NCBI RefSeq assembly: GCF_008831285.2
Contig: NC_045149.1
Location: 2,399,500-2,463,499 of the forward strand
Reading direction: 5' to 3'
Source: Nymphaea colorata
Lineage: Eukaryota > Streptophyta > Magnoliopsida > Nymphaeales > Nymphaeaceae
Length of the DNA stretch: 64,000 bases
Shown here: piece after piece, positions 1-64,000 of the stretch
How positions within the stretch are numbered: the stretch's first letter is position 1
How the letters are laid out: each line of letters begins with the position of its first letter
The notes under the pieces: generated by a model
What the model was told of the DNA's origin: nothing
Database searches by the model: none
Seen by the model: only the letters and a program-made list of their open reading frames with translations
Translations under genes and position numbers: made by a program

Positions 1-1311
1 GAGAGGTCACTAGGGCAGCCTATGAAAAAACCCCATGGAATGGAGCCCTTGCAGCAACCAGAGAATATGGGGCTCCGATGAACCCCAATTTTACCAGGCA
101 AGAGAGGCAGCAATGTCGTGACCAGGTCTTAAAACCTTTAGAGGAGCACCAACAAAATCGATGGAAGAAGGATCCATCTGAATCAGACTGCTGCAAACTC
201 GGCAAAGAATCTGAAGGAAAGGATCTAGAACAATCAGCAGACATGGAGTACCCAGCGAAGGAGAGCAACGAAGGAGATGGCTGTCCCTACAGAACAGAAA
301 GAAAACAAGTCAATAACGTCTCAACGTGAAGATTCGATGAAGCCATTGCTGGTGCAGGGGAGCACCTCATGCATCATGGCGGCGGTCAGTTCTTTCGATC
401 AACCAAGGGTCACAGAATGGTGATTACACTAGCACCAAAAAATCTAGGTATGCTCGAGCCCCATGAAGCTCCTATGCATTCCTTGCAACGAGATAGGGGG
501 AAAAGGCAGACCCCCATGGCTACGGGCCATAGTTGTCACGACATGTAAGAACATTGCAATGAGACCCAAAGACCTATTATTGACGTCTGGGTGCAAGAGT
601 GTTGATGCATATCAGACCATTAAAGTTGAAAATGAAGGCCAATTACAGACTGAGCAAGAAAAGAGGCAGACAGCAAGCACCTACTAATGGACGACAATGG
701 TGTAGGCTGTCAATTAATCAAATTAATCATTTGCAACCAGTTGTGCCATGCCAAGCCAGGATTGAATAGAGGAAATAATGGCTCAACAAAAAAATGAAGT
801 TGGGTCGGTGCATTAGGGGCTTGCTCGAGATGTGCAAGTGGGAAAAGCATATGAGGTACAGCGAGACCAAATTGCTTTTGTTCAATCAAGAGCCCTGGTT
901 CAAGATTACGTTGGAGTTGGACAATGCGGGCACAAATTCCAATTTTTTGCAGCATCTGTCTGCCTACCAGTCTCAATTCCCGTTAAAGTTAAGTCAATCA
1001 ATTTAGGTTGCAGGGAAAATTTCGTTTATAAGGGTCAGCGGTAACCATTGAAGCCTGCATCTTTCCATCGCCTAAGGAGATGGTTAACCCTTTACACACA
1101 GACAATAGTAGAGCAATGCATACTTTTCAAGAAAGGAAACTTTGGACTTTAGGTGTCAGCTTCACTAGGCCTTCCATTCGTAGAGGAAACCCAGCAGCAG
1201 CATGTTTGGAGGTTTTGACCTTTAACTGTTGTTTAGACCTCTTAAGTGCCTACATGGTAGCTGTACCTTCAAGGAGAGATTCATCTGTTCATGCCCTCGA
1301 GGAGCTAAGTA
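1..1311. other. Unassigned flanking sequence
   Basis: No gene is recognised here. Short open frames exist on both strands (for example 1080-1403 plus and 710-976 minus). None shows a domain I know, and the 1080 frame runs into the retrotransposon LTR that starts at 1317. Base composition is less AT-rich than the transposon-poor stretches farther right, so it could be a low-copy or decayed genic segment. It is not a recognisable continuation of APC5. Confidence 0.4.
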
Positions 1312-1316
1312 ATCCC

Positions 1317-1565
1317 TCTAGGAACGGAAAGAGCAAATGGAAAGATGAACACACAAATGTAACGTGGAAAACCCCTCAACTAGAGGCAAAAAACCACGGG
1401 TGAGGAGGACTGGTGCCCACTAGCCACCAGACACTCTCTCTCTTGAATTATCATTCACACACTGAAAATTAGGGTTTACACAGGTTAAGTAGGGTCATAA
1501 CCACACACTGGATTGGATCCAGATCCAGACCCAGATAAGAGACCCAAATACCACATATATCAACA
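1317..1565 (-). repeat. 3' LTR of outer copia A
   Basis: 249 bp, matching 10599-10850 along its length. Its inner edge ends in TCAACA next to the polypurine tract (minus-strand reading). The outer edge is worn: TCTAGG here against TGTAAG in the partner. The flanking ATCCC still fixes the boundary. Confidence 0.9.
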
Positions 1566-1580
1566 CTCCCCCTCAAGTTG
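1566..1580 (-). promoter_or_regulatory. Polypurine tract of outer copia A
   Basis: Minus-strand reading AACTTGAGGGGGAG directly abuts the 3' LTR. This is the usual plus-strand DNA priming site of copia elements. The same motif lies before the 3' LTR of the nested element. Confidence 0.85.
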
Positions 1581-1629
1581 GGCATACATATCAAACATGC
1601 CCAACTTAGATACATTTCTCTCAAACGAG

Positions 1630-2682
1630 TCACAGGTAAGGCAAGGCTTTAGTCAGAACATCAGCAGTTTGGTCTTTAGACTTCATATATGGTAGAAACA
1701 ACTCTCTGGCATCAATTCTCTCCCGGATGAAGTGACGGTCAATCTCGACATGTTTTGTTTGGTCATGTAACACAGAGGTGTTGGCCAGATTGATAGCAAA
1801 CTTGTTATCACAGTACATCTTCATATGTCCTTTCTGACACTCCAGTAGCAACAGCCCTATATTTAGCCTCTGCACTTGAGCGGGAACAAACATCTTGCTT
1901 CTCCAAATAACAAGATTTCCCCCCAAGTAGACGCAGTACCCTGAAGTAGATCTTCTGGTATCAACATAGCCTACCCAGTCTGCATCTGAATACCCTTCGA
2001 TCTCAATAGGCCCTTGTTTCACATATAGAAGTCCCTTGCCAGGATTCCTCAAGTAACACAAGATTCTGTCGACAGCCTTCAAGTGAGTATCTGTAGGCGC
2101 GTGCATGAACTGACTCATTACATTTACGGCAAAGGTGATATCAGGTCTAGTCAGAGTAAGGTAGATCAATCTTCCCACTAGACGTTGATATCTTCCCTTA
2201 GCTTCTTTACAAAAAGGTTCTCCATCCTTAATACTGAGTTTGTGTCCAGCATCAAGAGGAGTAGAAGCCGGTCTACACCCTAGTTTTCCTATCTCCTTCA
2301 GTAAATCCAGAGTATATTTTTTTTATTTAGCACAAGGGTCGTACCTGATCTAACAATTTTAATACCAAGAAAATATCTTAGTTTGCCAAGGTCCTTGAGA
2401 TCAAATTCAGCAGCCAGTAAACCATTTAATTTTGTTATCTCATCTTCATCATCACCTGTAACAATCATATCATCAACATAGACTAACAAAAGAGTAACTT
2501 TACCCTCCTTCCTCTTTACAAACAAAGTATGATCTCTGTTTCCTTTATTGTAGCCATGTTTTCTCATTACAAGTCTAAGACGTTCAAACCATGCTCGGGG
2601 AGACTGCTTGAGCTCATACAAAGCCTTCTTCAGTTTACAGCATTTTCCCAGTTTCTCGTATCCTTAGGGCATACATATATAT
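1630..2682 (-). pseudogene. RNase H and C-terminal reverse transcriptase of outer copia A
   Basis: Minus-strand frames 2621-2298 and 2178-1630 encode the end of copia pol. The first has the RT motifs MYELKQSPRAWFERL and LLLVYVDDMIVTGDD; YVDD is the catalytic motif. The second has the RNase H region ending TADVLTKALP. A frameshift at a run of T near 2310-2325 and an RNase H deletion (the usual SSAEAEYRA segment is replaced) break the frame. The upstream part of the same RT resumes at 7805, on the other side of the nested element. Confidence 0.9.
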
Positions 2683-2928
2683 TGTTGATAGATCGTATGT
2701 TTTGGGTCCGGATCCATACCTGACCCGTCTTGTAGCCCGTGTTGGGCACTACTTAAGTCATGTAACCCTAATCCTTATGTGTTAATGATAATCTAAGGAG
2801 AGAGAGAGTCTGGCGGCTAGTGGGCACCGACTCCTCCTCATTCGTGGTTTTTTCTCTCTCGTGTTGAGGGTTTTCCACGTTACATCGTGATTGTTGTTCA
2901 TCTTCCTCTCCTTGTTCGTATTTCTACA
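2683..2928 (+). repeat. 5' LTR of nested copia
   Basis: 246 bp, TG...CA termini, aligned without gaps to 7554-7799. It contains the box GGCGGCTAGTGGGCACC that recurs in the LTRs of the other family members in this window (1317, 10599, 10971, 12593). Confidence 0.95.
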
Positions 2929-2941
2929 CGGTATCAGAGCC
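2929..2941 (+). promoter_or_regulatory. Primer-binding site of nested copia
   Basis: CGGTATCAGAGCC directly follows the LTR. Copia elements normally use TGGTATCAGAGC, complementary to the initiator methionine tRNA 3' end; the first base here is changed. Confidence 0.85.
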
Positions 2942-3252
2942 GTGAAGTTCCGGCATTAACGTGTTGGAGGAGGCGTCCTGCACTGTTTATCGTCCGCCCT
3001 CCCGTCGCCTGTCCGTCTGCCGCCGTCCGCCCTTCCGTCGCTCGTCCTCCTGTGCTCGGCGAGCGCCTCTAAGCGCCGCCCTCTGCTCTTGCGCCGCCAA
3101 GGGCTTCTGCACTGATCTCTGCTCCCGCCGCCGTTTTCTGCTCCCGCTGCCGCCAAGCGCCTCACGCTCCGCCCTTCTGCCGACGCCGCCGTCTTTCACG
3201 CTGCAGTTGCTCCCTGCCCTTGTTGCTCTCGTCGGTGTGTGGGTCTGTCATT

Positions 3253-4220
3253 ATGGCAGCCTCGTCTTCCTCGTCGATGGTCAGTCAAACTGAAATCAGA
3301 ACTGTGAGACCCGAGAACGTCCCTGTGCGGGTTATTACTCTTCGCCTCACAAATGAGAACTATTTCTCGTGGTCGCCAGCTATGACTATGGGGATTGCTG
3401 GCCGTGGTCGGATGGCCTATATCGACGGGAGCAACCCTGAACCAGCAAGAACAAGTGGTGTGTGGCACACTTGGTTCCTTGAGGATAATCAAGTAAAAAC
3501 GTGGATTGTCAACTCTGTCTCCGCTGAGATTCAGCCTCTTATCCTTCGGAAGAAGACTGCACGGGACATGTGGGTGGTCCTTGAGCAAATGTATGGCCAG
3601 AAGAAGACAGCCATTCGCACTTAAGTAATGAAGACTGTTTATAACCTCCGCCAAGGGACCTCTTCTGTTGCAGAATACTATGGGGCTTTGAAAGCCAAGT
3701 GGGAAGAACTTGACTATCACTCTGATATTCCGTGGCACTGTCCCCAAGATCAGGCACTTCACATTGCCCAGGTATGGGAAAACAGAGTGTTCCTCTTTCT
3801 AGCTGGCTTAAATGATGAGTTTGAAGGTGTTCGGAGCCAGATTCTGAATTCTGGAGAGGTGTCCAGTATTGAAGATGTATACTCGGTTGTTGAAGCAGAA
3901 GAACAGAGAAGGCTAGTCATCAATGAAAGCCAGAGGGATCCTGGTCTCTCTCATGAGAGATCAGCCCTTGTGAGCCGTGGACCTGGAGGCTTGGCTAGAC
4001 CCCCTCGCCGATGCACACACTACAAGAAGACGGGTCACACCGTCGATTACTATTGGGATCTCCATCCAAACAAGAAAGGAAATAGAGGAAGGTCTTCTAG
4101 TGGGAAGACACCTGTGCCTGAGGCGCCCAAATCCAGTGGGGAAAAACTCTCTAATTCGGCTGATCAGCTTCGTGAACTAAGGGCTTATTTGGGCAGGATC
4201 GATGTGAACAAGATCGAGAC
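3253..4220 (+). pseudogene. copia gag (broken) of nested element
   Basis: The capsid-like gag starts at the ATG at 3253, after a CCG-rich leader, and matches the gag at 11711 residue by residue (AMTMGIAGRGR, WFLEDNQVKTWIVNSVS, RKKTARDMW). A TAA at 3622-3624 falls just after MYGQKK, where the relative reads on without a stop; the frame resumes at once. The zinc knuckle near 4012-4060 reads CTHYKKTGHTVDYYWD: two of the three cysteines of CX2CX4HX4C have become tyrosine, so RNA binding should be lost. It would have formed the virus-like particle core in the cytoplasm. Confidence 0.9.
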
Positions 4221-5884
4221 ATCAGAGGAAACTACAACTAATCATGCTCTTGCAGTTATTGGCGATAAAGGTAACTCTTCTGTGGGGGAATGGATTGTCG
4301 ATAGTGGTGCTACTCATCACACGACAGGTAATCCAAAATTGTTTCATGAGTATAAGTTGTCCTCGGGAAGGGAACGTGTTTCCCTTGCAGATGGTTCCTC
4401 TACCTGTGTGGCAGGCGAAGGAACTCTGTCCTTGTTGGACAAATTTCATGTGCAGGGCGCATTACATGTCCCCCAGTTTCCTTTAAATCTCTTGTCAGTC
4501 AGTAGACTTACTAAAGAATTGAATTGTGAACTTATTTTCTCTGCCAATCGCTGTGTTTTGCAGGACTTGGTGACAGGGAAGAGGATTGGGATTGGTTTAG
4601 CTTCTGATGGATTATATCGTCTTCCCATACATGTGGCTACTGCTCTGATGACAGCGATCCGCAAGACAGATAAGAGAAGAGAAGATTGTCTTCAGTCCTT
4701 TACGTACTGGCATGAACGTTTTGGGCATTTACCTTTTGGGATTTTGAAACATTTGTTTCCAGACTTGTGTTCCTCCTTTGATTTGTCTTCCATTTCTTGT
4801 GATGTTTGTCAGTTTGTCAAACATGTGAGGGCTTCGTACCCTCTTTCTACTAGTTGTGTTAATGAAGCTTTTTCTCTGATTCACTCTGATGTATGGGGAC
4901 CTTCGGGAATTCATACCCGTCAAGGTTTTCAATATTTTATCACTTTCATTGATGATCTCTCGTGCTAAATTTGTGTACCTGTTAAAAGACCGCAGTGAGG
5001 TTCCTCGTATCATCGAGACATTCATTCTTCTTGTGCATACCCAATATGGTGCGAATGTTAAAACTTTCCGGTCTGATAATGCCCGTGAATACATGTGTCA
5101 GTCTATTGAGGAGTTTCGTAGACAAAGGGGGATTGTTCATGAAACATCTTGTAGTTACACCCCTCCTCAAAATGGGGTAGCTGAAATGAAAAATCGTCAA
5201 CTTCTTAATGTCACCAGGGCTCTTTTGTTTCAGAGAAATCTTCCTAAACACTATTGGGGTGATGTCGTTCTTACTAGTGTCTATCTTATTAACCGCATGC
5301 CCAGTCGTGTTTTGAATGGTAGGACTCCCCACTCGTTACTTCCTGGCAGTCGTCCACCATTCCTACTTCCTCCTCGTGTTTTTGGTTGTGTATGTTTTAT
5401 CCATGATCACAGTCCAAATGTCAAGAAACTTGATCCTAGGTCTATCAAAGGTGTCTTTGTTGGATACTCTCCTACGCAAAAAGGATACAAATGTATTGAC
5501 CCTATTACTGGTCGAGTTTATGTTACGAGGGATGTTACCTTCTTGGAACATGCCTCTTACTTTGGTGAGAATCCTCTTCAGGGGGAGCAGTCTGTGGGCA
5601 GGGAAGAGTATTCTCAGAGACAGGAACTTCAGTTTATAGATTTTTTGGACTACAAGAAAGTAGAATCGCTTACTGCTGTTGATGTGCCTGAGAATGAGGA
5701 AAGGTGTGACACTAGCATTGAGAAGGAAGGCCCTCGGTTGTTTGGACAGTTTTACTCTAGACGAGGTACTCGGACAGAGATGATGACTTGTGATGCTAGA
5801 TCTACTTCCAATCCCAATGCCACTCCTTCCCTCGATGAACCAAGTCCTACCGTGGAGACTATGGAGACTCATGAAGAGGAATGA
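4221..5884 (+). pseudogene. copia protease and integrase of nested element
   Basis: Aspartic protease motif DSGATHH at 4300-4320. The GAG-pre-integrase zinc region follows (YWHERFGH, then CDVCQFVKH, 4705-4825), then the integrase core with TFIDD at the first Asp, FRSDNAREY at the second and QNGVAEMKNR at the Glu. A frameshift near 4955-4965 separates FIDD from FVYLLKD, so the DDE core is split between two frames. The C-terminal part (PRVFGCVCFIHDHSPNVKK, GVFVGYSPTQKGYKC) continues to a stop at 5882-5884. Integrase would insert the cDNA into host chromatin. Confidence 0.9.
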
Positions 5885-7559
5885 AGATCTTCCCATTATC
5901 CTGAGAAAGGGTGTCAGGTCATGTACTCAACACCCCATTGGTAATTTTGTATCTTATTCCAGACTTGGAAAAGATTACAAGTGTTTTGTTTCTACTCTTT
6001 CTTTGGCTGTGATCCCCAGGACTGTTGCTGAAGCTCAAAGTGACTCCAAGTGGGCTAATGCAATGAAAGAAGAAATAGATGCCCTGAGAAGAAATATCAC
6101 ATGGGAGGTGGTGAAGATTCCTGAAGCCGCTCACTTAGTTGGATCCAAATGGGTGTATACCATCAAGTACAAACCAGATGGAAGTATTGAAAGATATAAA
6201 GCTCGACTTGTGGCCAAGGGATTTAGCCAGAAATATGGAATTGATTACTTGGAAACCTTTGCTCCTGTTGCGAAAATGAAGACAGTGAGAGTGGTTATAT
6301 CCCTAGCTGTGATGAAGGAGTGGAAGATGTATCAACTAGATGTTAAGAATGCATTCCTCAATGGTGACCTCGAAGAAGAAGTATATATGCATATGCCTCC
6401 AGGATATGAAGAACCAGAAAAATGTTGTAAGCTAAAAAAGGCCTTATATGGCCTTAAGCAATCGCCCAGAGCGTGGTTCGAACGACTGAGAAGAGTGATG
6501 ATACGTCATGAATACAAACAAGGAAATGGAGATCACACTCTGTTTGTGAAGAAGAAGGAGAGCAGGGTTACTCTCCTGCTGGTCTACGTAGATGACATGA
6601 TTGTCACAGGAGATGATGAGGAGGAGATTATCAAGCTAAAAGGGTTACTGGATACAGAATTCGATCTCAAAGATCTTGGCAAGCTAAGGTATTTTCTTGG
6701 TATGGAGGTTGCTAGGTCTAGCACTGGTCTTGTACTAAACCAAAGGAAAGACACATTAGATCTGCTAGAAGAAACTGGTAAATTGGGATGTAGACCTACT
6801 CCTACCCCATTTGACACTGGGCACAAGTTGAGTCTTAGAGATGGAGAGCCTCTCTGTGAAGAAGACAAGGGAAGATATCAACGTCTGGTTGGGAAGTTGA
6901 TTTATCTTACCCTCACGAGACCTGATATCACCTTTGCGGTGAATGTTTTGAGCTAATTCATGCATGCACCAACCGATGCACATCTGAAGGCTGTGGACAG
7001 AGTACTATGCTACCTGAAGAAAAATCCTGGCAAGGGACTCTTGTATGTGAAACAAGAGACTGTGGAAATCGAGAGCTATTCTGATGCGGATTGGGCAGGT
7101 TGTGGTGATACCAGACGATCTACTACAGGGTACTGTGTCTACTTGGGAGGAAACCTTGTTGTATGGAGAAGCAAGAGACAGAATGTTTGCTCTAGATCTA
7201 GTGCAGAGGCAGAATATAGGGCAGTTGCTATGGAAGTATCAGAATTACTATGGTTGAAGATATTGCTGACTGACATTGGAATGGAGATTGAAGGACCTAT
7301 GAAGATGTATTGTGATAACAAGTCTGCAATCAACTTAGCCAACAATCCTATTCTTCACGACAGAACAAAGCATGTTGAAATTGATCGTCACTTCATTCGA
7401 GAAAGAATTGATGCGAAAGAGTTGATCTTACCTTACATGAAGTCTGAAGACCAAACTGCTGATGTTCTGACGAAAGCTCTTCCTTCAGCTTCATTTGAGA
7501 GGAATGTATCCAAGTTGGGCATGTTTGATATGTATGCCCAACTTGAGGGGGAGTGTTGA
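5885..7559 (+). pseudogene. copia reverse transcriptase and RNase H of nested element
   Basis: After a frameshift near 5870-5885 the RT domain runs to 6956: [59 protein letters not shown] and the catalytic YVDD at 6585-6596. A TAA at 6954-6956 (FAVNVLS*FMHAPTD) interrupts the RT/RNase H border. RNase H continues in frame from 6960 with SSAEAEYRAVA, MYCDNKSAINLANNP and the terminal DVLTKALPS, ending with TGA at 7557-7559. Apart from the listed lesions the pol frame is well preserved. Confidence 0.92.
7541..7553 (+). promoter_or_regulatory. Polypurine tract of nested copia
   Basis: ACTTGAGGGGGAG directly precedes the 3' LTR. Confidence 0.88.
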
Positions 7560-7799
7560 TAGATCGTATGTTTCGGGTCCGGATCCATACCCGACCCGTC
7601 TTGTAGCCCGTGTTGGGCACTACTTAAGTCATGTAACCCTAATCCTTATGTGTTAATGATAATCTAAGGAGAGAGAGAGTCTGGCGGCTAGTGTGCACCG
7701 ACTCCTCCTCATTCGTGGTTTTTTCTCCCTCGTGTTGAGGGTTTTCTACGTTACATCGTGATCGTTGTTCTTCTTCCTCTCCTTGTTCGTATTTCTACA
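7554..7799 (+). repeat. 3' LTR of nested copia
   Basis: 246 bp, seven single-base differences from the 5' LTR by eye, followed by the TATAT target duplication. Confidence 0.95.
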
Positions 7800-7804
7800 T
7801 ATAT

Positions 7805-10055
7805 ACTTCTTCTTCAAGATCTCCGTTGAGAAAAGCATTCTTAACGTCAAGTTGGCACATCTTCCACTCCTTTAACACTGCTAAAGAAATAATAACTCTT
7901 AACAGTCTTCATCTTCGCAACATGAGCAAACGTCTCCAAGTAGTCAATCTCATATTTCTGACTAAACTCCTTGGCAACCAGGCGAGCTTTGTACATCTCA
8001 ACATTCCCATCTGGTTTGTACTTAATGGTGTAGAACCACTTGGATCCAACCAGATGAGCCGCTTCAGGGATCTCTACCACTTCCTATGTCTGGTTTCTGC
8101 TCAAGGCTTCCATCTCTTCTTGTATAGCATGAGTCCACTTGGGATCACTCTGAGCCTCTGTAACAGTCCTGAGAATCACAGCCAAATAAAGAGATGATAC
8201 AAAACATTTGTAATCTGTGCTCAGTCTAGAATATGACACAAAGTTACCAATAGGGTGTTAAGTACATGACCTGACCCCCTTTCTGAGAGCAATGGGTAAT
8301 TCTTCACTTTTAGCTTCTGCCTGAGTACCTTCAACTAACATCTCTTGAGCACGACTTGGGTCATCCAGGGAAGGAGTAGCATTAGGATTGGGAATAGGAA
8401 CTTTGTCACTAGAGGGCCTCACTTCGTCAGCTCCACCAATGGGTCCTGCCGCAGGCAACCTTCGCCTAGAGTAAACCTGCCCAAACAAACAGTCATGTTC
8501 CTCCTCATTCACAATCGAACAATCATCAACCTTATTGTGCTCTAGAGGGTTCGTAATTTGAGTCTCTTCCTTCTTGTAATCCAAAAAATCTGTAAACTGA
8601 ATCTCTTGATTGGGAGAATACTCTTCTCTCATTGTAGACCTCTCCCCTTGAAGAGAATTCTCACCAAAATAGGAAGCATGTTCCAGGTTGGTGACATCTT
8701 TGGTGACATAGGCACGACCAGTGGAAGGATCTCAACACTTGTACTCTTTTTGAGTGGGAGAATAACCTAGAAATATGCCCTTAATCGACCTTGGATCAAG
8801 CTTTTTAATATTAGGACTTTGATTGTGAATAAAACAGACACAACCAAAAACTCTAGGTGGAAGAGAGAAAGGTTCACGACTCCTCGATAACATAAAATGA
8901 GGCGTTTGCCCATTCAACACACAACTAGGCATACGGTTGATTAGATACGCACTGGTCAACACAGCATCCCCCCAATACCTTTTTGGAACATGACGTTGAA
9001 AAAGAAAAGCCTGAGTCATATTCAGTAACTAGCGATTCTTTCGTTCAGCAACTCCATTTTGAGGAGGAGTATAACTACATGAAGTCTCATGAACAATTCC
9101 CTTTTTTCGAAAGAAGCTATCAAGAGACTGGCATGTATATTCATGAGCATTGTCAGACTGAAAGGTCTTAACAGATGCTCCATATTGAGTTTCCACACAA
9201 GCAATGAAAGTTTCTATGACAGTAGGAACTTCACGACGGTCTTTCAACAAGTAAACAACGGTGTTTTGAGAACAATCATCTATAAAAAGTGATAAAATAT
9301 TGAAAACCATGACAAGAAGGAATTCCCGAAGGCCCCTACACATCAGAGTAAATCAAGGCAAACACCTCATTAGAACGATCGATAAAAACAAGGTATGAAG
9401 CCCTAACATGTTTAGCCAGGTGACAGACATCACAAGACACCATAGTCATATCTAACCTGGAACATTAATCAAGAAACAACTGTCTAAGAATTCCAAGAGG
9501 AGGGTGTCCAAGGCGCTCATGCCAATGCATAACCAACCGAAGGGAGTCCTCTCTACTCTTCTTTGTCTTGTTGGCAGCCGTCATGAGAGCTCTAGCAGTA
9601 TGCATGGGTAAACGATATAGCCCCTCAGAAACCAAACCAATCCCAATCCTCTTTCATGTCACCAAGTCCTGCAGAACACACCGATCAGCAGAAAAAATAA
9701 GTTCGCAATTCAACTCTTTCGTAATCTTGCTAACCGACAAGAGGTTCAAGGGAAGATGAAGAACATGTAGAGCATTGTGAACTAAGAACTTGTTCAAAAG
9801 TGAGAAGCTCCATTTTCCAGCCACATAAATAGAGGAACCATCGGCAAAAGACACGTGTTCCTTTCCTGACGAAAGCTTATACTCATGCAAAACCTTAGGA
9901 TCGTCAGTCATGTGGTGGGTAGCACCACTGTCAATAATCCACTCTCCCATATGAGAATCTGCCATCACAGAGGTCCACCAAAGCAGCGAAAGAGCAGTTG
10001 AACAGGCGCAACAGTGGCCAGTTACAGTTGAACAAGGACACGGAGCCAGCAACAC
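7805..10055 (-). pseudogene. Protease, integrase and N-terminal RT of outer copia A
   Basis: Reading right to left. Protease: frame 10055-9654 with WIIDSGATHHMTDD. GAG-pre-integrase region about 9560-9390 (broken). Integrase: frames 9343-9029 and 9019-8732 with FIDDCS, FQSDNAHEY and QNGVAERKNR; the C-terminal part PRVFGCVCFIHNQSPN continues. Linker: 8632-8258, ending LRKGVRSCT. RT N-terminus: 8080-7847 with KWFYTIKYKPDGNVE and RLVAKEFSQKYEIDYLET. Stops and short frame changes separate the pieces. The RT breaks off at 7805, where the nested element begins, and continues left of 2682. Confidence 0.9.
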
Positions 10056-10598
10056 AGTGGGCGGAAGTTACAGCTCAAATCTGAAGGACTCTGTGGCAGA
10101 TCTCATTCCAACAAATACTTAGACAGGATCGCCCAGAAAAGAGCTCTTCCACGGCCAAAATCCAGCCCAAGTCAACCAAGGACGAAGATGGGATGAGAGC
10201 AGCGGCAGAGCTGGCGGCGCTCAGGCGACGGCAGAAGCTTGACGATGACTAAGGACACGCGGACGATGGGCAATACAGGGCGGCAGCAGAGGAAGGGCAG
10301 CGGCGGCGGCGGCAGCAGCGGTGGCAGCGGCTGCAGCAGCGGCAGTGGCGACGGCAGCGGCGGCAGTGGCGACGGCAGCGGCGGCAGTGGCGACGGCAGC
10401 GGCAGAGGCGCCGACGGCGGAACAAGGACAGCGGCGGAATCTGGTTGACGGTACATGCTGGGCGACGCGGATATCGGAATAGTCGAACGATGAAGGACCA
10501 GCTCCGAATGATGAAGGGCGTCGAGTGATGGAAAGGTCAGGGCCGGAACTTCACGGCCGGCAAAAAATTTCACAAACTAGTCACGGACTCTGATACCA
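10056..10598 (-). other. Leader of outer copia A; gag deleted
   Basis: Between the primer-binding site (10586-10598, minus reading TGGTATCAGAGTC) and the protease there is only about 540 bp. It includes a GGC/AGC-repeat stretch 10290-10420 that would read as Pro/Leu repeats on the minus strand. No capsid or zinc-knuckle sequence is present, whereas related elements here need about 1 kb for gag. I take this as an internal deletion of gag. The CCG-rich leader itself is shared with the other family members (2945-3250, 11275-11640). Confidence 0.75.
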
Positions 10599-10850
10599 TG
10601 TAAGAATGGTAAAAGCAAATGGAAAGATAAACACACAAATGTAACATGGAAAACCCCTCAACTAGAGGGAAAAAACCACAGGTGAGGAGGACTGGTGCCC
10701 ACTAGCCGCCAGACACTCTCTCTCTTGAATTATCATTCACACACTGAAAATTATGGTTTACACAGGTTAAGTAGTAGTGTCATAACAACACACTGAATCA
10801 GGTCCAGATCCAGACCCAGATAAGAGACCCAAATACCACATATGTCAACA
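10599..10850 (-). repeat. 5' LTR of outer copia A
   Basis: 252 bp with TG...CA ends in the plus reading as TGTAAG...TCAACA, followed by the ATCCC duplication. It matches 1317-1565 with about 17-19 differences by eye. Confidence 0.92.
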
Positions 10851-10970
10851 ATCCCCATAAATATGCCTCCCTTAGAGATGCATTGGGTGATATATACACA
10901 ATGTGGAGGTGCATTAAAAGAATGAGGGAAGGCAGGAGGGGAACTTCCTGAAATGTGATCTCATGGAATG

Positions 10971-11210
10971 TGTTGACGGGTTTTGTTGTTCGGGTCCGGA
11001 TCCGTACCCGATCCGGTTTGTCCTAATTAGGACTACTTATACCTCTGTAAACCCTAATCTTTGAGTTAATGAAGTGTTGAAGAGAGAGAGTGTCTGGAGG
11101 CTAGTGGGCACCAAACCTCCTCACCCGTGGTTTTTCTTCCCTCGAGTTGAGGGTTTTCCACGTTACATCTGTGTGCTTTCTTCTACTCTCGTGCACATTT
11201 TGTTTCTACA
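10971..11210 (+). repeat. 5' LTR of gag-only copia
   Basis: 240 bp, shares the TCCGGATCCGTACCCGA core and CTAGTGGGCACC box with the nested element LTRs but differs in length and sequence between them. Confidence 0.88.
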
Positions 11211-11710
11211 TGGTATCAGAGCCGTCGGACTTGGAGAAAACAAAATCTGTTTTTTCTATGGTTGTGAAGTTCCAACCCTGACTGCCGCCGCCGCTACCAC
11301 CGTCGCCGTCGCTACCACCACCGCCGCCGCTGCCCTTGCTGCGCCGCCACTGTCGCCGCACCGTGACCGTGACCACCGCCGCTGTCGCCGCACCGTGGCC
11401 GCGTGACTGCCTCCGTCGCTGCCCCGCCGTGGCTGTGACCGCTGCTGCGTCGCTGGTGTCGTGACTGCCGACGCCAACGTCTCTGCTGACGCCTCTGCCG
11501 ACGCCGACGTCCGACCACCGACGCCGACGTCCGACGTCGTCGCCTCTTCTCGGCGCGCGCTGCCAAGCGCCGCCCTCTGCTTCCGCCGCGTCCTGCTGCT
11601 TCCGCTGCTCCCGCCGCTCCCGCCGTTGATCCCCGACTGCGTCATCTCACCTCTTCTCTAGGTTACTGCTGTTGTGTGTGTTCTTTGGCAGCCACTTCTA
11701 CCTGGTGATC

Positions 11711-12595
11711 ATGGCTGACTCGTCGTCTTCTTCTTCAGTCAACACTACTCTACCGGATGTTGTGTCTGCACGGACTGATCATGTACCGGTTCAGGTTACC
11801 ACCATTCAACTTACCAAGGAGAACTATTCCCGATGGTCTGCTGCGATTACCATGGGGATTGCTGGGCGAGGACGCATTGCCTATGTGAATGGGAGAAAGG
11901 TTGAACCTGCTGCAGATAGTCTGGCTTGGGATACATGGTTTCTTGAAGACAACCAGGTCAAAACCTGGATTGTCAATTCAGTGTCCCCGGATATCCAACC
12001 CCTCATTCTTCGTAAGAAGACTGCAAGGGATATGTGGATTATTTTGGAGCAGATGTATGGCCAAAAGAAAAGGAAAGTTCGGGTGTATCAACTTATGAAG
12101 GATGTGTATTCCCTGCGACAAGGTGCTCTCTCGGTTGCAGACTTTTATGCAGCATTGAAATCTAAGTGGGAGGACCTTGACTATCACTCTGATATTCCAT
12201 GGAGGTGTCCTCACGACCAGATGCAGTACATGACTGATAAATGGGAAAACAGGGTATTCCTTTTCTTATCCGGACTGATGACTTTGAAAATATAAGGAGT
12301 CAGATTCTTAACTCTGACGAATCATTTAGTATTGAAGATGTCTATTCCCGTGTTGAAGCTGAAGAACAGAGAAGGCTGCTCTCTAGTGGACGAAAGGGGG
12401 AAGAACAGTCTGCCTATGTTAGCCGTGCCCCTGTGGGAACTCCTCGTTCTTCCCGAAAATGTACACATTGCAAAAAACTTGGTCATACTAGGGATTTTTG
12501 TTGGGACCTGTATCCAGAGACGAGGGATAGTAGGGGGAGGTCTTCGAGTGGGAAGAAGCCTGTATCGTCTGCAACAAGTCTGAGTCTTGCATGTT
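11711..12595 (+). pseudogene. copia gag with intact zinc knuckle, one frameshift
   Basis: Starts MADSSSSSS at 11711. The capsid part reads to 12295, then a small deletion near 12275 shifts the frame (FLFLSGL, then DDFENIRSQILN in the next frame, to 12595). The zinc knuckle near 12461-12502 is CTHCKKLGHTRDFC, a perfect CX2CX4HX4C, unlike the damaged versions in the nested element and element B. With the frameshift repaired by nothing in the window, only a truncated capsid of about 195 residues can be made from the first frame. Function would be RNA packaging in copia particles. Confidence 0.88.
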
Positions 12596-12737
12596 AATGA
12601 AGTTTTCTAAGTGAGAGAGAGTCTGGCGGCTAGTGGGCACCAGATCTCCTCACCCGTGGTTTTTTCCCTCTAGTTGAGGGTTTTCCACGTTACATCTGTG
12701 TTCGACCTTCGTTTCTTGTGCGTCTATTATTGCTACA
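12593..12737 (+). repeat. Truncated 3' LTR of gag-only copia
   Basis: Matches 11065-11210 (TTAATGAAG onward, with GGCGGCTAGTGGGCACC) and ends GCTACA; the first 94 bp of the LTR are missing. Confidence 0.8.
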
Positions 12738-13834
12738 GTGACAAAACTAGGAAGCATATTTTAATGTAATCAAATTAGATGAGCTTAATCAAGCTCAAAT
12801 GAGGCGAGCCAAGCTAGCAAGAGATCAGCTTGTTTAATAGACGAGTTGACTTCTAGGCTCAAGCTCAACTTGTTCGAGCTCAAGCAACAGTAATAGCCCA
12901 AATTCAAGAAAGCATTGGAGGAAAAAGTGGGACCCTTTTTTGGGCTGACTGACAGCAAGCCCCTCTCTCTCTCTCTCTCTCTCTCTCGCTACACTCCGCC
13001 ACTTTTTCATTTCTACTCACTCTCTCTCACAAACACACACATCTGCCACACTCCACTTTTCTTTTTCTATTAGCACTCCTGGTGAACAAAATTATTCATA
13101 TTTTTTTATCCCAAACAAAACTATTTTATGAATTAACTGCCATCTTTACCATTTTATTCATCAACTCAATTCAAGGGAAAAATTACAGAAATTGTTAATA
13201 AAAACATTACATTTTTCATTAGAACATTATTTTGTAAAGGTTATAACGGACTCAATTTGGGAGTGCAATATTATTTGCGGCTGAGCCGCTGAAGTGTAAC
13301 ACTCTTATTTGGGGAGGGTTTAGACAAATTTAACTAGGATTTTATTTAGGCCCATCAAATAGGAGAAAAAAAATCCAGATAACTTTTATGTGCCCATCAA
13401 GCACTAGGCTACTAGCTGAATTTGGAATAAAGGAAAAAATTTCCCTTCCACCCTATTCCAGGAATTTTTCCTTGATAAAAAATTCATGCTATTGCTTTTG
13501 CAGCCACCAAATGCCCCTTTAGTGAGTTTGTGGGATAAGCACATCCTCACTTATCAATCCTGGAAAAGGTGATCCACTGTTACCTAATTAATAAGGAATT
13601 ATTCTCACAAGTAAATTTGAGTTTCAAAATTAAATGGAGGAGATAACCAATATTGCATGCAGCAAGCTTGCTTGAGAGAAAGAGAACCATAACCTGTAAT
13701 TATGGTAAATAGAATATATTTTGTGAGAGATAGCAATTTCAGTAAGAGTTATAGAGTTCTGTGAGAAATAATCTACAGTAAATATGGTGGAGTTTTGTCA
13801 AAAAGGTAATCTTAGAGAATACAGAAGCCACCAG
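12738..13834. other. No gene; AT-rich sequence with CT microsatellite
   Basis: No coding potential seen. A (CT)n run lies at 12963-12987. The stretch 12780-12895 has repeated AAGCTCAA/GAGCTCAAG words, like those at 54430-54540, which resemble the ends of non-autonomous DNA transposons. Confidence 0.5.
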
Positions 13835-14353
13835 GGAGATGTGACAGGTCCTCCATCGCATCAGAAGAAATAAGGCATTCTTCTGTGGCTGATGGATTCC
13901 TTTTTTCTTGTTTCATCAAAACCCCATGAAATGAAGCTTATGGCATCCAAGCAAAACCAGGTGTTTTGAGTCTTTGACAAACCTGATTTGTTAAAAAACT
14001 GATTTTCAGTAGAACATGTCATGCAAACAAGGACTAGTGACACAGAGTTTCCTGTTTGACATTCTTGAGGTTATTAAAATCAGTGTTATCCGTACCGTAC
14101 GATACATGGAGATGTGACAGGTCCTCCATCACATCAGAAGAAATAAGACATTCTTCTGTGGCTGATGGATTCCTTTTTTCTTGTTTCATCAAAACCCCAT
14201 GAAATGAAGCTTATGGCATCCAAGCAAAACCAGGTGTTTTGAGTCTTTGACAAACCTGATTTGTTAAAAAACTGATTTTCAGCAGAATATGTCATGCAAA
14301 CAAGGACTAGTGACACAGAGTTTCCTGTTTGACATTCTTGAGGTTATTAAAAC
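13835..14353 (+). repeat. 273-bp tandem duplication
   Basis: Two head-to-tail copies: 13835-14107 and 14108-about 14380, period 273 bp, with about a dozen differences. Each copy starts GGAGATGTGACAGGTCCTCC. The first copy ends with 27 bp (14081-14107) that equal the beginning of the MITE at 14354, so the duplicated unit includes the left end of that element. Confidence 0.88.
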
Positions 14354-14737
14354 CAGTGCTATCCGTATCGTGTATCGTACCGTATAGGTTTAGAAAACCT
14401 ATACAATACGCTTACGATACAAGATACGCTCATGTATCGTAAGCGGATAGCCCGTATCGTACGATACAGGGAAAAACATAAAAAGGGGCCCAATGGCCCC
14501 TTTTCGCATTATGTTTTAAAGACTCTACACTCCTCCCTCTCTCTCTCTTCTTGTTTCTAAATACTGCAAGAGATGTGGGAGAGAGAGATTTTGTCCCCTT
14601 TTCGCATTATGTTTAATATTTTTTTAAAATTAAAAAATTAATTTTACGATACACTACGCTACGTTTTTGATACATTACGATACAACGTATAGGTCGGCCC
14701 AACCGATACATGTTATGCTACACCTTTTACAACATTG
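14354..14737. mobile_element. hAT-like MITE, 384 bp
   Basis: Bounded by an 8-bp direct repeat ATTAAAAC (14346-14353 and 14738-14745). Termini are CAGTGCTATC and (reverse complement of the right end) CAATGTTGTA, consistent with the CARNG start of hAT inverted repeats. The inside is rich in GTATCGTACG-type palindromic words and has the 19-bp direct repeat CCCCTTTTCGCATTATGTT at about 14497 and 14598. No coding sequence. Class assignment rests on the 8-bp duplication and the terminal pentamers. Confidence 0.7.
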
Positions 14738-15096
14738 ATTAAAACCAACTAAATGTGAGCCCTCAAGCAACATAATAGCAAGCATCGACAATGCAGACGG
14801 TCATTCTTCTTAAAAAAAACAAATTACTACAAGCAAAAATAACATACTAATGTTGACCTAATAACAAAGCTTGCATTTAGTTGTCCAGTGAATATTTACT
14901 TTATTGACGACTTTGCCCAGGCTAAGGACACGTTGCTTAAATATATAATTCGCAGGAAGAGACATGGCCAGCAATGTGCTCAATCGAAAATAGGTCCAGC
15001 AGCCCTTTCTTTTTTGTTTACAGAAATTCCTTCAATTATAACACAAAAGCAGCAATGAGAGTAAAAACTAGGTTCATACGTGAAGCAGTAACTTAC

Positions 15097-15182
15097 CTGT
15101 AATCAAAATAACGACGAAGATTATCCAAAGAATTAATGTAATCCTCATGATAAAGGCTATTCAAATGACGTAAATAGTGCAC
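15097..15182 (-). CDS. APC5: APC5 exon 7 (last in window)
   Basis: 86 nt from acceptor ATGCAG|GTG to donor TACAG|GTAAGT. Encodes VHYLRHLNSLYHEDYINSL and NLRRYFDY, the entry into the Apc5 TPR region. No following exon is visible between 15096 and 1. Confidence 0.86.
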
Positions 15183-18100
15183 CTGCATATGCAAGCTCAT
15201 AAAACTGCAGTTTGCTGAAAAATAAGACTTTAAAATAAACTTGAAAAAATAAACAACTTTTGCAGATAAACTCCAAAACATACACGATGCAACTCTGGGG
15301 CTAGTTTCTCTAGTAGCTTTAGCATGTTTTCGAATTCATGTAACCTGAAAAAGGCCTTTTTGCTGAAATGACATTATAAAATTCAGTCAGATAATGAAAA
15401 TGAAAAATTGCAGGGAAAAAAAGTAAAAGATTCCCATACTTCTCAAATAAGTCAGCTTTTTCCTTTAGAAACCCTTGCACTTGCCAATTCGTGCGCAAGA
15501 CAAGATGCCCAGCAGTGTCATTCGTTCCAACTTCATTGGGTTGACAAAGCATTCTGTCTTCAATCTTGTCCTCAAGACTGCTTATTTTGGGTTTGACAGG
15601 CACTTGTGCTTGTGTAGGTACACGTTGCACTGCCACACAATAAAGTAAAACACTTAGCTTTTTTCTAAGGTATTAAAATATCAATTGGCTCTAAAGTATG
15701 GCAATATCCATTGACTCTATATGACACAAAAGACAGAATAACACCTAAAATGAGAATAATTTTATTTGTTGTCTAACAAAATGACTATTACATGATTAGA
15801 ACTGAGCAAGGATTTTCAGGAAATTGGTAACAAGAAAATATCCCTAGTGCCCAATTTTGCCTTTTTGTCTTTTACACCTCTCTGATCACAGGCAAGTTAT
15901 TAATAAGATACTTATGTCCTTTACTATTCTGCCATGTATGAAGTTGACATCTACCTTGTGATCACTAATTTGTTCAAGCACATGCACCATGTTTTATCCT
16001 TATGCAAAGTCAGCTTGAAAAGTATTTGATAATCAAGACCATTTTGGTTGTTAGAGCCGTAAGAATATAGAAAAACAATTGCTGACCTCATAAGACAGCA
16101 GTCTATTCCTCCAATTTCTCAAACATACAATAGTCACAAACATTATTAACGGATTTTAAACGGCAAGGTTTTTCTCGGGTATTTTTTGGCAAAGCTGAAA
16201 TCTGGGGAAATCTCAGAAAAAACAGCAATTTTTTTAGAAAAGAAAAAATCCTAAAAATTTGGAAAAAGTAAAAAAATTGGAAAACTAACAAAAAAACATT
16301 AACAAAACTCGATAAAAATGATGATTTAATAATAATAGAGATGAAGATAAATTGTTAAACTTAGCTTCCAAACTTTAAAGCAAAACCAATGTAAAACTAA
16401 TGAGAAAAAGACATGATAAAAATGTGAACATTTCATTTTGGACCTTCTTTTAGAAAAAAAGGAAAACAATGGGTGTTTTTCGTTTTCATTGTTTTTAAAA
16501 TTTTTATCGGGTCATTTTCAAAAAAAGAAACAAGGGTTTTGTCACTATGACACCAACACCTTATCTGATATATAAAAAACCATAAGTTCCTTCTTCTTTC
16601 TTCTTTATTTCTCATTTATTCCCTCCTTTCTCTCTTTTCCTCTAAGTCTAACTTGGCCCTTCTGGTTTTTGCCTTGATTTGAAAACCTATGCTACTTTGC
16701 TTGTTGCTAACCACCAACTGTCTTACTCTTCCTTCTTAATCCCTTAAATAGAGCAACAAAGTGCCCAGAATTTATTATTTAAGGCCCACCCCTGATGTGG
16801 CCACATGGAAGATAGAAAATAGTATGAAAGTAAGCAGTTTCTTAAAGGTGTGCAAACCGAAGCTTTTTTCAATGGACAATTCTGTAATACATGAAACATA
16901 GATCAAACTGTCAAGGATGGCATCTGATCAAAGATAATACAAACTCCAATTTCAAGGTCTTCTTCCTTTTTTTTTCCTGAAATCCACACAAGTAGTAAAC
17001 AAGTTACATAATGCAAAAGGATTATCCATGGTAAGATCATGTTCTAAAAAAAAATTTTCATGGTCATGGAACCATAAGCTCTCATGAATTTACTTGATAC
17101 ACTAAATCGTATATGGTAAAATTGTATGTCAGATTTACACTTGCCTTCAGCAAAATAAAAATTTTAAAACACTATCAGAATAAGATCCATTTTTGTGGCC
17201 ATAATTTTTTTTCTTATTTTTATTTAGTTCTGAATTCCAATTTTGCCAAGATTTTCCCCCTGGGGAGAAAAACAGACCTGAAGCCTAAAAATAACTTCTT
17301 AGGCAAGAAAGCCCAACAACAAGATCCAATGACTGTTGCCTAAGCATGAGGATGATTTTCAAAAGAAAGAGACAGAAAAGTCATACCTTCTCTTATACGA
17401 AAGAAAGAACTGCAGTCTTGAGTTCCTGTCAATAAACCAGCACTGCTTCCAGCTTCTAGTCTATGTGGATCATGATCCGGAACATAATTTGCAAGCCGTA
17501 GTTTTTCAGGGTCTAACAATTCTGCTTCTTTTTTGCTATCATTTACAACAAAAACAGAAAATGTTCTTCGTATAGGACTATAGTAATGTGATAAATCAGA
17601 GCAAGATGAGAACTGATCACAATATGCTGCAATATTTGTCAGAAGATGGCACGCCCCCTGCATAGATTAAAGTCATCTCATCAAGAACATAGAGGGATCA
17701 GAGCACATTTTCCTGCAGATAAGGTCTGAAAAAATGCTAAAGAACATGTACACATGCAGCAAAAGCACTAGGGCAGGTGAAGATTCATTTGTTCAAACTT
17801 CAAATAAATCACTCCATTGACATCCCTCAACTTCACACCATCTAAGGTGAAGGACACACCATGTCCAATTTGGTAAATGCATTTCCAACTACGTACATGA
17901 TTCATAACATGTGCAGAAATAGTGATGATAACTCTGCTTGCTGTTTTCTTTATTTAAGGCTTCAGAGAAATTTCTATACATGGTTAGATGAATTTATCCT
18001 CCCCCATTTTCTCACTTCGGACACTTTGGACACCTAGCCTTTCCCCTTGGTCGCTTCCACTTTTCCTCTTGAAATTATGCCTACATATTAATGTAGCTGA

Positions 18101-20665
18101 TATATGTGCATGTAAGACATAAGCATACAGTGCAAAATATAAAATAACAAATCTGTAATATTTGTTCACTTGCTGGAATGAAAATGACTCTGATGAGTTA
18201 ACCCCCTCAGTTGAATCAGCTATAAACTTAAATGGCTTGGCAAAGACATGATTAGGTCATGTCTTACCAACTTCATGGTCATTTTTTCTTCTATAGGTAA
18301 ACGACTGCATCAGATGAGTCAACAGTGAAGATAGCTGAGTTCTAAAACATCTAGATTTTCATCACCCTAAAGGGAAATATCTTTTCCAAATTCAAGCTAG
18401 GGCCTTCACCAATTGACAAGCTCATCCATGCTCCATGACTAACAAATCCACCTCTAAGATTTCTTTTTCGAGACTAAAAAAAGCCACCTGAAATGAAAAC
18501 AAGCTGTTGTAATAGATGCATTCACAAATAACCATGTTAAATGTTTGTCACCTATAATACAACTGAGATAGCAGTGAACAGAAAAACAAAAGAATGTCAT
18601 CACAGTGTGCACATCACAAACTAACCTGAGTGCTGAAAATGACACTAACCTTCTATCATCTATTATAAACGCAGATGGGGAATCTATTTGAGTGCCAATT
18701 ATTTCCCAGCTCAAATTTAAGAAAACGAGACACTGTTGTTAACCACTAAACCAAGCTTCAAAATGTCTACCTCAAACGATAAAACATTGAAGGTAAGTGT
18801 GCAACGCCGAACAAACATGCCCAAGATGCTATTTGTGTCCAATGATATTTGTTCATCCTCCAAATTTGTTGTTTCATTGCTCCCAAAAACAACTGTAAAA
18901 TTAATACCAACAAACTTCAAATCCATAAAATTAATTTATCTACATAAAAATGCTAAATTTGCTGCTAGATTAAAAGAATAGCTAACCTTGCAACCCAGCA
19001 AAAAAGTTAAACAATTCATCAGCTGAAGATAATGATGAGAGACGTTCAGTTAATCGGTGTGCAATAAACATGTCAAGTTCTCCTGTAACTGCCTTGAGTT
19101 GCATAATAAGCCGTTCAAGTGATTGCTCCACAAAATCATCAGTGGCCTACAATTAAAAAGGAGACAATATTTATATTCAACCAGACAACACCCACACCAA
19201 TATCCAAGCCCAGGATTTATACATGCACCCATGCTACATAAGATGGAAGCTAGTGACAAATTCCTGTATGAGAACTACCTGTATTTGAACCCCTGGATGA
19301 ACTCGCATGATTCTACTGTTATGGAGATAGATAACAAGAATTTATGTGTATCCTGGGACGGGTTAAAATTTAGATTCGTAAAGCCACCTGCATTCAAACC
19401 CTTGAAGTAACTCCTGTGGTTCTACCATTATGGAGATGGATACCTTGAACGAGCCAAACATGCAGGGAATTTTTATGATTCCATGACCTTGATAAAATGT
19501 ATAGCAGCTGCATCTGGCTACTCAGAAAATATATCCAGCTAGGAGTTTGTAATTATACATCTGGAAAAGTCATGATTCAATAGTAACAAAACCTGAAGTG
19601 CTGTCAGCAAGAGACTTGATATTCATACTTGAACTCTTTAAAGTTTAAGGAGTCACTTTGTGTGAATCTCATGTTATAAACGTGTTGTGGTGGCTGCTAA
19701 AGAGACCTGAAGCAGTCATCCAGGTTGGTAGAAAGCTACACGTTTCGAGGTGTTTGAATAAGGATTAATTTCAGTTTGAAACCTCCCAAATTCATCATAT
19801 ATGCTACGTAACAGCCTAACAGGCGCATGCCAGTTCGGTGCTGTGCACAAAAATGATGATTTAACATGAGTGGTCTATTTTAAATATTTTTATTGCCTGG
19901 AGTTCGCTGTCCAGTGTTGATTTCTCTTTTCCTGTCTCTGGAATATCTACTTCATATAGAAACAGCTAACACAGGCCCACACCTTACTGACACTTTAGGA
20001 CACGGTGTGGACACGTGGCACACCTTGGACACAATTAAACCGTTGACGCACCGTATGTCAAGTTTCTTTCCAAATTTTGCGCTTGATCGACTTTGACCTA
20101 GTTCACTATTATCTTTTCTTTTGTCAAAACCTTTAAACCCTCTCGTACCATATCAATTTGATAAATAGCCCCGTCCTTTTCTTCTCTTCAAACCTTTTAT
20201 CGGTTAATATTTTTATCAAATTTTTTGAAATTACTCTCGACTGTTCCAGCACAACTGACTTCAACATCAAGCAGATACAAGTAGGGAAGGGCATAAAAGA
20301 TATGGTTCCACCGTAAGAACTAACACAGTTTACACCGATGAATAATTATGCAGAGGCATGAGTGCCACCAAAGTCCAGAACTCATATGCAAAGAACGTCA
20401 TTATACTATTTGTAATTGTCTTCCCATTTTGTTTGCTTGCATTAAACACCACGTGAGTGAGACTCCAGCTATTCATAGATACCCCTGTGAATAGACGAAC
20501 TCGGAGAATACCCACACCTAAAACAACCAAAAATTTGGATAGATAACAGGAAAGCAATCCAAATACGATGTAGCGGTTCGTTTAAGGACTTAATCTCCAA
20601 AATAATCAATCAAACGCCATATTTTGGGAGTGAATGTAGATTTTTAAGGAAAAGAGAGAGAGAGA

Positions 20666-20702
<37 letters not shown>

Positions 20703-20899
20703 ACAAGGCTAGGTTTCAAACGGATTACCTTGATCAGTGAAATCAAGAAGATTGCGAAGCAATTGTGCTGGGATACGGACGAGAAGGGGAATGGGACCGT
20801 GTCCGGCGACGGAGTGGCGTACAACTGGATGAGGGCGCAGACAGATATCTTGTGGGGGGTGAGAGTGAAGGATGTAGCAGGCCTCCAGATGGTATCCAT
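15097..20899 (-). CDS. APC5: Anaphase-promoting complex subunit 5 (N-terminal part, seven exons)
   Basis: Seven minus-strand exons (20899-20729, 19146-18987, 18892-18771, 17657-17387, 15629-15440, 15344-15284, 15182-15097) join in phase to 1061 nt, 353 codons, without a stop, all with GT...AG introns. The product matches plant APC5, a scaffold subunit of the APC/C ubiquitin ligase that drives cell-cycle protein destruction. Landmarks are FTLTPHKISVC and PFPFSSVSQHN in exon 1, SNLGMFVRRC-like SILGMFVRRC in exon 3, GACHLLTNIAAYC at the start of exon 4, LRTNWQVQGFL in exon 5 and LRHLNSLYHEDY...RRYFDY in exon 7, where the Apc5/TPR domain begins. Full-length relatives have about 900 residues, so more than half is absent. 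Exon 7 ends in phase 2 at a good donor, so either intron 7 exceeds 15 kb and runs off the left edge or the gene is truncated. Confidence 0.9.
15284..15344 (-). CDS. APC5: APC5 exon 6
   Basis: 61 nt between acceptor TTTTTCAG and donor CATCGT|GTATGT. Encodes HEFENMLKLLEKLAPELHR, matching the FESMLRQLQKLAPELHR block of the family, and keeps the frame of exons 5 and 7. Confidence 0.83.
15440..15629 (-). CDS. APC5: APC5 exon 5
   Basis: 190 nt from acceptor GTGGCAG to donor GAGAA|GTATGG. Encodes LEDKIEDRMLCQ and LRTNWQVQGFLKEKADLFEK. The preceding intron 4 (15630-17386) is 1.76 kb without coding content. Confidence 0.86.
15630..17386 (-). other. APC5 intron 4
   Basis: 1757 bp, AT-rich, GT...AG. 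Poly-A/T-rich segment 16190-16520 and small open frames of no recognised content. Confidence 0.75.
17387..17657 (-). CDS. APC5: APC5 exon 4
   Basis: 271 nt from acceptor ATGCAG|GGG to donor GAAG|GTATGA. Opens with GACHLLTNIAAYC, a strongly conserved APC5 block; the remainder (DPEKLRLANYVPDHDPHRLE) is a less conserved acidic linker. Confidence 0.88.
17658..18770 (-). other. APC5 intron 3
   Basis: 1113 bp between exons 3 and 4; no gene or element recognised. Confidence 0.75.
18771..18892 (-). CDS. APC5: APC5 exon 3
   Basis: 122 nt, acceptor TTTTACAG and donor GAG|GTAGAC. Encodes LEDEQISLDTNSILGMFVRR and NVLSFE. The intron before it (18893-18986) is only 94 bp. Confidence 0.88.
18987..19146 (-). 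CDS. APC5: APC5 exon 2
   Basis: 160 nt between acceptor TTGTAG|GCC and donor GCAAG|GTTAGC. It encodes the helical stretch DDFVEQSLERLI...LFNFFAGLQ, which lines up with the DDxxEPKLEEL...LLNFF segment of plant APC5. Confidence 0.85.
19147..20728 (-). other. APC5 intron 1
   Basis: 1582 bp. Contains a 58-bp imperfect direct repeat (about 19279 and 19387, CCTG...TATGGAGATRGATA), a (GA)n(GT)n(TA)n microsatellite at 20655-20702 and, from 19833 rightward, the part that is duplicated at 55220-56153. Confidence 0.75.
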
Positions 20900-21297
20900 T
20901 GTAGCTGATCAGGTCCAAGGTTAAGGGTATTGCGGCTCTAAATCGAAGCGAGGACGCGATTCGCTTCGTGGATTCCAACCCTAGGCCATTCGCGAGAGAG
21001 ACAGAGGGAGAGGGGGAAGGAGAGTCTCTGAGAAAGAGGAGGAAAGTGCCTGTGCGTGTTTCCCTCCCATTTTGAGGTTTTTGAAGAATAAATAATTCGG
21101 CCAAAATGAATCGGACTTTGTATCGCAGCGGATCGTCTACGCTGGCATTCGCCGCGTGAGCTGCAAAACCTCCCGAGGACCCCAGCTTCCAATCACTCTT
21201 CTGGTCGAGGGGATGTGCGGCAAGTGGTATTGGTTTTGATTCGCATTCGCTTCAAAAAACTTATTCGTGTTCAACTCATTTATAATAGAGTTGAAGT
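19833..21297 (-). repeat. Inverted segmental duplication, copy 1 (APC5 5' region)
   Basis: About 1.46 kb covering the APC5 upstream region, exon 1 and the first 0.9 kb of intron 1. The reverse complement recurs at 54661-56153 at roughly 96 percent identity by eye; exon 1 has one base change. The copies are head to head, 33 kb apart. Confidence 0.92.
20729..20899 (-). CDS. APC5: APC5 exon 1
   Basis: 57 codons from the ATG at 20899 to the donor CAAG|GTAATC. The start is the first ATG of the frame that matches the family N-terminus. The whole exon, its upstream region and 0.9 kb of intron 1 recur inverted at 54661-56153. Confidence 0.88.
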
Positions 21298-22539
21298 TTA
21301 CATTTGGGCAGATATTCCATACAATGTTAGAGCTCCAAAGTTGTTCCCAGGCTCAATATTCCGTTGTCTAAAGCTGTTGAAGTCAGCGGGAACAAGTAAA
21401 GGATTCCTAAGTTGTTACATGTACATTAGGTTTGTGTAACTTATATGCATGTATTATGCAGTAAGTTAACTAAACATTTGATTATATGTTAATAGGGTTC
21501 ATTTTTCAATATAACAAATCACTAGCATTAAAGAGATTCACTTTGATATCCATTTTCAACCAATTTGAGACACAAAGAGTATTCACCATTTGTGGCATAC
21601 AAACAGTTGTCCCATACAATTATAAATATAGGATGCTATCTAATTCATAGTTGTGCTTGAAAAGTCAAGCTCACTGCTGCCACTGGCTTGATTGCCACCA
21701 CTGCCCCAGGACAAGCCCCCTTTCTCTTCCAAGCTGCAGCATTGCTGTTGCATGGAGTATATATGCATATATGATTTGTTGTCTCTTTTCTCTTTCTTAT
21801 TATTTACTTTTTCTTTCTCTCTCACTTCTTTTCTATTTCTTTTTTTTCTCTTTTCTTTTCCTTGCTGCCGTATATAGTAACTAGCTGCTAACACTACAAA
21901 TATTGTAGCATTCTTTTTGTTTTTTTATATTTTTCTAATTCTCTCTATTCTTTCTCTTCCTTTCTTTTTACATTCTCTTTTCTCTTCTTTGGTTGCAATA
22001 CAATTATTGACCATGCAACTTTTGCAATCTTGCACATTATGACCGTTCATATGAGATAAATAGAAAATTATCAAAATATTTACTCACCTTCGTATTCTCA
22101 TTGCGGGAATCCACGAGGGATAGGACTCAACTCTTTTGTATGAGACTTGGACATTCCTGCCGCCTTTAACAGGGGTAATCAAATGAACGACTAAATTAGG
22201 TGTTTAAAGCCCCACCAAACCTAAATTAAAAAGGGGTCCTGAATTTTGAAATAGTAAGTTTTTAGAAATCTAAGTGGATCATCATACAATGTCGAGCATG
22301 AACTGTATCATCACAAACCCATGCAAGAGTTAAATCATAGGTCTAATAGCCTAGTGCTTGATGCGCACATGGAACTGCCACAAAAAACACCGTTTTTTAA
22401 AAAAAAATACCGTTTTTTTTTTAAAACGAGAATAAGACGCGTTCTTTTAAAAAAAAACGTTTAAAAATAAAAGACGCGTATAAAACACGTTTTATACGCA
22501 TCTTTCACGTTTTTTTAAAGATACACAGTCAGTTTTTTT
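21298..22539. other. No gene; AT-rich, pyrimidine-rich sequence
   Basis: A CTTT-rich run lies at 21770-21990. No coding frame or element end recognised. The segment 22100-22370 has a different composition and may be the edge of a decayed LTR element. Confidence 0.45.
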
Positions 22540-22790
22540 AAAAAAATGGCATGCGTGTAATATTTATAAAATAATTGGTTTTTTTTAACTTGGACGCTCC
22601 TTTTAGTGGCAAAAACGTCTTTTTAAAAGATGGCACGTAATATTTGTAAACGAAATGGTTTTTTTAAACTTGGATGCTCCTTTTAATGGCAAAAACGTCT
22701 TTTAAAATATGGCACGGTGTCATATTTGTAAATGAATTGGTTTTTTTTAATTTGGACGCACCTTTTAATTGCAAAAACGTCCTTCCCGTC
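22540..22790 (+). repeat. Three tandem repeats of about 80 bp
   Basis: The word TTGGAYGCWCCTTTTARTKGCAA recurs at 22590, 22670 and 22752 with TATTTRTAAA upstream each time, giving periods of 80 and 82 bp. Copies differ by several bases and small indels. Confidence 0.8.
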
Positions 22791-25700
22791 ATCCTCTCCT
22801 TCGTTTTCTTGTTCTCTTTTTATTTTCTCCTTTTCCCGCCTATTGCTGGAGTTCACGTTGCAGGGAAAGAGTTTATTAACTTTATTTATTTGAATTTTTA
22901 AGTTAACAAATTGTTTCAAGGTGTACCTAAAATTTGTTGTTTATCTAGTTATTTTTAGTTTTTTAAATTTTTCATTTATTTTATTTTTATATGATTGTTA
23001 GGATTTTTTATTTATTTTTTCAAAATTTATCATCTTTTTCTCGTTTTATTCTCGAGATTTTTTTCCTCGCCGTATTATACCCGTTTTTTTCCTCACCGTA
23101 TTATACCCGTTAACATCTTTTGTGACAGTACTCTAATATGAATGCATGCAAAACTAGAATCATTAAATAATCAAGATCTGATTTCTAAGTTTAGGACATA
23201 GACCTAAGAATATCTTGATTCAAAATTCAAATCCAAATGTTAACTAGGAATGATCCAAACATTCAATATTTGATGCAAATACAAGGTTTAGACTTAGGGT
23301 TATTCTAGTAGAGTTTTAGGTTCAAAACCTAACTCATGGTTGATCCAATTCAGAAATCATTCCTTAATCCAAATTCATGATCTAAATCCAAAATGAGGTA
23401 TCATGATCCAATTTCAAGGTTTAGATTCTAAAGTCCATAATAAGGATTTCAAATCTTGATCCAATTTGTCATGAGATTCAAATCCAAATGGTTGATATGG
23501 AATCCAAATCTAGAATCCAACTCTTATATGATTTGAGTTCAATAATCTGACTCTTTTGATCCAAGTTATATCCAAATCCAATCTCATACCTGAACTCGGA
23601 TTTGATATTTATTTCCAATTCATTTAGATCAAGATCCAATTCCTCCAAGAACCACACGTCCAGCCTTATTAGGCTTTGGGTCAAACTTGGCTAGGGTTTG
23701 AGTCTAACCTAACTAAGGTTTGGCTTTGGCCTAACTAGAGTATACATGCATCCCAACTAAGGTTCAAAGTTAGCTACATAATTGTAGACTAATATTTGAT
23801 CTTGGTTAAAATATTGAGAGAAGCCTATGGTTTTAAGTTGGTTTAATACTAAGGACCAGTTCTCAATTATGAATGAATCTATGTTTGAAATGGGATAGGT
23901 TGAAAAAGTGCAGTTGAAAAACTGTGATTATAAAATCTATATTTTTCATATAATCAACTTAAATCAAGTATACATATGAGATATTGTCGCAAATGTATAG
24001 TTGATGACCTTAACTTAATTAAAACTAAGCAAAACAGATATATATGAGTGAATGACATGATATTTCAAAACAATTATGAAATTTAGATTCAAACTAGGGC
24101 TTTCACTTCATAAATAAAGCTTAATAATAAAGGCATATTGCTACAAGTTCATTCAAAACCTTAAATTTATATACTGAAGTCCAAATGCAATATTTTTGAA
24201 ATAATGCACATTTAACGATGCATTAATACAACAATCAAATAAATACATCCTAAAACCCTAAAATGATGATTCACATGATTAGCTATGCCAATTTGGATTT
24301 TACCACCAAGAAAGTAAAAATATTTAAGTTAAAGTTCAAAAATTGGATGGAAAATCTCTAACTATGTGGGAAACAGAAATTTGTAACTCATAGAAAATTG
24401 CTATTAATTCTCTGCAACTAATTTGATGGATTCTAAAAGAAAGACAAATGGAATTCAATCTTCATGAAATTTTGAGTGAAAGATATCCCATATCAGATAA
24501 TCAGGTCCAAGTGATAAATCAGAAAAATCTATTTTCTAAAAGAATATTGATAAAGAAATCTGGTACGAAAAACAGTTTTTCTATAGAAAATAAAGTAGAA
24601 AATAGTTTTGCTGCTATAACTTTTGTACATTAAAACATACCTAAACAAGTTAGATTGATTTGAACAGTGGTCTGCACTTTGGTCTGTACTTTCTCAGCAT
24701 AACATAGAATTAAAACAACTTTGTAAATGTAAAAAATAATGAGAGATGAAAAAGTTATTGATATGCATAGGTGCTACAAAAATCACAATTTGCAGAGTCA
24801 GAATTTTGGCTTAAGTACTAGAAAATATCAAAACAGTTTAGCAATCCAATGATCATGAAACTTGGTATACTTACTCTTTGTATATCAAGATTCTAACTGC
24901 ATTTGATTTTTTTTTAAAGAACTTTTGATGACAAAAGATATAAGCTCAAAAACATGGGATATTAAACAGTTTTTTCAAAATTCACAAAACACACAAATAC
25001 TTCAAATCACAAAATTCAATTATGTTTTAAAGTAAGGTTAATAGATCCATCTTGATCTGATTTTTTTTTTGTATATTGTCTACATACTAGAGAAATCTAT
25101 AGGAACTAATATTTTCTGTAATGTATTGTTCATGCATCCGACTTTGTGATCCTATTTGAAATTGATGACAAAACTTCATTTTAACAAAAAAAATTGAAGA
25201 TGGACTCATGATATGACAGAAAAACTAAAAAACTTAAAAGAATCCAAAAAGATTCACTACGCAAAAATTAATGCATGTGCAAAGTTGAGCATAAATAATA
25301 TTTTCTGTAGAGTTCTGGAAAAAGTTATAGAAAATAGATCTGACCAAAACGTTCAATTATGGAGTCAAATCAACATAAAATCCTATAAAATTTTAGGAGA
25401 AGGAATTAGACACCTATGATGAACACTTGGCTCTTACAGAACTCAATTTAGACCTCTGGATTTAGAGAAATAAGTTGATTAGTCCACGAAAAATTTAAGA
25501 CTTAGTTATGTCAGAAATTTGACGTAGAAAAAACAATTTATAAAATTGACATGGTTGAAAGGCCAAATCTTAATGAAAACGGATGATAGTTTGTAGGCAC
25601 ACACTAGGCATATGCACAAAACCTTTTTTTTTTTTCACGGATTACAAAAATTATTTCTGCTTTGAGAGATATAGTTATTTAAAGTTACAAAAAAATCAGG

Positions 25701-28386
25701 CTTATGACAGCAAGTCTGATTTTCACCTAACTCAAAATTAAACATCTCCTAAACTAGATTTTATTGAAAAACCCCAAATGTGACAAAATTAGCACATGAA
25801 TCAATCAACTAAATAACATCTAAACACATAAATCATACTTAAACCCAGATTGAATCAAGCAATGCAAGTACATATGCATGGAATTCATGAACTATGTGCA
25901 TGTGTATGTGCATTGTGATCTATGTAGAAAGAGAAAAATCTGGAAGAAGGAAGGGATATGGAAGAGAGGGATGATGTCCACGTGGGATCCATAGAAGAAA
26001 ATAGAGAGAGAGAGAGAGAGAGAGAGAGAAGAAGAAGAAGAAGAAGAAGAGGGAAAGAAAGAGAGAGATTGTGCTTTTTCTTCTTCTCCTTCTTCTTTTC
26101 TTTATCCTTCTTCCTTTTTTCTTGCTGGTCCATTCTAGATCCTTTGGAAAGATCTTATAAAACGTTAGAAAAATGTATGAAGGAGTAGCTCTTATAAAGC
26201 ACTTGCCTTAGAAAAATATAGCAAAGAAGAGGAACAGGGGTAGCACGACACCCAGTTCCTATTTATAATGATTTTGGCTGATTTTCAGCCAATTATAACC
26301 AATTAAAATTTTAGAAAATGAAAACAAAGATTGACGAAGTGTCAAACAGGTCGACGGTTGATATTTGTTTAAAAATTTGTTCAAAGGCCCATATTTTATG
26401 AGATAATTTTTATTTTTTAGCTTAATAACAAGAAAACAGGAGTGAGGGTGGCACTCCTAGGGTTGGGTTTTGAAAAATATAAAAACCCTAGCCAGCCTAA
26501 GATGGATGGTAAGGATCGATATGGATCACTTCAAAGCCCTAGATTGAAGATATGATGTTTGATCTGGATTCATATCTGAATTTTAAGCATGGATTTGGAT
26601 TTTGGATTTAGATCGAGGTTTAGATATTGCTTTAGATCAAGAAAAATGATTTTGGATATTAGATACGAGATCTAGATCTGAAACAATGTAGATTATTGAT
26701 CTAGATTGCAGATTAGGAGATTAAATTCAGGATCAAAGAATCATGTGTAGGACCTAGGCTCAAATGGGATCAAGCTCAATGTTAGGAGGTTGACCTAGGC
26801 TTGTTCTAGGTTTGGGCTAGGTTGGACATAGGTCCAAACTGGGCTTTAGTCAATTGGGTTCATTTTTTGGTCAAATTGACCTGATTGACTGCATGTTGGA
26901 TCCAAGGTAGGTTTATGCTCTACTTGAGTCATACTGAGCTCAATCTTCATACATGAAATATCTAAATTAGGTTTATGTGGTTCCTAACTTACAAAAATGT
27001 GAAAATAATGCACATTTTGCTAAATGATGATTTTGCCTCTAGTGCAAAAGCCATGTTTTGCAAGTTATGTTGGGCATTTAAACCATCTAGGGTCATAGAC
27101 AATGTGAAAATCTTTGCTCACGTAAAATTTTATGGAAAATGACTTGACTTGCCCTTGAAAACTTCAAATTTTAAAAATTGACCAGCCTGTAAATTTAAAA
27201 TATGATGGACAAAATGGGAAAAAGTAATTTTGGCCTTGTTTGTGAGAAATAGATGCATTGATACCCTCTCCAAGTGATGTTAAATCCATCGTTGTGTTTG
27301 GATTGAAAATCAGAAACCCAAATTGACCAGAAATTAGCTCTAAAACCACAAGTGATGCTCCAAATGATCCAAGGCTTCTCTATTTGGATGAAAACTGATA
27401 ATACTCTATTGAGATGTTTCTGATCACATTGATGTGAAGAAATTAGCAATTCGAATTCCGGATTTTGATAATTTTAGGTCAGAAGCTTGAGCTGTCCCTA
27501 AGAGCCGTAGACATGAAGGAGAAACGAGTGGGAAAAAAAGAATGAACTAGATTCATAATGAATTAATCCAAATTGGGCTAAAGATAGTCATTTCTGACAC
27601 TAAAGAGCATATTACTAGCTCAACACGAACTAACTCCAAATTGAGAGAATTTCAGTTGAGAAACTCAAAATGGAGGAGAGAGAGTGACTTTGGTACCACG
27701 ACAACTTTCTAGATCTCTAATCAAGAAGAGTAAGCATAAAATGACTTTGAAAACGCTCTCCTAGCACTAAGAAAACTTTAATGTGAGCTCCACTGGTACT
27801 GTCAATAAGTCAATGTTGAGAATTATGTGAATCATTGATCTAGTGAGCACATTTCAACTGAAATAGAAGGAAATGAGAGGTTTATGATAGAAATTTTGCC
27901 CCAGAAATTGAGGATTTTGTTGAAAATAGTCTGCTAACACTGATAGAGGTTTGAACGTACAGTTTTTGAGATCCACACATGATCTAATGTGAAAAGATTG
28001 CTTAAAAAAGAGAAATGGGCCATTTTAGCAAAGTTCGACCAAATGTGAATTGAAAAATGGGTTAGGAAGCCCCTGGTGGTTTGCAAATGTGGAAATTTTT
28101 ATAATTGAAATGGTGGTAAATATTTCTTAGAGGTTCTAGAGCTTTTTTCTTGAAAATTGGATCAAATTTGGGAAAAATGAGGGCAATCAAGGGCAAAATG
28201 GTCATTTTTAACCAGCAGCGGGCTGCGAGATCTGGTTCCAACCGCCTAACATTTGAATGATGAAGTTCCTGCCTGTGTGATCCTTGGCCTATGCAATTGG
28301 AATATTTTGAAAAAATCAGCACAAAAAACCTCCATTGGGTAGGGTAAAATGGTCATTTTAATAAAGAAAATTTTGGGGTGTCTACA
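22791..28386 (+). mobile_element. Probable decayed LTR-retrotransposon sequence (large LTR or LARD-like)
   Basis: No coding sequence. The stretch carries long runs of ATCCAAAT/GGATTTGG-type words (23150-23680 and 26540-26760), a (GA)n(GAA)n tract 26003-26051, and a TATA-like CTATTTATAATG at about 26258. It ends at 28386 with GGGGTGTCTACA, which is a common end of plant gypsy LTRs. The start of the LTR and a second copy were not found, so the left limit is arbitrary and the class is an inference from the terminus and composition. Confidence 0.4.
26003..26051. repeat. (GA)n(GAA)n microsatellite
   Basis: Pure GA run passing into a GAA run. Confidence 0.9.
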
Positions 28387-29166
28387 ACAACATACTTTTT
28401 TTTTTCTTATTCATTTTCTTTACCTTGTTGTCCAAGCAGCCTCTGACTACTTCTCTTCTCTTCTCTTCTTGTCTCTCACTTTTATTGTTTTTTGGCTTCC
28501 GTTGTAGATGCAAAAATACTACCTTCTCTTTCACTCTTGCCACTCCTTCCCTCTCCTTCTCTACATTTATTTATTTATTTTTTTCTATTTTTCTCCTTAC
28601 CTCATGTGGTGGTGCAGCCCTCTTGCTACTTTTGCTTCTTCCTTATTTCTCTCCTCCTGCTTCTCCTTCTTCCTCTTCTTGCTTCTTCTCCTTCTTCTTC
28701 TTCTTCTTCTTCTTCTTCATATTCTTCTTTCAAGTGCCTCGCCACTGTTGCCTTCTCTCTCTTGTTGACTCTCCTTACCCTATAAAACCTTAATCTCTCT
28801 CTATCTCTCTCTCTCTCTCTCTCGTGCACGCGCGCACATGTATCCTCTTTTCTTTCTCATTAACTCTCTCTTCTACAAATCTCTCTCTCAGTCTGTATAC
28901 TAATTGAGAGGCTCAAACCACAACACATATCTCTCGTCCCATATTAAAAGGTGAAGGTACTAAGTATAATGTTTCATTTTTAAATGGTAGTCTAAATCCA
29001 AACTTGTTTCATTTATAAACAGATATATACCGACACAACTCCATGCTCTACACTCGTATGTCTATAAAAATTAACTTTCAAAAGTTTTTTCTAGAAATTG
29101 TAGCACTCTCTCATCTCTCTCTTTATTTTTCACAATGCCCCAACTACACACACACACACACACACA

Positions 29167-29215
<49 letters not shown>

Positions 29216-29934
29216 TATCATTTTGCATATTTTAAAAAACCGATTTCTAACCTACAAATACCTTAAGCAGATTTTTTTCTCTATTTATTAGAAATTATAT
29301 ATATCTTGATTTACCGATGTTGTACTCCAAAACTTTCTTCTTGCCCCTCATACTCTAATATTTATAATTATGATTTTATATGCATTTTATATGCATAAAT
29401 ACCTACTTTTGGCCTCAATGGGCATAGATTCATTCATACTTACCTTCATTGCCACATGAAAATTTTCATTATTAACCATGTTTATAATTAATAGTCAAAA
29501 AGTCAGAATTTTTACTTAGTAAATCATCAAGCATTGCACTTTTATGGGTAAATAAACTTCAATTGTAGGAGCATTCACTAAGAGTAGGGTTCTTCAAGAC
29601 CACATTGCCCTTGCTCACAAGATTTTCCACTCCATAACGGGGCTGTCCACAAAGAAATGGATATGTCAATTACCACAACCAAATTTTGGTATTCAATTCC
29701 AAATTTCACTCTTTTGAACATAGCTTCATCATTTTGGTTCATTTTGAGAAAAAAACTGAACCAAAGTTAAGAAGCAATGTTCAAAACAGCGAAATTCAGC
29801 TCATAAGGGCAAAAACATAATCCTATCATTATAGCCCCCATTTGTGGTCGAGCCTAGGCCCTTGATTCATTGTTTTGTGCATGACCTTAATTTGGTTTTA
29901 CATTTTTGTTACCAGTTATTTAGTTTTAATGAAG
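28387..29934. other. No gene; pyrimidine-rich DNA with microsatellites
   Basis: (CTT)n at about 28689-28722, (CT)n at about 28794-28822 and (CA)n(TA)n at 29147-29212. Long open frames here are CT/CTT translation artefacts (Leu/Phe/Ser runs). Confidence 0.7.
29147..29212. repeat. (CA)n(TA)n microsatellite
   Basis: CA repeat followed by about 46 bp of TA repeat with one interruption. Confidence 0.9.
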
Positions 29935-31919
29935 CTAGGACGAGTTTTCAGTAAAGAGAAGGACAAAAAAGAGGAGAAACCCTAGCTCATTAGAGTGAGG
30001 AAGATGGCAGCTTCTCTCCCTCTCTTCTTCGAGCTCTCTTGGTGATGCCTCGAGAGGAGAAGCATCACCCTGCTGCCTAGGTGATGCCTCTTTGTGAAGA
30101 CCCTTCAACCCACTATGACCCCTTTCTTCTTCCTTGTGTTGTTTCTCTATGAACCTACCAGCCAAGCTCGGTGAGTAGTGTTGATGCCACCGAATGATTC
30201 TAGGAGACAGATGGAGGCGAAACCTAATATTGAAGGAGCTCAACACCAAACTTTTAAGTCGTCTTGTATTTTTACTTACATTAAATGTAGGTTTTACATG
30301 ATTTTATAACTTTTTATTATCTAACTAGATATGGATTTCTGAGTTTTTCTAATTTAATATATCTGTTTTTGCACTTTTTTTTTTGCTAAATCTGAGTTTG
30401 GGTCTTCAAAGTTATTTGTGCATTTTACATTTTTCTGGTTTATGTAGTGCATTTTCAGTTTGAATATCCGATTAAAGTAACACATTGTGTAGATTTGTTG
30501 TTCCCCATCGTGTAGCTGTAGGATGTCTTACTTTACGGTGGCTTGGATCTATGTCTCAGTGTTCTCCTATAGTTTTACATCGTAGTGGCTTCTATTTATG
30601 TATTCATGCTTCATCTTTTTAGGTGGGTATAGAACTTAGGAGACTCATGGGCAGCTCTCTAGCCCGATACTTAGTTTAAATACTTTTCATCTGCATATTG
30701 TTAAATACTTAGTTTTTGGCTGGTTCTAGTTAGGCATCTCATAGTGGTCGACAAGAATAGCCTAAAACAAAGTGTGTTGGCTAAGCATAGCAGCTGATTT
30801 TGGAATATTTCTGGAGCAACGCTTTACCTAAGGCTAACATTTAGCTTGTTCTTTAATTGCTTAGATCATGTAGATCAGTATTTATTGAATTATTTACATA
30901 GAATACGTACTTCATAGTGAGTAAAGTTCAAGGGTTCGTGTGGTTGGGCGGTTTCTAGCTGTTCAATGAGGCAGCAGCTATATTCAGCAGCAGTTGCTGT
31001 TTTTCTTGTTACACACTTCCAACAACATTTACGTGAGTTTTCATGTGTCTTGGCATATATTAACTTGTTCTTATTTGTAACTTGTGAATTTCGCAGTAAC
31101 TAAGTTGCTAGATTTAGGTAACTTGTGATTTTCAGCTAAAAGCAAGGTGTTCATTGCGGCATGCACCTAATTTCAGTAAATTAATGCCACGTATTCCAGT
31201 TCTAGTATTTCCCTTTTTGGTGTTTGTGAATGTAGGTTGGGAAGTTATTAATTGTTTATATTAATTTTTTAGTGTTTTTTGTGGGTTAAAATTTGGTTTG
31301 GTACTTGGATGGCAGGCTATTGCACATAGAGCATGCCGAGCCCGTAATCTTCTACATTTTCTGCTAATTCCATAAGCTTTTAGTTTCCCTTTAATGCAAG
31401 CTCAAGTGTATTAATTAGGGCTGTTCCTAGTCAAATTCTTGGTGTTTTGTCTAAGTAAAATTAGAGGGTTTGTAGTTTTCATAGAATGCAATCAAAAGCC
31501 ACTATCTGCTACATGTTGGCCACACCCAACAGCTAGTTGAGATTTTGGGTACATTTTATTGTAGGCTAGTTGGTTTGAATGTTTCCTGCTATTTAGTTTT
31601 TTAGAGCAGAAATTTCTGGTGGTATTATTTATTTTATAGCCAATCCTAAAGTTTGGATGGCACTAAAGCCAATAGATGCATTATTTTCTATTTCTCTTGG
31701 CATCGTTTTAGTTTGTAGCAGTTTATGTTATGCCTTTCCTATGCTTTATGTTATAGCAGCCCTTATTTGACTCAAGTGTAATCTTATTGCTTGATTAACT
31801 TCCGTTGTAGACACTTAGTTTAGAGAAGTGGATAATAGAAAGGAAAACACATCTCGGCAGCTAAATTGGTCTGCCGACTGGTGTGGATGTAGCTTACAAT
31901 AGTCAACAGTACTGTTCAG
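29935..31919. other. No gene recognised
   Basis: A 30000-30250 patch of higher GC has a 105-codon minus-strand frame and the words CACCCTGCTGCCTAGGTGATGCC. It looks more like an untranslated leader than a protein. The remainder is T-rich without coding. Confidence 0.4.
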
Positions 31920-32370
31920 CTTAAAATTTTCTGTTTTTAGTCCTATTAATTAGTTAGCATTCATTGAATTTGTTTTTGGATGCATATGAGTTGTTAGTTA
32001 CTAGTTACAGCTAATTTATATGTTTGAACTGTTTTGCATTACATTTTCTGGTTTTGACTTAGAGTGTGTGTGTCCCATCTTGTTATTTATTATGATTCGC
32101 TAGAAATTTCGTTGTAGTATAGTTTATTAGATAATAGTCACTTTATGTTCAAATCAGTTTTTAGATAAATATTAGTTGGTAATCATTAAATATAGTTAAT
32201 TAAAAACAATGGACTGCATTTTCTTGTTTTAGATTAGTGTGTATGCATATTAACTTGTTCCATATTTGTGTGTTATTGTAATTCGTAGTGTAGTTTAGTA
32301 TGTCAAAAAGATATCTCTTGTTTGAAATAGTTTTTAGACAAAAATTGGTTGTTCATTTTAGTTATAGTTA
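31920..32370 (+). repeat. Imperfect tandem repeats of about 185 bp
   Basis: Two clearly related units (about 32027-32205 and 32211-32370) share ACTGYATTTTCTKGTTTT, TAGTGTGTRTG, ATTCGYWGT, AGTTTTTAGAYAAAWATT and AGTTRATTAA-type words in the same order. The tail of a third is seen at 31920-32025. Confidence 0.65.
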
Positions 32371-32887
32371 AAGTAAGCTTGTGTACTACCACTGTAGTTT
32401 TAGGTTTGTAATATGGTATAAGTGGTTTCACTTAATTTTTTATTAAATTTTAATATGTTTTATGTTATAGTTTCATAAATTAGATAATTATCTTCCTAAT
32501 TTACAACATTTAGTATAATTTCGAGTTAGAAATAGTCATGCGGGCTATTTTATTGTTGGATGTTGCTCTTTGGTATAGTTATTACTGTAAATTTACAAAT
32601 ATATATATTTTACAGCAGGTTTGCAGTCTACAACGATCTATAGTTGATAGCCTTAGCTAATTTCCTACTATAGTTGTTAGTTGTTGATTCAATTTTGCAT
32701 GCTAGTAATGCAAATCTGTGTGGTTTTGAGCAAATACTTTTTACAAAGTATTGCTAACTGCCGATGTGTAGTTCGCACCCAACATTTGCTACCTATGGCC
32801 ATATGTGTGATTAGCATATTTTGGGGTTAACCATGATCAACTTAGGATTTATGTAACATGGGTACTGCTTTGAAGGAGCAGTAACCA

Positions 32888-32938
32888 CAACGTACCGACT
32901 GGTACGGGTGAGGGTGCAGCCTCGGGTGCGGCTCAAAA
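32888..32938 (+). repeat. Possible left terminal repeat of a hAT element
   Basis: CAACGTACCG then GGTACGGGTGAGGGTGC resembles the reverse complement of 50147-50189 (CTATGTCACG then GGTACGGGTATGGGTGC). If real, the hAT remnant at 47.7-50.0 kb begins here and was split by the nested copia pair. An 8-bp target duplication is not clear, so this stays tentative. Confidence 0.35.
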
Positions 32939-35900
32939 ATGTCGTTGACCATACTGGTCAACATACCCAAGGTCGAATCTGATCATTTTCAGACTCGATC
33001 AAAATTGACCGAGTCCAAAATTATTCGCTTTAGGTTTTTAACGCGGTTTACATTTTTCACATTAAAAATATCATAACCACTTAACTTTTCCTCGATGGTT
33101 CTGCCTCTGCATTTTGTGAGATTGACGACGGGAGGTGATTCTCCACTCCGACGAATGGTGAATGGCGAGCGGCGAGCGGTGATTCACCTTGATAGTTCTG
33201 CTTCTTCCTCTTCAGCAATCCTCCACTCCGACAAATGACGAAGCTCTAACGATTTATTAACTTCGACGAACGACGATCCTCTATTTCTTCCCCTTCTTCC
33301 ACCGCTCTGCCTCCTCCTTGTTCTTTGTCCTTTAACTTATGCTTCAGCTGATCCGGTTTTGTTCACATCCCCAAAAAATATTTTGGTTTTTGCAGCACTC
33401 AAGAAAAATGAGGTTTGTTTTGAAATGAAAGAGAAAGAGACTCGCCTGTCAATACAAGGAATGACTGTTCCCGGTGCTTTTACTGGGGGATAATCAATCC
33501 AAAGGCTATGTTTATTCTTGATGCATTTAGTTTTGTCTTAAACATTTTTTTTATTCTAAATGTGGTGTACTGTTTGAGAAAGTATTGAAGATTTGATGAT
33601 TCAAATTTTTGAGAAAATTTTAAAGAATCATTTGAGGGTGTAAAATATTTTGATTTGCAAAATATTGAATTGAGAAATATTTACAAGTATCATTTGGACA
33701 TATTTGAAGATCTCTTTTGAAAATCAATTTAGTGTTTTCTTAAGATTTTAAGTAGGTTCGAGGTTTTGCTTTAATTCGATTACTACCTAGTTAGAGTTTC
33801 ATTTCATCTTGCTCAAGTTCTTTCAGAGAGGTGTTTGTGATTATTTATGGTGTTAAGTGAATGTGTATGATTCATTCCTACCACAACATTCATCTAAAGT
33901 CATTTCAACAATCACATACATCTAAGCTTCCCATTTTTATTTAAATAAATTTCATAAACATTTTTATAAAAAGAGAAAAGTTTTTGAAAATAGAATGAAG
34001 TTGTAGACCATCAAGTATGATTTCAATATTGGGTCATTACTTGAGTTTTGGTATTGGTGAAATTGACAAATAAGAAATTAAAACCTTAAATCATAGGAGA
34101 AAAATATTTGAAAAAATGAAAAAGATGAAAGATTTAAATAGAGAGAGAGAGAGAAAAAAGAGATTTAGAAATCACAAAAATACAGGATTTAAAAGACAAG
34201 ATATATATGTATATATATATATATACATGCATGTATGTATATGAAAGCTTGTAAAAAGGAGGTTCAAATCAAATAGAGAAGGAAAAAAAGATTTTAGAAA
34301 AAAAGAGAAAGATTTTAAAATGGAATACACATATATAAGAATATATATACGTATATAAGAGTTTGTAAAAAAATATGTTAAATCACAAATAGAGAAGGAC
34401 AAAGAAAGATAATTATGTGCATGTATATGTATATAACATGTACAAACAAATATGTCTTCATGAGAGTTAAAATTAAAAAAATTATTTGAAAATATCCGAC
34501 TTCAATTTTATATAGGTCAGAGAAGAACTTGGACTATGCTCTCTAAAGTCTCATTAGAGAGGTATTTGCTTTTGAAAATCTATTGGAAAACGAACTTCCA
34601 AATGTTTTATATATTGTTTCTTACAAAAGAATATGTTTCTTCCACCACTGGGTATGAAAAAAAATCAAACATTCATGAAATAGAAAGCAACGTAAGAAAA
34701 CACACATTAGGGTTTCTAATCGGGTGATTAGAAAAGAAACTAAGCGTGAAAATAACATAAGAATGCACTTTAACATGTACATATTTGTGATGGGCTTCTC
34801 GATTTGAACAAATCCCAACCTCAAAAATCGGCATAAGAACAAAGAAATCCCAACCCAAACCATCATTCTCACTATGCATTTGCTCATCAATTAAGGAAAA
34901 TTAATACATCATGCATAGAAATCATCTCAAACATAAATGATGAATAAAGCGATATATCAAGTATATTTTTTGAAATGAATGAAGAAATTGAATTTATTTC
35001 GCCTTGTTCATACTTCCGGTGCACTCAAGATATGCTCTCAATTCGGATAGGAAATCATTTGAGTCTTCTTACACGGCCATGAGGAGGTGGCAAGAGAAAA
35101 TGTTGACAAAGAAAATGAGGACTACATACCTCAAATATAGATTATATTAGGAATGAAGCTCCAAGATGGAGAAAGTATTCCTCCAAGATATCTTCTTGTG
35201 CTCGCTTAAGGAGTTTGAACTTAGAGAGGTTTGCTCCCAAGGTTAGGAAGAAGAAGAAGAAGAGAGAAATAAAAAAGAAGAGCTAAGGGGAAAACTCTAA
35301 GTCTTCAAGTGAGAAAGTACTAGAAGTTCCCTAAGTATTAGCTCATCCCTAAGAGAGAAAATTTTGAGGGTATTTATAGAAAGTTTTGGAACCAAAACTC
35401 AAAATTTAAATTTTTTTGAATTTAACAAGATTAATATGCGACTTTTAAATAATTTTGAATTATTTTCAATTATTTTTTAAAAAAATAGGTTTGACTAAGT
35501 GGGATTAGCTATTAGCCATGCAAATATCTCTTTGGGGTGTGGGCAAGGGCTAATGCCCACCAAGCTCAAAACAGCCGCCCAAGGGTTCGTTTTGCAAGAA
35601 AATAGGGAGGTCTCGGTGTGCCAAGCACTATTGCGCTTGGCGCGCTGCACACAGCGCGTAACGTGCTGTGTCATATCACACAAAGCGCTGCACATAGCGC
35701 ACAGCGTGGTAGCATGCACCAGTGTGTTGACATGCAATTTTTTTAAAAAATAACAAAATAAAACAAAATAAAATTAAATAAAATGAATGAAAAAGGGTGT
35801 TTATATAAGAAGCATAAAGCATAAAACATTTTTTATTTAATGTGTAAAAAACGGTTTTTGTTACAAATGGGTAGCCAACTCTGTTTTGAGTGACTTTAGG

Positions 35901-36688
35901 CTCGTTTTGAATTTCGATTCGGTCCAATTGGTTGTCGACACATTCTAGTAAGTGATTTAAGCTCAAAAACACATTTTGGCGCCAGAGTAAAGCATAAAAC
36001 AAAGGGAAATCTGTGCACGCGCGTGCGGCGCTCATAGTACCAGACTTTGTCGTTTTGAACTCGATTTTGGATTTTGAGTTTGAAATGCTTGATTTGGATT
36101 TAGACTTGGGTTTTGGATCTAATATGGATCTGAGAGTTGGATTTTGGATTCCAATCTCGTGTCTGAAGTTTGAGTTTTGAATTTGAATTTTGTGCTTGGA
36201 TTCAGACAAGGGTTTAGAGATTCATTTTAGATTGAATAGTTGTGAATTTATTTTGGGTCTAGATATGGGCTTAGGGCCCAGAAATTAATTCTAGATAAAC
36301 TAATTGAGATTTGAATGAAAATGAAATGCATCCCTTTTTGGAAAAAGTTGGGGTGATAACAAGTTTCCATAAAGGTCTGTGAGCTCTTTCTTTTGGTCTT
36401 ACTTGGTTTTTAGGGTTTTGCAATGAAGTGATTGGTTTCATTTGAAGGATCTTTCGTTTGTTTTGTGAAGATCGAGCTCCTTTCTTCATTTTTTGTTCTT
36501 TTGTTTTCTCATATGTGTCTATCTGCTTGTTTGAAGAGTTTGAGATCATCGTAGTTATCTTGCATTTTCTCTCAATTGTTTTGTGACGGTTCTGCTTATT
36601 TCGTTTTCCTCTCTTTACTTTGTTTCTTTTCAAGAGGAGGCAAAAAATGTACAGCTTTAGCGGATTATAAATCTGAAGGGTTTGTTTT
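32939..36688. other. No gene; dispersed repetitive DNA
   Basis: 33720-33960 and 34770-35310 resemble 62990-63190 and 63390-63990 at low identity (shared TTTTGCYTTAATTCGATTA, GAACATTCGTGATT-like and CATTCCTACCAYAACAT words), marking a diverged repeat family. 34140-34400 has (GA)n and (TA)n/(TATG)n runs. 35600-35720 is a GC-rich patch full of GCGC and GCACA words. 36050-36250 has GGATTTGG-type repeats like those at 26540-26700. Confidence 0.5.
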
Positions 36689-36934
36689 TGTTGAAATAAT
36701 AAAACCGGGTAGAATAGTAAAATACGAAGATGAATGTAAAGTGGAAAAGCCTCGACTCGAGGGAAAAACCATGATGGAGATGACTCTGGCACCCACTAGA
36801 TGCCAGTCTATCTCTCTCTTTTAATTTTCATTCACACACTAAAAATAGGGTTATAGAGGCTTAAATAGAGCTCCACATGAACAACGGGTCAGATAGAGTC
36901 TAGACCCGAACCCAAACATACAAACACATCAACA
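36689..36934 (-). repeat. 3' LTR of copia B
   Basis: 246 bp, TGTTGA...TCAACA, followed on the inside by the polypurine tract (minus reading TAACTGGAGGGGGAG at 36935-36949). Confidence 0.9.
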
Positions 36935-37033
36935 CTCCCCCTCCAGTTAGGCGTATAGATCAAACATGTCCAACTTGGATGCATTTCTCTTAAATGAAGT
37001 TGATGACAAGGCCTTGGTTAGAGCATCAACTAT

Positions 37034-38656
37034 CTAGACTTCGGACTTCATGTAAGATAGAACAAGTTCCTTAGCATCAATTCTCTTTTGAATGAAATGA
37101 CGGCCAATCTCCACATGCTTCATTCTATCATGTAATATTGGATTGTTGGCTAAGTTGATTGTAGACTTGTTATCACAGTACATATTCCTTGGTCCCTCAG
37201 TTTTTATTCCGATGTCGGCCAATAGCACTTTCAGTCACAACAACTCAGAGACTCCCATGGCCACATCTCAATATTTAGCCTTAGCACTGGAGCGAGAGCA
37301 GACGTCCTATCTCTTATTCCTCCACACTATGAGATTCTCTCCCAAATAAATACAATAGCCTAAAGTAAATATCCTAGTATCAATACATCCTACCCAGTCA
37401 GCAACTGAATAACCTTCAATTTCAAGAGAGCCTTGCTTAACATACAAGGGACCCTTGTCAGGATTTCTCTTCAAGTAACATAAAATCATGTCGACAGTCT
37501 TCAAGTGAGTAACCTTGGGCGCATGCATGAACTGACTCAGCACTTTCACCGCAAAGGTGATGTCAGGTCTATTGAGAGTAAGATAAGTCAACTTCCCAAC
37601 AAGAAGTTGACATCTTCCCTTGGCTTCTTCACAAAGAGGCACCCCATCTCTAAGGCTAAGCTTGTGTCCAGCATCTAAAGGAGTAGAAGCAGGTCTACAT
37701 CCAAGTTTCTCAGTCTCCTTTAATAATTCTAGAGTGTACTTCCGCTGATTTAACACAAGACTTGTGCCAGACCTAGCAATTTCAATGCCAAGAAAATATT
37801 TCAAGTTGTCAAGGTCCTTGAGGTCAAACTCAATAGCCAATAATTCCTTTAACTTTATTATTTTATCTTCATCATTACCTATGACAAATATATCATCAAC
37901 ATATACCAACATAAGAGTAACTTTATGTTCCTTTCTCTTTACATGATATTGGTGTTGTCTCATTATAAGTTTAAGTCGTTCAAACCATGACCGGGGAAAT
38001 TGCTAGAGCCCATACAAAGTTTTTTTCAACCTGCAGCATTTTCCAGGTTCCTCATATCCTGGAGGCATGCACATATACACTTCCTCTTCAAGGTCTCCAT
38101 TAAGAAATGTATTCTCAACATCAAGTTGGTACATCTTCCACTCTTTTATTACAGCTAAGGAGATAGTAACTCTTACTGTCTTCATCTTTGAAACAGGAGC
38201 AAATGTTTGTAAGTAGTCAATCTCATAGTTCTGACTGAACCTCTTGGCAACCAAGCGAGCTTTATATCTATCCACACTCCCATCTGACTTATATTTAATG
38301 TGTAGACCCACTTGAATCCTACCAGATGAGCCGCTTCGGGGATATTTACCACTAAGCATGACTTGGTTATGCAGGAAAGGTGTAGCATTGGGATTGAGAT
38401 TGAAATTCTTGTCACCAGTCAACTCACCAGTGAGCTCTGCTGCAATCAATCTTCTCCTGAAATAAACCTGCCCAAACAAACAGTCACGTTTCACCTCATT
38501 CCCAGTTGAGCAACCATAATCCTTGTTGTGTTCTAGAAGGCTTGTAGACCGAATCTCTTTTTTTTTGTACTTTAGAAAATTTGTAAATTGAATCTGTTGA
38601 TTTGGTGAATACTCTTCTCTTTGTGGACCTCTCCCCCTGAAAAGAATTCTCAGCAA
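37034..38656 (-). pseudogene. copia B reverse transcriptase and RNase H
   Basis: Minus-strand frames 38656-38003 ([48 protein letters not shown]), 37963-37307 (LMLVYVDDIFVIGND with YVDD; FLGIEIARSGTSLVLNQRK; RNase H start) and 37228-37034 (MYCDNKSTINLANNP). Breaks: stop in YGL*Q near 38003, a small deletion in place of KHGYNKGN near 37960, and a frame change in RNase H near 37305-37230. Confidence 0.88.
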
Positions 38657-40250
38657 AATAGGAAATATGCTCTAGGAAGGTGACATCTTTGCTAACATAG
38701 ACATGACCAGTGGAAGGGTTTAGACACTTATATCTTTTTTGAGTAGGGGAATAACCTAGAAACATGCTCTTAATCAACCTCGGATCAAGTTTTTAATATT
38801 AGGACTGTGATTGTGAATAAAACAGAACAGCCAAAGACCCGAAGTGGAAAAGAGAAAGGTTGATGACTCTCTGCTTACATAGAATGAGGTGTTAGCCCAT
38901 TCAACACGCGACTAGGCATACGATTAATCAAATATGCACTGATGAGCACAACATCCCCTCAATACTTCTTTGGAAAATGTCGTTGGAACAAGAGAACCCT
39001 GGCAACATTTGGCAACTGACAATTCTTTCTTTCAGCAACCCCATTTGGAGGAGGGGTATAACTACAATATGTCTCATGAACAATCCCCCTTTGCTGGAAG
39101 AAACTATCAACATAATGACACATACACTCACGTGTATTGTGAGATCGAAAGATCTTAGCAGGAGTTCCAAACTGAGTTTCCACAAGAATGATGAAAGTCT
39201 TTATGACACTAGGCATTTCACCAAAGTCCTTTAGCAAGTACACAAAGGTGTTATGAGAGCAATCATCAATAAAATTTATAAAGTACTGAAAACCATGACA
39301 AGAAGGAATTTCTGAAGGTTCCACACATCTGAATGGATCAAAACAAAAAATTCATTAGAATGACTTGTAGATATAGGATACGAAGTCTTAACAAGTTTAG
39401 CCAAATGACACACATCACAAAACAATAGAATCATATCAAGACTATAACATAAATGAGAAAACAATTGTCTAAGTATTCCAAAAGGAAGATGCCCAAGGCA
39501 TTCATGTCATCGCAAGACCAGCTGGAGGAAGTCCTCTCTACTCTTCTGTGTTTTGATAACTGTCGTCACGAGAGTTGTGGCAACATGCATGGGTAGTCGA
39601 TAAAACCCCTCAAAAACCAAACCAACCCTAATCATCTTCCCCATCACCAAGTCCTACAAGACACAATGATTAGCAGAAAAAATAAGTTCGCAATTCAACT
39701 CTTTCGTAGTCTTGTTAACTGGCAAGAGGTTTAAGGGAATGTGAGGAACATGTAAGACATTGTGAACTAAGAACTTGTTTAAAAGTGAGAGACTTTCTTT
39801 CCTGACTACAGAAATAGAGGAACCATTGGCAAGAGAAACTCGTTTCTTCCTAGACGAAAGTTTATATTCATGAAAAAACATAGGATTGTCGGTCATGTGG
39901 TGGGTAGCACCACTATCAACAATCCACTCTTCCATACCAGAATTACAGTTTTTGCCATAGATTGCAAGGGTGTGATTGAGTTTCACATCATCTGATGACT
40001 CAGCCTGACCAGTGCCAGTGCGACTCAGGTATGCACGAAGCTCACAAATCTGATCGACAAAGATGGTTGGTTTTCCCCATCAAAATTTGCAGTTTCAGAG
40101 ATAGACTTCTTCCCACTAGAAGCTCTTCTATGACTATTTTTTCTTTTAGAATGAAAATCCCAACAAAAGTCAATGGTGTGACTAGATTTCTTACAATGAG
40201 TGCCCTTCTAAGAGGATCAGGGAGTTTTCGTAGGAGCTCGGCTAACTAGG
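38657..40250 (-). pseudogene. copia B zinc knuckle, protease and integrase
   Basis: Knuckle at about 40150-40215 (minus reading GTHCKKSSHTIDFCWD), where the first Cys of CX2CX4HX4C is Gly. Protease: 39986-39654 with WIVDSGATHHMTDNP. Integrase: zinc region 39464-39276 (FCDVCHLAKL), core 39324-38959 with FIDDCS, FRSHNTRE (the second Asp of the DDE core is His) and NGVAERKN. C-terminal piece 38777-38496 with FLGYSPTQKRYKC. Several frame changes. Confidence 0.85.
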
Positions 40251-40365
40251 GCGGATCACTTGCTGCTTGAGGAACCCCCCCCGGCCCCTTTCCCTGTCAT
40301 AACGAGGCGGCACTGCTCTTCAAACTTGATGCAGAATAGACATCCTCAATGTTGACCATATCTTC

Positions 40366-40971
40366 TTATTCAAGAATTTGGCTTCTAATGCCTTCAAAAT
40401 CATCATTCAGCCATGCCAAGAACATAAACACCCTGTTCTTCCATTCTTGGGCTGAATGCCGCATCTGGTCTTGGGGACAATCCCAAGTATCCTTAGAGTA
40501 GTAGTCAAGTTCCTCCCATTTCGATTTTGGAGCTATATAATAGTCAGCCATAGGAAGCTCTCCTTCCCATAGAGCATATATATCTTTCATCAGTTGATAC
40601 ACACGGGCATCCTTTTTCTACTGACCATACATTTGTTCAAGCATAACGCACATATCTCGGGCAGTCCTCTTCCAAAGAATAAGAGATTGAATATCGGATG
40701 ACATAGAGTTGACAATCCATGTAACTTGGTTGTCCTCAAGAAACCACATGTCCCATGTAGAGTTGTTCTCAGGTGGTTCAGTCTTGTTCCCATTGACATA
40801 ATTAATTCGCCCCTGACCAGCAATTCCCATAGTGATGGCAGCGAACCAACGCAAACAATTATCCATGGTGGGACGAATAGTGATGACTTGAACAAGAACA
40901 TTTTCAGTTTTGAAGAACCCAACATTTGCCTGGTCAATACTAACAACCGATGCCTCTGATTCAACCATCAC
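40366..40971 (-). pseudogene. copia B gag
   Basis: Starts MMVESEASVVS at 40971 and follows the gag of the 10971 element (AITMGIAGQGR, WFLEDNQ, RTARDMCVMLEQMYGQ). An in-frame TAG at 40618-40620 follows GQ; reading continues (KKDARVYQLMKD) to another TAA at 40366-40368. The gag of the nested element A carries a stop at nearly the same place. Confidence 0.87.
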
Positions 40972-41973
40972 AACATAGGAACTTTAACAATCAAGAGTAT
41001 GAGAATGAAAAAACCTCCAGTAAGAAGACAAATAGAGCACCAAGGCATAAAACTCTGCTATCAACAACAACAACAAACTTACGAAGCAAGCACTAAGGCC
41101 AAACCAATGAAGATCACACCACAACAGTGGCAAAGAAGACAGCAACAACAACTGCACAACAGAGGCAGAAGCTTCACATGGGTTTCTTGGCTAACCAAAG
41201 GACTCGAGCAATGGATGGCTCAGGCAGCAGCTCCTAGCAGTAGCAAAATGGTCCATGCAATGCAGGCAGCAGAGACAGGGAGCGACAGTGGCGGAGCTTC
41301 ATGCCAAGCAACCATAGGAAGTGGCATCGGGCAACTGCAGCAGGAAGTGGTGCCAGAAGACTGCAACAAGAAGTGAGGTCATGTGACAGCATGGGGCAAC
41401 CGCATGAAGGGAAGAGACTTCACGTTGGGCGATAGCAGGAAGGCGTCAGACAGTAACTGAGCATTGCTCGAGCAATGACAACAGCAAAGGTGAAGAAGAC
41501 TCGCGTTACAGGATCAATAGAGGGGTCAGACAAGCACGCAGATGATGGGCGCTTAGGGAGCTGCTCAGGCGACGACAAGGTGAAGAGGGCACAAACAACC
41601 AATGACATCAGCTTAGATGGCCAGTGCCAGCAGCTCATGCGGCATGAGCAAATGACGATAATGGTGTAGAAGCGTGAGGACGATGGAAGACAAAGCAAAC
41701 AATGATAAGTCAGGTGACCATGGAAGAACTTAGCTGATGGCGAAAGGGCTCGAGCAACGGTGGCAGAGAGCAGCGACAGGCAACGTTGGACATTGGGGTG
41801 AACAGACAGAGATGGAGCAACATCAAATGTTTGGGAGACAGAGTGGAGCAAGCGGGTTGGACAATGGCAATGAAAAAAAATGACGATCTAGTGCCGATGA
41901 ACGGAAGAGGGAGGCCACAATATCATGCTCATTCAAGAAACCCAAACTCAAAAACTCGTCGACTCTGATTCCA
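40972..41973 (-). other. Leader of copia B with primer-binding site
   Basis: About 1 kb between gag and the 5' LTR, CAG/CAA/GGC-rich, no credible protein. The primer-binding site is at 41961-41973 (minus reading TGGAATCAGAGTC). Confidence 0.7.
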
Positions 41974-42134
41974 TGTTGAAATAATAAAACCGAGTAGAAC
42001 AGTAAAATACGATGATGAATATAACGTGGAAAACCCTCAACTCAAGGGAAAAACCCACGATGGTGATGACTCTGGCGCCCACTAGCTGCCAGTCTCTCTC
42101 TCTCCCCCTCTCTCTCTCTCTTAATTTTCATTCA
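41974..42134 (-). repeat. 5' LTR of copia B, left portion
   Basis: Matches 36689-36840 of the partner LTR and stops at CATTCA, where copia C is inserted. The remaining 100 bp resume at 47389-47488. Confidence 0.9.
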
Positions 42135-42467
42135 TGATAAGATAATCTGTGATAATCAAGGAGAGGATATGATCTACGGTTATGCCAACCCAACGTCATC
42201 CAAAACTAAACAATCTCCTCATGATAAGGAAAGAACAATTTCTAAAACAATCTCGTGTAATCTTGCCAAAGTCTATCGTGTGAATGCAGATCCTAAAATC
42301 AAGGATCTCAATTGTACACAGTAATTATAAATACTTGTACTCTCTTGGTTGAATCATTGAAGAATAGAAGACAATGTCTTTCCTGTGGATGTAGGCTAAA
42401 TTTAGCTGAACCACATTACATCTGTGTTCTTCTCTTTTTCTTAAGTTCCTATTCTCTTCTATTAACT
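42135..42467 (+). repeat. 5' LTR of copia C
   Basis: 333 bp starting TGATAAGATAATC and ending TATTAACT, next to the primer-binding site. Confidence 0.92.
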
Positions 42468-43419
42468 TGGCATCAGAGCCAACAGCTCTAGGATTCTGTC
42501 ATTACCATTGGATCTGTCACTGTTGACAGATAGGAAAATAACCAGGTTGTAATCAGTTAGTGTTGTACTGCTGAACAGGGAGAAGATTGGTTTTTTATGG
42601 CAAGGAAATCAACTGGCGCTGTCAAGTCCGACCACTTTAACTGTTGAGCAGGGTGACAATAGAATCGTTTGAATATGAGGAACCACTCCGTGAAATCTCA
42701 GATTTTTTGGAGCTACCAGTGAAGAGAAATCAATTTTTGAAGTACCACTTGTCTTGAACAACACTTGCGACTGCCTAATTCTTCATGGCATGAAAATCAG
42801 CCGGCATTGTCAACTCCGGCCACCTTAGTTGTCAAGCAAGGATTCTATAGAATCGTCTGCATCTGAGGATCAACTCTATGAAATCTTAAATTTTTTGGAG
42901 CTGTCGATGGAGAGCAACCGGTTTTCGAAGCTCCGCCTATCTGCAAAGACCACCTGCTGTGATTTTGCCGTCTCCCCTTTTCTATCTAAATCTCTCGGCA
43001 TTGTCTCCATCGGAGGTTTTCCACTACGATTTTGGACATCCAGCATCCTCTAGGAATCACATTTCCAACGAACTGGTCCTCGGCTAGAATCAGCATCAGC
43101 GCCGACCAGATTTGGTCTTTTTCTGGCCGCCCCTTTTTGTTGTTCCTTGCGTCCCCTTTTTTTATCGTGATATCTCTCGTATGAACGAGGGAGAAGAACC
43201 AAGGCAATCATCTTATCCAAACCGAGGCTTATTATTCAAGAGAGGGACAAAGGCTTTATATTCAGAGGAGCTATTGTGCTCATTGACTATAGTTATGTCG
43301 AGGGAGGAATTTCAGTATAGAATGGCTGCATCATCTTCTAACATCTCCTGAACTACTTCTGCTACACCATGTACACAATGGAATGGTTTCTCAAGTTGGG
43401 TTTCTGTTAAACTTGATTG

Positions 43420-46400
43420 ATCAAATTATCTTCTCTGGCGTTTTCAAATTGAAAGTATTATGAAAAGTCAAAATCTGATCACTATGTTAATAGGAAATGT
43501 TCTGTTCCACTTGAATTTCTTGATGAAGCACACACACAAGAAAATCCTGCTTATGATTTATGGTACTGTGAAGATCAATTTGCATTAAGTTGGGTCAAAG
43601 TCATGGCAACTCAACCGGTCATGTCACAACTAGATCGTGTTAGCATGGCTAGAGATGCTTGGTGCATTCTTGAAAAACAATATGCCTCACAAAACAATCT
43701 TCGCATTATTCAACTAAAAAGAGAACTACAAAATGTCAAAAAGGGAGGAATATCTTTGATTGATTACCTTCAACATATTAGTTTCTTACATGATTCTCTT
43801 AGCACTGTGCAGTATTTTGTCTTAGATATAGATCTTGTTTTCTATACTTTGAAGGGCTGAGTTCTGGATATGAAACTTTCATCACCACCACTACTACATT
43901 TAAAGATCTACCTTCATGGTATGAATTATATGATATGTTAATTACTCAAGAGCAGCGACTTGGAATGTTTTCCTCTCTCCAACTGACTTAGGTTGAAGCC
44001 ACAACCACTGCCTTTATTGCTAAACAAGGGCATTGGCATGCCTTTGTTGCTGACCAGGGGCATGGGTGTGGTAACTATATTGGCAGCAAGGGTAGAGGCC
44101 ATAATGGAGGAAGAGGAAATTATAATGGAGGGAGAAGAAACTATGGTAAAAATAATAGTACTAACAAGTTTAGCTAAGGAATAACTTGTCAATACTGTGG
44201 AAGAATGAATCACACTGCTCGATAGTGCTATAATATTCCAAAGGCATTAATGGCCATAGCACTTAACATGGGAAAGTCTGACACTACATCTAGTAGTCAT
44301 GAAACTATCAACAATACTCATGACTCATGTGACAAACTCAGATCACGAAATGCAAGGTAAAGTTACCTATCATGGATCTAATTCAATTATTGTTGGCAAT
44401 GGTAATAAGATGCTAATTAAAAATATAGGGAACGTATCCCTACCTAGCAAAATGTCTTTTGTTTTTAAAAATATGTTGCATGCTCTTAAGGCACACAAGA
44501 ATCTTATGTCAGTTGCAAGGTTTACCAAAGACAATCAATGCTCTATTGAATTTTCCTTTAATGGTTTTACTGTTAAGAATGTGCAGACGGGCAAGATTCT
44601 TCACACAGGGCTGCTTGAGAAAGGAGGACTCTATAAATGGATGAGAGAAAGAAAGGACTCAATAAGCAATACTATCAGAGATGAAGATGATGGTCAACTA
44701 AAGATTGCTAATACTTCTTTAGTTTCACAAAATTATTGCTCAAATTTTCAGCTATGGCATTTGGTCTAGGACATGCTCATTTTCAATTATTGAACTCGTT
44801 GAAAGTTGTTGGTTTAACATCTACTAACGACAAAGATAAATTGGATTTTTGTTTTTCATGTGTGCTTGGAAAAATGCATAAAATTGCTTTTTCTAAGACT
44901 GAGTTTCATGCAACTAAACCACTTGAAGTGTTACATGCTGATCTTTGGGGCCAACACCATGTGCTTCTCGAGAAGGGTACATATATCATTTCTTAATAGT
45001 TGACGACTATTCTCGCTTCTCATAGATTTTTCCCTCATCCAAAAAAAGTGATATGTTTCCATGTTTTAGAACCTTCTCTATCATATATGAACCTTTGGAT
45101 GTACCATCTATCCATTGAGTGGGCCTAGACGTGCTTCAAAATTAAAACCCAAAGCTCAAGTTTGCGTCTTTATCGGCTATGGAAGCTGTCATAAAGGTTA
45201 TGTCTATTATAATCCAATCTCCAATCTTGTTATCATATTTAGACACATTAGATTTGACGAAATAAGCTTTCTATACTCTCATTGTGGTCCCTCTATTACT
45301 CCTTCAAACATTTCAAGATGGCTTGAATCGTCCGTATTTGAGTGCATTGAACCTAGACCTATTGACAAGCCAAAAGAGAGTTTGCCCAGAATCATTTCTA
45401 GGCCCCCAAGTTCCTCAGTTGTTCGAACTGGTGCCAATCCCTCTGAGTCTCCCTCTAATGATAAACCTAACAACCAATTAGTTGAGCCACCCGATGGCCT
45501 AAAGTCTTCATCTACTTGACCCAAACCACTCCTGATACTGAACCTACCTCACTAAAAGAGGCCCAATAGGACCACAACTGGGTTAATGCTATGAAAAGTG
45601 AGATGGATGCTCTTGACAAAAATGAAACATGAGATCTTGTACCGAGAGAACCTCACTTTAATGTTATTGGATGTAGATAGGTCTACAAAATCAAGCGTCA
45701 TTTTGATGGTACTATAACAAGGTATAAGGTCAGATTAGTAGCCAAAGGATTTAATCAAAGAGAATGAGTGGATTACTTTGATACTTTCAGTCCGGTAGTC
45801 AAACCAACCACTGTTTGACTTGTTTTGTCTATTGCCTTCAGTCGTAGGTGGTGCACTCAACAAATTGACCTCAACAATGCCTTCCTTCACGGAATGTTGA
45901 AAGAAGAAGTTTTTATGATTCAACCACCAGGGTTTGAAAATTCAGAGTTGTCTAATCATGTTTGCAAACTCAAACTAGCTCCCTTGGTTTGACAGCTTGA
46001 AGTAGTTTCTTGTCAGTGAAGAATTTTAGGAATCACAGTCTGATTCGTCACTCTTTATTTGCAATTCTGGTTCCAGTACTATTTATTTATTGATCTGTGT
46101 CGATGACATTATTTTGACTGGCAGCGCCAAGATAGAAATACACAAATTTTCAGCAAAGCTTGGACAACACTTCTCCCTCAAAGATCTAGGACAAATCCAC
46201 TACTTCCTTGGAATTTAGGTATCCTTCAACAAAGATCATCTTGTTCTCTCACAAAAGAAATATATTCTTGATATACTTAGCAAAGTTGGGATAGAGAAAT
46301 GTAAAGATGTTTTTACACCTATTGTTCCCAACTTACCCCTCTCACAACATGAAGGGGAGAGATTCATGGACGTTACTCTTCATAGGAGCGTTGTTGGAGC

Positions 46401-47010
46401 CTTGCAGTATGTCACTTCACTGGACCTGATATTGCCTTTGTTGTTAATAAAGCATGTCAATTTATGCATGATCCTACTAATTTTCATTGGGGTCATGTCA
46501 AATGCATTCTTCGGTACCTACAAGGCACGAGCACGTATAGTCTTCAAATTTGAAGAAATCATTCTATCACATTGTAATCATATGCCGATGCCGATTGGGC
46601 TGGTTGCTCAGATGACCGACAATCAACCAGTGGATTTGTTACTTTGCTTGGAGAAAAGATTATTTCTTGGGGATCAACAAAACAACATACTATAGCACGT
46701 TCAAACACTGAAGCTGAATATAAAGCCCTTGCGATTGTCACTTCTGAAATTATTTGGTTGAAATCTCTTCTCAAGGAACTCAAGGTTGACATTACGAAAC
46801 CACCAATACTCAGATGTGATAATCTTGGAGCTACTTACCTTGTAGCCAATCTTGTTTTTCATGCAAGAACAAAACATATTGAAATCAATTTTCACTTTGT
46901 TAGATTGAAAGTCACCAAAAAGGAAATTCAAATTGAATTCATCACCTCTCAAGAATAGTTCGTTGATATCTTGACCAAAGTGTTGGCTGGACCACGGTTT
47001 CATTGTCTAA
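43420..47010 (+). pseudogene. copia C gag-pol remnant
   Basis: Gag with LKRELQNVKKGGISLIDYL (43603-43860). A Gly-rich segment and knuckle QYCGRMNHTA near 44190-44220 in a broken frame. Protease/GAG-pre-integrase 44299-44769 with the catalytic DSGA motif lost. Integrase zinc part 44736-44996 (CFSCVLGKMHK, LEVLHADLWG) then IVDDYSR at about 45000. Most of the integrase core is deleted; the C-terminal GYGSCHKGYVYY region is at 45115-45519. RT 45540-46370 is full of stops (RLVAKGFNQRE*VDYFDTFSPV, QIDLNNAFLHGMLKEEVFM). RNase H 46644-46958 has [11 protein letters not shown] and [12 protein letters not shown]. No product possible. Confidence 0.88.
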
Positions 47011-47056
47011 GGAGCAAGCTTAATCTTGTTGACACCAAGATCGACTTGAGGGGGAA

Positions 47057-47383
47057 TGATAAGATAATCTACGATAATCAAGGAGAGGATAAGATCTACG
47101 GTTACGCCAACCCAACGTCATCCAAAACTGAACAATCTCCTCATGATACAGAAAGAACCATTTCTAAAACAGTCACATGTAATCTTGCCAAAGTCTATCG
47201 TGTGAATCTAGATCCTAAAATCAAGGATCTCAATTGTACACAGTAACTATAAAAACTTGTACTCTCTTGGTTGAATAATTGAAGAATAGAAAAGAGTGTC
47301 TTTCCTGTGGACATAGGCTGAGTTTAGCCTAACCACATTACATCTATGTTCTTCTCTTAAGTTCATGTTCACTTCTATTAACT
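47057..47383 (+). repeat. 3' LTR of copia C
   Basis: 327 bp, six bases shorter than its partner in the CTTTTTC run near the end; followed by ATTCA and the rest of the LTR of B. Confidence 0.92.
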
Positions 47384-47388
47384 ATTCA

Positions 47389-47488
47389 CACACTGAAAAT
47401 AGGGTTACAAAGGCTTAAATAGAGCTCAACATGAAAAACGGATCGAATAGAGTCCAGACTCGAACCCGAACATACAAACAAGCCAACA
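47389..47488 (-). repeat. 5' LTR of copia B, right portion
   Basis: Continues the LTR interrupted at 42134 (CACACTGAAAATAGGGTTA...) and ends GCCAACA. Confidence 0.88.
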
Positions 47489-47712
47489 GTTTCTTTCAAG
47501 GGTTTGTTTCTTTGTTTAAATCTTTCCAATAATAAAATTTCTACAACATTCTATATGCAAATACAATTTCCATCTGTTTGGTAGATCATCATTTTTTTTG
47601 TGTTTTTCTTCCATGTGTGCTGGCACTATTTTCTGGTAGATCATCTAATTTTTTTATGTGCTTGAATATCAGTTATCGGTTATAGTTTTTTGGTTTTCAG
47701 ACATACATTGTA

Positions 47713-49985
47713 ATGGTTGATAAAGGAAAAAGAATGATGTCATCAAGTGGAAGTGGAAACATGGCAAGCAGCATTAGTAGTGTTAATACCACTACTGTAG
47801 TAGAAATTGATTCATCTCAACCTCTTTGGTGCTATGTGAATAAACTAGGAAAACCTAGTGGTGGCGGTGGGAATATAATTTTTACTTGCAATTTCTGTCA
47901 TAATCATTTTGTTGGCTCTTATAGATGTTGCAAGGCACATTTATTGCATATCAAAGGCCATAGAATTAGACCATCCGAAGAAAGTAGCAAAGAATTGATG
48001 AAGGTATTGAAAAAAAAACAAGATGTAGCTAAGACGAAAAAATCTTCAGCCAAGTCAAGTGAACTATTTGTTCCTCTTTATGCTATTGAAGAAGGTAAAG
48101 ATGCTTCAAAGAAAAGAAAAATAAACATAGCGACTGGACCTACCAAAACATCAGCACAAACATTCAAAATATGGGAAGCGTAGAGATGGATAGAAGAATT
48201 GGAAGGTTTTTTTTTGCAAGTTCACTTCCTTTTAATGTAACCAAAAGTCATTGGAAAGATGTTGTTACAGGTTTCGCTAATAGCAGTTTGGTTGGTTATG
48301 TACCCCCTGAGTTCAGAGAAGATGAGAACAGTAATTCTTGTAGAAGAGAAAGTAAACATCGAAAAATTATTAGAGAAGAAGAAATTTTCATGGACATAAT
48401 ATGAAGTATCCATTGGTTTTTGACGAGAAATTTTATTGCTTATTCGCTTAATGGACCAATCTTTTTGAAATGTGTTGATGCATCTGGGGAGTATAAAGAT
48501 GATGAGTATTTCAAAGGGCTATTTATAGAAGTCATCAAAGAAGTGGGTGAAGACAATGTTGTGCAAATTATTAATGATAATGTTCTAGTTTGCCAATGAG
48601 CAGGGATGAATTTGGCAAGTGATCCCAAGTGTAGTCACATATTATGGAGACGTTGTGTGGCACACAATATAAATCTAGCACTTAAAAGTGTTTGCAACAC
48701 ATCAAAAGAAGGTACAAACACTATTAAATTGTATTTATGGATTGAGGAGCTTGAGCATGATGTCAGAAACATCAGAAATTTTTGTTGTAAACCACCACAA
48801 TGCTCTTGCTATATTTAATAAGCATTCTGTTTTGAAATTATTGAAGGTAGCAGAGGCTATTTTTGCATCCATTATTGTAATGATGAAAAGAATAAAGCAT
48901 GTGAAACATGCTTTAACACTTACAGTGACTGTCAATGATTTGGGAGTTTTATCGGAGTGATGACATTGTGAAGGCTTAAGAAATTAAAAAATGTATTTTA
49001 GATGATGAATGGTGGGATAAGATTACATTTTTTCTGCAATTTACAGAGCATATTTGGCATATGCTTAGAGAAGTTGATAAAGAAGGGCCCATGCTTCGTA
49101 GAGTTTATGATATGAGGGATAACATGATTGAAAAAAAATTCAAAACATCATTTTTAGATATGAGAAGAAGAATGTTGCACTTGATAATTCTGAGTTTTTT
49201 TATCATGTGCATAAAATTTTAGTAAGAAGATGGATTGGAAGCAATAACCCTTTGCATTATATTGCACACTCTTTAAATCCCAAATATTATGGACAAACAT
49301 TGTTGGCAAAAGGTACTGGTCGTATTCCTTCTAATCGAGATCCAGAAATATCAAATAATAGGGAGATATTGGGAAGTCTATTTTCTGATTTTCATCTATT
49401 GAAGATCATAAATAATGAGTTTGCGAGCTTCTCTGGTGGAAGAAGTGATTCATTATAAGCTGCAATGGCAAGAGATGAAGAAGGTCCTATTAATTGGTGG
49501 TTATGTTTTGGAGCATCGACATCAAATCTCCAACAACTTGCGTTGATGTTATTATCTCAACCCACAAGCTCTTCATGTTGTGAAAGAAACTGGAGCACTT
49601 ATTCTCAACTTCACAACATCAAGAGAAACAGGCTAACTAGTAAGCGAGCAAAAGATTTAGTTTATGTCCACTTCAACTTATGCTTACTTTCACGTACTTC
49701 AGAAGATTACAGGTATTTCTTTCTCTTTTTTTTAATCTTTGATATGTATACATATATATATTATGTTGGTTGTTTAAAGTTAATATTAACTTAAAGTTAA
49801 ATCATATTGTGATTTTGTTGCAACTTGCGGTTCAGGATCATCCAAGTATTGAGATGTTAATCCAAAGGACATTGACGTGAAACTTGAAGGAGAACATGAT
49901 TTGCATGCTCTTAATATGGACCTTGCAAAACCTTTTGTTCCTTCTAATGTTGATGATGCAACTGAGGAGAATCAAGAAAACTGAT
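47713..49985 (+). pseudogene. hAT-superfamily transposase remnant
   Basis: The N-terminal frame 47713-48183 opens MVDKGKRMMSS and carries a BED-type zinc finger (CNFC at residues 59-62, His pair near 76-83). The transposase continues in other frames: GRFFFASSLPFNVTKSHW and GYVPPEFRED (48192-48330, DUF659-like start), DASGEYKDDEYF (about 48478), ILWRRCVAHNINLALK (48640-48690), and the C-terminal hAT dimerisation region 49480-49700 (INWWLCFGAS, LALMLLSQPTSSSCCERNWS, KRNRLTSKRAKDLVYVHFN). Stops at 48182, 48598, 49456 and several frame changes make it non-functional. It encodes a cut-and-paste transposase of a DNA transposon; an upstream polypyrimidine/CAG just before 47701 suggests a 5'-UTR intron. 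Confidence 0.87.
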
Positions 49986-50146
49986 ATATTTTGTATGTTA
50001 ATTACTTCCATACTTTGTTTAGTAGTATGATAATATATATAAATTTTTTATCATGATTTATTATTATGTTTGTAATTTATATATATGTGTGTGTGTGTGT
50101 GTCTGTGTATGACTGTACCCCCACACCCAAGTTTTTTGAAAATGGT

Positions 50147-50189
50147 CTGTACCCGTACCGGCACCCATACCCGTACCGGCGTGACATAG
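50147..50189 (-). repeat. Possible right terminal repeat of the hAT element
   Basis: CTGTACCCGTACCGGCACCC...ACATAG, 160 bp after the transposase stop. Its reverse complement is similar to 32888-32938. GTACCCGTACCGG-type ends are known from plant hAT elements. Confidence 0.45.
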
Positions 50190-50279
50190 ATTAAGAATAA
50201 AACCTAATGTAATCCAGCTTATATTTGGATTAACATCATTAACAAAGTCTTAGACACTTTTGCCATGATAAGACACTAA

Positions 50280-52715
50280 GAGGTTGTTTGATAGCAGCGA
50301 AACACGTGAAAACTGAACACATGCATTTGTTGTCCACGGAATGATGCAGATAAAGCGTGGACAACAAGACAAGAGTATAATTTTTTTTTGTCTAGTGCTG
50401 TTCTGTGGGTAGGCATGGAACTCATAGGACAAAATGTAGCTCGAGCAATTTGCCCTCTCCCCCTTTCTCTTCTATGTCTCTGTCTTCATCTCCTTCTTCT
50501 TCTACCCTCTTCCCACCCACCCCCACCCAAAACCACCCCACCCTCTCTCTTGCACTCGCCTTCCCTTTCACTCTTCCACTGCTTTACCTTCCTTGCCCTT
50601 ATGTGTTCTAGTGACCTGTCCAGCGGCATAGACCAGCATTCTGACAACTTATTCCATGCTACCAACCGACATTTTGGCAATCTATTCCCTGCTATGGACA
50701 ATTTATTTTCTAGGTAACATTCTAACTCAGACCAGCTTCATTTCTTCCATTTTGCGTGCTCTAGTTTGGGGTTTATCTTCAGAAAGACATCGATTAAGTT
50801 TTTCACAGATTAGATAGGAACTAACATCTGCATAAAATTAATGGATTTTAGTTTTTTTATTTCTTTTGCATTGTTCAAGGATTTAGGTTTAGTTGCAGAA
50901 AAAATGTTTGATGAAATTTCTTGTAGTTGGCAGTAAGCATTGAATGGTCATGCTTTTCATAGAGCATTTGTCCCCATTCAGACCATCGGTCTATTGTTTT
51001 CTTATTAAAAAGTTTCAAAATTATGCTAGTGTTGTTTATCACCAAGATAACAATGGATGAATGGATCCATTTGTTATATCCTTAATCCTCATTCTTATTA
51101 TGTTTTCCTGGTACTATGGGAGGCAGAAAAAAAGGAACCATGGAAAAGACCATCAGATACTTTCGTAAGCTTTTTTCTCAGCCAAATATGTATAGGGTTC
51201 CAGGTTTTTTTGCTTTTTCTACTTTTCTTTCTTCGTTTGTTTTTCTTACTAGTGCATGAGTGCAACGAGTCTATGACATACGACATCCTATCAGTTTTAC
51301 CTTATGCATTAAAAGTTGAGGGGAGTGAGGAATCTTGTGTTTTTGAATGTTTTTTTTTTTTGTAATTTAAAGTGCAATTGGAGCGCTCAAGAGAAAAAGG
51401 AAAGCATTGGTGAAATCATTTCTCAAAAAAACAACTTTTAGTGCCTAGTGGTTGTATTATGGAGGGGCTAGATGGCAAGTATGTTGGGCCATGTTGCACC
51501 ATAGTATATAGCATACTGATGCCTGATATATGTATCCAACACAATAGTGAAGACACGATCAAATGTGATATAAAGTTCTGAATATGCTTAGTTATTTATT
51601 TTTAAAGCTATCTGGGACTATTTTGTAGACCCATATGAGATTTTGCCACCAACATTGATGCATCTAAATATTAAACTCGACCTTTTCAACTTGAGGGTCT
51701 CAATAGTAGTATTGTAGCAAGGGGAAATGAGTTGCTGACATATGTGATTGTACTAACATGGACAAATTTAATTATTATTCACTTGACCTTCTTCAACTTC
51801 AAACTCTTTACTTCAATATTGTGAATCAAGTTCTTGCTAATTGGCTTCTTTAATTCAATTTTTCTAAGAAAACCCTTGTTCAATAATTTTAATAAATGAT
51901 GTAGTTGACAGTTTAAGATTACACATGCAACAGAAATAGAAATCCTTTGAAACTTGGAGCTGGTTGTGCGTACTATATACCTGTTTGTGTGTGAAACTCT
52001 TAGCTCCCTCTAACTGTAGTTTATTGTAACTTCTAAATTTTTTGCCTTTCAAGATTTACAATTATTGAGAACTACAAAATCTACTATGTAATTATTTCAT
52101 CAGGAGATTAAGATTTTCAAAGATTAATTCCCCATAGAAAAATAATAAACTTAATGATTTAGAAGGCTGAATTGATGTCAAAAGGCAAGGTCCAATGTAT
52201 ACATGATTTAGAATGTCTATGTTTATGAGTGAAATGTCTAAAATTGTGTGAAATGGATCATTCTGATTTTTTAAGAGATCTAAATTCTCCACATTGGAGT
52301 GTTGCTACATATTTGCATTAATTTAATGGTATTTAAATTTTTGAGATACTAAAATGGGACGTGACTATTTTAGTAGATGGAGTTTTGGTAACTCCTACTT
52401 GTACAAATTAGTTGTCAATATAAATAAACAAATAAATAAATAAATGCATGTGTATACAGTGAAATAGAAATCAGACCAGCAAAAGATACAAACATTGGAC
52501 AAAACATATAGAACAAACAAGACATGAAACAAACACTTGACAAAATAAACAGGTTGGACAAATGTCTTACATGAAACAAACACTAGACAAAACAAACACT
52601 GTGCTCTGTTCCTAAATTCATCAAACAATAAACAAAGAAATGTCTTGTCTGCTATGCTGAGGTAGACAAGACGTCCTGTCTGTCATGTCCAAATGAATAG
52701 TAATCAAATGGCCTC
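50280..52715. mobile_element. PIF/Harbinger-like non-autonomous element, 2.4 kb
   Basis: Flanked by TAA on both sides (50277-50279 and 52716-52718). Ends are GAGGTTGTTTGATAGC and, reverse-complemented, GAGGCCATTTGATTAC: 12 of 16 matching bases. A 3-bp TWA duplication with GRGGCC..TTTGAT ends is typical of the PIF/Harbinger superfamily. Subterminal regions on both sides are rich in GACAAGAC/GTCTTGTC and ACAAACA words. No transposase or Myb-like ORF is present; the proline/leucine-rich frames at 50388-50717 are pyrimidine-repeat artefacts. Confidence 0.7.
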
Positions 52716-52718
52716 TAA

Positions 52719-53743
52719 AGGTTGGTTGATATTTTGTATTAGCAATCAGTTAACACACACACACACACACACACACATTATAGGGTGGCTAGTTTTGTGT
52801 TTGGGCAGATTTATATAGCTATTTTTTTGCTTTCTAACACATTATGCAGTTGAACACCTTGTGCAATTTACAACCCGCTCGATAAATAAGTAGAGTGATA
52901 GTAAGGCAATCAAGAGCTAGCCATGTTGGAGATTAAAAGATTTGTTAAAGATTAAAGACCTTTAGCATCTTCAAAAGGATACCACCTTTAGATTTAGGAT
53001 TTTTATTTATTTTTATTTGTTTTCATCAAGTGTGAAGATTTTGTTTAAAGAGTTTATCCAACAGAGTTGGACATTTTGTAGAACTTTAGTTTCTTATAGT
53101 AAAAGTATTTCTTTTAGTATAACTATTCTTGTTATATCTTGATTCCACTTGAATACACTTTGTATTGGTTATATACACTAGTATCAAAGCAATTATCCCT
53201 GGAGTTTGACCTACACTCATTGTTGGTGAAATCTAAAAAGTATAACTGGCGTGTGGCTTCGCAAAGAGTATTGTTTTGAAATATTTGATATTGATAGAAA
53301 ACAAAAAATATTTAGATCTAAAACCACACTAGTCATGCAAGAGGAATTTCCTTAGGATTAATTGGACAAGGAGGAGGGCAGATGTAGAACATTGTAACTT
53401 GATATTGGTATTATTCATTCCCCAAAGCGCTCCCTCACAGCCAATGCCATCTATTTAAATTTTCAAGTCATCATTATTTGTGGGCATTAGAATAGTGAGA
53501 AGATGGCAAACGGAAGGCATTTCTAACTTCCTAGCGGGATTTCTTTTTCTTTATTTTGAAGATCTATGTTTGCACAAAAACAAAAAAGTGCCACATTTGC
53601 TGCATCTCTCAGTCATTCATGCCACTACATTCCTTAACTTTCCACAATCAACATGTGGGAAATCTGCTGCTGGCCTCATGGGTTGGACTCTTGAAGTAGA
53701 ATGTCTAGCCTACCATTTAGAGAGAGAGGGAGAGAGAGAGAGG

Positions 53744-53778
<35 letters not shown>

Positions 53779-54660
53779 GTCAACATTACTCAAAGCCAAC
53801 AATACAACTAAGAGTTGATAGAAATTAATCTAATTTACGCCAAAGGAGGGGGCAACTCTCACCATTCGGCAATAAAATCGTGATTTTTCAAGTTGCAATA
53901 CGCAAAATAAGAAATATGATTGGAAACGACAATGAGAGTTGTCTATCCACTTTGATAGAGGATGGACCTGCAATAGGAAATATGAGAAATATGATTGGAA
54001 ATGGTAGTGAGATTTGTCCATGCACTTCGATTGAACATGGAGTTTCACACATTCCAAATGACCCACAAAAATACAACTAGCTTCCGTACAACCAGAGAAT
54101 CTTCTAATCATTTATCACATAGAGATTGAAAGATGCTTCAGCTATTTTTATTATCATTCAGGATTAACAGAGTAAACCCACCACTGATGAGAGTTGACTG
54201 TGCCCTGTCTCTTCCCTTTACTCATGTTTCCAAGGTCCAAGACGGTATTGGGGCGGGCCTTATTGTGGAGACAACTTTGGTACAATACGGCTCGAGAGTA
54301 TGCCACCCACAAAAATCAAACTTTAAGATGTGTGGGCTACAAACGTGCAATATAGTCTATGCCCCTTGAGGCACTGAAGGCTCGTCTAACGGCAACCGTG
54401 AGTGCAACCAGTCCATCACTATGGCTGCACACGAGCGGAGTTGAACTCGAGCTTGAGCTCCTTACAACAAAATTGAGCTCAACTCAACTACACAAAATTG
54501 AGCTCAAACATATAATTTGCGGAAATTTGTTTTTACCATAAAATTTTAAACCGGTGATTCAATGAACCAGTTTTGGTAAAATTATATGGAGTACTGGTTT
54601 ACGAGTCGAGTTCCTGAAACTCAAATTTGACTCGTTTATCATTTGAGTATCTTTATAAGC
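52719..54660. other. No gene; microsatellites and an internal repeat
   Basis: (CA)n at 52754-52779, (GA)n at 53720-53776. A 75-bp imperfect direct repeat lies at about 53908-53970 and 53984-54045 (GAAATATGATTGGAAA...). The part 54430-54660 has GAGCTTGAGCTC/GAGCTCAAC words and is probably the body of a small DNA element in which the APC5 duplication begins. Confidence 0.55.
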
Positions 54661-55048
54661 TTGAACTCTATTATAAATGAGTTGAACACGAATAAGTTTT
54701 TTCAAGCGAATTCGAATCAAAACCAATACCACTTGCCGCATATCCCCTCGACCAGAAGAATGATTGGAAGCTAGGGAGGTTTTGCAGCTGACGCGGCGAA
54801 TGCCAGCGTAGACGATCCGCTGCGATACAAAGTCCGATTCATTTTGGCCAAATCATTTATTCTTCAAAAACCTCAGAATGGGAGGGAAACACGCACATGC
54901 ACTTTCCCTCTCTTTCTCAGAGACTCTCCTTCCCCCTCTCCCTCTGTCTCTCTCGCAAATGGCATAGGGTTGGAATCCACGAAGCGAATCGCGTCCTCGC
55001 TTGGATTTAGAGCCGCAATACCCTTAACCTTGGACCTGATCAGCTACA

Positions 55049-55219
55049 ATGGATACCATCTGGAGGCCTGCTACATCCTTCACTCTCACCCCCCACAAGA
55101 TATCTGTCTGCGCCCTCATCGAGTTGTACGCCACTCCGTCGCCGGACACGGTCCCATTCCCCTTCTCGTCCGTATCCCAGCACAATTGCTTCGCAATCTT
55201 CTTGATTTCACTGATCAAG
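55049..55219 (+). pseudogene. APC5: Orphan copy of APC5 exon 1
   Basis: 57 codons identical to exon 1 except one Gln to Glu change (CALIELY here, CALIQLY in copy 1). The donor CAAG|GTAATC is kept, but no acceptor or APC5 exon 2 follows before the copia fragment at 56154. It can only yield a short or chimeric transcript, so it is scored a pseudogene. The 5' flank is also copied, so a promoter may be active. Transcription from it would run rightward, antisense to the copia fragment and to the PPR gene. Confidence 0.88.
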
Positions 55220-55242
55220 GTAATCCTTTTGAAACCTAGCCT

Positions 55243-55247
<5 letters not shown>

Positions 55248-55312
<65 letters not shown>
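55248..55312. repeat. (TA)n microsatellite in duplicated intron
   Basis: About 64 bp of pure TA, followed by TCTCTCTC; the homologous site in copy 1 is 20655-20702. Confidence 0.92.
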
Positions 55313-55314
<2 letters not shown>

Positions 55315-56153
55315 TCTCTCTTTTCCTTAAAAATCTACATTCACTCCCAAAATATGGCGTTTGATTGATTATTTTGGAGATTAAGTCCTTAAACGAACCG
55401 CTACATCGTATTTGGATTGCTTTCCTGTTATCTATCCAAATTTTTGGTTGTTTTAGGTGTGGGTATTCTCCGAGTTCGTCTATTCACAGGGGTATCTATG
55501 AATAGCTGGAGTCTCACTCACGTGGTGTTTAATGCAAACAAACAAAATGGGAAGACAATTACAAATAGTATAATGACGTTCTTTGCATATGAGTTCTGGA
55601 CTTTGGTGGCACTCATGCCTCTGCATAATTATTCATCGGTGTAAACTGTGTTAGTTCTTACGGTGGAACCATATCTTTTATGCCCTTCCCTACTTGTATC
55701 TGCTTGATGTTGAAGTCAGTTGTGCTGGAACAGTCGAGAGTAATTTCAAAAAATTTGATAAAAATATTAACCGATAAAAGGTTTGAAGAGAAGAAAAGGA
55801 CGGGGCTATTTATCAAATTGATATGGTACGAGAGGGTTTAAAGGTTTTGACAAAAGAAAAGATAATAGTGAACTAGGTCAAAGTCGATCAAGCGCAAAAT
55901 TTGGAAAGAAATTTGACATACGGTGCGTCAACGGTTTAATTGTGTCCAAGGTGTGCCACGTGTCCACACCGTGTCCTAAAGTGTCAGTAAGGTGTGGGCC
56001 TGTTTTAGCTGTTTCTATACGAAGTAGATATTCCAGAGACAGGAAAAGAGAAATCAACACTAACACTGGACAGCGAACTCCAAGCAATAAAAATATTTAA
56101 AATAGACCACTCATGTTGGTAATAAATCATCATTTTTGTGCACAGCACCGAAC

Positions 56154-58440
56154 CTTGTTTTGAGGTAGATCAAAACCAGGGGGAGCACTCATGAAAACTT
56201 CTTCCTGTAAGTGACTATTTAAGAAAGCATTTTTAACATCCATTTGAAAAATAGTCCAATGTATAACAGAAGCAATGACAATAAGAGTTCTACCAGAAGT
56301 CATGCGAGCAACAGGAGCAAAGGTTTCTTCATAATTAATCCCATATTCTTGAGCATATCCCTTGCCCACAAGTCTAGCTTTATATCTTTCTAAGGTTCCA
56401 TCACTTCTAGTTTTGATTTTATAGATCCATCTACAACCAATAGTCTTTTTCCCCGTTGGTAGAAGCACAATATCCCAAGTCTCATTGCTTTCAAGAGCTT
56501 TAAGCTCAAGATTCATGGCTTCAATTCAATTGGGATCTTCCTTAGCTTCAAGGTAAGAAGATGACTCATAAAAAGAATGATGTGCCATAAGACAAGCTCG
56601 AAATTTTAGAGAAAAAGACTCGTAAGAGATAAATCTTTGAGGAGGTCTAATGTGCCTTTGGGATCTCTTAGGAAGAGATTGATTAGTTTCTTGATTTTGG
56701 GGATCTCTTCTTCTATAAACTAAGATCTCTTTTGGATGAATCATACGAGTAGAATTATCGTTGTTGACTTCTTCAATTGGCACTTCTACAACTTTATCGG
56801 GTTCATCATCATCAATATCATCGTCATCATCAATATCATTAGTCCAAAGAAAAGTATAATCTTCTAGTTTCTTGGGTTCATCTTTGAAACCATCTTCATT
56901 TTCTAAAAAGATCACATTTCTAGAAACATAAACATTATCTCTTTGAATATCATAACATCTATAACCCTTTTGAGTTTCGGAATACCCAATAAAAACACAA
57001 GAAATATCTTTGGAAGAAAGCTTATCGTCTTTGTCACTTAACACAAAACATTTGCAACCAAAGACTTTAAGTCTATTGTAATTAGGTTTAACATGGTGAA
57101 GTTTTTCAAAAGGAGAAATATTTTTCAAAAGTTTGGTAGGCATTCTATTAATTAAATAGGTTGAAGTCAAAACAGCCTCAGCCCAAAAGTTTTTGGGAAC
57201 ATTTTTAGATAAAAGAAGGGCTCGAGTAGTTTCAATAATGTGCCTATGTTTACGCTCGGCCACTCCGTTTTGTTGTGGCGTGTTAGGACAAGATAGTTGA
57301 TGAACAATGTCTTTTTCTTTAGAAATTGTTGAAATTCATTTGACATAAATTCTCCTCTCGAATCACTTCTAAAGATTTTGATATTTGAGCCAAATTGGGT
57401 ATAGATCATGTTGTAGAAATTCTTAAAGTTGGTGAAAACCTCCTATTTATATTTGAGAAAGTAAACCCAAGTATGCCTAGAATAATCATCAATAAAGATC
57501 ACATAGTACAATAATCCTCCTTTTGACATAATAGGAGCGGGTCCCCACACATCTGAATGCACTAAATCAAAAGACTTTTGAGCAATAAAGTTTCTATTAT
57601 CAAAAGGTAAGACTTTCATTTTAACCTTAATACAATCATTACAATCAAAGTTCTTTTGACAAAAATTCTCCATGAAAAGAAGATGAGACATTTTTTCTAT
57701 ATTAGAATGTCCAAGTCTTTGATGCCAAGTTTGAATGTCACATTCTTTGGAGATATTGCAAGATGGTCTTGAAAGGTCCAAAAAGTCTATGTAGTAGAGA
57801 TCTTTTGTTCTAAAACCTTCCCCAATCGTCTTCTTGGATACTCGGTCCTGTATCATTTGGATTGTGAGAAGATTATATCAAAACCAAGGTCGGCTATTTG
57901 AGAAACGGACAATAAATTTAAACTTAATTTAAGAATGTGTCTTACTTGAGGTATTTTTAAAATTTTGGATCCAAAAGCTAGGTCAAGATTTCCAATAAAA
58001 TCAATTTCAAGAGAAGTACTATCCGCCGTTTTCACAAATAAATAAGAATAATTTTTAGTGCATTCGGTGAGAAGGGATCCACAAGGAGTCGTATGAAAAG
58101 ATGCACCCGAATCAATAATCCAAAAATACTTACTTGAAGAAGTAGATGTCATGGTAGCTCCCAAAGTTGAAGGTGTGTCTCCTTCCTTTGGAAAAGGTTG
58201 AAGAGCACTTATGAGTTGATCAAGTTGGAATGAGCTTGCTTCTTTTCTTTCTTCTTGAATTGGAACCGCAACATTGCTTCTTTTGTCAAAAGTTCTAAGT
58301 TTTGGACATCTTGGTTTGGTATGTCCTTCTTCTTGACAATGATAGCAAATAACTTTTCTTCTTGCTCCTTCATTTGTATGATTGAAGTGAGGATGTCTAT
58401 AAGGTCTCAATTGAAGTGAGGATGTCTATAAGGTCTCAAA
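56154..58440 (-). pseudogene. copia D knuckle, protease, integrase and partial RT
   Basis: A 29-bp tandem duplication at 58382-58440 (ATTGAAGTGAGGATGTCTAT...) shifts the frame before the knuckle CYHCQEEGHTKPRC (CX2CX4HX4C, about 58310-58350). Protease motif WIIDSGASFHTT near 58100-58135. Integrase: WHQRLGHSNIEKM, CNDCIKVKM, FIDDYSRHTW (57856-57443), FRSDSRGEF (57409-57340), then a frameshift and AERKHRHIIETTRALL onward (57263-56526). RT: 56516-56154 with WIYKIKTRSDGTLERYKARL and [18 protein letters not shown]; the catalytic YVDD part and RNase H are absent. Confidence 0.87.
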
Positions 58441-58631
58441 TGGACCCCCAGCCTAGATGTGGCAAGCACATTGTTGACTTTCTCTTTATCAAGACAAAGA
58501 CGATTTTCCTCCATTTGAAGCTCCGCAATAGCCTCATTCATAGATGGTGTTTTAGAGCGATGAAGTAAAACTGTTTTAACACGATCAAATTCAGGTCTAA
58601 GACCTATAATAAACTTGCAAAACTTGTCACG

Positions 58632-59162
58632 TTATATTTGCTTTTCTCTAAGAATAAGATCTTGTGTCCAATGTGGTTCAAACATACTTAATTCATCATA
58701 CAATTGATCCATTTCAGCCACATAATCTTTAATGACTCTATCTCCTTGTTGAAGATTATGAATTTTGAGTTGAACATGATGCATATAAGCAACATCTCTC
58801 ATTGTATGAGTTTTCTTTAGATATTCCCAAGCTTCTAGGGCAGAATTTAATTTAGAGATTTGCCCGCTAGTAGCATTGTCAACACAAGTCAAGATCCAAG
58901 TAATAATTTTGTGATAATCAACACTCCATTCTTCCCATTTCTTGTTGTATTCCGCCACAACTTTTTCTTTTGCGGTTCCATCTAATTCCATAGCTCTTCC
59001 ATCAACAACTTTAATAAGGACTAGTTGTGGTTCAAGTTTTGTCCCATCAACTAGTCCCCAAAGGCTTTTACTACAAATAAAATGTTTCATAGTTCTAGCC
59101 CATTCTATATAGTTTGTTGATGAGAGTTTGGTAAATGAAAGAGATGAGACTTTATCATCCAT
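58632..59162 (-). pseudogene. copia D gag
   Basis: Starts MDDKVSSLSFTKLSSTNYIE at 59162; an in-frame extension gives an ATG at 59177. Contains WARTMKHFICSKSLWGLVDG and the UBN2-like EAWEYLKKTHTMRDVA and LKIHNLQQGDRVIKDYVAEM. A TAA at 58632-58634 interrupts it; gag sequence goes on in fragments to 58440 (MNEAIAELQMEENRL). Confidence 0.85.
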
Positions 59163-59208
59163 GATCAAAATCAACAAGGTAATTCCACTTACAAGTCACT
59201 TTCAATGT

Positions 59209-61275
59209 TCAATGTTTTTTCCCCTTATCAATAACTCTACCTAGAAGCCAGAAAGCATCTTCAATCATTTTACTCTTGCAGTACCAGCAAATGAGCGTAT
59301 TGTAAGTGATTTCATCAGGTAAAATGCCTTCCAACTGTAACTTGTCCAACAGCTTCAAAGCCTCATGAACCTCCCCTATCCTACAAAGACCATTTATCAG
59401 GGAATTGTAAGTGACTATATGAGGCACACATCCTCGATGAATCATTTCTCTTAGAAGCTCAAGAGCAGTTTGGACATCCCTTGCATCGCAAAGACCATTT
59501 ATGAAGATGTTATACGAAATGGTATTGGGAGCAGCGTTCTTCTTTAGCATTTCCTCGTACAAACCTAATGCCTTGCCCACGAAACCACCTTTACAAAGTG
59601 CTTTTATGAAAGCATTATAAGTGATTGCATCTGGTGGACAACCTCGGAAATCCATTTCATTGAGAAGATTAAGAGCTTCTTGAAACGAACCCCTCCTCAG
59701 CAAGGAACTTATTAAAGTGTTATAAGTAACCTGATTGGGAATTGCACCGTAGTCAACCAATTCATGGAAGATCTTGCATGCCTCCTCTATTTTACCGATC
59801 TCACAGAAGCCATGAATTAAGGAGTTAAAAGTGAAAACATCAGGATTGCAACCTTCAGTCTTCATCTTATTGAATACTCCTACAGCCTCACCCACCCCCC
59901 TATTTTTGCAGAAAGCATGTATAAGACAATTGTAGCAGACAACGTTCAATTCAATGCCTCTTGACAGCATCCTTTGCAAAAGTTCAAGAGCCTCATCTAA
60001 TCTACCTTTCTTGCATAAACCATCGACCACTGTAACATAAGTAAAAATGTTGGGGGAGCACCCTTTCACCACCATCTCATGAAGCAATTCTTGCGCCACA
60101 CCGAGAAGCCCCGCTTTGCACAGACCACGAATCAAAATGGTGTACGTGAAAACGTCGGGCTCACAGCCTCTCAAACACACATCACGGTAGAAAATGGCCC
60201 TGGCTTCATTGAATTGGCCATTCACCAAGTACCCATTTATCAGTGTATTGTACAAGACTACGTTGGGATTTGTTATTTCATCTAACAGTTTCCTGGCTTC
60301 ATCAATTCTGCCATTTCTACAAAGACCGTGCATTAGAATTCCGTAAGTTCTCTCATTTGGCGTGCACCCCCGCATCAGCATCCTATCAATTAGTTTTGCA
60401 GCCTCGTATATCCGGTCGAGTGTGCATAACCCATGAAGAATTGCATTGAATGTTTTGACGTCTGCGGAACAACCCATCAGAAACATGTCTTCTAGAAGCT
60501 TCAATGCGTCGGCAACTCTTCTATGCTTACACAAGGCGTGTATCAGAGTCTGATAGATCGATGTATCCGGTACACACGCGTGCTTCGTCATTTCCGGAAG
60601 CAACGAGCAGGCTGAGTCCAGTTGATTCATCAAACAAAGCGCCTTCATCGCAATGAGAAATGATGAAACCGTTGGATAAACACCACGATTCAACATCTCG
60701 AAGAAGATGGGAGGAGCCATTTCGTGGCAATTTTGAGACACCAACAAGTCCAATACAAAATTATATGATCGGAAAGTGGGTTTGCACCAAAACCTCTCCT
60801 CCATCTCCCTAAGAATCCTGACGGCATTACCCGGCAGTCCAGCATCACGATACCATCTCATGATCACAAGAAACAAAGCCTCGTCACAAACAACACCCAA
60901 CTCCTTCATTCTACTCAACACCTCGTCTATCTTTCTAAACTCCCTGTTCTCACCAAGCTTATTGATCAACGCACGATATACCTCTACCGTGTGCGAGAAG
61001 CTTTTTTGGGATGATATCCAGCTAAAAATGCACACGGTCTTTGAGATTCCAAGCGGGACCTCGATCAATTCGCAAAGCTGATGCGGGGTTATCTTGTTCC
61101 TCATCGACCGCCGAAGCTCTTCCAGATCGAATGGTTTGAGAATCCTTTCCCATTCGTTTTCCACAGAAGATGAATAAGCAGAAGAAACCAACATGTGGGC
61201 CGACGGTGAAGCTTTGACCGCATTAGTAGAGCGACTCAGCCGCCCGATCATGGTATGCAGAGATAGGCACACCAT
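59209..61275 (-). CDS. MTL1: P-class pentatricopeptide repeat protein, At5g64320-like
   Basis: An uninterrupted 688-codon single-exon gene. After an Arg/Ser-rich N-terminus typical of a mitochondrial presequence comes LKPFDLEELRRSMRNKITPH, then about 16 complete 35-residue PPR motifs from residue 95 on (patterns such as TYNTLINGLCRxG, ALKLLDEM, GCxPD) and a final broken one. The order and text match Arabidopsis At5g64320 (MTL1, a mitochondrial translation/splicing factor for nad7), recalled from memory. An alternative start is Met-9 (61251), which gives an equally good presequence. The protein ends GRVIDKGKKH, where the family continues with another half repeat and a tail, so roughly 40 residues are lost at the junction with copia fragment D. 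It would bind organellar RNA; function after truncation is uncertain. Confidence 0.9.
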   Translation of the reverse strand: MVCLSLHTMIGRLSRSTNAVKASPSAHMLVSSAYSSSVENEWERILKPFDLEELRRSMRNKITPHQLCELIEVPLGISKTVCIFSWISSQKSFSHTVEVYRALINKLGENREFRKIDEVLSRMKELGVVCDEALFLVIMRWYRDAGLPGNAVRILREMEERFWCKPTFRSYNFVLDLLVSQNCHEMAPPIFFEMLNRGVYPTVSSFLIAMKALCLMNQLDSACSLLPEMTKHACVPDTSIYQTLIHALCKHRRVADALKLLEDMFLMGCSADVKTFNAILHGLCTLDRIYEAAKLIDRMLMRGCTPNERTYGILMHGLCRNGRIDEARKLLDEITNPNVVLYNTLINGYLVNGQFNEARAIFYRDVCLRGCEPDVFTYTILIRGLCKAGLLGVAQELLHEMVVKGCSPNIFTYVTVVDGLCKKGRLDEALELLQRMLSRGIELNVVCYNCLIHAFCKNRGVGEAVGVFNKMKTEGCNPDVFTFNSLIHGFCEIGKIEEACKIFHELVDYGAIPNQVTYNTLISSLLRRGSFQEALNLLNEMDFRGCPPDAITYNAFIKALCKGGFVGKALGLYEEMLKKNAAPNTISYNIFINGLCDARDVQTALELLREMIHRGCVPHIVTYNSLINGLCRIGEVHEALKLLDKLQLEGILPDEITYNTLICWYCKSKMIEDAFWLLGRVIDKGKKH

Positions 61276-61680
61276 TTCAGCTGTAAAGTTTACTTTTAAA
61301 GATCCATGGCTGATTGGAGGATTGCTTGCGGAAGCATTTTCGTCGAGTCATTTCGTCGACCACTTTATGGGCGCTGGTGGAAGCAGAAGAAAGCGGAAAA
61401 GGCAGGGGAAGCGTGAGTGAGATGTGGGAAGCGTCACTCGGAAGTCATGGTGGTGGATCCAGATAATGGCATATTAGATCGAGTATGAAAGGAACTCAAA
61501 TCTGAAATACAAGGGCAGATAAGCTTTTCCATCTCTGACCATATGGCTGTCAATTAGTAGCGACCAGTCCGCATTTCTCTCAGGAAGATTTATTTAAGAT
61601 AATATAATTCTTGCTTATGAGAGTGTTCACTCTCTTTCCGGTCTTAACCAAAATTATTTGTGATTTGAAAATGATCTTTT
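61276..61680. other. PPR gene upstream region
   Basis: About 400 bp between the PPR start and the LINE remnant. No TATA box or other site that I can call with confidence. Confidence 0.4.
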
Positions 61681-61682
61681 CA

Positions 61683-62880
61683 AAGCCTACGATAGAGGGG
61701 CATGGGGTATTGCAGCACCTGGATGGACCGAATTCTCACTTGCGTCTCTTAGACATCATTTCGGGTCCCCATAGATGAGATGTCTTGAGAGTAATCCAAC
61801 ATGCAGGGACTTGAGACAAGGCGACCCTCCTTCACCCTTATCTCTTTGGCTAAATGCCCCAACCTGCTTTCCTTTGCTGACGACTTTATTGTTTTCTGTG
61901 CAGTTAATCAAACTTGGATTAGAGAAGTTCAAGGCGCCTTGGCTGAGCTCAAGTGGTGCTCTAACATGTGCATAAACTGTAGCAAGTTCCACGCTATCTT
62001 GTTGGGTAGGAGACAAGGTTCGTCCAGCCTTATTGATAATATGAGTTGGCCAACTGGCTCCCTGCCTCTCATCTATTTGGGGCTCCCACTGTTCACCAGC
62101 TATCTTCAAGCTCATTGGTCCAAGCAGTTAGTGATGAAAGTTGAAAGAAGCTAGCATTATGCATTATGGAAAACGAAAACTCTCCTTTACGCAGGCCTCC
62201 CTTGCATCATCAAGTATGTTATGCTTAATATCATTTCTGAAAACTCTCCTTTACGCAGGCCTCCTTTGCCTCATCAAGTATGTTATTGGTACACGACTTT
62301 CAAGCTACCTAGGCGTCTGTGTCTTAAACTGGAATATATTATGGCAAACTTTCTCTGGCTTAGAGGCGTTCACCTCATGGATGCATCATGTCGTCCTCGT
62401 CCAGAGGTCAGGGGGACTAAGCATAAAGAGAACTGAAGACTGGTCTCGTGCTAGCGCTGAACGTCTTGCCCTAAAAATTTTATGAGGAGAGGAGCCTTGG
62501 GCAATTCATGTCAAGAGGACCCTTATCATAGTTTGTGGGCAGTCCCAAGAAAGACTCCTGGTTCTTCAAGGGAGTCTGACAAGGTTGGAAAGCAACACCA
62601 TGGCAGCTGGTCCTCGGCAACGAGGAACTAACGTTCTGGATGGACAATGGGGGGTTCACCCTGAGGAGAGGTCCATGTTCGAATTTTCCTTGAGGTTTTC
62701 AGTCACAGGTTATTGAAAGAACTTTCTCCATCGGAACAACCTTCCATTGACCACAACCAGGATGTGCTCTTGTGGAACATTTCCCTTCCTTAGTGCAAAC
62801 ATGCAAAGTCGGTTGTTTCTGATGCAAACATGCACAACCAAGTTTTCAAGTTTTATTTGAAATAAGATATCAAAGTAGAT
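61683..62880 (+). pseudogene. L1-type LINE reverse-transcriptase remnant
   Basis: Frames in order: DLRQGDPPSPLSLWL (61806-61850), then LSFADDFIVFC (61866-61900) with the FADD catalytic box, SWPTGSLPLIYLGLPL (62040-62090), IMANFLWLRGVHLMDASCRP (62337-62397) and a tail with FWMDNGGFTLRRGP and DVLLWNI (62630-62780). These are the landmarks of plant L1 ORF2 RT and the region after it. Only a few residues separate GDPPSPL from FADD where about 60-100 are expected, so there is an internal deletion. A 64-bp tandem duplication (62175-62238 and 62239-62295) and many stops show decay. Confidence 0.78.
62175..62295 (+). repeat. 64-bp tandem duplication in LINE remnant
   Basis: GAAAACTCTCCTTTACGCAG starts at 62175 and again at 62239, followed by GCCTCC.TTGC.TCATCAAG in both. 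Confidence 0.9.
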
Positions 62881-64000
62881 GAACAATGACCATAGGGCCA
62901 AAGAGAGAGATTTTGGAATATTGCAAACAACAATATAATATGTTGAAAAGAATGAGGATATGATATTTAAAACAAGAAGATATTATAATTTTTAAAGATG
63001 TTTCTCTTGAATCTTAAATAAGTTTTAAGATTTTGCCTTAATTCGATTATCACATCATTAGGCTTGATTTTGTTTTACTTAAACTTCTTAGCGATGTGCT
63101 TGTGAACATTCGTGATTCCCATAAGTAATTGTGTATGCATGATTACATAAATTCTATATACATAACAAAAAAATAAACCATTCCTACCATAACATATGTT
63201 TATAGAACAATGAAAAAGAAAAATTTGATACAAATTAATAGTCGTAAGATTTTATCTAGCGAGTCACTCAATGGTGTATTGAAAATATAAGTGAGCCAAT
63301 GGAAGGCTAGAAGAATGATTGAGAAAAATATGAAAGATGAATTTACAATTTAAAAAATCGAAAATAACATGATCGATGCAAATGAACGTGTATATCAAAC
63401 GTGTTTGGGTCTTTCCCAGGTTGGACATGTCCCAACTTCAAAATGATAAAAATAAAAAAATGATGTGCCATAAATCTTCACACCGTAATACACATCTACA
63501 TACAATCAAGCCATCAAAATAGAGAATTAGATAGAGAAATAAGAAGATAGATATACGATGTGAGAGCAAGAATATGTAGAGAAAAATTAAACGAGAGAAA
63601 GAGAAAAATGAAAATGCATAGAGAGAAATAAAGGTAAAAGAGGGAGAGAAAATAGAGATATTTGAAAGAGAAAGAATTAAATGAGAGAGAAATGAGAAGA
63701 TGAATAAAATAAAAAGAGAAATAAAGATGAGAAATTAAAATAAGAGAAACATAAGTTAAAATTAATAAGGAAAGTCAAGAAAGAAAAAACTTTGATGGTG
63801 GCATGAATGGGTTGGAGATGCTCCCCAAGAGTCCATCACAAGGTCCTCTAGGATCTCCTCTTGTTGGAAATGAAGGTCAGGAGTTGTGCATTAGGAGAGC
63901 CAAACAAGAAAAATTAAACAAGAAGAAAAAGAGAAAGAAGAAGAAATCTAGAAAAGGAGAGAGAGAGAGAGATTTCAAAAGCTTGAAAAGATGATGGATT
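62881..64000. other. No gene; purine-rich repetitive DNA
   Basis: AT-rich, with a long GAGA/AAAGAGAGA plus-strand bias from 63530. Resembles parts of 33720-35310 at low identity and is probably the same decayed repeat family. The small frame at the right edge is purine-repeat translation. Confidence 0.55.

Follow-up and report, generated by a model that had tools for sequence, protein, structure and literature searches.

The window analysed here, a 64,000-nucleotide stretch of a Nymphaea colorata contig (NC_045149.1, positions 2,399,500 to 2,463,499), contains an APC5 gene on the minus strand, a second, inverted copy of the 5' end of that gene, and, beyond this copy, a piece of a copia element and a PPR gene. 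In window coordinates, the features are:

15093..15335, minus strand: open reading frame with a downstream APC5 exon, start of the ANAPC5 domain (Pfam PF12862)
19833..21300, minus strand: copy 1, the APC5 5' end, consisting of exon 1 with 401 bp preceding the ATG and the first 0.9 kb of intron 1
20729..20899, minus strand: exon 1 coding sequence of the APC5 gene as it stands in copy 1, 57 codons, with a GT donor at 20728
21301..54655, no strand: spacer between the copies, 33,355 bp, containing remnants of copia and hAT elements; in the preferred model this is the part that was inverted
54421..54726, plus strand: MITE-like dispersed repeat, running without interruption over the left edge of copy 2 (ends placed by eye)
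54656..56153, plus strand: copy 2, an inverted partial APC5 5' end, from self-BLAST and alignment
55049..55219, plus strand: exon 1 coding sequence of copy 2, which has E where copy 1 has Q as the sole difference and retains the GT donor
56151..59196, minus strand: internal Ty1/copia fragment from gag to the middle of the reverse transcriptase, both LTRs missing
59197..59219, no strand: copia/PPR junction, 23 bp covered by neither alignment, containing the PPR stop codon
59209..61347, minus strand: PPR gene reading frame, 712 aa, its C-terminal tail lost at the junction

Copy 1 heads the APC5 gene, the further exons of which lie at lower coordinates. The identification of the gene as APC5 in the preliminary description was borne out by a Pfam match to ANAPC5 barely above the cut-off (23.5 against 23 bits, for the open reading frame at 15335-15093) and by a search with the joined exons, in which all five PDB sequences matched were APC5, although weakly (E 0.003-0.011). 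A phmmer search with one exon alone gave no match. When the genome was searched for the ANAPC5 family, this same open reading frame was the single match. Exon 1 had one weak match in an IMG/VR scan (L044, 35% identity).

Self-BLAST of the window and an alignment of the two copies confirmed the inverted duplication of the APC5 5' end that had been noticed by eye. The pair, 19833-21300 (minus) and 54656-56153 (plus), was recovered as two inverted segments, 19833-20702 against 56153-55274 (97.3% over 882) and 20675-21300 against 55273-54656 (95.5% over 626). The content originally described, namely upstream DNA, the whole 57-codon first coding exon and part of intron 1 (0.9 kb), is common to both copies, as is the GT donor that follows the exon, with the ATG at 20899 in copy 1 and 55049 in copy 2. 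The copies are head to head and about 33 kb apart, as proposed, and the first borders drawn for them were nearly right, except that the promoter-side ends extend 3 bases further in copy 1 and 5 bases further in copy 2. The alignment contains 33 substitutions and 4 indels in 1460 columns, in keeping with an initial estimate of about 96 percent that is correct once a TA/CA microsatellite is counted; with the microsatellite masked, the copies differ at 24 of 1396 sites (98.3% identity), plus 3 indels. This divergence is uneven, at 17/384 in the 5' flank and 7/1012 elsewhere (Fisher P 1e-5). A 1.4-kb match at such identity is far beyond chance. A search of the 407.8-Mb assembly, in which very common words were skipped and 2 candidates were scored, found only these two copies and no third. 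It is extremely improbable that the pair is an assembly artefact: a simple assembly duplicate is unlikely because the copies differ at many sites (the 24 substitutions and 3 indels outside the microsatellite), because their flanks differ, and because the window contains no N.

Copy 2 is an orphan, separated from the rest of the APC5 gene, and a retrocopy was ruled out by the intron and upstream DNA that it contains. The MITE-like repeat on its promoter side provides information about the history of the pair. At copy 2 the left end of this repeat is present, while copy 1 retains only the final 71 bp (21230-21300), truncated where the duplicated block ends. Four sites in the repeat differ between the copies, and at each of them copy 2 has the majority base of the family (10, 8, 9 and 10 of 10 members) and copy 1 never does. 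These observations suggest that it was copy 2 that kept the original upstream DNA, and the earlier picture, in which copy 2 is simply an addition, is to that extent incomplete. On the gene side it is copy 1 that looks native, and on the repeat side it is copy 2. The possibility that copy 2 landed by chance in a different repeat of this family was set aside as less probable, as both copies carry changes that by eye are absent from other members; it is also disfavoured by comparison with ten members, from which the left (77-84%) and right (69-80%) parts of the repeat are at broadly similar distances.

To the right, copy 2 adjoins a mosaic of unrelated pieces. The bases AAC at 56151-56153 are common to the end of copy 2 and the copia fragment, and in the related elements L041 and L042 the LTRs lie outside the part that matches this fragment; one of the copia comparisons took the best 12 matches per element. 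A paralogue of the PPR gene on contig C1 has the tail that the gene in the window lacks. With up to three mismatches allowed, an 18-bp piece at the copia/PPR junction matched nowhere else in the window. Six candidate borders were compared, of which five had no direct repeat of at least 5 bp and one had a 5-bp repeat. Capture by a mobile element that moved the APC5 fragment, whether a Helitron, a Pack-MULE or an LTR element, might be considered here. Helitrons have TC and CTRR ends with a hairpin. For Pack-MULEs and LTR elements, terminal repeats and a target-site duplication around the fragment would be expected, and these were not found. Copy 2 does adjoin copia DNA, and plant transposons are described as carrying gene fragments (PMC3445842), but the copia piece is without an LTR, no target-site duplication longer than 5 bp was seen at the six borders, copy 2 continues uninterrupted into the repeat at its left edge, and the fragment was found in only two copies, making capture a very unlikely origin. 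Repair of a break is favoured instead because of the AAC overlap, the LTR-less copia piece, the 23 unassigned base pairs and the lost PPR tail.

From the duplication, the junctions on the right, the absence from the PPR gene of its paralogue's tail and the half-cut repeat, all of which can be read directly, we infer a single event and an inversion. The pair is most probably the scar of an old break repair, here placed at the APC5 promoter, and not a silencing device. The version with the fewest steps is a 33-kb inversion that duplicated one of its breakpoints, a reading that we hold with about even confidence. Under this model the segment of about 33 kb at 21301-54655 would have flipped, and staggered breaks or equivalent repair copying would have left the 1.46-kb APC5 5' end of one breakpoint at each of its two ends. 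Copy 1 would have remained on the gene, and copy 2 would have remained on its original upstream DNA and moved with it to the far end, where it would have been sealed during repair to an internal piece captured from a copia element and to a PPR gene deprived of its 3' end. Two expectations of an inversion were observed, in that the segment is bounded on both sides by one sequence in opposite orientations and the copies appear native on opposite sides; a third, the two halves of a second breakpoint at opposite ends of the segment, was not, possibly owing to deletion. None of the missing copia parts was found at 21301-22500, and elsewhere in a 103.5-kb stretch they gave 9 weak matches (67-91%) belonging to other repeats. 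Apart from simple repeats, neither the PPR tail nor the next 1.5 kb was found in the same stretch, including 21301 onward, and 598 bp of the DNA downstream of the PPR tail matched only C1, at two places, with no match on C12. Since the expected partner of the right-hand break was not found at 21301 onward, the inversion model has to assume a deletion there as well, and the uneven divergence means that gene conversion or error-prone repair is also needed. A part of the same region, 21407-21648, had a single 72% match on C1, which was uninformative.

The missing partner makes a duplicative insertion a serious rival, which we regard as less likely than not. In this scenario a more extensive APC5 5' piece, comprising the repeat, the promoter, exon 1 and part of intron 1, was copied together with the copia fragment as filler into a break beside the PPR gene, and a separate deletion or rearrangement later took away the left part of the repeat upstream of copy 1. 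The mosaic to the right of copy 2 resembles the gene-bearing DNA described from filler or synthesis-dependent break repair in plants, where unrelated gene and transposon pieces are joined with little or no homology (wheat, PMC3445842; maize p2/p1, PMC2686159), but unlike in those cases the APC5 piece comes from nearby, lies in reversed orientation and looks native along its outer flank. Insertion also requires a second event whose endpoint happened to coincide with the edge of the duplicated block at copy 1, and no left end of the inserted piece was located.

Returning to inversion, close parallels are described in Drosophila, where staggered-break inversions produce inverted duplications that in one case derive from a single breakpoint: the duplication at the D. 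subobscura O8 inversion corresponds to one breakpoint of the uninverted order (PMC5080602; for models, PMC7584159). In contrast to O4 and O8 of D. subobscura, neither the uninverted state nor the partner of the second breakpoint was found here, and the segment is 33 kb long and in a plant. We therefore liken the locus to a staggered-break inversion and do not class it as one, as the second-breakpoint partner was not found. Duplicated-breakpoint inversions are already known in Drosophila, and given a narrow literature search we do not suggest that such inversions are unreported in plants.

The preliminary description also raised the possibility that the inverted repeat silences APC5, with transcripts of the two arms pairing, being diced and directing methylation to the gene. 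The arms are 1.4 kb long, 98% identical and include promoter and exon, and the locus shares with Arabidopsis PAI1-PAI4 the duplication of an endogenous gene in inverted orientation. However, as described for PAI1-PAI4, that pair is tail to tail and an outside promoter transcribes both arms (PMC3203196), whereas the APC5 copies are partial, head to head and 33 kb apart. Each copy would be transcribed outward, so transcripts from their own promoters would not be expected to cross both arms, and because the arms are divergent a fold-back RNA would need to span the whole spacer. The silencing claim is thus not supported, and we consider such a mechanism highly improbable. As weak side notes, copy 2 alone (54990-55280) showed no unusual folding (z -1.06) and no Rfam family reached its gathering score in 14000-63000. 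A weaker variant is conceivable: the PPR gene without its 3' end points through the copia fragment at copy 2, and read-through could give RNA antisense to the APC5 5' end.

We propose no function for copy 2. The locus illustrates that a repeat straddling a duplication border can reveal which copy kept which flank, and it suggests that a single-copy cell-cycle gene may lose distal upstream DNA by a small rearrangement and yet be kept. If the inversion is true, no more than 401 bp of the ancestral upstream sequence remains at the present APC5, and what used to lie further upstream now adjoins an orphan exon 1 that points at the 3' end of a PPR gene. It is even conceivable, although very unlikely, that the inversion, having moved the distal promoter to the orphan exon, created in a single repair event a natural, accidental trans-regulator, with antisense RNA from PPR read-through acting on the working APC5 promoter.

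The preliminary description of an inverted partial duplication of the APC5 5′ end was confirmed by self-comparison of the window, which found the long inverted pair where it had been placed, and the features needed to follow its structure are these:

19833-21300, minus strand: copy 1, the 5′ end of APC5 in place (window self-comparison)
54656-56153, plus strand: copy 2, the partial copy (window self-comparison)
20899-20729, minus strand: APC5 exon 1, 57 codons, read from the sequence
near 19146, 18900, 17660, 15600 and 15300, minus strand: later APC5 exons, read from the sequence and open reading frames
56151-59196: internal copia fragment, from comparison with the LTR-bearing copies L042 and L041
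59197-59219: junction, 23 bases covered by neither the copia nor the PPR alignment

The copies align with 33 substitutions in 1460 columns. Nine of these substitutions sit in a TA/CA microsatellite, of greater length in copy 2 than in copy 1; with the microsatellite masked, 24 differences remain in 1396 columns (98.3% identity), plus three small indels. Searching all 407.8 Mb (783 contigs) of the assembly, in which the window occupies C12:2399500-2463499, revealed no third copy of the fragment. The pair is a known kind of structure, best explained by break repair, perhaps an inversion. Remains of a hAT transposase (Dimer_Tnp_hAT, 49459-49794) lie between the copies.

Copy 1 forms the 5′ end of a large minus-strand gene that is, by sequence similarity, APC5, as the earlier description held, and apparently single-copy. 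In one open reading frame the beginning of the Pfam ANAPC5 domain narrowly passes its threshold (23.5 bits, cut-off 23), a query of the joined exons hits five different PDB sequences weakly (E 0.003-0.011), each of them an APC5 by name, and the only ANAPC5 match in a genome search is the window gene, on a 91-position model that could miss a diverged second copy. Below the cut-off were the first exons joined as a single query (21.4 bits) and a continuation of the domain on the next exon, which lies 16 kb farther along, beyond nested copia elements (19 bits). To the left of the window, at distances of about 2.5 and 27.5 kb, two pieces taken by eye as exons of APC5 matched no Pfam family. No stops were seen in the exons read, an incomplete set, and the genome match counts two, extending beyond the exon. 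An APC5 intron also holds a direct duplication of 267 bp (13832-14098 and 14105-14371, 97% identical in the self-comparison).

Copy 2 comprises APC5 upstream DNA, exon 1 with start and GT donor intact, and intron 1 as far as 0.9 kb, where the copy ends; its exon differs from that of copy 1 at one position, changing Q to E. Because no further APC5 exon lies between it and the copia piece, copy 2 is an orphan 5′ end. By eye, the 5′ flank of both copies retains an upstream reading frame of two codons, ATG GCN TAG (20989-20981 and 54959-54967), though its second codon has changed.

The promoter-side border of copy 2, at 54656, falls within a dispersed repeat about 300 bp long that, by eye, bears terminal inverted repeats; it begins near 54421 and runs seamlessly through the border, its final right-hand bases being absent from both copies. 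Copy 1 retains 71 bp of this repeat, cut at 21300. At the four sites where the copies differ in this piece, copy 2 but not copy 1 agrees with most of ten family members, with the limitation that two of the sites fall 8 bp or less from the border, where alignment is less sure, and at one of them two alignments assign different copy 1 bases. On the gene side, copy 2 (ending at 56153) and the copia piece (starting at 56151) overlap by AAC. In L042, LTRs at 2390-2856 and 7304-7758 enclose the matching part, 4003-7019, and L041 similarly has its LTRs outside the matching part; the family is abundant, with at least 40 matches (40 scored of 1202 candidates). After the 23-base junction comes a PPR gene, whose paralogue on another contig, C1, is 97.0% identical in its coding part (64/2127 differ) and has a C-terminal tail that the window gene is without.

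From these border sequences, the gene side is the native one for copy 1, and the promoter side appears to be so for copy 2. With a plain copy inserted elsewhere, the donor would stay native on either side. The pattern fits an inversion in which a breakpoint was duplicated, after which today's APC5 would retain 401 bp of its former upstream DNA. It resembles the Drosophila inversions with duplicated breakpoints described in PMC5080602, where the duplicated piece can derive from a single breakpoint; according to PMC7584159, such inverted duplications can also arise by repair alone. We give such an inversion an even chance. Against it stands the DNA from 21301 onward, where the right-hand breakpoint should have its other half: no missing copia parts were found at 21301-22500, with nine weak matches (67-91%) elsewhere in a 103.5-kb stretch; the PPR tail and 1.5 kb beyond are absent from that stretch except for simple repeats; and 598 bp of PPR downstream DNA match on C1 only, at two places. 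Because this partner was not found, either the DNA was lost or an insertion took place and DNA upstream of copy 1 was lost separately afterwards, a reading we hold somewhat less likely than the inversion.

The duplicated PPR gene carries upstream DNA that is LINE-like by eye (window 59209-62192 and C1:29765248-29768232; L056, L057), and the C1 match stops within this part. Around the C1 gene, some 9 kb upstream of it and 5 kb beyond it (C1:29758922-29759337, C1:29772974-29773044), one stretch of the PPR downstream DNA (88%) and two small LINE-like segments occur again, which would suit a tandem duplication or permutation of the locus.

The duplication of the PPR gene probably predates that of APC5, because noncoding divergence is 62/807 in the PPR pair versus 23/1222 in the APC5 pair (5′ flank 17/384, intron 6/838; Fisher P 4e-10, or 0.035 against the 5′ flank alone). 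Synonymous and nonsynonymous divergence of the PPR pair are 0.055 and 0.026 (NG86). Divergence of the APC5 pair is uneven, 17/384 in the 5′ flank versus 7/1012 elsewhere (P 1e-5; the exon bin, 20735-20908, is 6-9 bases off the true exon, which shifts column totals by a few and leaves the differences unaffected), and could reflect gene conversion that covered the exon and intron, or inaccurate synthesis close to the copy 1 break.

The suggestion that the pair might regulate APC5 by silencing it through hairpin RNA was unsupported: the copies are divergently oriented, so neither promoter would give a transcript spanning both arms. In exactly this geometry the pair differs from PAI1-PAI4, as described in PMC3203196. 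Antisense RNA could arise in just one arrangement seen, if transcription of the truncated PPR gene ran on through 3 kb of copia and reached copy 2.

Inverted pairs are not rare here, since others of 0.8-1.9 kb and 95-99% identity, which look like mobile elements, occur in the same 103.5-kb stretch. A closer pair, window 1-1031 with L007 (C12:2394412-2395442; 1,045 bp, 98.9% identical, separated by about 4 kb), is apparently internal to APC5, with two candidate exons between its arms, and is a better hairpin candidate than copies 1 and 2 because a single transcript would contain both arms; four longer matches elsewhere (78-86%) suggest a mobile element inserted twice. Another pair, L009 (about 22.4-25.5 kb left of the window) and L008 (about 14.1-17.5 kb), consists of two pieces, 1.9 and 1.1 kb long and 97-98% identical; it lies near DNA that by eye is hAT-like coding sequence and within the presumed span of APC5.
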